Shown: in pieces, positions 1 through 47,093 of the stretch
Position numbering within the stretch: the first letter of the stretch is position 1
How the letters are laid out: each line of letters opens with the position of its first letter
From: Sulfuritalea sp.
Lineage (GTDB): Bacteria; Pseudomonadota; Gammaproteobacteria; Burkholderiales; Rhodocyclaceae
Direction of reading: 5' to 3'
Length of the DNA stretch: 47,093 bases
NCBI GenBank assembly: GCA_011526165.1
Contig: WYAY01000223.1
Coordinates: 1-47,093 of the forward strand
Made by a program: the position numbers and the translations under genes
Notes under the pieces: model-generated
What the model was told of the DNA's origin: nothing
The model's database searches: none
What the model saw: the letters and a program-made list of their open reading frames with translations, nothing else

Positions 1-2
1 AC

Positions 3-2054
3 CTCGTCGTGTACTTCGCCCTGACGCGCTACGCGCTGATCGGCACCACCGCGGCCTTCGCGTGCTTCGTGCTGCTCGGCATCGGCGGCATGCTGCTGGC
101 GGCCGTGCAGGATGGCCGCTCGCTGGCCGTGCTCGGCCTGGTCGGCGCCTTCCTTGCGCCGATCCTCGCCTCCAGCGATACCGGCAACCACGTCGTGTTG
201 TTCTCCTATTTCACGCTGCTCAACCTGTTCATCTTCGGCCTGAGCTGGTTCCGTTCCTGGCGCTCGCTCAACGTGGCGGGCTTCCTGCTCACCTTCGCCA
301 TCGGCGTGAACTGGGGATTGAAGTTCTACCGGCCGGAATACTTCGACACCACCGAGCCCTTCCTCGTCGTGCTGTTCCTCATCTACAGCCTGATCCCGAT
401 CGTGTTCGCGCTGCGCGCGGCGCCGGGCACCGCGGCGGTCGACCGCATCGATGCCATGCTGATCTTCGGCACGCCGGTGGTGTGCGGCTTCCTGCAGGTG
501 CCGCTGGTCGAGCCCTTCGAATACGGCCTCGCCTGGTCGGCGGGCATCGCGGGGCTGTATTACCTTGCGCTCGCCTACATCGTCGCCAGCCGCAAGCGGG
601 AGGAACTGTCCGTGATCGCGGAAAGCCTGCGCTGGGTGGGGGCGGCGCTGCTCACGCTGGCCGTGCCTTTCGCCTTCGGCGCGCGCGCGACGGTGGCGCT
701 GTGGGCGCTGGAAGGCGCGGCGGCGGCATGGATGGGCGCCAGACGCGAGCGCACGCGCATCGCGCTGGCCGGCCTGGCGCTTCAAATCGTCGCCGGCGGC
801 CATTTCCTGCTGCACATCGACGAGCTCAAGCATGTGACCGCACTCGCCAACGATGTCTTCGTCGGCGGCATGCTGGTGGCCATTGCCGGATTGATCGGGA
901 GTTACGCGGCCAGCCGCCTGAATCCGAAGGCGTCGCCGCAGCTCCTGTCGGCCGCAATGCTGGTCTGGAGTGCGCTGTGGCTCTACGGCACAGGCCTCAA
1001 CGAGATCGATGTCTTCGTCGAGCGGCCCTGGCGCTTCGCCGCTTCGCTGGCGCTGGTCGCCCTGCCGCTGGCGGCGGCGGAATTCGCCGGCAGGCGGCTC
1101 GACTGGCTCGTGCTGCGGCGGGCCGCCGTCCTGCTGCCGCTGGTGCTGGCCGGCGGCGCCGTGGCGGTGCTGGACCTGAAGCGCCATCCCTTCGCCGACG
1201 CTGCCTGGATCAGCTGGCTGCTGGCCTACGCCGGCCACTTCATCGTACTGAGACGCCAGGAGGAGGAAGAGAATCTCTGGCGCGACGCGCGGCATGCGCT
1301 GGGCTTCTGCGTGCTCGCCGCACTCTCCGGCTGGGAAGCCAGCTGGCAACTGAAGGAACTGTTGCCGGAAATTCGCCTGGCACGCATGCTCGGCTGGGGC
1401 GTCGTGCCGGCCGCGCTGCTTGCCGCCGCGCATTACGCGGCACGTGCGCAAGCCTGGCCGCTAGTGACGAATCGGGGCGCTTACCTGAGCCTGGGCGCAG
1501 CCCCGGTGGCGCTGGCGCTGGGAGCGTGGACGCTGGTGCTCAACTTCGACTACTCCGGCGCAGCCGGCGGATGGCGGTATGTGCCCGTGTTCAGCCTGCT
1601 CGACCTCGGCCAGGCGCTGGTGCTGGCGGTGCTGTTCGCCTGGGTGCGCGAGCAGGCGCGCGCGAGGGGATTGTTGTACGCCGTGCTGGGGGGACTGACT
1701 TTTGCCTGGGTCAGCGCCGGCGCGGCGCGCACGGTACACCACTGGCTGGGCGTGCCCTTTGTCTGGGACAGGCTGATCGACTCGGTGGCGCTGCAGGCGA
1801 GCTGGTCGATCCTGTGGACGCTGCTCGCCCTCGGCCTGATGATCCAGGCCACCCGGCGCGGCCTGCGCACGTTGTGGTTCGCCGGCTTCGGACTGCTCGG
1901 CGTGGTCGGCTTGAAACTGATGCTGGTGGACACGGCCCACGTGAACACGCTGGGCCGCACGGTGTCGCTGCTTGGCGTGGCGCTGCTGGTGATCGCCGCA
2001 AGCTACTTCGCACCGACGCCGCCGAAATCTGCGACGTCTGGCGAGGAAGGCTAA
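3..2054 (+). CDS. DUF2339 family polytopic membrane protein, C-terminal part
   Basis: The frame is already open at the window edge, so the true start lies upstream; the GTG at position 9 is probably an internal valine. About 680 residues are visible, almost all in hydrophobic segments of 18-22 residues separated by short Arg-rich loops, which predicts a protein with many membrane spans. The stretch containing GARATVALWALEGAAAAW (near residue 225) is typical of DUF2339 proteins. Their function is not established. The stop codon TAA overlaps the stop of parB on the other strand, so the two genes converge with no room for a terminator. It contains one copy of the GACTGACTTT motif at 1693. Confidence 0.8.
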   Translation, partial: LVVYFALTRYALIGTTAAFACFVLLGIGGMLLAAVQDGRSLAVLGLVGAFLAPILASSDTGNHVVLFSYFTLLNLFIFGLSWFRSWRSLNVAGFLLTFAIGVNWGLKFYRPEYFDTTEPFLVVLFLIYSLIPIVFALRAAPGTAAVDRIDAMLIFGTPVVCGFLQVPLVEPFEYGLAWSAGIAGLYYLALAYIVASRKREELSVIAESLRWVGAALLTLAVPFAFGARATVALWALEGAAAAWMGARRERTRIALAGLALQIVAGGHFLLHIDELKHVTALANDVFVGGMLVAIAGLIGSYAASRLNPKASPQLLSAAMLVWSALWLYGTGLNEIDVFVERPWRFAASLALVALPLAAAEFAGRRLDWLVLRRAAVLLPLVLAGGAVAVLDLKRHPFADAAWISWLLAYAGHFIVLRRQEEEENLWRDARHALGFCVLAALSGWEASWQLKELLPEIRLARMLGWGVVPAALLAAAHYAARAQAWPLVTNRGAYLSLGAAPVALALGAWTLVLNFDYSGAAGGWRYVPVFSLLDLGQALVLAVLFAWVREQARARGLLYAVLGGLTFAWVSAGAARTVHHWLGVPFVWDRLIDSVALQASWSILWTLLALGLMIQATRRGLRTLWFAGFGLLGVVGLKLMLVDTAHVNTLGRTVSLLGVALLVIAASYFAPTPPKSATSGEEG
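1693..1702 (+). repeat. GACTGACTTT motif, copy 1
   Basis: An exact 10-mer in the DUF2339 gene, in context GGGACTGACTTTTGCC, read as G-L-T-F-A. Confidence 0.6.
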
Positions 2055-2896
2055 CGCAACTTCTCGAGCAGGCCGTCGAGCTGGTCGAGGCTGGAGAAGC
2101 CGATGGCGATCTGGCCGGCGCCCTTGGCGCTCACCTTGATCTTCACCTGCGCGCCGAGCGCATCGGCGAGTTCCTCTTCGAGGCGCGCCACATCGCGGTC
2201 TTCCCTTTTCGCCGCGGCGGCCTTCTGCTTGGGCGGATTGAGTTCGTGCTGCACCAGGCGCTCGGCCTCGCGCACGGAATAGCCCTTGGCGGAAATGCGG
2301 TGGGCAAGCTGCACCTGGCTGGCCTTGGCCAGCGGCAGCAGCGCGCGGGCGTGGCCCATGTCGATCTGGCCGGCCATGAGCAGGTCCTGCACCGGCTTGG
2401 CGAGATGCAGCAGGCGCAGCAGGTTGCTCGCCGCCGGACGCGAGCGGCCGACTGCATCGGCCGCCAACTGATGCGTCATGCCGAATTCGTCGATGAGGCG
2501 CTGGATGCCCATCGCCTCTTCCAGCGGGTTGAGGTTCTCGCGCTGGATGTTCTCGATGAGCGACATGGCGAGCGCCGCGTCGTCGGGGATGTCGCGCACC
2601 AGTACCGGCACTTCGTGCAGGCCGGCGAGTTGCGAAGCGCGCCAGCGCCGTTCGCCGGCGATGATCTCGTAGCGGCCGCCGTCGACCGGACGCACCAGGA
2701 TCGGCTGCATGACGCCTTGCGCCTTGATGGAAGCGGCCAGCTCGTTCAAGGACTCCTGGTCCATGTGCGTGCGCGGCTGGTACTTGCCGGGCTGCAGGTA
2801 GTCGACGCGCAGGGTATCCTGGCGCGTCGGTTCGCTGCTGTTGCCGGCCAGGAGGGCGTCGAGCCCGCGGCCGAGGCCTTTCGGTTTGGTAGCCAT
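2051..2896 (-). CDS. parB: Chromosome-partitioning protein ParB (Spo0J family)
   Basis: This 281-residue protein is the centromere-binding CTPase that loads at parS and spreads. The N-terminal KGLGRGLDALL motif is the usual ParA-contact segment. The ParB/Srx domain carries GERRWR (81-86) and ENIQRENLNP (115-124), which bind CTP in this family. A helix-turn-helix around residues 140-162 reads parS. The C-terminal part is the dimerisation region. The start is the ATG at 2896, preceded by GGGAG at good spacing; the frame stays open further upstream only as an overlap with parA. It lies 14 bases after parA. Two parS-type sites occur in this window, at 6278 and 12107. Confidence 0.97.
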   Translation of the reverse strand: MATKPKGLGRGLDALLAGNSSEPTRQDTLRVDYLQPGKYQPRTHMDQESLNELAASIKAQGVMQPILVRPVDGGRYEIIAGERRWRASQLAGLHEVPVLVRDIPDDAALAMSLIENIQRENLNPLEEAMGIQRLIDEFGMTHQLAADAVGRSRPAASNLLRLLHLAKPVQDLLMAGQIDMGHARALLPLAKASQVQLAHRISAKGYSVREAERLVQHELNPPKQKAAAAKREDRDVARLEEELADALGAQVKIKVSAKGAGQIAIGFSSLDQLDGLLEKLR

Positions 2897-2910
2897 GTAT
2901 TTTGTCTCCC

Positions 2911-3681
2911 TTAAAACGTCTTGACGCGTTCGATCATCTCGGCGGCGAAGGCGAGGTAGGCCTGCGCGCCCTTGGCGGCGCGGTCGAACACCACGCCGGG
3001 CATACCGTAGCTGGGCGCCTCGGCCAGGCGCACGTTGCGCGGCACGATGGACTTGAAGACCTTGTCGCCGAAATGCTGCTCCAGTTGCGCACTGACCTGG
3101 TTGGACAGGGTGCTGCGCGTATCGAACATGACGCGCAGCAGGCCGATGATCTTGAGGTCCGGGTTGAGGTTGGCGTGCACCTTCTTGATGGTGTTCACCA
3201 GGTCGGAGAGGCCTTCCAGCGCGTAGTACTCGCACTGCATCGGGATGATGACGCCGTTGGCGGCGCACAAGCCGTTCAGCGTCAGCATGCTGAGGGAGGG
3301 AGGGCAGTCGATGAGGACGAAGTCGTAATCCTGATCGTGCATCGCGAGGGCATGCTTCAGGCGCGTCTCGCGGTTGTCGAGGTCGACCATCTCGACTTCG
3401 GCGCCGGCGAGGTCACGGTTGGCCGGCAGGGTGTCGTACTTGCCGGTTTCGGAAGCCTGGCGCGCCTCGGCCAGCGAGGCGAGGCCGAGCAGCACGTGGT
3501 AGACCGAATTCTTCAGCGTGCGCTTGTCCACGCCGCTGCCCATGGTGGCGTTGCCCTGCGGGTCGAGGTCGACCAGCAGCACGCGCTGGCCCTGCGCGGC
3601 GAGCGCGGCGGCGAGGTTCACCGTGGTGGTGGTCTTGCCGACCCCACCCTTCTGGTTGGCGACTGCGAATATGTACGACAT
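2911..3681 (-). CDS. parA: Chromosome-partitioning ATPase ParA (Soj)
   Basis: This 256-residue ATPase works with ParB to segregate newly replicated origins. The N-terminus has the deviant Walker A motif KGGVGKTT (residues 11-18). It is followed by VDLDPQGN and by the DCPPSL segment of the switch region, all typical of chromosomal ParA. There is no N-terminal DNA-binding extension, as in Soj-type rather than plasmid P1-type ParA. The ATG is preceded by GGGAG located inside the end of rsmG. The gap to rsmG is 4 bases and to parB 14 bases, so mnmG-rsmG-parA-parB reads as one operon. Confidence 0.97.
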   Translation of the reverse strand: MSYIFAVANQKGGVGKTTTTVNLAAALAAQGQRVLLVDLDPQGNATMGSGVDKRTLKNSVYHVLLGLASLAEARQASETGKYDTLPANRDLAGAEVEMVDLDNRETRLKHALAMHDQDYDFVLIDCPPSLSMLTLNGLCAANGVIIPMQCEYYALEGLSDLVNTIKKVHANLNPDLKIIGLLRVMFDTRSTLSNQVSAQLEQHFGDKVFKSIVPRNVRLAEAPSYGMPGVVFDRAAKGAQAYLAFAAEMIERVKTF

Positions 3682-3685
3682 GTTG

Positions 3686-4315
3686 TTATGGCTCCCTTTT
3701 CACGCGCACCAGGTGGCGCGCGCCCTCCACGCCCGGCACTTGCAATGGCGTCACCTCCGCCACGCGCCAGCCGGCCGGCAGCTGGGCGATTTCCTCGTAG
3801 GGGTGCACCCCCTTCATGGCCAGCAGCGCGCCGCCTTCGGCGAGCAGATGGCCGGACAGCCTGACGAACTCGGCCAGGTCGGAGAAGGCGCGCGAGATCA
3901 CCGCGTCGAACTTCTCCGCCGGCTGCCAAATCTCGACGCGCGTGCAGTACACGCTGACGTTGGCGAGGCCCAACTCGATCTTCGTCTGCTGCTGGAAGGC
4001 CGATTTCTTCTGGCTCGTTTCCACCAGCGCCACCTGCAGGTCCGGCCGCACGATGGCGAGCGGGATGCCGGGCAGGCCGCCGCCGCTGCCGATGTCGGCC
4101 AGACGCTTCGCCGCACCCAGCTGCGGCAGCACCGCCAGCGAATCCAGCAGGTGGTGGCTGACCACCTGTTCCTCGTCGCGCAACGCGGTGAGGTTGTACA
4201 CCTTGTTCCATTTGCCCAGCAGCGCGGCGAAGGCGAGCAGCTTATCCTGCGCGGCGGGCGGCAAATCCAGACCCAGCGCGGCGAGCCCGCGCGCCAGTTG
4301 TTCTTCGGATTTCAT
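3686..4315 (-). CDS. rsmG: 16S rRNA m7G527 methyltransferase RsmG (GidB)
   Basis: This 209-residue protein is an S-adenosylmethionine-dependent enzyme that methylates G527 of 16S rRNA. The SAM-binding loop [15 protein letters not shown] and the preceding [11 protein letters not shown] and HHLLDSL segments are characteristic of RsmG. The ATG start overlaps the TGA of mnmG in an ATGA junction, which suggests translational coupling. The stop is 4 bases before the parA start codon. The order mnmG-rsmG-parA-parB is the conserved origin-proximal arrangement in many bacteria. Confidence 0.97.
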
Positions 4316-6213
4316 GCGCGCTTGCGGCCCTCGCGCACCGGGGAACCGCGCCGCTTGAGGTGCACCAACAGCAGCGAGATCGCCGCCGGTGTGATGCCCT
4401 GTATCCGCGAGGCCTGGCCAAGCGTTTCCGGCTTGTGCTGGTTGAGCTTCTGCTGCACTTCGATCGAAAGCCCGCGCACCGTGCGGTAGTCGAGGTCGTC
4501 CGGCAGCGGTGTGTCCTCCTGCTCGCGGCTCTTGGCGATCTCCTCGGCCTGGCGGTCGATGTAGCCCTGGTACTTGGCCTGGATCTCGAGCTGCTCGACG
4601 GCCTGCAAATCGCATATCGGTTCGCCGGTACCGGGCAGGGTCATCAGGCTGGCATAGCTCACGTCGGGCCGGCGCAGCAGCTCGGCCAGGCTGTATTCGT
4701 GCTCGAGCGGCTTGCCGAGGACGCGTTCGGCGTTCGCTGCGTCGACGAACTTGGGATTCACCCAGGTCGTCTTCAGCCGCTCCTGCTCGCGCGCGATGGC
4801 GTCGCGCTTGCGGCTGAAGGCATCCCAGCGCGCGTCGTCGACGATGCCGAGGCGGCGGCCGGCCTCGGTCAGGCGCAGGTCGGCGTTGTCCTCGCGCAGG
4901 CTGAGGCGGTATTCGGCGCGGCTGGTGAACATGCGGTAGGGCTCGGAGACGCCGCGGGTGATGAGGTCGTCGGCGAGCACGCCGAGGTAGGCTTCGTCGC
5001 GACGCGGACACCACGGCGCCTCGCCCTTGGCGCGCAGGGCGGCATTGAGTCCGGCGAGCAGGCCCTGGGCGGCGGCTTCCTCGTAGCCGGTGGTGCCGTT
5101 GATCTGGCCGGCGAAGAAGAGGTTGCGGATGGCCTTGGTTTCCAGCGAGGAATACAGGCCGCGCGGGTCGAAGTAATCGTACTCGATGGCGTAGCCGGGC
5201 CGCAGGATGTGGGCGTGCTCCAGGCCGGGGATGGAGTGCACCAGTTCGAGCTGCACGTCGAAGGGCAGGCTGGTGGAGATGCCGTTCGGGTAGATCTCGT
5301 GCGTGGTCAGGCCTTCCGGCTCGAGGAAGATCTGGTGGCTTGTCTTGTCGGCGAAGCGGTGGATCTTGTCCTCGATGGAGGGGCAGTAGCGAGGACCCAC
5401 TCCTTCGATAACGCCCGTAAACATGGGCGAACGATCCAGCCCGCCGCGGATGATGTCGTGCGTGCGCTGGGTGGTATGCGTGATCCAGCAGGGCAGTTGC
5501 TGCGGATGCTGCGCAGCATTTCCGAGGAAGGAAAACACCGGCGCCGGGTCGTCACCCGGCTGCACGGTCATGATCGAGAAATCGATGCTGCGGCCGTCGA
5601 GGCGCGGCGGCGTGCCGGTCTTCAGGCGGCCGGCCGGCAGCTTCAGCTCGCGCAGGCGCGCGGCCAGGCTGACGGCGGGGGGATCGCCCATGCGGCCGGC
5701 CTGGTAGTGATCGAGGCCGACGTGGATCAGGCCGGCGAGGAAGGTGCCGGCGGTCAGCACCACGGTTTCGGCCTCGAAGCGCAGGCCGAGCTGGGTGACG
5801 GTGCCGGTGACGCGGTCGCCGGAAACGGTGAGGTCGTCGACGGCCGCCTGGAACAGCGTCAGGTTGGGCTGGTTCTCCAGGCGGCGGCGGATCGCCGCCT
5901 TGTACAGCACGCGATCGGCCTGGGCGCGCGTGGCGCGCACCGCCGGACCCTTGCTGGAATTGAGGATGCGGAACTGGATGCCGGCCTCGTCGGTGGCCGC
6001 CGCCATGGCGCCGCCGAGGGCGTCGACTTCCTTCACCAGGTGGCCCTTGCCGATGCCGCCGATGGAGGGATTGCAGGACATCGCACCCAACGTCTCGAGG
6101 TTGTGCGTCAGCAGCAGCGTGCGGCAGCCCGCGCGCGCCGCGGCGAGCGCCGCCTCGGTGCCGGCATGGCCGCCACCGATAATGATTACGTCATAGCGCG
6201 TGGGGAACAGCAT
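4312..6213 (-). CDS. mnmG: tRNA uridine-5-carboxymethylaminomethyl enzyme MnmG (GidA)
   Basis: This FAD-binding protein works with MnmE to modify U34 in the wobble position of several tRNAs. The N-terminal dinucleotide fold reads [21 protein letters not shown] up to the usual length. CNPSIGG and the C-terminal [14 protein letters not shown] segment are also typical. The chosen ATG at 6213 gives 633 residues, close to the E. coli protein; an in-frame TTG at 6243 would add ten residues with no family support. Unlike the common layout, it is separated from mnmE by about 6 kb of transporter genes. A terminator-parS palindrome lies just upstream. Confidence 0.96.
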
Positions 6214-6262
6214 CGGGCTCGCAGTCCTCGTGAAGAGGCGCAATCATACGCGAGGACCGGGC

Positions 6263-6304
6263 AAAAAAACAGGGAAATGTTTCACGTGAAACATTTCCCT
6301 GTTT
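6263..6304 (-). terminator. Rho-independent terminator of the liv operon, built around parS
   Basis: Positions 6267-6304 form a perfect 38-bp palindrome with 19 pairs. On the minus strand it lies about 20 bases after the livF stop and is followed by seven T residues (the A-run at 6263-6269). This is the geometry of an intrinsic terminator for transcription leaving livF towards mnmG. The stem is longer and less GC-rich than usual, and its centre is the parS core, so both roles share the same bases. Confidence 0.72.
6278..6293. promoter_or_regulatory. parS centromere site
   Basis: The 16-mer TGTTTCACGTGAAACA is a perfect palindrome that matches the widely conserved chromosomal parS consensus. 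It lies 3.4 kb from parB and about 10 kb from dnaA, the usual origin-proximal position. It is nested in the larger 38-bp terminator palindrome. Confidence 0.9.
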
Positions 6305-6324
6305 AATCTTTAAATTACAGAAGC

Positions 6325-7062
6325 TTACTGCTTCTTGCCGCCCAATCCGAGGTAGGTTTCGACAACGCGCGGATCGTCGGCCAGCTGGCGGCTTTCGCCC
6401 TCCAGCGCGACGCTGCCGGTCTCCAGCACATAACCGTAGTCGGCGATCTGCAGCGCGGCGCGGGCGTTCTGTTCGACCAGCAGGATGGCGACGCCGGTTT
6501 TCTTCAGGTCGGCGATGATGTGGAAGATTTCGCGCACGATAAGCGGGGCGAGGCCGAGGCTCGGCTCGTCGAGCATGAGCAGCTTCGGCTTGGCCATCAG
6601 GGCGCGGCCCACCGCCAGCATCTGCCGCTCGCCGCCGGAGAGCGTGCCCGCCAATTGGGCACGCCGCTCCTTGAGGCGCGGGAAGGTCGCAAAGACCTGG
6701 TCCATGGTCTTGCCCTCGTCGCGGTCGCCGTGGCGATAGCGCTGGAAGGCGCCGAGCAGGAGGTTGTCCTCCACGCTCATCTCGCCGAACAGCTCGCGCT
6801 TCTCCGGCACCAGCGTCATGCCCATGGCGACGAGATGCTCGACCTCGATGTCCCGCTGGACTTCGCCCTGGAACTCGATCTCGCCCTTCGAGGGCAGCAG
6901 GCCCATGATGGCGGAAAGCATGGTGGTCTTGCCGGCGCCGTTGGGGCCGATCACGGTGACGATCTGGCCGGCGGCCACCTTCAGGTTGATGTGGTGCAGC
7001 GCTTCTACTTTGCCGTAGGAGACGCACAACTCGCGGATTTCCAGGATGGGGGTCGTCATCAT
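6325..7062 (-). CDS. livF: Branched-chain amino acid type ABC transporter ATPase LivF
   Basis: This 245-residue protein is one of two nucleotide-binding subunits of a HAAT-family importer. It has Walker A GPNGAGKTT (39-47), the ABC signature LSGGERQML and Walker B LLMLDEPSLGLAP. The segment VPEKRELFGEMSVEDNL is typical of LivF. The start overlaps the livG stop as ATGATG: the first ATG shares bases with TGA, and the second ATG three bases on is an equally plausible start. It is the last gene of the liv operon and is followed by the parS terminator. The substrate cannot be told from the ATPase. Confidence 0.92.
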   Translation of the reverse strand: MMTTPILEIRELCVSYGKVEALHHINLKVAAGQIVTVIGPNGAGKTTMLSAIMGLLPSKGEIEFQGEVQRDIEVEHLVAMGMTLVPEKRELFGEMSVEDNLLLGAFQRYRHGDRDEGKTMDQVFATFPRLKERRAQLAGTLSGGERQMLAVGRALMAKPKLLMLDEPSLGLAPLIVREIFHIIADLKKTGVAILLVEQNARAALQIADYGYVLETGSVALEGESRQLADDPRVVETYLGLGGKKQ

Positions 7063-8819
7063 TCAACCCCTCCGAGATAGGCTTCCAGCACCACCGGATC
7101 CTTCTGCACTTCCTCCGGCAGGCCTTCGGAAATCTTTTCGCCGAACTCCATGACGACGACGCGGTCGGCCAGGCCCATGACGAAATCCATGTCGTGCTCC
7201 ACCAGCAGGATGCCCATGCCCTCGCTACGCAGCTTGCGCAGCAGTTCGGCCAGCGCCTGCTTCTCCAGATAGCGTAGCCCCGCTGCCGGCTCGTCAAGGA
7301 GCAGCAGACAGGGATCGGCGGCCAAGGCGCGGGCAATCTCCAGGATGCGCTGCTGCCCGAGCGGCAGGCTACCGGCTTCGTCGAACAGATGCTCACCCAG
7401 GCCGACGCGTTCGAGCTGGCGCTTCGCTTCGGCGAGCAGGCGCGCTTCCTCGGCGCGCTCCAGGTGAAGGGCGGCGGGAAGAACGCCCTTGCCGCCCCTG
7501 AGGTGCGCGCCGATGGCGACGTTCTCCAGCACGCTCATGGTGGGCAGCAGGCGCACGTGCTGGAAGGTGCGGCCCATGCCGCGCCGCGCGATGTCGCGCG
7601 AAGCCAGTGTCTCGATGCGCTCGCCCAGAAAGGCGATCTCGCCGGAAGTCACCGGGTCGACGCCGGAAATGCAGTTGAACATGGTGCTCTTGCCGGCGCC
7701 GTTGGGGCCGATCAGCGCCATCACCTCGCCGGCCTTCACGGTCAGGTTCATGTCGTTGTTGGCAACGAGGCCGCCGAACTGCTTGCGGGCGTTTTTCACC
7801 TCCAGCAGCACCGCGCCGACGACCGGCATCTCGCGCCGCGGCAGGGGCGCGGCGTCGGCGACGGCACGCTGTCCGGCCTTGACCGGCACCAGGCGCGCCA
7901 GCCACGGCCACAGGCCGTCGCGTGCGCGCTGCAGCACCAGGATGAGCAGGATGCCGAAGAAGATCACCTCGAAGTTGCCGCTCTGGCCGAACACCTTGGG
8001 CAGCAGATCCTGCAGCCATTGCTTGAGCACGGTGATCACGCCGGCGCCGACCAGCGCGCCCCAGACATGGGCCGCTCCGCCCACCACCGCCATGAACAGA
8101 TACTCGATGCCGATGTGCAGGCCGAACGGCGTCGGGTTCACGAAGCGCTGCAGGTGGGCATAGAGCCAGCCCGAGACGCTGGCGTAGAGGGCGGCGATGA
8201 GAAAGATGACGATCTTGGTGCGGGCGGTATCGACGCCCATGGCCTCGGCCATCAGGCCGCCGCCCTTCAGCGCACGGATGGCGCGCCCCTCGCGCGAGTC
8301 GAGCAGGTTCTGCGTGGCGAAAACTGCGCCAAGCAGCGCCAGCCAGATGAGGTAGTAGAAGCTCCTGCCGGTGTCCAGTTTCAAGCCGAAGAACTCGAGG
8401 ACGGGAATGCCGGTGAGACCGGTATGGCCGCCTAGGAACTCCAGATTGCCGAAGAGGAAATACAGGCTGATGCCCCAGGCGATGGTGCCCAGCGGCAGAT
8501 AGTGGCCGGACAGCCTCAGCGTCAGAAAACCCAGTATGAGCGCCACGACGGCGGTGACGGCCAGGCCGATCAGCAAAGTCAGCCAGGGCGACACGGCGAA
8601 GGCCGTGGTGAGATACCCCGTGGCGTAGGCGCCCAAGCCGACGAAGGCGGCCTGGCCGAAGGAGGTGAGGCCGCCCACCCCGGTGAGCAGCACCAGGCCC
8701 ACCGCCACGATCGAATACATGCCGATGTAGTTGAGCAGGGTGACGTAGAACTCGGGCAGCACTACGGGGCCAAGCGCCAGCACGGCGATGAAGACGATCA
8801 GCGGAAGGCGCTGCATCAT
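7059..8819 (-). CDS. livM-livG: Fused LivM permease / LivG ATPase
   Basis: A single 586-residue frame encodes two subunits that are separate in E. coli. Residues 1 to about 310 are a LivM-type permease with roughly eight to ten membrane segments and motifs such as [17 protein letters not shown] short linker (about 311-335) leads into a LivG ATPase with Walker [10 protein letters not shown] (371-379), a signature reading [15 protein letters not shown], and Walker [12 protein letters not shown]. No stop codon or candidate break separates the halves. The signature has LPLGQ in place of LSGGQ, which is frequent in LivG. The start overlaps the livH stop as ATGATG. Such fusions are known in other HAAT operons. 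Confidence 0.92.
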
Positions 8820-9853
8820 TCCTCTTCCTCCACGTGATGGGAGGTAAGCGAGCGCCACAGGAGCACCGGAATGATCAGGGTGAACACGATGACTTCCTTG
8901 AAGGCGCTGGCCCAGAAGGAGGAAAAGGATTCGAGCAGGCCCACCAGGATGGCGCCGGCGGCAGCGAGCGGATAGCTCGCCAGGCCGGCGATGATGGCGG
9001 CAACGAAGCCCTTCAGGCCGACCAGGAAGCCGGTGTCGTAGTAGATCGTGGTGATTGGCGCGATAAGAATGCCGGAGAGCGCGCCGATGCCGGCGGCCAG
9101 CGTGAAGGACAGTTTGCCGGCCATGCTGGTGGAAATGCCCATCAGGCGCGCACCGACCCGGTTGATGGCGGTTGCCCGCAGTGCCTTGCCGTAGAGGGTG
9201 CGGCCGAAGAATAGCGCCAAGGCCACGATCAGCACGCAGCTTGCACCCAGCACCCACAGGGTCTGGCCGTTGACCGTCAGCGTGCCCAAGTTGAACTGCG
9301 CTTCGCTGAAGGGCGTCGTGCGTGAGCCTTCGGCGCCGAAGAAAAGCAGTCCCAGACCGACCAGCGCCAGATGCACCGCAACCGAGACGATCAACAGCAC
9401 CAGCACCGAAGCCTCGGCCAGCGGCTGGTAGGCCAGGCGATAGAGCATGGGCCCCAGCGGCACGACGACAGCCAGTGCGAGCGCCACCTGCGCGGCCAGC
9501 GGCAGGGTGGCGGGTTGCAGCCCCAGTACGAGGCCGGCCACCACGGCTGGCAGGGCCAGATCCCACAGGGCGATGCGCTTCAGTCGGCCCGGTGCGCCGG
9601 CGCGCACGGCTATGACAGTGTCAATCAACGCCACCAGCACCCCGGCGCCTAGCAGCAGCCATAGCGTGCCCGGCGTCTTGCCGGCCTGGAAAGCCGCCAG
9701 GGTCAGCGCGCCATAGGCAACAAATTCACCCTGCGGTATGAAAATGACCCGGGTGACGGCGAACACCAGCACCAGCGCCAAAGCCAGCAGCGCATAGATC
9801 GACCCATTGACGATGCCGTCCTGGCTCAGGAGCAGCGCGATTTGCAGATCCAT
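8816..9853 (-). CDS. livH: Branched-chain amino acid type ABC transporter permease LivH
   Basis: This 345-residue integral membrane protein begins [21 protein letters not shown] after a short lead, which is the usual LivH opening, and later has [30 protein letters not shown] split over the conserved coupling region. It is longer than E. coli LivH (about 308 residues); the extra length is in the hydrophobic part near residues 60-135. It forms the transmembrane pore with LivM. It lies between a stem-loop after livK and an overlapping ATGATG junction with livM. Confidence 0.9.
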
Positions 9854-9879
9854 TGAATTTGTCTTATTGGATGAAATAA

Positions 9880-9929
9880 AGGGCGCAGCGTGAACGGCGA
9901 TTGTACGTCGCCGCCACGCGCTGCGCCCT
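9880..9929 (-). promoter_or_regulatory. Stem-loop between livK and livH
   Basis: An 11-bp perfect stem (9880-9890 with 9919-9929) encloses a second 6-bp stem (9895-9900 with 9908-9913). On the minus strand it is followed by TTTATTTC, giving a weak terminator-like tail. It sits in the 139-base gap between the binding-protein gene and the permease gene. By analogy with other binding-protein operons, it may cap the livK message so that the binding protein is made in excess. Confidence 0.65.
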
Positions 9930-9992
9930 CTCCCGGATTTTCAGCCGGCGTAATCTATCACGCCGGTCGCAGGCCCAAGCGGGCCTAGCCAA

Positions 9993-11138
9993 TTATTTCT
10001 GCAGCACCCACTTGCCGCCTTCGATCTTCACCATCACGCGCGAGCGCTGATCGAGGCCGAGGTGGTCGCTCGGCGTCATGTTGAACACGCCGTGCGCGGC
10101 ATTCAAATTCTTCGTCTGCTCCAGCGCATCGCGCAGGGCGGTGCGGAATGCCTTGCTGCCCGGCTTGCCCTTCTTCAGTGCGGCGGGAGCGGCATTGGCC
10201 AGCAGCAGGCCGGCATCCCAGGCATGCGCACCGAAGGTGGACACGCTGCCCGCGCCATGGGCCTTCTCGTACTTGCCGATGTAATCCAGCGCGGACTTTT
10301 TCACCGGGTTGGAATCCGGCAGCTGCGTTGCCACCAGCACCGGACCGGCGGGCAGGAAGGTGCCCTCGCAGTCCTTGCCGCAGACGCGCAGGAAGTCGTT
10401 GTTGGCGACGCCGTGCGTCTGGTAGATCTTGCCCTTGTAGCCCTTTTCCTTCAGGGTCTTCTGCGGCAGCGCGGCCGGCGTGCCGGAGCCGGCGATCAAG
10501 ACCGCATCAGGATTGGTCGACATGATCTTGAGCACCTGGCCGGTGACCGAGGTGTCGGCACGGTTGTAGCGCTCGCTGGCGACCATCTTGATCTTGCGCA
10601 CTTCGGCGATCTTGCTGAATTCCTGCCACCAGCCTTCGCCATAGGCATCGGAAAAGCCGATGAAGGCCACCGTCTTCACGTTGTTGTTGCCCATGTGCTC
10701 GGTGATGGCGGTCGACATCTGCACATCGTTCTGCGGCGTCTTGAACACCCAGCGGCGCTTGGCATCCACCGGATCGACGATGCGCGCCGAAGCGGCCATC
10801 GAGATCATCGGCGTTTCGGCTTCGGCGGCAATATCCACCATGGCAAGCGAGTTCGGCGTAATGGTCGAGCCGATGATGACGTCCACCTTGTCCTCGGTGA
10901 TCAGCTTGCGGGTATTCTTGACGGCGGTGGTGGTGTCGGAAGCATCGTCGAGAACGATGTATTTGACCTTTTCGCCCGCGATGGTGGTGGGCATCAGGGC
11001 AAAGGTGTTCTTTTCAGGGATACCCAGCGAAGCAGCCGGACCCGTGGCGGAAACCAGCACGCCCACGGTGATATCGGCATAAGCGAGCGAAACTGCTCCG
11101 GTGGACAACAATGCAGCTACCAGGGACTTGATCCTCAT
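9993..11138 (-). CDS. Periplasmic substrate-binding protein of the liv transporter (LivK-like)
   Basis: This 381-residue protein starts with a signal peptide of about 22 residues (MRIKSLVAALLSTGAVSLAYA) and continues ITVGVLVSATGPAASLG, the usual start of a type I periplasmic Leu/Ile/Val-binding fold. IIGSTITPNSLAM and TPMISMAA are ligand-cleft segments of the family. A Cys pair in RVCGKDCEG probably forms a disulfide. The ATG at 11138 has a strong GAGGAGG ribosome site, so the longer open frame upstream is not used. The ligand may be a branched-chain amino acid, amide, urea or an aromatic acid; the sequence alone does not decide. Confidence 0.9.
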   Translation of the reverse strand: MRIKSLVAALLSTGAVSLAYADITVGVLVSATGPAASLGIPEKNTFALMPTTIAGEKVKYIVLDDASDTTTAVKNTRKLITEDKVDVIIGSTITPNSLAMVDIAAEAETPMISMAASARIVDPVDAKRRWVFKTPQNDVQMSTAITEHMGNNNVKTVAFIGFSDAYGEGWWQEFSKIAEVRKIKMVASERYNRADTSVTGQVLKIMSTNPDAVLIAGSGTPAALPQKTLKEKGYKGKIYQTHGVANNDFLRVCGKDCEGTFLPAGPVLVATQLPDSNPVKKSALDYIGKYEKAHGAGSVSTFGAHAWDAGLLLANAAPAALKKGKPGSKAFRTALRDALEQTKNLNAAHGVFNMTPSDHLGLDQRSRVMVKIEGGKWVLQK

Positions 11139-11294
11139 CGACTCCTCCTCAAAAAAACGGTTGCGGCACCGGCACGATGCGCGTGCTGGACCTTGCCGCA
11201 ATCATACAAGCTATGTTTCGACGTGCAAAATCTTCACTCCGGCGCGATCATTGAATTATTTTCTTTATTCCTCAAATAATTGCCGGCATTTTCA

Positions 11295-11324
11295 ATGATA
11301 CAAGATGTAATACTGAGTTGTCCA
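11295..11324 (-). promoter_or_regulatory. Candidate livK promoter
   Basis: On the minus strand TGGACA (11319-11324), an 18-base spacer and TATCAT (11295-11300) each match sigma-70 elements at five of six positions. The site is in an AT-rich 211-base gap between tauE and livK, which otherwise holds no gene. It implies a leader of about 150 bases. Confidence 0.35.
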
Positions 11325-11349
11325 ATGTTGAATCATTTCTTGTTCGGCA

Positions 11350-12114
11350 TCAAGTGAATGTGTCCCATGCGAACTTCAGGATGAAGATGCCAGCCACGCC
11401 AAGAAAGACGCGTCGCACGAAAGCGGCGCCGTGGCGAATCGCCAGATGCGACCCGACCAGCGAGCCGCCGATATTGAACAGCGCCATCGCCAGCCCGATT
11501 GCCAGCAGAACATGCGCATTAGCCCCAAAGAACATCAGCGCCGCCAGGTTGGTGGCGGCATTGACGATCTTCGCCGATACGGATGCCCTCAGAAAATCCA
11601 GCCCGAAGAACCGGACGAACACGAAGATCAGGAAACTGCCGGTACCAGGTCCGAAAAATCCGTCATAGAAGCCGATCACGCCGCCGAAAAGAATCGCCAG
11701 CAGCATGTCGCGTCGGCTGTGCACACGCCGCTGGTCGACAGCCCCCAGGTCCTTCCGCATATAGGTATACACGGTAACAACGATCAGGAGGACCAGCACC
11801 AGGGGTCGCAGCCATTCCTTGGGCAACAGCGCCACCGTCATGGCGCCAAAGTAAGACAGGATAAATGCCGCGATGGCGGCAGGCAGGGCGGCACGCCAGG
11901 GAACATCGATGCGCCGTGCGTAGCGCAGCGCCGCACTGGTGGTGCCAAAGATGCTGGCCAGTTTGTTAGTGCCGAAGAGGGTGGCCGGCTGCGCCTGGGG
12001 CAGCACATTGAAGAGCGCAGGAATCTGGATCAGGCCGCCTCCACCCACCACCGCATCGATCAGGCCTGCCGCGAATGCGGCGGCGCACAATAAAATTAGG
12101 CTACTCGGTTCCAC
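11350..12114 (-). CDS. TauE/SafE (TSUP) family membrane transporter
   Basis: This protein of about 254 residues has seven or eight hydrophobic segments. Its N-terminus reads AAGLIDAVVGGGGLIQIPAL and a middle segment reads GVIGFYDGFFGPGTGSF, the two repeat motifs of the TSUP family. Members export or take up sulfonates, sulfite or other organic acids; the substrate here is unknown. No ATG exists. GTG at 12114 follows GGCGGA at nine bases and gives MEPSSLILL, which fits family length; TTG at 12123 is the alternative. Its start codon lies inside a parS-like palindrome. It follows mnmE by 28 bases and is probably co-transcribed with it. Confidence 0.85.
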   Translation of the reverse strand: MEPSSLILLCAAAFAAGLIDAVVGGGGLIQIPALFNVLPQAQPATLFGTNKLASIFGTTSAALRYARRIDVPWRAALPAAIAAFILSYFGAMTVALLPKEWLRPLVLVLLIVVTVYTYMRKDLGAVDQRRVHSRRDMLLAILFGGVIGFYDGFFGPGTGSFLIFVFVRFFGLDFLRASVSAKIVNAATNLAALMFFGANAHVLLAIGLAMALFNIGGSLVGSHLAIRHGAAFVRRVFLGVAGIFILKFAWDTFT

Positions 12115-12122
12115 GTGGAACA
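12107..12122. promoter_or_regulatory. Second parS-like site, over the tauE start
   Basis: GGTTCCACGTGGAACA differs at one base from the palindromic parS form TGTTCCACGTGGAACA. It lies 28 bp from mnmE and covers the proposed GTG start of the tauE-like gene. ParB proteins commonly accept either base pair flanking the CACGTG core seen in the two sites of this window. Confidence 0.75.
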
Positions 12123-12142
12123 ATCCGCCGGATGTCCGGGTT

Positions 12143-13492
12143 TCACTTGCCGATGCAGAAGCGGGAGAAGATTTCTCCCAGCAGGTCGTCCGGGGTGAAT
12201 TCCCCGGTGATGCTGCCGAGGGCTTCCTGGGCCAGCCGCAGTTCTTCCGCCAAGAGTTCGGCTTGCGCTTGCCGGGCCTGCGCCTCGAGCAAGTGTGCCC
12301 GCGCTTCCTTGAGCGCAAGCAGGTGGCGCTCCCGCGCCATGAACACATCTTCTGCTCCCGCCTGCCAGCCCGCCACCCGCAGCAACTCCTGCTCCAGCAG
12401 GGACATCCCGTCGCCGGTCTTTGCCGACAACCAAAGTGCAACCCGTCCTCCGGCGACCTCCCGGGAAGCAGCATGCCCCGCCAGATCGGACTTGTTATGC
12501 AGAACGATCTGCTCGATGTTGCCGGGCAGGCGCGCCACGATGGTACGGTCGGCCTCGGTCATTCCCGTTCGCGCATCCAGCATATGCAGAACGACGTCCG
12601 CGCGCCCGATTTCCTTCCAGCTGCGGGCGATGCCTAGCTGTTCGATCTCGTCCTCGGTTTCGCGCAGCCCGGCGGTATCGATGACATGCAGCGGAATTCC
12701 CTCGATCTGGATCGTCTCGCGAAGGGCATCCCGCGTCGTGCCGGGTATGGCCGTCACGATGGCCCGCTCCTCCCCGGCTAGGCGATTGAGCAGGCTGGAT
12801 TTGCCGACGTTGGGCTGGCCGACCAGGACGACATGCAGTCCCTTTCGCAACAAACTGCCTTGGCGCGCCTTGGCCAGTAATCGGTCGACGTCCCGGATCT
12901 GGGCCGATAACCTGCCGTCCGCGTCGGTCTGGTGCAGAAAGTCGACATCCTCTTCCGGAAAATCCAGCGTGGCTTCAACGAGGGTGCGCAGGGCAATGAG
13001 CTGTTCGACCAACTCATGGACGGCGCTGGAAAACTCCCCCGAAAGCGAGCGGATGGCGGAACGTGCCGCCGCCGCCGTCGAGGCCTCGATCAGATCCGCC
13101 ACCGCTTCGGCCTGGGCCAGGTCCAGTTTGTCGTTGAAAAAGGCGCGACGGGTGAACTCGCCGGGCTCGGCCAGGCGCGCGCCCAGTTCGAGACAGCGCT
13201 GCAGGAGCAGTTCCATCACCACCGGGCCGCCATGCCCCTGCAGCTCGAGAACATCCTCGCCAGTGTAGGAATGGGGGGCCGGAAAATACAGCGCGATACC
13301 CTCGTCGATTTCCGCAGCTGCCGCATCGAGAAATCGGCCGAAAGTGGCAAGCCGGGGAGAAAGTTCGCGGCCGGTCAGCTGCCGGGCCTGCGAAGCGAGA
13401 TCGGGCCCGGACAGTCGCACCACGCCAATGCCACCGCGACCCGGCGCAGTGGCGATGGCGACGATGACATCAGCTGGCTTTTTGCTTGCCAC
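12143..13492 (-). CDS. mnmE: tRNA modification GTPase MnmE (TrmE)
   Basis: This 449-residue GTPase partners MnmG in wobble-uridine modification. The N-terminal folate-binding domain starts [22 protein letters not shown]. The G domain inserted in the helical region has G1 GQPNVGKS (225-232), IPGTTRD, DTAGLRE and NKSD. The C-terminus ends FCIGK, whose cysteine is the conserved family residue. The ATG lies inside yidC; the two genes overlap by 23 bases. The length is as expected. Confidence 0.97.
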
Positions 13493-15131
13493 CCTCGATC
13501 AGGCGCGTGATCCGCCACTGCTGGGCGATCGACAGGATGTTATTGACCGTCCAGTACAGCACCAGTCCGGACGGGAACCAGAGGAACATGAAGGTAAACA
13601 CGATCGGCATGGCTGTCATCACCTTGGCCTGGATCGGGTCGGGCGGGGTCGGGTTCAGCTTGGTCTGCACCACCATCGACACGCCCATGATGATGGGCAG
13701 AACGTAATAGGGATCCATGGCGGAGAGATCCTCGATCCAGAGAATCCAGGGCGCGTGGCGCATCTCGACGCTGCCCAGCAGGACCCAGTAAAGGGCAATG
13801 AACACGGGGATCTGCACGAGGATGGGAAGGCAGCCGCCGAGAGGGTTGATCTTTTCCTTGCGGTACAGCTCCATCATTTCCTGGTTCATGCGATTGCGGT
13901 CCGAAGCGAATTGCTCCTTGATTTTCATGAGCTTCGGCGTCACCACCTTCATTTTCGCCATGGAACGGTAACTCGCTGCCGAAAGCGGATAGAACATGCC
14001 CTTGATAAGTACGGTCAGGAGGATGATCGACCAGCCCCAATTGCCGACGAAGCGGTGGATCAGTTCGAGCAGCCAGTAGATCGGCGCGGCGATCACCGTC
14101 AGCCAGCCATAGTCCACCACCAGATCGAATCCGGGCGCAATCTTCTCCAGCTTGGCTTGTTCCTGCGGCCCGGCGTAGAGCGGCACGCCAACTCTGGCCG
14201 TCTGTCCGGGTGCCACCGCCGCCACCGGCAGGATGATGCCCGCCGAATACAGGTTGTCGGCCACCTTGCGCATGAAAAACTCGCGCTCTTCATTGCCCTT
14301 CGGCGTCCAGCCGGCGACGAAGTAATGCTGCACCATTGCCACCCAGCCGTCCCTGGCCTTCTGGACGAACTTGGCCTTGCCCTTTTCGATATCGGCGAAA
14401 TCGATCTTCTGGAACTTGCCCTCATCCGTATAGATCGCAGGACCGGTAAAGGTAGCGATATTGGTCATGCTGGCTTCCGGCACCTTGCCATCGCGCGTCA
14501 GCTGGTAATAGGCGTGTGCAGCAAAGGGGTCCGGGCGCTGATTGACGATCTCATAACCGATGTCGATCTGGTAGCTGTTGCGGTGGAAGGTGTAGACCTT
14601 GACCACCCGCAGGCCATTCGCTGACGGCGCTTCGAGCCTGACCTCCAGCTGATCGGAATCCGCCTTCATTTCGTGGGGGCCCGGATCCAGCCTGAACTCC
14701 GTCTTGTGATTGGGCAGTCCTTCGCCGATCAGCCCGCTTTGCGCCAGATAGGTGCGATCCTTGGAAATCTCCATCAGGACAAAGGGCTGATCCTTGTCCT
14801 CGGTAGCCTTGTGGCGGATCAGTTCCAGACGCAGCAGATCCCCTCCGATGGATGAAATCTCGGCAAGGTAAAGATCCGTCTTTACCAGCGCCTTTGCGCC
14901 TGTTGCCGGCTGCCCGGGCGCAGGCACTGCCGAGGCGGACACCGCCGGCGCAACAGACAGGCCGGAAGAAGGCGTTGGGGGCGCCCCCGTATCTTGCTGT
15001 GCGGCCTGTGACGGTGCGTTCTGGCCAGCGACGGCGGGTGGGTTCGGCTTATTGTGCAACTGCCAGCCATCCCAAAGCATGAACAGGGAGAAGAGGAAGA
15101 CCAGCAGGAGGATCAGGCGTTGATTGTCCAT
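13470..15131 (-). CDS. yidC: Membrane protein insertase YidC
   Basis: This 553-residue inner-membrane insertase acts alone or with SecYEG. An N-terminal anchor ([16 protein letters not shown]) is followed by a Pro/Ala-rich linker, a large periplasmic domain up to about residue 340, and the conserved five-helix core. The core includes [21 protein letters not shown] and, before the last segments, [20 protein letters not shown]. Length and layout match Gram-negative YidC. ATG at 15131 is preferred over the TTG one codon earlier. The 3' end overlaps mnmE by 23 bases. Confidence 0.97.
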
Positions 15132-15157
15132 CAATCGGCTCTTGGAATCAGTAATGC

Positions 15158-15367
15158 TCAGGGAACGGGATCATATCCGCCCGGATGCCAGGGGTGGCAA
15201 CGTGAAACGCGCTTGGCCGCGAGCCAGGATCCCTTGCAGCCGCCATGCTTCTCAAGGGCTTCAATGGCGTATTCGGAACAACTCGGATGGAACCGGCAGC
15301 TTCTTCCCAGCAACGGGCTGATGGCCAGACGATACGCGCGCACGATAAGAACAAGCAGTCTTTTCAT
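15158..15367 (-). CDS. yidD: Membrane protein insertion efficiency factor YidD
   Basis: This 69-residue protein has the family pattern [15 protein letters not shown], then [15 protein letters not shown], then [17 protein letters not shown], with three conserved cysteines. It has an amphipathic N-terminus and is thought to assist membrane insertion together with YidC. Its ATG overlaps the rnpA stop as ATGA, and the yidC start follows 26 bases after its stop. Confidence 0.96.
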
Positions 15368-15720
15368 TGAGAAAGGCGAGCAAACAGCCCGTCTATGTCA
15401 CTTCGCAAGGCGCGGCGGTCCGGTGCATCCAGACGAATAGCTAGACGCACGACAATATCCCTTTGTGGAAGCCCGCCACGTGAAAGGCGGAAGGATTCTC
15501 GCACAATGCGCCGGATCTGGTTGCGGTTCACTGCGGAGCGGACGAACTTTTTTGCGATGACTACGCCGAGCCGAGCCGATACCGCGGCATTCGGCCTGTA
15601 CAACAGCTCGAAGTACTTGCCGCGCAGTGCCCTTCGAAAAGCAAAAACGGATGAAAACTCATCCGTTTTGCGTAGCCGGTGTTCGCCGCGGAAGCCTAGA
15701 TCGACAACCGCCGTCGGCAC
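15364..15720 (-). CDS. rnpA: Ribonuclease P protein component
   Basis: This basic protein supports the RNase P RNA in tRNA 5' processing. [12 protein letters not shown], then [21 protein letters not shown] contains the conserved RNR-type core of RnpA. GTG at 15720, one base after the rpmH stop, gives 118 residues, close to E. coli RnpA (119). The same frame stays open back to an ATG at 15810 inside rpmH; that start would add 30 residues not typical of the family. No strong ribosome site is visible, so translation is probably coupled to rpmH. Confidence 0.93.
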
Positions 15721-15721
15721 A

Positions 15722-15856
15722 TCAAACGCCGAGTCGGCCGCGTCCCTTGGCCCGACGGGCACGAATAACTGCACGGCCGCCGCGCGTGCGCATGCGGACA
15801 AGAAAACCATGGGTGCGTTTGCGCCGGATTACGGATGGTTGGTAGGTGCGTTTCAT
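15722..15856 (-). CDS. rpmH: 50S ribosomal protein L34
   Basis: The 44-residue product starts [18 protein letters not shown] and ends in the usual Arg/Lys/Gly-rich tail; it is a textbook L34. It is the first gene of the rpmH-rnpA-yidD-yidC-mnmE operon, 32 bases downstream of a good sigma-70 promoter. It was read directly from the minus strand because it is too short for a long-ORF scan. Confidence 0.97.
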
Positions 15857-15887
15857 GGCTGCCGTTTGTGCAAAAAAAGAACTCGCA

Positions 15888-15916
15888 ATTACATCTTTTA
15901 ATTACAGTTTTGTCAA
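15888..15916 (-). promoter_or_regulatory. rpmH promoter
   Basis: On the minus strand a perfect -35 TTGACA (15911-15916) is followed by a 17-base spacer and -10 TGTAAT (15888-15893). Transcription should start near 15881 and give a leader of about 25 bases. A consensus DnaA box lies 21 bases upstream of the -35. Confidence 0.8.
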
Positions 15917-15936
15917 GATCATTTTTTTTCCTGGCC

Positions 15937-15945
15937 TGTGGATAA
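15937..15945 (-). promoter_or_regulatory. DnaA box in the rpmH-dnaA gap
   Basis: TGTGGATAA on the plus strand is the exact complement of the consensus TTATCCACA. It sits in the 251-base gap between the divergent rpmH and dnaA genes. The gap also has an AT-rich run at about 16012-16055. The site could serve autoregulation of dnaA, or the origin itself. Confidence 0.75.
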
Positions 15946-16107
15946 CTCTTGTTAAATAGCGCTAGAATTCGCCACTCGATGTGCGCGAAAGCGCTGCTTT
16001 CAGCACCCCGATATTATAAAAATAATCAAAATAAAACAATTGCTTATAAAAAACCAACCGGATTCAGGCGATCAGCATGCGGATAGCATGGTGACGGATC
16101 GATAAGA

Positions 16108-17487
16108 ATGAATGCTTTTTGGTCATCCTGCCTGCAGCAATTAGAGCAGGAATTGCCCCCACAACAATTCAATACCTGGATCAAGGCGCTTCGGCTTGAG
16201 AAAGAAGACGCTGCGAACGGCCACGACCTCAAAATTGTCGCTCCCAACCGTTTCGTTCTGCAGTGGGTTCGTGAACGCTACCTGCGTCGGCTGGAAGACA
16301 TGGCCCGTCAGTTCTTTGCCGAGCCGGTACAGATCTCGATCAATCTTCCGGAGGCATCTGAAGCCGAGCGGTTGGAAATCATGTCACCGGCAATTCAAGG
16401 CAGAATTGCCGTAGCGGACAGGCCGAATATCATTCCGGCCTATGCCAGTCCCGATGCCGCTTACGAAAAAACGCGCCTCAATTCGACCTTCACCTTCGAC
16501 ACGCTGGTTACCGGTCGCGCCAACGACCTTGCGCGCGCCGCTGCCTATCAGGTGGCCCTGAATCCGGGGACGTCCTACAACCCGCTGTTCGTCTATGGCG
16601 GGGTCGGCCTCGGCAAAACCCACCTGATCCATGCGCTCGGCAACGAGGTATACCGGGAGAACCCGGACAAAGTCATCCGCTACGTTCATGCCGAGGATTA
16701 TTACGCAGACGTGGTGCGCGCCTATCAGCAGAAATCCTTCGATGTCTTCAAGCGTTACTACCGCTCACTCGACCTGCTGCTGATCGACGACATCCAGTTC
16801 TTCAACAACAAGAATCGCACCCAGGAAGAATTCTTTTATGCCTTCAACGCGCTGATCGAAGCAAAGAAGCAGATCGTCATCACCTGCGATACCTATCCCA
16901 AGGACATCACCGGCCTGGAAGATCGCCTCATCTCGCGCTTCGATTGGGGCCTGACCGTCGCCATCGAGCCGCCCGAGCTCGAAATGCGGGTTGCCATCCT
17001 TAAAAAGAAGGCTGAAGCGGAACGCATCGAAGTCAGCGAGGATGTCGCCTTCCTGATCGCCAAGCATCTGCGCTCCAATGTGCGCGAACTCGAAGGTGCG
17101 CTGAAAAAGGTACTCGCCTTCGCCCGTTTCCATGGACGAGAAATCAACCTCGAACTGGCCAAGGAAGCGCTCAAGGATCTGCTTGGCGCGCATAACCGAC
17201 AGATCACATTCGAATCCATCCAGAAAACCGTTGCCGAGTACTACAAGATCAAGGTCTCGGACATGCATTCGAAAAAAAGGACGCGCATCGTTGCCCGGCC
17301 GCGCCAGGTTGCCATGTGGCTGGCGAAGGAACTGACGCCAGCCAGTTTGCCGGCCATCGGCGAAGCATTTGGCGGCCGCGACCACACAACCGTGTTGCAT
17401 GCCTGTCGAACCATTTCCGATCTGCGCCTGAAAGACACCACTATCAACCATGATCTGTTGGTTCTTACCCAGGTTCTGAAAGGCTGA
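16108..17487 (+). CDS. dnaA: Chromosomal replication initiator DnaA
   Basis: This 459-residue AAA+ initiator binds DnaA boxes and opens the origin. Domain I begins [21 protein letters not shown]. Walker A is GGVGLGKT (164-171) and Walker B is [10 protein letters not shown]. The ISRFDWGL segment holds the arginine finger region. The C-terminal DNA-binding domain carries the signature [14 protein letters not shown]. The ATG has only a weak ribosome site (GATAAGA). Consensus DnaA boxes lie in both flanking gaps. Confidence 0.98.
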
Positions 17488-17504
17488 ACAACCTGATGAC
17501 GATT

Positions 17505-17513
17505 TGTGGATAA
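17505..17513 (-). promoter_or_regulatory. DnaA box, consensus
   Basis: TGTGGATAA is the exact complement of TTATCCACA, 18 bases after the dnaA stop codon. Confidence 0.75.
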
Positions 17514-17586
17514 GCCCCGATAAACGCCTGTGCGCAAATTCTTTCAACAATCTCTACACAGCCATCTGCTACGCTTGTCCAGACAC

Positions 17587-17595
17587 TTATCAACA
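17587..17595 (+). promoter_or_regulatory. DnaA box, one mismatch
   Basis: TTATCAACA differs from TTATCCACA at one base and borders an AT-rich stretch. Confidence 0.5.
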
Positions 17596-17629
17596 AAATA
17601 ACTATATGTTTTTTTAAACATTTAATGCT

Positions 17630-17638
17630 TTTTCCACA
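17630..17638 (+). promoter_or_regulatory. DnaA box, one mismatch
   Basis: TTTTCCACA differs from TTATCCACA at one base, 41 bases before the dnaN start, in the same orientation as the site at 17587. Confidence 0.5.
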
Positions 17639-17678
17639 CTTACGGCCGGTGTACTAATAACTAGTTGGAGATTTATAT

Positions 17679-18785
17679 ATGCTCCTTATCAAAACCAAAC
17701 GTGACAACATTCTGACGCCACTCCAATCGGTTTGCGGCATCGTCGAGAAACGTCACACCCTGCCTATTCTTTCGAACGTACTGATCGAGAAAAGCGGCGA
17801 TCAGTTGACCTTGCTGGCGACCGACATCGAGATCCAGATCAGGACGCATACGGATGGGGCGGCAGGAACGGAAAAAACCGCAGTTACGGTCGGCGCCAGA
17901 AAACTTCAGGACATCCTGCGTTCTCTTCCCGACAGTGCGGAAGTGAGTTTGGAGCTTTCCGACAAGCGCATGCAGGTGCGTGCCGGCAAGAGCCGCTTCA
18001 ACCTGCAGACGTTGCCGGCGGAGGATTACCCGCGCATGGCCCAGGCAGGTAGCGAACAGACCGGTCTGCAACTGACGCAGAAACAGTTCAAGCGGCTGAT
18101 CGGATTGGTGCAGTACGCCATGGCGCAGCAGGATATTCGTTATTATCTCAACGGCCTGCTGCTGGTGGTGACGGGCAACGAGATTCGCGTGGTCGCCACA
18201 GATGGCCACCGTCTCGCCTATGCCAGTGAGCAGCTTGCCGAGAACAAGCAGCGTATGGAAGTGATTCTGCCGCGCAAGACGGTTCTGGAACTTTCCCGCC
18301 TGCTGGCGGATAACGACGAGGCGCTCGACATCCGCCTGTCGCCGAACCAGGCTACCTTCCGCTTCGGCGAGATCGAACTCGTATCAAAGCTGATCGACGG
18401 AAAATTTCCGGATTATGAGAGGGTCATTCCGCAGAATCACACCAAGGTGATCACCCTGCCGAGGACGGTACTTCTGCAATCCCTGCACAGGGCGGCCATT
18501 TTGACCAACGAGAAGTTTCGCGGCGTCCGCCTGGTGCTTGCGCCCGGCAGCCTCAAGATCATCAGCAGCAACGCGGATCAGGAGGAAGCCCAGGAGGAAC
18601 TGGAGATCAGCTACGACGAGGAAGCGCTCGATATTGGCTTCAACGTCACCTACCTGCTGGACGTGCTCAACAACGTATCCAACGACAATATCGAGGTTCG
18701 ACTGGCGGACGCCAACTCGAGCGCGCTCATCACACTGCCCGGTAACGAGCAATTCAGGTATGTCGTCATGCCGATGCGCATCTGA
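17679..18785 (+). CDS. dnaN: DNA polymerase III beta sliding clamp
   Basis: This 368-residue protein forms the ring clamp that tethers polymerase to DNA. It has the three-domain clamp layout. QDIRYYLNGLLLVV and VATDGHRLAYA are conserved middle-domain segments, and the C-terminus ends YVVMPMRI, the clamp hallmark. A GGAG ribosome site precedes the ATG. It stands between dnaA and gyrB; recF is absent from its common place. Confidence 0.98.
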   Translation: MLLIKTKRDNILTPLQSVCGIVEKRHTLPILSNVLIEKSGDQLTLLATDIEIQIRTHTDGAAGTEKTAVTVGARKLQDILRSLPDSAEVSLELSDKRMQVRAGKSRFNLQTLPAEDYPRMAQAGSEQTGLQLTQKQFKRLIGLVQYAMAQQDIRYYLNGLLLVVTGNEIRVVATDGHRLAYASEQLAENKQRMEVILPRKTVLELSRLLADNDEALDIRLSPNQATFRFGEIELVSKLIDGKFPDYERVIPQNHTKVITLPRTVLLQSLHRAAILTNEKFRGVRLVLAPGSLKIISSNADQEEAQEELEISYDEEALDIGFNVTYLLDVLNNVSNDNIEVRLADANSSALITLPGNEQFRYVVMPMRI

Positions 18786-18807
18786 GTCACCAATGGAGCA
18801 GTCATAG

Positions 18808-21236
<2,429 letters not shown>

Positions 21237-21237
<1 letters not shown>

Positions 21238-21875
21238 TGCAGTTCCGCGTCATTCCCGTCACGCCCTTCCAGCAGAACTGTTCGCTGCTCTGGTGCGAGC
21301 GGACCATGAAAGGCGCCGTGGTCGATCCGGGCGGCGATTTGGACGCCATCCAGGCCGCCGCCGCCCGGTTCGGCGTCGGCATCGAGAAGATTCTGCTCAC
21401 GCACGGGCATATCGATCATGCCGGCGGTACGGCGGAGCTTCGGCGCCGCCTCGCCGTCCCGGTCGAGGGACCGCAGCGTGAGGAAGCGTTCTGGATCGAC
21501 CAGCTGCCGCAGCAGAGCCAGATGTTCGGCTTTCCCCGCGCGGAAGCCTTCGTGCCGGATCGCTGGCTCGAGGACGGCGATGTCGTGACCTTCGGCGAGG
21601 TGAGGCTGGAGGTGATCCATACGCCCGGACATACGCCGGGCCATGTCGTCTTCTTCGAGCGGGCGGCAAGAATCGCAGTGGTGGGCGACGTGCTGTTCCA
21701 GGGCTCGATCGGTCGCACGGACTTTCCGCGCGGCGACCACGACACGCTGATCCGCTCCATCCGGGAAAAGCTGTGGCCGCTCGGCGACGACGTCACCTTC
21801 ATTCCCGGCCATGGCCCCTTGTCCACCTTCGGCGACGAGCGGGCAAGCAATCCCTTCGTCGGCGATTTCGCCTGA
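21237..21875 (+). CDS. Metallo-beta-lactamase-fold hydrolase (YcbL / type II glyoxalase II-like)
   Basis: This 212-residue protein has the metal-binding motif THGHIDH (H56, H58, D60, H61), HTPGHTPGHV, a GD metal ligand in VVGDVLF, and PGHGP near the end. The order matches the small YcbL group of glyoxalase II-like enzymes, which lack the C-terminal substrate domain of GloB. It probably hydrolyses S-acyl thiols; the real substrate is not shown. Its start shares one base with the gyrB stop. Its stop abuts the topB stop on the other strand with no gap. Confidence 0.85.
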
Positions 21876-24428
21876 TTATTTTTTCGCGGTTTTCTTCTTC
21901 GCGGGCGCTTTTGCCGCCGTCTTGGCGCGACTGACTTTTGCCGGCGCCGCCGCGGGCTTTTCGGCGCTCTTCTTGGCGGCGGCCTTGGGCGCGCGCGGCT
22001 CGAACTCGAAGCCGACCTTGCCGTCGCTGCCGCTGACCAGATAGGCGGAGAACCTGCGGCGCGTCTTGTTCGAGATGAAGCCTTTGAGCAGGTCGGTGCG
22101 CCCTTCCTTGAGCAGCTTGCCCATCTGCGCACGCTCCACCGGCTGCTGCAGGATGATCTTGCCCGAGCGGAAATCGCAGGTCTTGTCGGCCCCGACGGCC
22201 TTCTCGCAGACGTAGGCCATGCCGTGCTCGTAGACCTTCTTGCCGCACTTCGGGCATTTGCCCAACGGTTCCTGGCCGCTGAAATCGATGGCTTCACCGT
22301 CGGCCTCGCCGGCGCTGCCCTGGCCGAAGTCGAACTCCGGCAGGTGCTCGGTGTTGAGGCGGATCATGGCGGCGAAGGGCCGCCCCATCTTGCTGCGGAA
22401 GCCCTGCAGGGGGCCGACAACGCCCCTGGAAAGAAGCTCATCGACTTCTTCCGGCTCATACTGGCGGCCGGCGACGACCTTCCATAGCGCGTAGCCGCAC
22501 TTCTTGCACTGGAACTTCTTGTAGTTCTCCTGGATCACGCCGCCGCACTTCGGGCAGGGCGTGGTGAGGGTGCTGAAAACTTCCTCGGGGATCTCGCCGT
22601 GCTTGATGCGGTCGACCATTTCTCGTGTCTGCTCGACGATGTGGTCCATGAACTCGTCGCGCTCCAGCTCGCCGTGTTCCATCTGCTTCAGCTTGTATTC
22701 CCAGTGGCCGGTGAGTTCCGGCGAGTGCAGTTCGTCGATGCCGAGCGTGGACAAGGCCACCATCAGCGAGAAGGCCTTGGCCGTCGGCTGCAGCTCGCGG
22801 CCGTTGCGGTGCACGTACTCTTCTTGGATGAGGCCCTCGATGGTGGCGGCGCGCGTCGCCGGCGTGCCGAGGCCGCGCGCCGACATGGCTTCGCGCAGTT
22901 CCTCCTCCTCGATCAGCTTGCCGGCGCCTTCCATGGCGGTGAGCAGCGTCGCTTCGGTGAAGCGCGCCGGCGGCTTGGTCTGGTTCGCCTTGACCTCGAC
23001 GTCGTTGGCCCAGACGCGCTCCTTCGGCTTGATGGGCACCAGGCTCGGCGTCTCGTCTTCCCCCTGCGCCTCCTTGCCATAGACGGCAAGCCAGCCCGCG
23101 GCGACCAGCACCTTGCCTTCCGACTTGAAGGCTTCGCCCTCGACGCGCGTGATGCGCGTCGTCACGTTGTATTCCGCCGCCGGGAAGAAGATGGCGAGGA
23201 ATCGCCTGGTGACGAGGTCGTAGAGTTTCTGCTCGGCTTCGGAGAGATGCTTGGGCTCGGCCCCGGTCGGGATGATGGCGAAGTGGTCGGAGACCTTGGC
23301 GTTGTTGAAAATGCGCTTGTTCGGATGCGCCCAGCCGCCCTTCAGGATCTGCCCGGCGAAGGGAGCGTACGGCGTTCCCGAAAAGCTCTTCAGCGTCTCC
23401 TTCACCGTGGCGATGTAGTCTTCCGGCAGGTAGCGCGAATCGGTTCGCGGATAGGTCAGCGCCTTGTGCTTCTCGTAGAGCGCCTGCGCCAGGGCGAGCG
23501 TCGTCTTGGCGGAGAAGCCGAAACGGCCGTTGGCCTCGCGCTGCAGGGAAGTGAGGTCGTAGAGCAGGGGCGACAACTGGGTGGTCGGCTTGCTTTCCTC
23601 CTCCACCGTGCCGTGCTTGCCGAGGCATTTCTTGCGGATGGCCTCGGCCTTCCTGATGTCCCACAGGCGCTCTGCCTTGGCGTGCTCGTCGTCCGTCTTG
23701 GCGAATTTCTCGTCGAACCAGCGGCCGCGGTAGGCGCCGGCCGTGGCGGCAAATTCTCCCTCCACTTCCCAGTAGTCGCGCGGCCGGTGCGCGCGGATGC
23801 GCTCCTCGCGCTCGACCAGGATGGCCAGCGTCGGCGTCTGCACGCGGCCCACCGGCGTCTTGTGGAAGCCGCCCTCCTGCGAGTTGAATGCGGTCATCGC
23901 GCGCGTGCCGTTGATGCCGATCAGCCAATCGGCCTCGGAGCGGCAGCGCGCGGCATCCGCCAGCGGCCGCATCTCCTTGTCCGTGCGCAGGTGGGCGAAG
24001 CCCTCGCGGATGGCGCTTTGCGTCATCGATTGCAGCCAGAGGCGGCGGACCGGCTTCTCGGTTCCGGCATGCTGCACCAGATAGCGGAAGATGAGCTCGC
24101 CTTCGCGGCCCGCGTCGCAGGCGTTGATGAGGCCGCCGACGTCCTTGCGCTTCATCAGCCGCGTCAACAGCTTGAGGCGCTCGCCGGTCTTGTCGATCGG
24201 ATTGAGCGTGAAATGCGGCGGGACCACCGGCAGATGGGCGAAGGACCATTTGCCGCGCTTGACCTCGTATTCCTCCGGCACGGCCAGCTCGAGCAGGTGG
24301 CCGATGGCCGACGACAGCACGTAGTCGTCGCTCTCGAAATATTCGCCCTGCTTGGCGAAGCCGCCCAGGGCCCGCGCGATGTCCTGGGCGACGGAGGGTT
24401 TCTCGGCAATGATCAGTTGTTTACTCAT
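21876..24428 (-). CDS. topB: DNA topoisomerase III
   Basis: This 850-residue type IA topoisomerase decatenates single-stranded DNA. The Toprim part has NACDAGREGELIF (102-114) and the catalytic tyrosine is Y326 in LTYPRTDSRYLPED. Two zinc-ribbon-like segments follow: CPKCGGVIQENYKKFQCKKC and CPKCGKKVYEHGMAYVC. The protein ends in an Ala/Lys-rich tail of about 45 residues that probably binds DNA without sequence preference. The tail encodes one GACTGACTTT motif, read as K-V-S. A 9-bp hairpin lies just upstream of the start. It is the last gene of the LysM-dprA-smg-topB operon. Confidence 0.95.
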   Translation of the reverse strand: MSKQLIIAEKPSVAQDIARALGGFAKQGEYFESDDYVLSSAIGHLLELAVPEEYEVKRGKWSFAHLPVVPPHFTLNPIDKTGERLKLLTRLMKRKDVGGLINACDAGREGELIFRYLVQHAGTEKPVRRLWLQSMTQSAIREGFAHLRTDKEMRPLADAARCRSEADWLIGINGTRAMTAFNSQEGGFHKTPVGRVQTPTLAILVEREERIRAHRPRDYWEVEGEFAATAGAYRGRWFDEKFAKTDDEHAKAERLWDIRKAEAIRKKCLGKHGTVEEESKPTTQLSPLLYDLTSLQREANGRFGFSAKTTLALAQALYEKHKALTYPRTDSRYLPEDYIATVKETLKSFSGTPYAPFAGQILKGGWAHPNKRIFNNAKVSDHFAIIPTGAEPKHLSEAEQKLYDLVTRRFLAIFFPAAEYNVTTRITRVEGEAFKSEGKVLVAAGWLAVYGKEAQGEDETPSLVPIKPKERVWANDVEVKANQTKPPARFTEATLLTAMEGAGKLIEEEELREAMSARGLGTPATRAATIEGLIQEEYVHRNGRELQPTAKAFSLMVALSTLGIDELHSPELTGHWEYKLKQMEHGELERDEFMDHIVEQTREMVDRIKHGEIPEEVFSTLTTPCPKCGGVIQENYKKFQCKKCGYALWKVVAGRQYEPEEVDELLSRGVVGPLQGFRSKMGRPFAAMIRLNTEHLPEFDFGQGSAGEADGEAIDFSGQEPLGKCPKCGKKVYEHGMAYVCEKAVGADKTCDFRSGKIILQQPVERAQMGKLLKEGRTDLLKGFISNKTRRRFSAYLVSGSDGKVGFEFEPRAPKAAAKKSAEKPAAAPAKVSRAKTAAKAPAKKKTAKK
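21929..21938 (+). repeat. GACTGACTTT motif, copy 2
   Basis: An exact 10-mer in topB, in context GCGACTGACTTTTGCC; the gene is on the other strand and reads it K-V-S-R. Confidence 0.6.
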
Positions 24429-24434
24429 GCGGTC

Positions 24435-24458
24435 CGGCGGCGCGCCTAAGCGCCGCCG
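24435..24458 (-). promoter_or_regulatory. GC hairpin just before the topB start
   Basis: A 9-bp perfect stem (24435-24443 with 24450-24458) with a 6-base loop ends 6 bases before the topB ATG. It has no T-run and so is not an intrinsic terminator. In the mRNA it would bury the ribosome-binding region. Confidence 0.55.
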
Positions 24459-24525
24459 TCAAAGCGTGGAAAGGGCGGGATGATAAGGATTGCGCCGCGG
24501 ACTGGCAAGCCGGGGCGCCGCGCGC

Positions 24526-24984
24526 TCAATGCAGGTAGCGCGCATCGTTGCCGGAAAGCAGCTCTTCCAGTATCAGGGAATCCATTGCCTGGTGCTGCTG
24601 CCACAGCACCATCAGGACGATGATTTTCAGCCTCGACAGCGGTACGAGGTGCTCGGACAGTGCCATGGCGCGCTCGATGATCAGTTCGCGCGTCAGTGGA
24701 TTCAGCACGCCGGCGCTTTCGAGGAAGGCGATGAAGCCCCGGCAGTCCGTGTCGAGCCTGGCGGTCTCTTCGGCGGCGTAGCAGCGCAGCGAGTCGTTGT
24801 CGACGGCGATGGCGGGCAGGCTGTCGCCGCCGGCCTCCTGCAGTCCGTCCAGCCACTGCAGGGCTTCGCTGATTTCCTCGTCCTCGAAGCCGGCGGCGGA
24901 GAGCTTCAGGGCGAGTTGCTCGGGTTCGGGATAGGCGTCGGCGTGGAAAAAGTTTTCGAAGAGATAAACAAGTATGTCGAACAT
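24526..24984 (-). CDS. smg: Smg family protein (DUF494)
   Basis: This 152-residue acidic protein begins MFDILVYLFENFF and contains the LIIERAMAL and LKIIVLMVLWQQ segments of the Smg family, commonly found next to dprA. Its biochemical role is not established. The ATG at 24984 matches the family start. An in-frame ATG at 25008 overlaps the dprA stop as ATGA and would add eight residues (MNRRHDAA); it may be used for coupling. Confidence 0.92.
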   Translation of the reverse strand: MFDILVYLFENFFHADAYPEPEQLALKLSAAGFEDEEISEALQWLDGLQEAGGDSLPAIAVDNDSLRCYAAEETARLDTDCRGFIAFLESAGVLNPLTRELIIERAMALSEHLVPLSRLKIIVLMVLWQQHQAMDSLILEELLSGNDARYLH

Positions 24985-25004
24985 GGCGGCGTCGTGTCGT
25001 CTGT

Positions 25005-26093
25005 TCATGGGCCGATGCGTTGGAACCGTCCTCCCGGCAGGCTGGCGATCCTGCCGTCCAGCTCCAGTTGCAACAGAATGGCGTATAGCCTCTCGGCCGT
25101 CAAGCCGGAACGCGCCGCCAGCGTGTCGACATCGCAAGAATCGTAAGCAAGACAATCGAGTAGCTTCGAAGCCTGGGCATCGCTCGGCTGCGCGGCGGCG
25201 GCTTTTTCCGGCGGCGCACCGCTCATGCCGAGTTCATCGAGAATGTCGCGCGCGTCATCCACCAGCTTGGCGCCCTGCTTGATCAGCTTGTGGCAGCCCT
25301 TCGAGAGGGGCGAGTGGATCGAGCCGGGAATGGCGAAGACGTCGCGGCCCTGCTCGCCGGCCTGGCGGGCGGTGATGAGCGAGCCGCTGCGTTCCGCCGC
25401 CTCCACCACCAGGCAGCCGCGCGCAAGGCCGGAAATGATGCGGTTGCGGCGCGGGAAATTCTCCCGCAGCGCCGGTGTGCCGAGCGGGAACTCGCTGACG
25501 ATGGCGCCGCGTTCGGCGATCTCGCGCGCCAGCGCCTGGTTGCGCGGCGGGTAGACGCGATCGATGCCGGTGCCGATCACGGCGATGGTGGATGCCTTGC
25601 CGCGCAGGCCGCCGCGGTGGGCCGCTGCATCGATGCCCAGCGCCAGGCCGCTGACGATGGCGAGCCCGGCGTCGGCGAGGGCCGCGGCGAAGGCCTCGGC
25701 GTTCGCTTCGCCTTGTGGCGTGGCATTGCGCGAACCGACGATGGCGATGGCCGGCGCATTCAGCAGTTGCGTGCGCCCCATCGCGTACAGCACGGTGGGC
25801 GGGTCCGGGGTGTCGAGCAGGCGCTGCGGATAGGCCGCATCGGCCAGGGTGAGGATGGCATTGCCGGGCGCAGCGGCCCAGGCGAGCGCCGCCTCGATTT
25901 CGTCCTGCGCGTCGTAGGAAAGCAACTGCTCCGCCAGCTTGAGCGGCATGGCGCTCGCCAGGGAGGCGGGACTGGCGGAAAAAATCCGCTCGGGAAGGCC
26001 GAATGCGGCGAGCAGCCTGCGTTGCGTCTCGCCGCCGATGCCTGGCGCAAGCGTCAGGCGCAACCAGGCGGCGAGTTCGCTGTTGCCGGGCAC
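25005..26093 (-). CDS. dprA: DNA-processing protein DprA
   Basis: This 362-residue protein protects incoming single-stranded DNA and loads RecA during natural transformation. The Rossmann-like core has AIVGSRNATPQGE, IVSGLALGIDAAAHRGGL, IGTGIDRVYPPRN and then SEFPLGTPALRENFPRRNRI, all diagnostic. A C-terminal winged-helix (about residues 300-362) is present. The start is GTG at 26093, directly after the TAA of the LysM gene. Its presence fits, but does not prove, natural competence. Confidence 0.95.
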   Translation of the reverse strand: MPGNSELAAWLRLTLAPGIGGETQRRLLAAFGLPERIFSASPASLASAMPLKLAEQLLSYDAQDEIEAALAWAAAPGNAILTLADAAYPQRLLDTPDPPTVLYAMGRTQLLNAPAIAIVGSRNATPQGEANAEAFAAALADAGLAIVSGLALGIDAAAHRGGLRGKASTIAVIGTGIDRVYPPRNQALAREIAERGAIVSEFPLGTPALRENFPRRNRIISGLARGCLVVEAAERSGSLITARQAGEQGRDVFAIPGSIHSPLSKGCHKLIKQGAKLVDDARDILDELGMSGAPPEKAAAAQPSDAQASKLLDCLAYDSCDVDTLAARSGLTAERLYAILLQLELDGRIASLPGGRFQRIGP

Positions 26094-27110
26094 TTACGGC
26101 GTGCGGACGATATCGGAAACGATGACGGGCCGGGTGACGTCCATCACCAGCGCGTAGGAAATGCGCTCGAAGACACGGAACACGAACACCACGCCGTAGC
26201 GCTCGGACGGCAGTTTGACGGTGCTGGTTTCATTGCCGTCACGGTAGAGGCGCTCGCCGCCTTTGCGATAGAGGGCCAGCACGTGGCCGGCCTCGATGCC
26301 GTCACGGCTGCCGCGGTTGAGGGTGACGACGGAATGGCGTCCGCTTTCCTTGACGCCGCCGTACACGGTCGCAATCTGGCCTTCGATCTGCTTGGCGGGC
26401 GCGTGCGGGGCATAGTTCCCGATGTCGGCGCGCGCGGCCGGCAGCAGCCGGTCGTTGATGCCGATTTCCTGCACGGCCGTGGCAATGTCCACCGTCGCCG
26501 GGTCGCCTTCGGCGACGAGCGTGGCGGTGCCGAGATAGAAGGCCTCGTGGCCGATCGCTTCCCTTGTTTCCGGATCGAGGATCGGCTTGGTGGGACGGAA
26601 GACCTGCCACTGCTTGGTTTTTTCCTTGAGGCCGGCGACGTAGGCGCGGCCACCCGGGCCGATATACACGCGGTCTTCCTGCGTGGCGACGATTTTTGGC
26701 GCATTCTTCAGGCCGTCTTCGTCCAGCACGAGCGGCTTCGACAGGAAGGGCTCGATGACATTCTGCGGGATGCTCGGAATCGCCCGGGCCGGCTGCTCGG
26801 AATACACTTTCGGTTGGAGCTTGACGTCCTCGATGCGCAATTGGGGCGTGGCGCCGCTGCGGTCGAGCACCAGCACCTGGCCGGGATAGATGCGGTGCGG
26901 ATTCTTCACCTGATCCTTGTTCATGCGCCACAGTTCGGGCCAGCGGTAGGGCTCCTGGAGGAACTTGCCCGAAATGCCCCATAACGTGTCGCCCTTGACC
27001 ACGGTGTGGCGGTCGGGCGCGTCATTGGCGAGCTGGAGTGGCTTGGCGTCCTGCGCCAGGGCACAGGCGGTTGAAATACTCAGAAGCAGCGCAGATATAA
27101 TGCGAATCAT
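26094..27110 (-). CDS. LysM-domain periplasmic protein
   Basis: This protein of about 338 residues starts with a signal peptide (MIRIISALLLSISTACALAQ). A LysM domain follows: HTVVKGDTLWGISGKFL up to RIYPGQVLVL. The rest has no enzymatic motif that I recognise. Such proteins are commonly encoded next to dprA and def in betaproteobacteria and probably bind peptidoglycan. The ATG at 27110 has GAGG at eight bases; the ATG at 27116 has it too close. It is the first gene of the operon with dprA, smg and topB and is divergent from def. Confidence 0.85.
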   Translation of the reverse strand: MIRIISALLLSISTACALAQDAKPLQLANDAPDRHTVVKGDTLWGISGKFLQEPYRWPELWRMNKDQVKNPHRIYPGQVLVLDRSGATPQLRIEDVKLQPKVYSEQPARAIPSIPQNVIEPFLSKPLVLDEDGLKNAPKIVATQEDRVYIGPGGRAYVAGLKEKTKQWQVFRPTKPILDPETREAIGHEAFYLGTATLVAEGDPATVDIATAVQEIGINDRLLPAARADIGNYAPHAPAKQIEGQIATVYGGVKESGRHSVVTLNRGSRDGIEAGHVLALYRKGGERLYRDGNETSTVKLPSERYGVVFVFRVFERISYALVMDVTRPVIVSDIVRTP

Positions 27111-27235
27111 CGTCATGGCCTCGCACAAGGTTCCCGAGCCGGGAACCGGATTCTCGTCGAAGTCTAGCACGCTAGCCTCGATTTTTACAGGTTTGCATTA
27201 ATTGTTGCACCTAATTACCTAATCTGCAAGCTTTT

Positions 27236-27739
27236 ATGGCCCTGCTGCCGATCCTACGCTATCCCGACCCCCGCCTGCACAAGAAAGCCGTCCCCGTGCT
27301 GCGGATCGATGAGACCGTCCGCAAACTGATCGCCGACATGGCGGAGACCATGTACGAAGCGCCCGGCATCGGTTTGGCCGCCACCCAGGTGGATGAGCAC
27401 AAGCGGGTGGTCGTCATCGATGTGTCGGAGGACAAGTCTAAACTGCTGGCCCTGGTCAACCCTGAAATCCTCGAGCGATCCGGCGAACAGGTCTGCGAGG
27501 AAGGTTGTTTGTCGGTGCCCGGCATCTACGACAAAGTCACCCGCAGCGAACGGGTCAGGGTGCGCGCCCTCGATGCGCAGGGCGAGCCGTTCGAGTTGGA
27601 AGCCGAGGGCCTGCTGGCGGTGTGCATACAGCACGAAATCGATCACCTCGACGGCAAGGTGTTTGTCGAGCATCTTTCACAGCTCAAGCAGGGCCGTATC
27701 AAGGCCAAGCTCGCCAAGCAGGCGCGCATCACAGCCTGA
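27236..27739 (+). CDS. def: Peptide deformylase
   Basis: This 167-residue metalloenzyme removes the formyl group from nascent proteins. The three family motifs are intact: GIGLAATQ (44-51), EGCLSVP with metal ligand C91, and QHEIDHLDG with ligands H133 and H137 and catalytic E134. The stop overlaps the fmt start by one base (TGATG). The 125-base gap to the LysM gene holds no confident promoter on either strand. Confidence 0.97.
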
Positions 27740-28674
27740 TGCGTGTCATTTTCGCCGGGACGCCCGAGTTCGCGGCGCAAGCATTGGCAGCCATCCTGGC
27801 CTCCGGCCATGATGTGCCGTTAGTGCTCACTCAACCGGATCGACCCGCCGGGCGAGGCATGAGCCTGCAGGCCAGCCCGGTGAAGCAACTTGCCCAGAAA
27901 CACGGCTTGGCGTTGCATCAGCCATCCTCGCTGAAGCCCGAGGAAGTGCGCCAGCCGATCATTGAGGCGCGGTCAGACGTCATGGTGGTGGCGGCCTACG
28001 GCCTGATCCTGCCGCAAGCCGTGCTGGACGTTCCGCGGCTGGGCTGCCTGAACATCCATGCCTCGCTCCTGCCGCGCTGGCGCGGCGCGGCGCCCATTCA
28101 GCGCGCAATCCTGGCCGGCGATGTCGAGACTGGCGTCACCATCATGCGCATGGAGGCCGGGCTCGACACCGGGCCGATGCTGCTCAAGGCAAATCTGCCC
28201 ATTGCGGCCGCAGATACCGCCGGCACCCTGCACGACAAACTGGCGTCGCTGGGCGCGGGCCTGATTGCAGAGGCGCTGGCCAACTTGGAACGGGGCGAAC
28301 TGCCTGGCGAAATCCAGCCGGCCGAGGGAGTGACTTACGCCGCCAAGCTGGACAAGCGCGAAGCCGCACTCGACTGGCGCCTGCCCGCCGCGCAGCTGGG
28401 CCGCGCGGTGCGCGCCTTCAACCCCTTTCCCGGTGCGACGGCGCAGCTCGACGGACAAGCCATGAAGATCTGGCGCGCCGAGCCGGTTTCGGGCAGCGGC
28501 GTGCCCGGCAGCATCCTGGCAGCTGGCGCCGACGGCATCGTGGTGGCTTGCGGCGAGGGTGCGCTGCGGCTGACCGAGCTGCAGAAGGCCGGCGGCAAGC
28601 GACTCAAGGCGGCGGACTTCCTGTGCGGCTTCGAGCTCGCGCCCGGCCAGCGCTTCGCCGTCGCGGCGGATTGA
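27739..28674 (+). CDS. fmt: Methionyl-tRNA formyltransferase
   Basis: This 311-residue enzyme formylates initiator Met-tRNA with 10-formyl-tetrahydrofolate. It starts [16 protein letters not shown]. The catalytic segment [20 protein letters not shown] carries the family Asn and His. The C-terminal OB-like domain begins near residue 207. It is translationally linked to def. Confidence 0.97.
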
Positions 28675-28731
28675 ATTTTTCCGCATCCCCCTCATCTAAG
28701 TTCTGCGTTTGTTAACAGGAGACACGATTCC

Positions 28732-29571
28732 ATGTTCGGCAACTGGCTGAAAACCGCGATCCTCATGGCCGGCATCCTGGCGCTGTTCGCCGCCGTCGGC
28801 GGCGCCATCGGCGGCGCCCAGGGCATGGTCATCGCCTTCCTGCTCGGCGCGGGCATGAATTTCTTCGCCTACTGGTTTTCCGACAAGATGGTGCTGCGCA
28901 TGTACAACGCGCAGGAAGTGGACGAGGCCTCCTCGCCCTATCTCTACAACATGGTGAGGGAGCTCGCCCAGCGCGCGCAGATCCCGATGCCGCGCGTCTA
29001 TCTCATCGACGAGGCGCAGCCCAACGCCTTCGCCACCGGGCGCAATCCGGAGCATGCCGCCGTGGCGGCGACCACCGGCATCCTGCAACTGCTGTCCGCA
29101 CGCGAACTGCGCGGCGTCATGGCGCACGAGCTATCGCACGTCAAGCACCGCGACATCCTCATCTCGACGATCTCCGCCACCATCGCCGGCGCGATCTCCT
29201 CGCTGGCGCAGTTCGGCATGCTGTTCGGCGGCTCGCGCGACGGCGAGCGCGCCAACCCGATCGTCGCCATCGTCGTCATGATCCTGGCGCCGATCGCCGC
29301 CATGCTGATCCAGATGGCCATCTCGCGCGCGCGCGAGTTCGAGGCCGACCGCGGCGGCGCCGAGATCTCCGGCGACCCGCATGCGCTGGCCGACGCGCTG
29401 GCGAAGATCGACGCCTACGCCCGCGGCATTCCCATGCAGACGGCCGAGGCGCATCCCGAGACGGCGCAGATGATGATCATGAACCCGCTCTCCGGCGGCG
29501 GCCTGCGCGGCCTGTTCAGCACCCATCCGGCGACGGAAGAGCGCATCGGGCGCCTGCGCGCGATGGCCTGA
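28732..29571 (+). CDS. htpX: Membrane zinc protease HtpX
   Basis: This 279-residue M48 metalloprotease takes part in membrane-protein quality control. Two hydrophobic segments open the protein. The zinc site is H132-E-L-S-H136, with the third ligand in [10 protein letters not shown]. Two more hydrophobic segments lie near residues 145-200. A clear GGAGA ribosome site precedes the ATG. It ends at a terminator shared with the opposing acyl-carrier-protein gene. Confidence 0.96.
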
Positions 29572-29587
29572 GCGGAAACGAGAGGGG

Positions 29588-29614
29588 AAAGGGGCGGCCG
29601 CAGCCGCCCTTTTT
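29588..29614. terminator. Bidirectional intrinsic terminator
   Basis: A GC-rich stem (GGGCGGC with GCCGCCC, loop CGCA, one bulged G on the left arm) is flanked by AAA on the left and TTTTT on the right. It lies between the convergent htpX and acyl-carrier-protein genes. Confidence 0.8.
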
Positions 29615-29858
29615 ATTTCAGTTTCTTCTGCAAATAGTCCAGCACGTCGCCCAGGGTGACGAGCTTGGCGTAGTCGGCCTCGGGAATCTCCACCTTCAGC
29701 TTCTCGTGCAGGCCGATGAGGAAGTTGAGCCAGTCCATCGAGTCGAGGTCGACCTGGTTTCTGAGCGGCCGGTCGGCGCGCAGGTCGCCGTCTTCCACTT
29801 CCGGCGCGATGGTCTTCAGCGTGGCGATGACCACGGCGCGCAGTTCTTGTTCTTCCAT
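29613..29858 (-). CDS. Acyl carrier protein-like protein
   Basis: This 81-residue acidic protein has the carrier motif VDLDSMDWLNF, with S40 as the expected phosphopantetheine site, and the helical spacing of an acyl carrier protein. Its start shares one base with the E2 stop (TAATG), so it is the last gene of the dehydrogenase operon. It differs from the housekeeping AcpP motif (DSLD), so it is probably dedicated to the complex or the ligase encoded upstream. Its role is inferred from position only. Confidence 0.85.
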   Translation of the reverse strand: MEEQELRAVVIATLKTIAPEVEDGDLRADRPLRNQVDLDSMDWLNFLIGLHEKLKVEIPEADYAKLVTLGDVLDYLQKKLK

Positions 29859-31036
29859 TACAGGGTCTCCGGTTGTTGCAGCATTTCGCGCAGCTCGGCG
29901 AGGAACAGCCCGCCGCGATGGCCGTCCGAGACGCGGTGGTCGGCGGCGAGGCTCGCCGTCACCACCGGCGTCACCGTCAGCGTGCCGTTTTCCACCCAGG
30001 GCTGCTCGACGATGCGGCCGAAGCCGACCAGCGCCACCTGTGGCGGGTAGATGACGCCGTACACCGCCGCCACGCCCTGCTCGCCGAGGTTCGTCACGGT
30101 GAGGGTCGGGTCGGACATCTCCGAGCTGCGCAGCGAGCCGGCGCGGGCGCGCTTCACCAGGTCGGTGAGGTCGAGCATCAGCTGCTCGAGCGATTTGTTG
30201 CCGACATCGTGGATGGCCGGCGCGATGAGGCCGCCCTGCCTGAGCGAGATTGCCACCCCGATGTGCGCCGCCGACGCGGGCTGGAAGGCGCCGTCGCGGA
30301 AGAAGCCGTTCATCTCGGGGAATTTTCTCAGCGCCAGCGCCACCGCCTTCAGCTGCAGGACGGCCATGAGCAGGCGCGCCGTGATCGGCCGGCTCTCGTT
30401 GGCCTGCGCCAGCCAGTCCGTCGCGCGGCGCATCGGCACCGGCTCGGAGAGATAGTAGTGCGGGATCTCGCGCTTCGAGCGGCTCATTGCCGCGGCGATG
30501 GCCTTGCGCATTTCCGCCGCCTTGTCGGGCACAGGCACCGCCCTGGCGGGACTGACTTTGGTCGCAGCCGCCTGCTCGACGTCCGCCAGCGTGACGGCGC
30601 CCTCCGGGCCGGTGCCGGCGACCGAGTCGATGTCGACGCCGAGTTCCTCCGCATGCTTGCGCGCCGCCGGCGAGATGCGGCGGCGGCCGGCGATCGCGGC
30701 AGCGGGGCGCGCCGCGGCTGCAGGCGCGGGGGACGGCGCTGCAGCCGCCTTGGGCGCTGGCGCCGCACGCGGCGTGCGCTTCGCCGTCTCCGGCGTTTCG
30801 CCCGCCTCGAGCAGGGTCGCCATCACCGTGCCGACGGGGATCGTCTCGTCCGGCTGGACCAGCAGCTCGAAGACAGTGCCCTCGCTCCAGATTTCGACGT
30901 CGACTGCCGCCTTCGAGGTGTCGACGATGGCCACCACCTGGCCCTTCTTCACCGTGTCGCCGGGACTGACTTTCCATTCGAGGAGCTTGCCCTCGTCCAT
31001 GTCGGCGCCGAGGGACGGCAGTTTGAATTCGATCAT
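29858..31036 (-). CDS. Dihydrolipoamide acyltransferase (E2) of a 2-oxoacid/acetoin dehydrogenase
   Basis: This 392-residue protein has one lipoyl domain (about 1-78, with K42 in DTSKAAVDV), an Ala/Pro linker, an E3/E1-binding domain ([16 protein letters not shown]), a second linker and the catalytic domain. The catalytic motif is DHRVSDG, near residue 370. ATG at 31036 overlaps the E1 beta stop as ATGA. Two GACTGACTTT motifs lie in it, at 30550 and 30964, each read as K-V-S-P. The acyl group is uncertain: pyruvate, acetoin or a branched-chain 2-oxoacid are all possible. Confidence 0.9.
30550..30559 (+). repeat. GACTGACTTT motif, copy 3
   Basis: An exact 10-mer in the E2 gene, in context GGGACTGACTTTGG; read on the other strand as K-V-S-P. 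Confidence 0.6.
30964..30973 (+). repeat. GACTGACTTT motif, copy 4
   Basis: A second exact copy in the E2 gene, in context CGGGACTGACTTTCC, in the lipoyl-domain coding part. Confidence 0.6.
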
Positions 31037-32004
31037 TTCCCGAGTACCTGTCTGACTGCGGCGACGATCTTCGACACCTGCGGCAGCGCCGCTTCTTCCA
31101 TGTGTTTCGCGTAGGGAATCGGCACTTCCTCGCTGCACACGCGCGCCACCGGCGCGTCGAGGTCGAAGAAGCACTGCTCGACGATGCAGGCCATCACTTC
31201 CGCCGCCAGGCTGCCGCTCCGCCAGCCTTCGTCGACCACCACCGCCTTGTGCGTCTTGCGCAGCGAGGCGGCGATCGTCTCGGTGTCGAGCGGCCGCAGC
31301 ACGCGCAGGTCGATCACCTCGGCGGCGATGCCTTCGGCGGCGAGCTGCCCGGCGGCGGCAAGCACCTTCGGCAGCGAGCCGCCGTAGGTGATCAGGCTGA
31401 CGTCCGTGCCTTCCCGGCGCACCGCTGCGGTGGCGATGTCGCAGCGCCAGTCGTCCGGCAGCTCGCCCTCCAGGTTGTAGAGCTGGGCATGCTCGAAGAT
31501 CACCACCGGATCGGGATCGGCCAGGGCGGGGCCGAGCATGCCGCGCGCGTCCGCGATGGTCGCCGGCGCCAGCACCCGGATGCCGGGGATGTGGGCGTAC
31601 CAGTTCTCCAGGCTGTGCGAGTGTTGCGCGGCGAGCTGGCGGCCGGCGCCGGTGGCCATGCGCAGCACCAGCGGCACCGAGAACTGGCCGCCCGACATGT
31701 GGCGCAGCGCCGCCGCGGTGTTCACGATCTGGTCGAGCGCCAGCAGGCTGAAGTTCACCGTCATCACCTCGACGATGGGGCGCAGGCCGCCCAGCGCCGC
31801 GCCGATGCCGGCGCCGACGAAGCCGAGCTCGGAGAGCGGCGTGTCGCGGATGCGCTCGGGGCCGAATTCCTCGAGGAAGCCCTTCGAGCAGGCGTAGGTG
31901 CCGCCGTACTTGCCGACGTCCTCGCCCATCAGGAAGACGCGCGGATCGGCGGCGAGCGCCTCGTGCATGGCCTGGCGGATGGCTTCGCGGTAAGTCATCT
32001 TCAT
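31033..32004 (-). CDS. E1 beta subunit of a 2-oxoacid/acetoin dehydrogenase
   Basis: This 323-residue protein is a transketolase-like beta chain. [14 protein letters not shown], then [20 protein letters not shown], and the C-terminal [17 protein letters not shown] are standard E1 beta segments. ATG at 32004 has GAGAGGG at good spacing; that ribosome site lies within a palindromic repeat. The start overlaps the E1 alpha stop as ATGA. It should form a heterotetramer with E1 alpha. Confidence 0.92.
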
Positions 32005-33065
32005 GGCGGGCCCTCTCCCCCGGCCCCTCTCCCGCGCGCGGGAGAGGGGGGTGGATTGCTTCCCTCTCCCGCTGGCGGGAGAGGGATTGAGGGAGAGGGT
32101 GGCGTCACGACATCCTTGAGCAGATCCTCGACCGGCTCCCACGGCGCGGCTTCGGCGAAATCCACCGAGGCTTGCACCTCGGCGTTGGCCCTGGCATCGA
32201 GGGCGAGGAATTCCTCTTCCGTCAGCTTGCTCTCGGCCTTCAGCCGTGCCGAGAAAGTATGCAGCGGACCGCGCGTCTTCCATTCCTCCACCTCGGCCTT
32301 GTCGCGGTAGAGTTCGGGATCGAACATCGAGTGGGCGCGGAAGCGGTAGGTCTGCAGCTCGAGGAAGAAGGGGCCGAGGCCATCGCGCACGTGGCGGGCG
32401 GCGAGCTTCATGGCTTCGTGCACCGCGACGATGTCCATGCCGTCGGCCTTCAGCGTCGGCACGGCGTAGCTGGCCGCCTTGGCGCACAGGTCGGTCTGCG
32501 CTTCCGAGCGTGCCAGCGCCGTGCCCATGGCGTAGAGGTTGTTCTCGCAGCAGAACAGCACCGGCAGTTGCCACAGCGCGGCGAGGTTCATCGACTCGTG
32601 GAAGGCGCCCTCGGCCATGGCGCCTTCGCCGAAGAAAACGGCGGTGACCGCCTGCCGTTTCTGCAATTTGTCCGCCAGGCCGAAGCCGGCCGCCAGCGGC
32701 AGGCCGCCGCCGACGATGGCGTTGCCGCCGTAGAAGCGCGTGGCCGCGTCGAAGAGGTGCATCGAGCCGCCGCGCCCGCGCGAGCAGCCCGCGCTCTTGC
32801 CGAACATCTCCGCCATGATGGCGTCCATCGGGACGCCGCGCACCAGCGCGTGGCCGTGCTCGCGGTAGGTGGCGACGATGTTGTCCCCGGGCGCCAGCGC
32901 GTGCAGCGCGCCGACGGCGCAGGCCTCCTCGCCAATGTAGAGGTGCAGGAAGCCGCGGATCTTCTGCGCGCCGTAGAGCTCGGCGCACTTCTCCTCCATG
33001 CGGCGGATGCGCAGCATGTCGTGGAGCAGTTTCTGCGCGAAGGTCTTGTCGTAGGGGACGGTCAT
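32001..33065 (-). CDS. E1 alpha subunit of a 2-oxoacid/acetoin dehydrogenase, with repeat-encoded tail
   Basis: This 354-residue thiamine-diphosphate subunit begins near [16 protein letters not shown]. It has [22 protein letters not shown], and the cofactor segment [20 protein letters not shown] followed by ENN. The enzyme part ends near residue 319. The last 35 or so residues are Pro/Gly-rich and are encoded by a palindromic repeat at 32011-32100. A second repeat ends 3 bases before its start codon, so upstream control is unusual. Acetoin dehydrogenase alpha chains are the closest style, but substrate identity is an inference. Confidence 0.9.
32011..32100. repeat. C/T-rich palindromic repeat pair inside the E1 alpha 3' end
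   Basis: There is a perfect 26-bp palindrome at 32024-32049, with arms of CCCCTCTCCCGCG. A second hairpin at 32061-32086 has a 12-bp stem and a 2-base loop. The flanks are CCCTCTCCC-type half-sites. The structure resembles the junction repeats at 42222, 43791 and 46788. Confidence 0.85.
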
Positions 33066-33068
33066 ATC

Positions 33069-33140
33069 CCGTCATTCCCGCGAAAGCGGGAATCCATCGA
33101 AGTGTAACTGCCTGGATTCCCGCTTTCGCGGGAATGACGG
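33069..33140. repeat. 28-bp perfect inverted repeat pair between acs-like and E1 alpha genes
   Basis: Arms at 33069-33096 and 33113-33140 are exact reverse complements across a 16-base spacer. Each arm also holds an inner hairpin, TTCCCGC-GAAA-GCGGGAA. The element fills almost the whole gap upstream of the E1 alpha start. It is unrelated in sequence to the C-rich palindromes nearby and resembles paired REP units. Confidence 0.9.
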
Positions 33141-33147
33141 TGAATCA

Positions 33148-34911
<1,764 letters not shown>

Positions 34912-34978
34912 CGCGCCCTCCCTCGCGGATGATGGAAGGATTCTGCTGCGTGCGGCCGCCGCGCGACTTTGACTTAAA

Positions 34979-36391
34979 TCAGGTGACGCGGAAGTTCTTG
35001 AACTGCCAGGGGTCGTCGCGGTCGAGGTCTTCCTCGAAGAACCGCCCGCGGTCGGCGAGCGGCGTCCACTCGCCGTAGGCGCCGGCCAGCTCGCCGAGAT
35101 AGGGGCGGATAAAGGCCAGCACCTCGGCATGGTCCATCTCTTCCGGTTCGATGATGCCGCGGTCGGGGTTCTTCAGCGCCCAGATCACGCCGGCCGCCAG
35201 CGGCGCGGTGACCTGCAGGCTGGTGGCGCTGTTGTGCGGGCAGAGCGCGCGCGCCTGCCCGATCGACAGGCGCGAACCGTACCAGTAAACGCCCTTTTCG
35301 TGGCCCATCAGCAGCACGCCCAGCTCGTCGATGCCGGAGACGATTTCCTCCTTCACCAGACGTATGCGCGGCTGCATCCGCCAGTTGCGGCCGGCCAGTT
35401 CATGCACCGAGAGCACCGTGTCGTCCGAGGGGTGGTAGGCATAATGCACCGTCGGCCGGTATTCCGGGCTGTCGCCCTCGCCGAGCGTCAGGTAGTCGGC
35501 CAGCGAGATGGCTTCGCTGTGGGTGATCAGGAAGCCGTGGATCGGCCCGGCCAGCGGCGTCCAGGTGCGCACCTGCGTCGAGGCGCCCGGCCGCATCAGC
35601 ATGATCGCCGCCCGGCTGCCGGCAGTGTGGCGGCAGCCGTCCGGCGGGAAATGCTTCTCGTGGCTGCCCCAGCCCAGCTCCGCCGGCTGGCAGCCCTCGC
35701 CGACGAAACCGTCGATCGACCAGGTGTTGACGAATTCGTCCGGCGCCTTGCGCGGCTCGGCCACCTGCGTGTCGCGCTCGGCGATGTGGATGGCGCGGAT
35801 GTTGAGCGACTGCGCCAGCCGCGCCCAGCCGAGGCGGTCGCGGGGGGCATCGACCGCCCGGCCGCAGTCGCGCGCGATGTTCAGCAGCGCTTCCTTGACG
35901 AGGTGCGAGACCATGCCGGGATTGGCGCCGTGGGTGAGGATGGTGGTCGGCATGCCGGGGCGCTTGAGCGCCAGCGCCGCCTCGCGCAGGGCGTAGTTCG
36001 AGCGCGCCTCGGGTGGCACCGAGATGTCGGTGTAGCCGCCGGCCCAGGGCTCGATGCAGGTGTCGATGTAGAGGACGCCGCGTTCCTGGCAGAGGGAGAT
36101 CAGGGCGACGCTGGAGACGTCGGTGGAGCAATTGACGAGGAAATCGCCGCGGGAGAGGCGCGGCTCGAGCACGCTGCGGTAATTCGCGCGGGTGAGCGGG
36201 ATGACGTTGAACTCGACGCCATATTCTTCGGCCACCTGGCGGCCGTTTTCGTCGCCGGTGAAGATGACGATCTGCGCCGGGCGCAGGTCGATATGGCGCA
36301 ACAGCAGGGGCAGGGTGCCCTGACCGATGGATCCGAAGCCCACCATGACGATGCGGCCGGAAAAGGCCAGCGCTTTGCGGTTTTCCCCCAA
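34979..36391 (-). CDS. hss: Homospermidine synthase
   Basis: This 470-residue NAD-dependent enzyme joins two putrescine units into homospermidine. The N-terminal Rossmann fold has [49 protein letters not shown] and [18 protein letters not shown] are family segments shared with the saccharopine-dehydrogenase-like group. Its length equals the known enzymes. The start is TTG at 36391, placed after GGGGAG; no ATG is suitable. It is the promoter-proximal gene of the minus-strand operon that ends at 29613. Confidence 0.92.
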
Positions 36392-36459
36392 TTTTCTCCC
36401 CTAAAAACCTTTCCGCAGCCCTGTGGGCGACATGCTGTTTTTATGATCTAAGGCCGCGA

Positions 36460-36488
36460 ATGATAAAGGAAATTCCATAAAAACGCAA
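36460..36488 (-). promoter_or_regulatory. Candidate hss operon promoter
   Basis: On the minus strand TTGCGT (36483-36488), a 17-base spacer and TATCAT (36460-36465) fit a sigma-70 promoter. Transcription would start near 36453, about 60 bases before the TTG start. The 166-base gap to the divergent ybaN-like gene holds no other feature that I can support. Confidence 0.45.
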
Positions 36489-36557
36489 TGCCGTGGAAGA
36501 AGCCCGGCAGACCCTTCCGGCGGCGCGTACAATCGGCCCTTCTCCGGGAAGGGATGC

Positions 36558-36989
36558 ATGCGGAAGCGACGCCAGAAAGTCGATTACAGCGCCGAGATGA
36601 ACAAGCACGACTCGCCGGCCGTGCGGCTGCTGTTCGCCTTCCTCGGCACCCTGTTCGTCCTGCTCGGCATCGCCGGCGCCTTCCTGCCGGTGCTGCCGAC
36701 GACGCCGTTCATGCTGCTCGCCGCCGGCTGCTATGCGCGCGCCTCGACGCGCTTCTACAACTGGCTGCTCAACAACCCCGCCTTCGGTCCGACCATCCTC
36801 GAATGGCGGCGCCATCGCAGCCTGCCCTGGCGGGTCAAGCTCACCGCCATCGCCCTGATGGCGGCGACGCTGGGCATCTCCATCGTCTTCTTCGTGCCCT
36901 GGCCCGAGCTGCAGGCGGCGCTGGCCCTGTTCGGCCTGCTGCTCGCCACCTATATGTACCGCATTCCCTCGCGCGACCGGCCTGAATAA
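36558..36989 (+). CDS. YbaN-like DUF454 inner-membrane protein
   Basis: This protein of about 143 residues has two or three membrane segments. The stretch LGIAGAFLPVLPTTPFMLLAAGCYARAS is the DUF454 hallmark (here divided at its Pro-Thr-Thr-Pro core). Its function is unknown. ATG at 36558 is taken; an in-frame ATG at 36597 (MNKHDSPA) is also possible. It ends 3 bases before rsmB. Confidence 0.85.
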   Translation: MRKRRQKVDYSAEMNKHDSPAVRLLFAFLGTLFVLLGIAGAFLPVLPTTPFMLLAAGCYARASTRFYNWLLNNPAFGPTILEWRRHRSLPWRVKLTAIALMAATLGISIVFFVPWPELQAALALFGLLLATYMYRIPSRDRPE

Positions 36990-36992
36990 GCG

Positions 36993-38279
36993 ATGCCCCT
37001 CGAAGACACATCGCTGGCCTTTGCCCTGCACGGCGCCGCCCTGGCCGTGGCCGAGGTGATGGCCGGCCGCAACCTGAACGAGGCGCTGGCCGAACTGTGG
37101 CGCCGATGGCCCAACCTGCCGCCCGGCCAGCGCGGCGCGGTGCAGGACCTGGCCTATGGCGCCTTGCGTCGCTTCGGCCGCGACGATTTCCACCTGGCGC
37201 GGCTGATGCAGAAGCCGCCGGCCGCGCCGGTGCGCGCGCTGCTGCTGGTGGCGCTCGCACGCCTGGCGGTGCGGCCGGAAGAAGCCCACACCGTCGTCGA
37301 CCAGGCGGTCGAGGCGGCCGGCGCGCTCCAACGCGGCAAGTTCAAGGCGCTCGTCAATGGCGTGCTGCGCAATTTCCTGCGCCGGCGCGCCGAGCTGGAG
37401 GCCGCCGCCGGGGAAGACGAGGCGGCGCGCTGGCAGCACCCGCGCTGGTGGATCGCGCGGCTGCGCCGCGAACATCCCGGCGAGTGGCAGTCCATCCTTG
37501 AGGCCGGCAACGGCCGCCCGCCGATGACGCTGCGGGTGAACCGGCGCCGTGTCGCGGAGACTGACTTTCTGGCGCGGCTGCTCGCCGCGGATATCGAGGC
37601 CCGCCCGCTCGAGGGCGGTGCGATCCGGCTGGCGCGCCCGCTGCCGGTGGAGCGCCTGTCCGGCTTCGCCGAGGGGCTGTGCTCGGTGCAGGACGCCGGC
37701 GCGCAGCGCGCCGCTGCGCTGCTCGACGTGCACGACGGCCAGCGCGTGCTCGACGCCTGCGCCGCGCCGGGCGGCAAGACCGCCCATATCCTGGAGCGGG
37801 CGGCGGTGGAGCTGCTGGCGCTCGACGCCGATGCCGGCCGCGCCGTGCGCGTTTCGGAGAACCTGCTGCGCCTGGGGCTGACGGCGCGCGTGGCCGTGGC
37901 GGATTGCCGCGAGACCGCCGCCTGGTGGGACGGCCGCGCCTTCGACCGCATCCTCGCCGACGTGCCCTGCTCGGCCTCCGGCGTGGTGCGGCGGCATCCC
38001 GACATCAAGTGGCTGCGCCGGGCAAGCGACATCGCCCGCTTTGCCCGCGCCCAGGCGGAGATTCTCGACGCGCTGTGGCGGGTGCTCGCGCCCGGTGGTA
38101 AATTGCTGTACGCGACGTGCTCCCTGTTTGCCGAGGAGAACGAGCGCCAGGTCGCGGCCTTCGCCGCGCGACAAGAAGACTGCATGCGGCTGCCGGTCGC
38201 GGGCGCGCCCGGGCTGCAGCTGCTGCCCAACGAAGAACATGACGGCTTTTTTTACGCCCTTCTTGAAAAGCAGGCCTAG
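36993..38279 (+). CDS. rsmB: 16S rRNA m5C967 methyltransferase RsmB
   Basis: This 428-residue enzyme has an N-terminal NusB-like RNA-binding domain (to about residue 140) and a SAM-dependent methyltransferase domain. The SAM loop is DACAAPGGKT. Both catalytic cysteines of the m5C family are present: C326 in VPCSASG and C376 in ATCSLF. The length matches E. coli RsmB (429). Its 3' end overlaps the next gene by 41 bases. GACTGACTTT occurs at 37559, in register E-T-D-F. Confidence 0.96.
   Translation: MPLEDTSLAFALHGAALAVAEVMAGRNLNEALAELWRRWPNLPPGQRGAVQDLAYGALRRFGRDDFHLARLMQKPPAAPVRALLLVALARLAVRPEEAHTVVDQAVEAAGALQRGKFKALVNGVLRNFLRRRAELEAAAGEDEAARWQHPRWWIARLRREHPGEWQSILEAGNGRPPMTLRVNRRRVAETDFLARLLAADIEARPLEGGAIRLARPLPVERLSGFAEGLCSVQDAGAQRAAALLDVHDGQRVLDACAAPGGKTAHILERAAVELLALDADAGRAVRVSENLLRLGLTARVAVADCRETAAWWDGRAFDRILADVPCSASGVVRRHPDIKWLRRASDIARFARAQAEILDALWRVLAPGGKLLYATCSLFAEENERQVAAFAARQEDCMRLPVAGAPGLQLLPNEEHDGFFYALLEKQA
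37559..37568 (+). repeat. GACTGACTTT motif, copy 6
   Basis: An exact 10-mer in rsmB, read in a different codon register (E-T-D-F). Confidence 0.6.
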
Positions 38280-38856
38280 CGGACCTGCGAGCCGGGTTCT
38301 GCCGGCGCTGCTGTTCTTCGCCCTGCTCTTGCTGCCGTTCGCCGGCGGCGCCGCCGAGATCGAGGTGAGGCGCGCCGAGATCGTGGCCGGCGAGGAGGAC
38401 TGGCAGCTCGACGCCGAGTTCGGCATCGTGCTCGGCCATCGCCTCGAGGAAGTCGTCTCGCGCGGCGTGGCGCTGTATTTCGTCGCCGAATTCACCCTGA
38501 GCAAGGCGCGCTGGTACTGGATGGACGAGCACGTCGCCGGCCGCACCCAGACCTGGCGTCTTGCCTACAACGCGCTGACGCGCCAGTACCGCCTCTCCTC
38601 AGGTGCGCTGCACCAGAACTTCGCTACCCTGGAAGAGGCGCTGGGCGTGCTCGGGCGGCTGCGCAACTGGAAGGTGGCCGACAAGGCGCGGCTGGCACCC
38701 GGCGAACCCTACAACGCCGCGGTGCGCCTGAAGCTCGACCTCACCCAGCTGCCGAAGCCCTTCCAGGTCAGCGCCATCGGCAACAAGGACTGGAACATCA
38801 CCGCCGAGGTGAAGCGCTGGAGCTTCACCCCGCCGGCGGAGGCGGCGCCCAAATGA
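38239..38856 (+). CDS. DUF4390 secreted or membrane-anchored protein
   Basis: This 205-residue protein starts inside the end of rsmB. A basic N-terminus and a hydrophobic segment (VLPALLFFALLLLPFAGGAAE) act as signal or anchor. The mature part has DWQLDAEFGIVLGHRLEEVV and WYWMDEHV, typical of the DUF4390 family found between rsmB and the ntrY-like kinase in betaproteobacteria. Function is unknown; the operon suggests a link to envelope signalling. It overlaps the kinase start as ATGA. Confidence 0.88.
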   Translation: MTAFFTPFLKSRPSGPASRVLPALLFFALLLLPFAGGAAEIEVRRAEIVAGEEDWQLDAEFGIVLGHRLEEVVSRGVALYFVAEFTLSKARWYWMDEHVAGRTQTWRLAYNALTRQYRLSSGALHQNFATLEEALGVLGRLRNWKVADKARLAPGEPYNAAVRLKLDLTQLPKPFQVSAIGNKDWNITAEVKRWSFTPPAEAAPK

Positions 38857-40958
38857 GGCTCGCCCTGTTCGTCGTAGCGGCGCTGGCGGCCGTCCTGCTT
38901 TTCCTGCTCACCTCCGCTTCGGCCAACACGGCGCTCTTCGCCGGCCATTACCAGCTGCTGCTCGGCGTCACTGCGGCGGTGGCGGCGGTGCTGCTCGGCC
39001 TGGTGCTGTGGCAGCTCGTGCGGCTCTGGCGCGAGCATCGCGGTGAGGTGTTCGGCTCCCGCCTCAAGCTGCGCCTGGTGCTGATGTTCGCCCTCATGGC
39101 GGTGGTGCCCGGCGTGCTGGTATACGCTGTCTCGCTGCAGTTCGCCGTGAAGAGCATCGAATCCTGGTTCGACGTGCGCGTGGACAAGGCGCTCGAAGGC
39201 GGCCTCACCCTCGGCCGCAACGCCCTCGACTACCTGCTCGCTGACCTTTCCGGCAAGGCGCGCGCCATGGCGCTCGAACTCGGCGACGTTTCGGAGGCCG
39301 CCCGCGCCGGGCAGCTCAACCGCCTGCGCGAGCAGACCGGCGTGCAGACCGCCACCCTGTTCTCCACCGGCGGCCAGGTGCTCGCCAGCAGCACCGCCGG
39401 CCGCGCCGCACTGCTGCCCGACCTGCCCTCGACGGCGCAGCTGCGCCAGGCGCGCCAGGGCGCCGGCGTCAGCGCGGCGGAAGGCGACGCCGCCAGCGGC
39501 CTGACGCTGCGCGTGCTGGTGCCGGTGGCCGCATCCTCCTTCTCCGGCGAGACGCGCGTGCTGCAGCTCACCCAGTCGGTGCCCTCCTCCATCGCCGAGA
39601 GTGCCGAGAGCGTGCAGGCGGCCTATCGCGACTACCAGGAGCTGTCGCTGGCGAAGAGCAGCCTGAAGCGGATGTACACCCTGACCCTGACGCTGGCGCT
39701 GCTGCTCTCGCTGTTCACCGCCATCGGGCTGGCCTTCCTGCTGGCGCGCCGCCTCTCCGCGCCGCTGTCCATCCTCGCCCGCGGCACCGAGGCGGTGGCG
39801 GCCGGCGACTATTCGCCGCGCGAGACCGTCGCCACGCGCGACGAGCTCGGCGTGCTGACCCAGCAGTTCAGCCAGATGACGCGCCAGCTCGGCGAGGCGC
39901 GCGTCCAGGCCGAGAAAAGCCGCGCCGAGACGGAAGCCGCGCGCGCCTATCTGGAGAGCGTGCTGGGCAACCTGTCGGCCGGCGTGCTGGCCTTCGACGC
40001 CGGAGGCTGCCTGCGCGCCGCCAACGACGGCGCGCGCGCCATCCTGCGCGACGATCTGGCCGCCGCGCAGGGGCAGCCGCTGCCGGCGTGGACGCGCCAC
40101 GCCGAGCTGCGCGACGCCATCGCCGCCGGCTGCGGCGAGGCCTCGGGCGAATGGCAGCGCGAGATCGAGATGCAGAACGGCGCCGGCGTGCCGCAGGCGC
40201 TGCTGGTGCGCGGCTCGCGCCTGCCGGAGGCGACGGGCGGCGGCTGCGTGGTGGTGTTCGACGACATCACCCAGCTCATCGCGGCGCAGCGCTCGGCGGC
40301 CTGGGGCGAGGTGGCCCGGCGCCTGGCGCACGAGATCAAGAACCCGCTGACGCCGATCCAGCTCTCCGCCGAACGGTTGCAGCACAAACTGGCCGACAAG
40401 CTCGGCGGCGCCGAGCGCGAGATGCTCGAGCGCTCGACGCAGACCATCGTGAACCAGGTCGAGGCCATGAAGCACATGGTGAACGACTTCCGCGACTATG
40501 CCCGCCTGCCGCCGCCGCAGCTCGGCGCGCTCGACCTCAACGCCCTCGTCGAGGAGGTGCTCGGCCTGTATGAAACCTCCCGCGCCCGCCTCACGGTGGA
40601 ACTGGCCGACAGGCTGCCGCGCGTGGCGGGCGACGCGGCGCAGCTGCGCCAGGTGATCCACAACCTGGTGGCCAACGCCGAGGATGCGCTGGCCGAGACG
40701 GCCGAGCCGGAAATCCGCATCGCCACGCGCGCGGAAGGCGTCGGCGCGGTGCTGGCGGTGAGCGACAATGGCGGCGGCTTTCCCAAGGAGATCCTCGCCC
40801 GCGCCTTCGAGCCCTACGTGACGACGAAGGCGAAGGGCACCGGGCTGGGCCTGGCCATCGTCAAGAAGATCGTGGACGAGCACCACGGTCAGATCGAGAT
40901 CGCCAACGCCGCGCCGCGTGGCGCGCAGGTGAAAATTCGGCTGCCGCTGGCGGCCTGA
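38853..40958 (+). CDS. ntrY: NtrY-like membrane sensor histidine kinase
   Basis: This 701-residue kinase has three N-terminal membrane segments in the first hundred residues, a periplasmic sensor region, a fourth segment near residue 285 and a HAMP domain. A PAS domain follows (about 365-470). The phosphorylated histidine is H493 in RRLAHEIKNPLTPIQ, typical of NtrB/NtrY. The ATPase part has NLVANAEDAL, SDNGGGFP and GTGLGLAIVKKI. Together with the next gene it forms a two-component pair. The exact signal is not visible. Confidence 0.93.
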   Translation: MRLALFVVAALAAVLLFLLTSASANTALFAGHYQLLLGVTAAVAAVLLGLVLWQLVRLWREHRGEVFGSRLKLRLVLMFALMAVVPGVLVYAVSLQFAVKSIESWFDVRVDKALEGGLTLGRNALDYLLADLSGKARAMALELGDVSEAARAGQLNRLREQTGVQTATLFSTGGQVLASSTAGRAALLPDLPSTAQLRQARQGAGVSAAEGDAASGLTLRVLVPVAASSFSGETRVLQLTQSVPSSIAESAESVQAAYRDYQELSLAKSSLKRMYTLTLTLALLLSLFTAIGLAFLLARRLSAPLSILARGTEAVAAGDYSPRETVATRDELGVLTQQFSQMTRQLGEARVQAEKSRAETEAARAYLESVLGNLSAGVLAFDAGGCLRAANDGARAILRDDLAAAQGQPLPAWTRHAELRDAIAAGCGEASGEWQREIEMQNGAGVPQALLVRGSRLPEATGGGCVVVFDDITQLIAAQRSAAWGEVARRLAHEIKNPLTPIQLSAERLQHKLADKLGGAEREMLERSTQTIVNQVEAMKHMVNDFRDYARLPPPQLGALDLNALVEEVLGLYETSRARLTVELADRLPRVAGDAAQLRQVIHNLVANAEDALAETAEPEIRIATRAEGVGAVLAVSDNGGGFPKEILARAFEPYVTTKAKGTGLGLAIVKKIVDEHHGQIEIANAAPRGAQVKIRLPLAA

Positions 40959-40973
40959 ACGGAACGGAGCAGC

Positions 40974-42221
40974 ATGGCGAAAATTCTTGTAGTTGACGAC
41001 GAAGTCGGCATCCGCGAACTCCTCTCGGAGATCCTCCGCGACGAGGGCCACGACGTGCAGCTGGCCGAGCACGCCGCCGCGGCGCGCACGGCGAGGAACG
41101 CCGCGCGCCCCGACCTGGTGCTGCTCGACATCTGGATGCCGGACACCGACGGCATCACGCTGCTCAAGGAATGGTCGGCCGCCGGCCAGCTCAACATGCC
41201 GGTGGTGATGATGTCCGGCCACGGCACCATCGACACGGCAGTGGAGGCGACGCGCATCGGCGCGCAGGACTTCCTGGAGAAGCCGATCGCCCTGCAGAAA
41301 CTGCTGGCGTCGGTCAAGCGCGCCCTGCAAAAGTCAGTCGCCCCGGCACGGCGCAGCGAGCTCACCCTGACGGCCTTCGCGCGCAGCGGGCCGCTGCGCG
41401 ACCTGAAGAAGCGCCTCGAGCAGATCGCCGCCCGGAGCCGCGTGCTGATGCTGAAGACCGGACCGGGCAGCCTGGCCGAACTGGTCGCGCGCAGCCTGCA
41501 GGCGCCGGGCAAGGCCTGGCTCGACCTTGCCGGCCACGGCCAGCCGCTGGCGATCGAGGCGCTGGAGCAGGCTTCCGGCGGCATGCTCTTCGCCGCCGAA
41601 CTGGCGGCGCTTTCCCGTCTGCAGCAGAAGAACCTGGCCTTCGCCCTCGACCGGCTGGAGAAATTTGACCTGCGCCTGGTCGCCGCCAGCGCGCAGAGCA
41701 TCGCCGAACTGGCGGCGGCGGGCTTCGACGAGGCGGTGCTGCGCCGCCTGAGCGAGACCAGCCTCGGCGCGCCGGGCCTGGCGGAACTGAAGGACGAGGT
41801 GCCGGAGATCGCCGCGCAGATCCTTACTCACCTCGTCGAGGCCGGCGAGGTGCCGCTGCGGCGCCTGTCTACCGCCGCGCTGAATGTCCTGCGCAACCAA
41901 GCCTGGGCGGGCGGCTATGCCGAGCTGCGCAACGCCGTGCGCTCGCTGGCGATGGCTGCCCTCGAGGAGGAAATCGCCGCCGAGGAGGCCTTGCGCCTGC
42001 TGGCGCCGCAGCCCTCCGCGGCGGCGCAGGCGCTGCCGCTCGATCTGCCGCTGCGCGAGGCGCGCGAGGCCTTCGAGCGGATCTACTTCGAGCATCACTT
42101 GCAGCTCGAAGCCGGCAACATGACGCGGCTCGCCGAGAAGACCGGCCTGGAGCGCACCCATCTCTATCGCAAGCTCAAGGCGCTGGGCGTCCCGCTCGGC
42201 CGCAAGGGGGAAGAACAATGA
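40974..42221 (+). CDS. ntrX: NtrX-like response regulator with degenerate AAA+ domain
   Basis: This 415-residue protein has an intact receiver (residues 1-120, phospho-site D52 in LLDIWMPD, plus the K in EKPIAL) and a C-terminal Fis-type helix-turn-helix (MTRLAEKTGLERTHLYRKLKAL). The middle part aligns in position with a sigma-54 AAA+ domain, but it lacks a Walker A P-loop (LKTGPGSLAE at the place), Walker B acidic pair and the GAFTGA sigma-54 contact. It should bind DNA but not drive sigma-54 open-complex formation. GACTGACTTT lies on the minus strand at 41330. It begins 15 bases after ntrY. Confidence 0.88.
   Translation: MAKILVVDDEVGIRELLSEILRDEGHDVQLAEHAAAARTARNAARPDLVLLDIWMPDTDGITLLKEWSAAGQLNMPVVMMSGHGTIDTAVEATRIGAQDFLEKPIALQKLLASVKRALQKSVAPARRSELTLTAFARSGPLRDLKKRLEQIAARSRVLMLKTGPGSLAELVARSLQAPGKAWLDLAGHGQPLAIEALEQASGGMLFAAELAALSRLQQKNLAFALDRLEKFDLRLVAASAQSIAELAAAGFDEAVLRRLSETSLGAPGLAELKDEVPEIAAQILTHLVEAGEVPLRRLSTAALNVLRNQAWAGGYAELRNAVRSLAMAALEEEIAAEEALRLLAPQPSAAAQALPLDLPLREAREAFERIYFEHHLQLEAGNMTRLAEKTGLERTHLYRKLKALGVPLGRKGEEQ
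41330..41339 (-). repeat. GACTGACTTT motif, copy 7
   Basis: An exact 10-mer on the minus strand within the ntrX-like gene, in context GCGACTGACTTTTGCA; the gene reads its complement as K-S-V. Confidence 0.6.
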
Positions 42222-42260
42222 CCTTCCCCCCAACCCCCTTCCCGGGGAAGGGGGTGATGG
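42222..42260. repeat. C/G palindromic repeat after ntrX
   Basis: A 23-bp hairpin sequence at 42233-42255 has 11 pairs around one central base, preceded by a CCTTCCCCCC half-site. It has no T-run. It shares layout, but not exact stem bases, with the repeats at 43821 and 46797. Confidence 0.85.
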
Positions 42261-42321
42261 TTGATCGTTACACTCACAACCAAATGGCTGCGCCTTCTCG
42301 GGGCGGCCCAGCGGAGGCGCA

Positions 42322-43749
42322 ATGAAAATCATCATCCTGGGCGCCGGCCAGGTCGGCACGTCGGTGGCCGAGAGCCTGGTCTCGGAGGCCAACGACATCA
42401 CGGTGGTCGACACCGACCCGGCGCGGCTTTCCCTGCTGCAGGATCGTCTCGACCTGCGCACCGTCACCGGCAACGCTTCCAGTCCCTCGGTGCTGCGGCG
42501 GGCCGGCGCCGAGGACGCCGACATGCTGATCGCGGTGACGCAGAGCGACCAGACCAACCTGTGCGCCAGCAAGACGGCGCACGCGCTGTTCAACCTGCCG
42601 ACGCGCATCGCGCGCGTGCGCTCGACCGACTACGCCGACCACACCGAGCTGTTCGACGAGAAGAACTTCGCCGTCGACTTCTCCATCTGCCCCGAGCAGA
42701 TCATCACCGAGTACATCGTCAAGCTGATCGAGTTTCCCGAGGCGCTGCAGGTGCTGGAGTTCGCAAAGGGCCAGGTCAGCCTGGTGGCGGTGCGCGCCTT
42801 TGAGGGCGGGCCGCTGGTCGGCCATCCGCTCAAGGACATGCGCAAGCACCTGCCGCAGGTCGATGCGCGCATCGCCGCCATCTTCCGCCGCGATTCGCCC
42901 ATCATCCCGGAAGGCGACACGGTGATCGAGGTCGGCGACGAGGTGTTCTGCCTCGCCGCCAGCAAGGACATCCGCAAGGTGATGCGCGAGCTGCGCCGCA
43001 TGGACAAAACCGTCAAGCGCATCATGGTCGCCGGCGGCGGCAACATCGGCCACCGCGTCGTGCGCGCCGTCGAGGGCGACTACCAGGTCAAGGTGATCGA
43101 CCGCAACAAGCGCCACGCCGAGTGGCTGGCGGAAAACGTGAAGAGCGCCCTGGTGCTGCAGGGCGACGCCACCGACGAGAAGCTGCTCGAGGACGAGAAC
43201 GTCGACCAGATGGATTTTTTCCTCGCGCTCACCAACGACGACGAGAACAACATCATGGCGGCGCTGCTGGCCAAGCGCATGGGGGCGCGCCGCGTCGCGG
43301 CGCTGATCAACCGGCGCAGCTACGCCGACCTGCTGCAAGGCAGCCAGATCGACATCACCATCTCGCCGGCGCAGACCTCCATCGGCACGCTGCTCGCCCA
43401 CGTCCGCCGCGGCGACGTGGCGGCGGTGCACAGCCTGCGCCGCGGCGCCGCCGAAGCGCTCGAGCTGGTGGTGCACGGCGACGAGAAGTCCTCGCAGGTG
43501 GTCGGCCGCCGCATCGAGGACCTGCCGGTGATCAAGGGCGCCACCATCGGCGCCATCGTGCGCCGCGTCCGGCCGAAGGAGCAGCCGGCGTTCACCGAGG
43601 ACCCGGACAGCGCGCCCCAGTACAAGGTGATCATGGCGCACCACGACACGGTGATCAAGGCCGAGGACCACGTCATCGTCTTCGTCGTCTCCAAGAAGCT
43701 GGTGCCGAAGGTGGAGAAGCTGTTCCAGGTCGGCGTCGGCTTCCTGTGA
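42322..43749 (+). CDS. trkA: Trk potassium uptake regulatory protein TrkA
   Basis: This 475-residue cytosolic protein controls the TrkH channel. It has two RCK halves. The first Rossmann motif is GAGQVG (7-12) and the second is VAGGGNIGHRVV, near residue 235; each is followed by a TrkA-C segment. GGAGG stands before the ATG. It precedes two trkH genes, which suggests one regulator for two channel subunits. Confidence 0.97.
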   Translation: MKIIILGAGQVGTSVAESLVSEANDITVVDTDPARLSLLQDRLDLRTVTGNASSPSVLRRAGAEDADMLIAVTQSDQTNLCASKTAHALFNLPTRIARVRSTDYADHTELFDEKNFAVDFSICPEQIITEYIVKLIEFPEALQVLEFAKGQVSLVAVRAFEGGPLVGHPLKDMRKHLPQVDARIAAIFRRDSPIIPEGDTVIEVGDEVFCLAASKDIRKVMRELRRMDKTVKRIMVAGGGNIGHRVVRAVEGDYQVKVIDRNKRHAEWLAENVKSALVLQGDATDEKLLEDENVDQMDFFLALTNDDENNIMAALLAKRMGARRVAALINRRSYADLLQGSQIDITISPAQTSIGTLLAHVRRGDVAAVHSLRRGAAEALELVVHGDEKSSQVVGRRIEDLPVIKGATIGAIVRRVRPKEQPAFTEDPDSAPQYKVIMAHHDTVIKAEDHVIVFVVSKKLVPKVEKLFQVGVGFL

Positions 43750-43790
43750 ACGTCATCCGCCGGGCCGTCACAAGGATGCCGCGGCCAGCA

Positions 43791-43858
43791 CGCGGAGCCG
43801 CGCAGCGGCGAACCGCCGTCACCCCCTCCCCTGGGGAGGGGGTCGGGGGGAGGGTGGA
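43791..43858. repeat. Palindromic repeat cluster before trkH1
   Basis: A 33-base unit at 43794-43826 is the exact reverse complement of 46813-46845. It contains two small hairpins (GCCGCGCAGCGGC-type and GGCGAACCGCC-type). It runs into a 23-bp palindrome at 43821-43843 with 11 pairs. The element ends at the trkH1 start, so its GGAGGG may act as ribosome site. Confidence 0.9.
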
Positions 43859-45316
43859 ATGAGCAATCCGCTGGCGGTTCTGCGCGTCTTTGCGCTGGTG
43901 CTGCTGGTGTTCGCGCTCACCATGCTGGCGCCCGCCGCCGTTGCACTCGTGCAGAACGATTCCGCCGCCGGCGCCTTCCAGCGCGGCTGCCTCGCCACGT
44001 TGGCTGCGGCCTTGTTGCTCTGGGGGCTGACGCGCCGCCATACCGAGGAGCTGCGCATCCGCGACGGCTTCCTGCTGGTCTCCCTGGTCTGGGTGGTGGT
44101 GCCGGCCTTCGCCGCGCTGCCGCTGCTCATCCACTTTCCGGCGATGAGCTTCACCGACGCCTATTTCGAGGCGGTGTCCGGGCTCACCACCACCGGCGCC
44201 ACGGTGATCGAGGGGCTCGACACGCTGCCCTACTCGATCAACCTGTGGCGCGCCCTGCTGGTGTTCCTCGGCGGCATGGGCCTGATCGTGCTGGCGGTGG
44301 CCATCCTGCCGCTGCTCGGCGTCGGCGGGCGCCAGCTCTTCTCGGCCGAATCGCCCGGCCCGATCAAGGAAACCAAGCTGACGCCGCGCATGGCGCAGAC
44401 GGCCAAGGGCCTCTGGCTGGTCTACCTGGGCCTGGCGCTCGCCTGCACGCTGGGCTATGTCTGGGCCGGCATGGGGTGGGGCGATGCCGTCATCCACATG
44501 TTCACCACGCTGGGCCTGGGCGGCTTTTCCAGCCATGACGCTTCCTACGCCTACTTCAACTCGCCGCGCATCGAGTTCGTCGCCATCGTCTTCATGACGC
44601 TGGCCGGCATGAACTTCGCGACGCATTTCATGGCGCTGCGCCAGCGCTCGCCGGCCTGCTACTGGGCGGACCCGGAGATCCGCTGGTACGTCGGCGTGAT
44701 GTACGCCAGCGTGCTCGGCATCGCCGTCTTCCTCTGGCTGGACGGCACCTATGCGGAGTTCGGCACCGCGCTGCGTTTTGCCGCCTTCAACGTCATTTCC
44801 ATCGCCACCACCACCGGCTTCGCCAGCACCGACTACGCCCAGTGGCCCTTCTTCGCGCCGCTGTGGATGCTGTTCCTCTGCAGCTTCGTCACCTGCGCCG
44901 GCTCGACCGGCGGCGGCATGAAGATGATGCGCGCCATCATCGTCTACCGCGAGGTGATGCGTCAGGTGGTGCAGACCGTGCACCCGAACGCCGTGCGCAC
45001 GGTCAAGCTGGCCGACGCGCCGCTGCCCAACAAGATCGTCTTCGCCGTGCTGGCCTTCGGCTTCATCTACATGGCGATCATCGTCTCGCTCACCCTGCTG
45101 ATGGCCTTTTCCGGGCTGGACATCGTCAGCGGCTTCTCCGCCGTGGTGGCGAGCTTCAACAACACCGGCCCCGGCCTCGGCCAGGTGGGGCCCGCGACCA
45201 CCTACAAGTCTCTCGGCGACTTCCAGACCTGGGTGTGCACCGTCGCCATGCTGTTCGGCAGGCTGGAAGTGTTCACCCTGCTGGTGGTGCTGACGCCGGC
45301 CTTCTGGAGGAGATGA
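43859..45316 (+). CDS. trkH: Potassium channel subunit TrkH, first copy
   Basis: This 485-residue membrane protein carries the four pore loops of the SKT family: [33 protein letters not shown] and FNNTGPGLG, all with the filter glycine. About ten membrane segments surround them. It imports K+ together with TrkA. The start follows the G-rich end of a repeat. It is 7 bases from a second, very similar trkH of the same length. Confidence 0.95.
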   Translation: MSNPLAVLRVFALVLLVFALTMLAPAAVALVQNDSAAGAFQRGCLATLAAALLLWGLTRRHTEELRIRDGFLLVSLVWVVVPAFAALPLLIHFPAMSFTDAYFEAVSGLTTTGATVIEGLDTLPYSINLWRALLVFLGGMGLIVLAVAILPLLGVGGRQLFSAESPGPIKETKLTPRMAQTAKGLWLVYLGLALACTLGYVWAGMGWGDAVIHMFTTLGLGGFSSHDASYAYFNSPRIEFVAIVFMTLAGMNFATHFMALRQRSPACYWADPEIRWYVGVMYASVLGIAVFLWLDGTYAEFGTALRFAAFNVISIATTTGFASTDYAQWPFFAPLWMLFLCSFVTCAGSTGGGMKMMRAIIVYREVMRQVVQTVHPNAVRTVKLADAPLPNKIVFAVLAFGFIYMAIIVSLTLLMAFSGLDIVSGFSAVVASFNNTGPGLGQVGPATTYKSLGDFQTWVCTVAMLFGRLEVFTLLVVLTPAFWRR

Positions 45317-45323
45317 GCGCGCC

Positions 45324-46781
45324 ATGGAACGCCTGCTCGCCGTCCTCAACGTCTTCGCCCGCATCGCGCTGATCTTCGGCCTGGCGCTGCTGCTGCCGAT
45401 CGGCGTGTCGTGGTGGACCGGCGACGGCGCGCTCGGCGCCTTCGACGAGGCCCTGGTCGGCACCCTGGTCATCGGCGGCGCGCTGCTTCTCGCGACGCAG
45501 CGCTTCCGGCGCGAGCTGCGCGCCAACGACGGCGTGCTGCTGGTGGTGCTGTGCTGGGTGCTGCTGCCGCTGATCGCCGCCCTGCCGCTGCTGCTCGGCA
45601 TACCCGAAGCGCGCTTCTCGGATGTCTATTTCGAGGCGGTCTCCGGGCTGACGGCGACCGGCGCCACGGCCTTTTCCGGGCTGGACAGGCTGCCGCCCTC
45701 GATCAACCTCTGGCGCACCGAGCTGCACTGGATCGGCGGCCTCGGCATCATCGTGCTGGCGGTGGCCATCCTGCCCCTGCTCGGCGTCGGCGGGCGGCAG
45801 CTGATGAAGGCGGAAGTGCCCGGCCCGGTGAAGGAAGCCGGCATCACGCCGCGCGTGACCGAAACCGCCAAGGGCTTCTGGATCATCTACGTAGTCCTGA
45901 CCGTGCTGTGTACACTGGCCTACGGACTGTTCGGCATGAGCTGGCTCGACGCCCTCACCCACGCCTTCAGCACGGTGGCCCTCGGCGGCTTTTCCAGCCA
46001 CGACGCCAGCTTCGCCTATTTCGACTCGCCCGTGCTGGAGGCGATCACCATCGGTTTCGCTCTGATTTCCGGCATGAGCTACGTGACGCACTTCGCCGCG
46101 CTCGCCGGGCGCAGCTTGCGGCCCTACCTGCGCGACGGCGAGGCCCCTTTCTATCTGGGCGTGCTCGGCGCCAGCGTGCTGCTGGTGGCCGTCTATGTCT
46201 GGCACCACGGCCACTACGACGAGTTCGCCGTGGCCCTGCGCCATGCCGCCTTCAACACGGTGTCGGTGGCGACGACGCTGGGTTATGCCTCCACCGACTA
46301 TTCGAAATGGCCGTTCTTCGCGCCGCTGTGGATGCTGTTCCTGTGCAGCTTCGCCACCTGCTCGGCCTCGACCGGCGGCGGCATCAAGATGATGCGCGCC
46401 ATAGTGCTCTACAAGCAGGTGTTCCGCGAGGCCGTGCATGCGATCCATCCGAACGCGACGACCTTCATCAAGCTGGGCGGCGCGGTGGTGCCCAACAAGA
46501 TCATCCTGTCCGTGCTCGGCTTCGGCTTCCTCTACATGGCCTGCACCATATTCTTCACCCTGGTGCTGGCGGCCAGCGGCGCCGACATCCTCAGCGCCTT
46601 TTCGGCGACAGTGGCCTGCTTCAACAACACCGGCCCGGGCCTCGGCCTGGTCGGGCCGGACAGCAATTACGGCGTCTTCAGCGACTTCCAGATGTGGGTC
46701 TGCAGTTTCGCCATGCTGCTCGGCCGGCTGGAGATATTCACGCTGCTCGTCGTCCTCACGCCGGCCTTCTGGAGGAAGTGA
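45324..46781 (+). CDS. trkH: Potassium channel subunit TrkH, second copy
   Basis: This protein is also 485 residues long and is clearly a paralogue of the preceding gene along its full length. The pore loops read [33 protein letters not shown] and FNNTGPGLG. Filter glycines are kept, but neighbouring residues differ from copy one in loops 1, 2 and 3, which may change affinity or ion choice. A GGAGG ribosome site lies in the end of copy one. It is followed by a repeat cluster and hemE. Confidence 0.95.
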
Positions 46782-46787
46782 CGACCC

Positions 46788-46965
46788 ACCCCCCGGCCCC
46801 CGCCCAATGGGCGGGGGTGACGGCGGTTCGCCGCTGCGCGGCTCCATGTGTTGACTGCGCCGTCCTTGGGGCGGCCCGGCGGACGGCGCTTACCGCCCCC
46901 ATCCCCCGCCCATTGGGCGGGAGTCACGGCGGTTCGCGGGCTGCGCCCGCTCCGGGTGGTAAACT
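46788..46965. repeat. Palindromic repeat cluster between trkH2 and hemE
   Basis: The cluster contains a 10-bp stem at 46797-46817, then the 33-base unit at 46813-46845 (inverted copy of 43794-43826), and an 8-bp stem at 46905-46921 followed by a divergent copy of the unit. In the divergent copy the stem CCGC-TGCG-CGG is replaced by GGGC-TGCG-CCC, so both strands changed together. This fills the whole 190-base gap; no promoter is clear. Confidence 0.85.
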
Positions 46966-46971
46966 CGTGCG

Positions 46972-47093
46972 ATGAACAAGCTCAAACACGACACCTTCCT
47001 GCGCGCCCTGCTGCGCCAGCCGACCGACTACACGCCGATCTGGCTCATGCGCCAGGCCGGGCGCTACCTGCCGGAATACTGCGAGACGCGCCG
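46972..47093 (+). CDS. hemE: Uroporphyrinogen decarboxylase, N-terminal fragment
   Basis: The first 40 residues are present before the window ends. The segment [16 protein letters not shown] is the HemE signature that binds the substrate carboxylates. The enzyme converts uroporphyrinogen III to coproporphyrinogen III in heme synthesis. The ATG at 46972 follows GGTGG at a long spacing, just after a repeat cluster. Confidence 0.93.

Follow-up and report, generated by a model that had tools for sequence, protein, structure and literature searches.

The 47,093-bp stretch of Rhodocyclaceae DNA analysed here, referred to as the window, carries dnaA, dprA and nine copies of a 25-bp motif, all nine of which lie within open frames recognised by Pfam, in several codon registers (Table 1). 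An earlier sequence-only reading of the same DNA had described copies in coding sequence in several registers and had pointed to dprA; both observations are confirmed. It should be emphasized that dprA, while associated with competence, is a widespread gene.

Table 1. Motif copies and marker genes in the window.
Feature	Position	Strand	Context
25-bp motif copy	1679..1703	+	10-mer at 1693; DUF2339 membrane-protein gene (ORF 3-2054, +)
25-bp copy, variant core GGCTGACTTT	8574..8598	-	Branched-chain amino acid ABC permease/ATPase frame (ORF 7059-9566, -)
dnaA	16108..17487	+	Pfam Bac_DnaA; marks likely replication origin
25-bp motif copy	21915..21939	+	Antisense in DNA topoisomerase gene (21876-24428, -)
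dprA (DNA-processing protein)	25005..26093	-	PF02481 (E 1.7e-77), PF17782
25-bp motif copy	30536..30560	+	Antisense in 2-oxoacid dehydrogenase acyltransferase (E2) gene (29858-31174, -)
25-bp motif copy	30950..30974	+	In 2-oxoacid dehydrogenase acyltransferase (E2) gene (29858-31174, -)
25-bp motif copy	33670..33694	+	Antisense in AMP-binding (acyl-CoA synthetase type) gene (33148-35130, -)
25-bp motif copy, weaker	33976..34000	+	In AMP-binding gene (33148-35130, -)
25-bp motif copy	37545..37569	+	Within RsmB-type 16S rRNA methyltransferase gene (36993-38279, +)
25-bp motif copy	41329..41353	-	Antisense in sigma-54 response-regulator gene (40974-42221, +)

The sequence-only reading had reported seven exact copies of a 10-mer, GACTGACTTT, and two near-matches, CTGACTTT, at 8575 on the minus strand and 33992 on the plus strand. 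All seven copies occur where they were placed, and the near-matches are real; since the two CTGACTTT sites score as members of a longer motif, the window contains nine strong 25-bp sites (score ≥22), compared with none for the control, which throughout this study was the reversed motif or the reversed 10-mer. The proposed consensus was too short, as the 10-mer forms the right-hand portion of the 25-bp motif CGCCGTSYYGCSGSGACTGACTTTT (~31 bits), whose conservation begins 14 bases upstream, at CGCCGT. The motif is not palindromic, its edges are sharp and both ends are strongly conserved, while the middle is tolerant in the dialect of the window's own genus (A) and not in a second dialect (B). 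The suspected over-representation extends well beyond the window, in which 0 of 100 dinucleotide shuffles yielded any GACTGACTTT. The genome from which the window derives (G000) contains 412 copies of the 10-mer, compared with four of its reversed form, and 800 kb of a relative, G002, contain 168 motif sites against three for the control at a score of ≥10, and 154 against zero at ≥20. Copy numbers are about 400-800 per genome. Counting in the genome and its relatives, a check that had been suggested earlier, thus gives numbers that are neither near expectation nor confined to this region.

Within the Rhodocyclaceae, at least 50 copies of a general form of the motif were found in 73 of 395 genomes, representing nine of 68 genera, and the 315 genomes of the remaining genera had a maximum of 19. 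Among the 37 genomes reached through named loci the motif was present in eight, including Sulfuritalea and Rugosibacter metagenome-assembled genomes. One general pattern is common to what are at least three dialects, lineage-specific variants with shared positions: A; B, CGCCGTCYCGCCAGCRCCGACTTTT, with 26 sites in 120 kb of G023 and a B-like form with 15 sites in 60 kb of G084; and C, which begins TGCCGT and has 18 sites in 100 kb of G033 (control, 0). Dialect A alone reads CTG on the motif strand; in B and C the triplet is CAG, which places CTG on the opposite strand. In some close relatives of bearers the motif is near-absent, and each of the groups g1, g19, g90 and g47 has both motif-rich and motif-poor members. 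A de novo word search of G008 (177 kb) and G012 (200 kb) found no comparable motif; G008 gave 21 weak matches against 4 at score 6, an excess that could represent decayed copies or just conserved protein sequence.

The motif is scarce in DNA of low GC content, which is a proxy only for acquired DNA: low-GC windows contained 0 sites in G002 and 2 in G001, where 14.9 and 9.4, respectively, were expected, a result that GC content confounds in part. Site density in G002 was 0.247 per kb where it aligned to the fetched stretch of G001 and 0.227 per kb elsewhere, a fraction that includes core DNA placed at other spots in G001. A 27-kb stretch of 59% GC, the longest that lacks a site, has polysaccharide-type genes and a transposase-type gene, three of ten scanned proteins having had a match. 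The motif also occurs on phage contigs. Pattern B occurs in at least 120 IMG/VR stretches and pattern A in seven; the 87 distinct B copies have sharp edges, and phage genes are present on the motif-carrying contigs examined. These phage contigs hold 142 sites in 807 kb at 86 loci, approximately 56 beyond one per locus, and on one contig copies recur at 316-bp steps. A search of plasmids and isolated phages with a 33-base query returned no match covering 80%. It could be argued that A and B copies on phage contigs, together with the genome-wide distribution, reflect a self-marker read inside the cell, a Chi-like or nuclease-sparing signal that protects the bacterium's own DNA and that phages carry to escape degradation. 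Chi and KOPS sites are likewise over-represented chromosomal words; they are, however, short and polar, whereas the Rhodocyclaceae motif is long and unpolarised. Furthermore, low-GC scarcity and a modest density in phages fit slow accumulation better than protection, and we regard an in-cell marker as improbable.

Polarity was assessed in G002, a closed genome of the window's own genus in which C1 starts at a dnaA homologue, the terminus being assumed to lie half way round. The sampled sites numbered 67 on the plus and 60 on the minus strand in the assumed right half, and 20 and 21 in the left, and thus the orientation bias to the right of the origin that the window had suggested disappears. 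In both G002 and G001 the stretches sampled show a random distribution of strands and no polarity, which argues against a replication-oriented motif, one of three options raised by the sequence-only reading. A second option, a methylase site, is also disfavoured, as restriction and methylase sites are unlike a long motif with a tolerant middle, and a 25-bp, 31-bit signal of this kind would be an unusual target. The motif was present in most of the G002 regions sampled, the spacing of sites is compatible with random, and inverted pairs within 200 bp are rare (one among 95 G002 sites and none among 87 G001 sites). A long, specific motif found genome-wide might be bound by a chromosome-organising or segregation protein, of which MatP, Noc, SlmA and FtsK are examples. 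The lack of a clear concentration at the origin or terminus, of polarity and of a palindrome, the random spacing and the copies on phage contigs, however, make such a role quite unlikely.

Forty-eight G002 sites could be anchored by both flanks to G001, of which 44 were ungapped and 41 kept; identity was 594/616 in the core compared with 2206/2503 (0.88) in the flanks. Length changed at only four of these dialect A sites (-1, -1, +12 and +1425), and none was a clean 25-bp insertion. In 83 pairwise comparisons within the genus the 10-mer was kept in 37, differed without gaps in 35 and was gapped in 11. Copies in relatives therefore differ mostly by ungapped substitution. Within the window, the 25-mer at 33670..33694 is the same, letter for letter, in G001 and G002, and an alignment of the site at 30536..30560 shows it kept in some members of the genus, substituted in others and gapped in diverged ones. 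A mobile mini-element, or an inserted repeat copied by transposition, would be consistent with the sharp edges, with clusters seen in a few motif-poor genomes and with the 316-bp steps on the phage contig. The rarity of length changes, the number of ungapped differences and the tolerant middle of dialect A, which is typical of a binding site and not of a copied element, nevertheless render a mobile origin unlikely for the dialect A sites examined and, as a general explanation, very improbable.

Called genes contain 106 of the 168 G002 sites, on either strand, and 51 sites are intergenic compared with ~35 expected under random placement, although gene calling undercounts genes (coding fraction, 0.79). 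The coding sites use five of the six codon registers, the commonest accounting for 54 of 106, and the sole empty register carries TGA in frame. The mild intergenic excess and the single inverted pair could indicate a regulatory element or a terminator that works at the level of transcription or RNA. We give this little credence in view of the many sites inside genes on both strands, the in-frame TGA of the one empty register, and the Rfam search of the window, which returned no family at the gathering threshold. Chance, composition or protein conservation, for which only the favoured register speaks, is refuted by the shuffle and register counts and by reversed controls near zero, in agreement with the sequence-only reading, which had dismissed protein conservation.

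The third option of that reading, an uptake signal, is the best supported, based on copy number, dialects, absence of polarity, turnover by substitution, low-GC scarcity and phage carriage. From these sequence patterns we consider it likely that the Rhodocyclaceae motif represents a third uptake-sequence system. The motif would act as a tag, dense in the bacterium's own genome, that is bound at the cell surface by a DNA receptor belonging to the type IV pilus or competence machinery. By biasing uptake in this way the motif would lead naturally competent cells to import DNA from their own kind in preference to other DNA, and biased uptake together with recombination (molecular drive) may have multiplied it.

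According to a 2025 paper, uptake sequences are known in two families only, as DUS in the Neisseriaceae and USS in the Pasteurellaceae. High copy number, lack of polarity (PMC2346458 describes no general genomic orientation bias for uptake sequences), dialects, and conservation above that of the flanks are general features of DUS and USS that the Rhodocyclaceae motif shares. The resemblance to DUS, for which PMC3630211 describes genome-specific dialects with shared positions and high conservation, lies in these properties and in the very many copies; in addition, recently acquired neisserial genes are described as being without DUS (PMC2397512), a feature that the scarcity in low-GC DNA may parallel. 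In contrast to DUS, the motif is 25 bp in length and not 9-13 nt, has fewer copies per genome than the 943-5918 given for the genomes named in PMC3630211, and rarely forms the inverted pairs that PMC12616744 describes as common for DUS and USS. The DUS core CTG, moreover, is present in all dialects of that signal, and DUS is read by the minor pilin ComP, whereas the Rhodocyclaceae motif has candidate pilins only. As in USS, which spans up to 32 nt (PMC12616744), the motif is extended, has a T-rich side and exists in more than one dialect. USS accumulates in Pasteurellaceae phages (PMC6776037); the Rhodocyclaceae motif occurs on phage contigs. The USS core, with its GCGG inner core (AAGTGCGGT or ACAAGCGGT), appears unrelated when the consensus is compared by eye, and USS differs from the Rhodocyclaceae motif in the latter's strong conservation at both ends. 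A literature search for uptake sequences and Rhodocyclaceae revealed no link in the titles and abstract starts among the matches listed.

The left part of the motif, GCCGTC, resembles AT-DUS, the letters of which are ATGCCGTCTGAA. It is conceivable, although doubtful, that the Rhodocyclaceae and Neisseriaceae inherited uptake specificity as one ancestral betaproteobacterial trait, in which GCCGTC in this motif and in the neisserial DUS would derive from a single signal read by a ComP-like pilin; in the Rhodocyclaceae the signal would then have grown into a 25-bp code, disappeared from most genera and diverged in its middle into dialects A, B and C. If the motif is an uptake sequence, this third case, distinctive in its longer motif, in its several dialects across nine genera and in being nearly absent from some close relatives, would allow the causes proposed for the evolution of such tags (self-preference, receptor bias or drive) to be tested independently, and would imply a new receptor-motif pair to be found. 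Dialects could then link metagenome phages to their hosts, and natural competence would be predicted for Sulfuritalea, Rugosibacter and similar groups.

Competence genes were compared between motif-bearing and motif-free genomes. ComEC was found in 50 of 51 genomes, including the motif-free ones tested, and was rejected as a gene separating the two groups. PF16732 (ComP_DUS) exceeded the cut-off in 29 of 35 genomes, some of which are motif-free, with no match in motif-rich G000, G006, G007 and G014; PF12019 (GspH/FimT) had no match in motif-rich G002, G006 and G014, the genomes without pilin matches being mostly incomplete drafts, although G002 is closed. Neither pilin family is thus a separator, as motif-free genomes have them and some motif-rich genomes do not. 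A prepilin inventory of 14 genomes likewise gave no separation by motif status among the matches listed, and pilin charge and pI at 17 loci showed no evident difference. The minor-pilin cluster varies within dialect A, G002 and G005 differing from G001, and thus no receptor was seen to track the motif. One ComP-like pilin, searched against the PDB, gave matches to pilins that rest mostly on the N-terminal region common to them. The candidate receptors are ComP-like and FimT-like minor pilins adjoining pilV-like genes.

The seven exact copies of the 10-mer and the two eight-base matches claimed by the sequence-only reading are all present at the positions it gave. The genome containing the window (as contig C208; 2.97 Mb in 255 contigs, 85% complete, nearest named relative by dnaA 'Rhodocyclaceae bacterium SB9' at 93%) holds 412 copies of the word, 211 and 201 on the two strands, against 4 of the reversed word. 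At least 125 copies occur in 12 of 15 other members of the genus, the low counts being 44 (G013), 19 (G012) and 4 (G008), and 20 genomes of other Rhodocyclaceae genera contain 0 to 9. The 10-mer is, however, too short to be the unit, as the sequence around 55 sites from the opening 400 kb of the relative G002 and 37 from the window's genome is conserved from 14 bases upstream of it. An iterated weight matrix built from 800 kb of G002, a single-contig genome of 3.15 Mb, defines a 25-bp motif with sharp edges and about 31 bits, which in the genus (dialect A) runs from CGCCGT through a tolerant SYYGCSGS to GACTGACTTT, with mostly T at the end. At score 10 the matrix finds 168 sites in those 800 kb and the reversed control 3; raising the threshold to 20 leaves 154 and none. 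The exact 10-mer is in 99 of the 168. Nine strong copies lie in the window, all in Pfam-supported frames (DUF2339, branched-chain amino acid transporter, topoisomerase, acyltransferase (two copies), AMP-binding enzyme (two copies), RsmB and sigma-54 regulator), in keeping with the initial statement that every copy is coding. The G002 sites comprise 106 coding, 11 at gene edges and 51 intergenic, compared with 76%, 3% and 21% of random positions, and one codon register is empty because the motif there puts TGA in frame.

The own-genus matrix also picks up sites in other named Rhodocyclaceae, which follow a second consensus of about 38 bits, dialect B (CGCCGTCYCGCCAGCRCCGACTTTT), with 26 of them in 120 kb of G023. 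Dialect C opens with TGCCGT; 100 kb of G033 yielded 18 such sites at score 12 and the control none. Core variants occur inside the genus (GACCGACTTT in G007 and SJ453, GGCTGACTTT in G011). When 395 Rhodocyclaceae genomes were searched for YGCCGTNYYGN6CYGACTTT with one mismatch allowed, 73 genomes from nine of 68 genera were motif-rich, with at least 50 copies (g1 14/16, g2 21/22, g9 1/1, g19 18/19, g47 1/2, g62 1/1, g70 4/4, g88 9/9, g90 4/6); reversed controls gave at most 5. Seven genomes in these nine genera stayed below that threshold, with 0 (G279), 2 (G258), 3 (G121), 7 (G214), 24 (G008), 28 (G012) and 36 (G275) copies, and the 315 genomes of the remaining genera at most 19. Among 37 genomes reached via named loci, eight were rich, with 132 to 485 copies (SB9, SJ453, Sulfuritalea sp. 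(R2F), LaPlata bin-306, Tobar2m-G30, UBA5602, Sulfuritalea sp. (Bin_4_3_4) and Rugosibacter sp.), Pmx449 had 24 and none of the other 28 exceeded 7, with 0 to 4 in Thauera, Aromatoleum, Zoogloea, Azonexus, Accumulibacter, Dechloromonas, Tepidiphilus, Nitrosospira, Aquitalea and Chromobacterium. Exact matches to CGCCGTN10CYGACTTT numbered at most 4 in the 386 genomes from other families in an order draw of 399, save G475 with 14, and at most 2 in the 273 other genomes of a class draw. G008, whose counts equal those of MAG Pmx449 (L033), has hardly any exact copies (weak matches 21 against 4 for the control at score 6) and carries other repeated words, such as CCCAGCCTAC; its lineage has perhaps lost the motif system.

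The motif shares much of its feature profile with the uptake sequences of Pasteurellaceae (USS) and Neisseriaceae (DUS), and is therefore read as, most likely, a DNA uptake tag. Published work describes DUS and USS as abundant, occurring in dialects and conserved above their surroundings (PMC3630211, PMC12616744), without general orientation bias (PMC2346458), scarce in newly acquired genes (PMC2397512) and, for USS, accumulating in phages (PMC6776037). With respect to conservation, 400 kb of G002 contain 95 sites, 48 of which could be anchored by both flanks to its relative G001. Forty-four were ungapped, of which 41 still score at least 12 in G001 and 3 fall below; the other four changed length (-1, -1, +12, +1425). 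Identity was 594/616 at the 14 core positions, compared with 380/440 in the tolerant middle (positions 6-15) and 2206/2503 in the flanks. In a wider survey of 83 pairwise comparisons the 10-mer was kept in 37, differed without gaps in 35 and was gapped, often in diverged alignments, in 11. At one lost site, a single case, ten positions had changed at once, a pattern that additional gain and loss of sites by recombination would produce. The replichore bias suggested earlier was not borne out in G002, in which C1 starts at dnaA and the terminus was assumed half way round (67+/60- and 20+/21-; P 0.59 and 1.0). Contiguous 400-kb stretches of G002 (49+/46-) and G001 (45+/42-) are similarly balanced, with spacing compatible with random. 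A single overlapping inverted pair in G002 might fold into a hairpin with T's at its end, as DUS terminators do.

In low-GC DNA sites are scarce: G002 has none in 13 five-kb segments below a GC of 0.62, where 14.9 are expected, and G001 has 2 where 9.4 are expected, although this scarcity may partly be composition, since site density rises with GC throughout. The longest site-free gap (27 kb, 59% GC) includes polysaccharide-type genes and a transposase-type gene (Pfam matches for 3 of 10 scanned proteins). Counting against scarcity in foreign DNA, density hardly differs between G002 sequence that aligns to the G001 stretch (0.247 per kb) and the rest (0.227). In IMG/VR, at least 120 stretches contain pattern B and 7 contain pattern A; at score 14, 86 loci (807 kb) yield 142 B-type sites and the control none. 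The 87 distinct phage-contig copies have equally sharp edges and use all registers; in most of them the inner letters were dictated by the search pattern. Of eight contigs chosen for several sites or low GC, six (L329, L335, L344, L355, L375, L383) carry genes that match PHROGs families for terminase, tail, polymerase, primase or exonuclease. Perfect B copies, in places clustered, also occur in a few motif-poor genomes, and these could be tracts imported from motif-rich donors or contamination.

Locations of motif clusters, the motif pair and other repeats
Feature	Sequence	Positions	Remark
Overlapping inverted motif pair	G002, C1	about 101846-101888	
Dialect-B cluster	G120, C1	1461265-1502266	nearly motif-free genome
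Dialect-B cluster	G428, C3	26361-30944	nearly motif-free genome
Dialect-B cluster	G590, C24	160-7177	nearly motif-free genome
Dialect-B cluster	G094, C104	14059-19610	nearly motif-free genome
Five dialect-B copies	L329 (IMG/VR)	883-2239	first four spaced 316 bp; upstream of phage tail genes
Inverted repeat	window	32010-32100	
Inverted repeat	window	33065-33140	

The motif belongs to neither known class: membership of DUS was rejected because a CTG core occurs on the motif strand in dialect A only, the unit is 25 bp and the family is another, and membership of USS because the core differs. Neisserial DUS contain GCCGTC, a string common to both, and this resemblance offers a lead to a possible tie between them. 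By analogy the motif would work like DUS and USS: type IV pilus machinery would bind the tag extracellularly, and biased uptake with recombination would multiply its copies. Competence machinery is plausible because 50 of the 51 genomes checked carry ComEC (equally commonly the motif-free ones) and dprA lies inside the window. Among 35 genomes, neither ComP_DUS-type pilins (29 over the Pfam cut-off) nor FimT/GspH-type pilins (matches in 30 at E 0.01) were found to separate motif-bearing from motif-free genomes; four motif-rich genomes, including the window's own draft, gave no ComP_DUS match, and closed G002 gave no GspH match, though a FimT-like frame is visible by eye. Only two families are known to have uptake sequences, according to a 2025 paper (PMC12616744), and an earlier report of such a motif was not found in a literature search beyond whose reach most subscription papers lay.

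The minor-pilin cluster occurs in two types, with different neighbourhoods, within one genus (L214 of G002 and L215 of G005, compared with L221 of G001). Separately, the window carries two inverted repeats, CCCTCTCCC...GGGAGAGGG and GTCATTCCCGCGAAAGCGGGAATCC, which recur at many sites in genus members and are REP-like elements.
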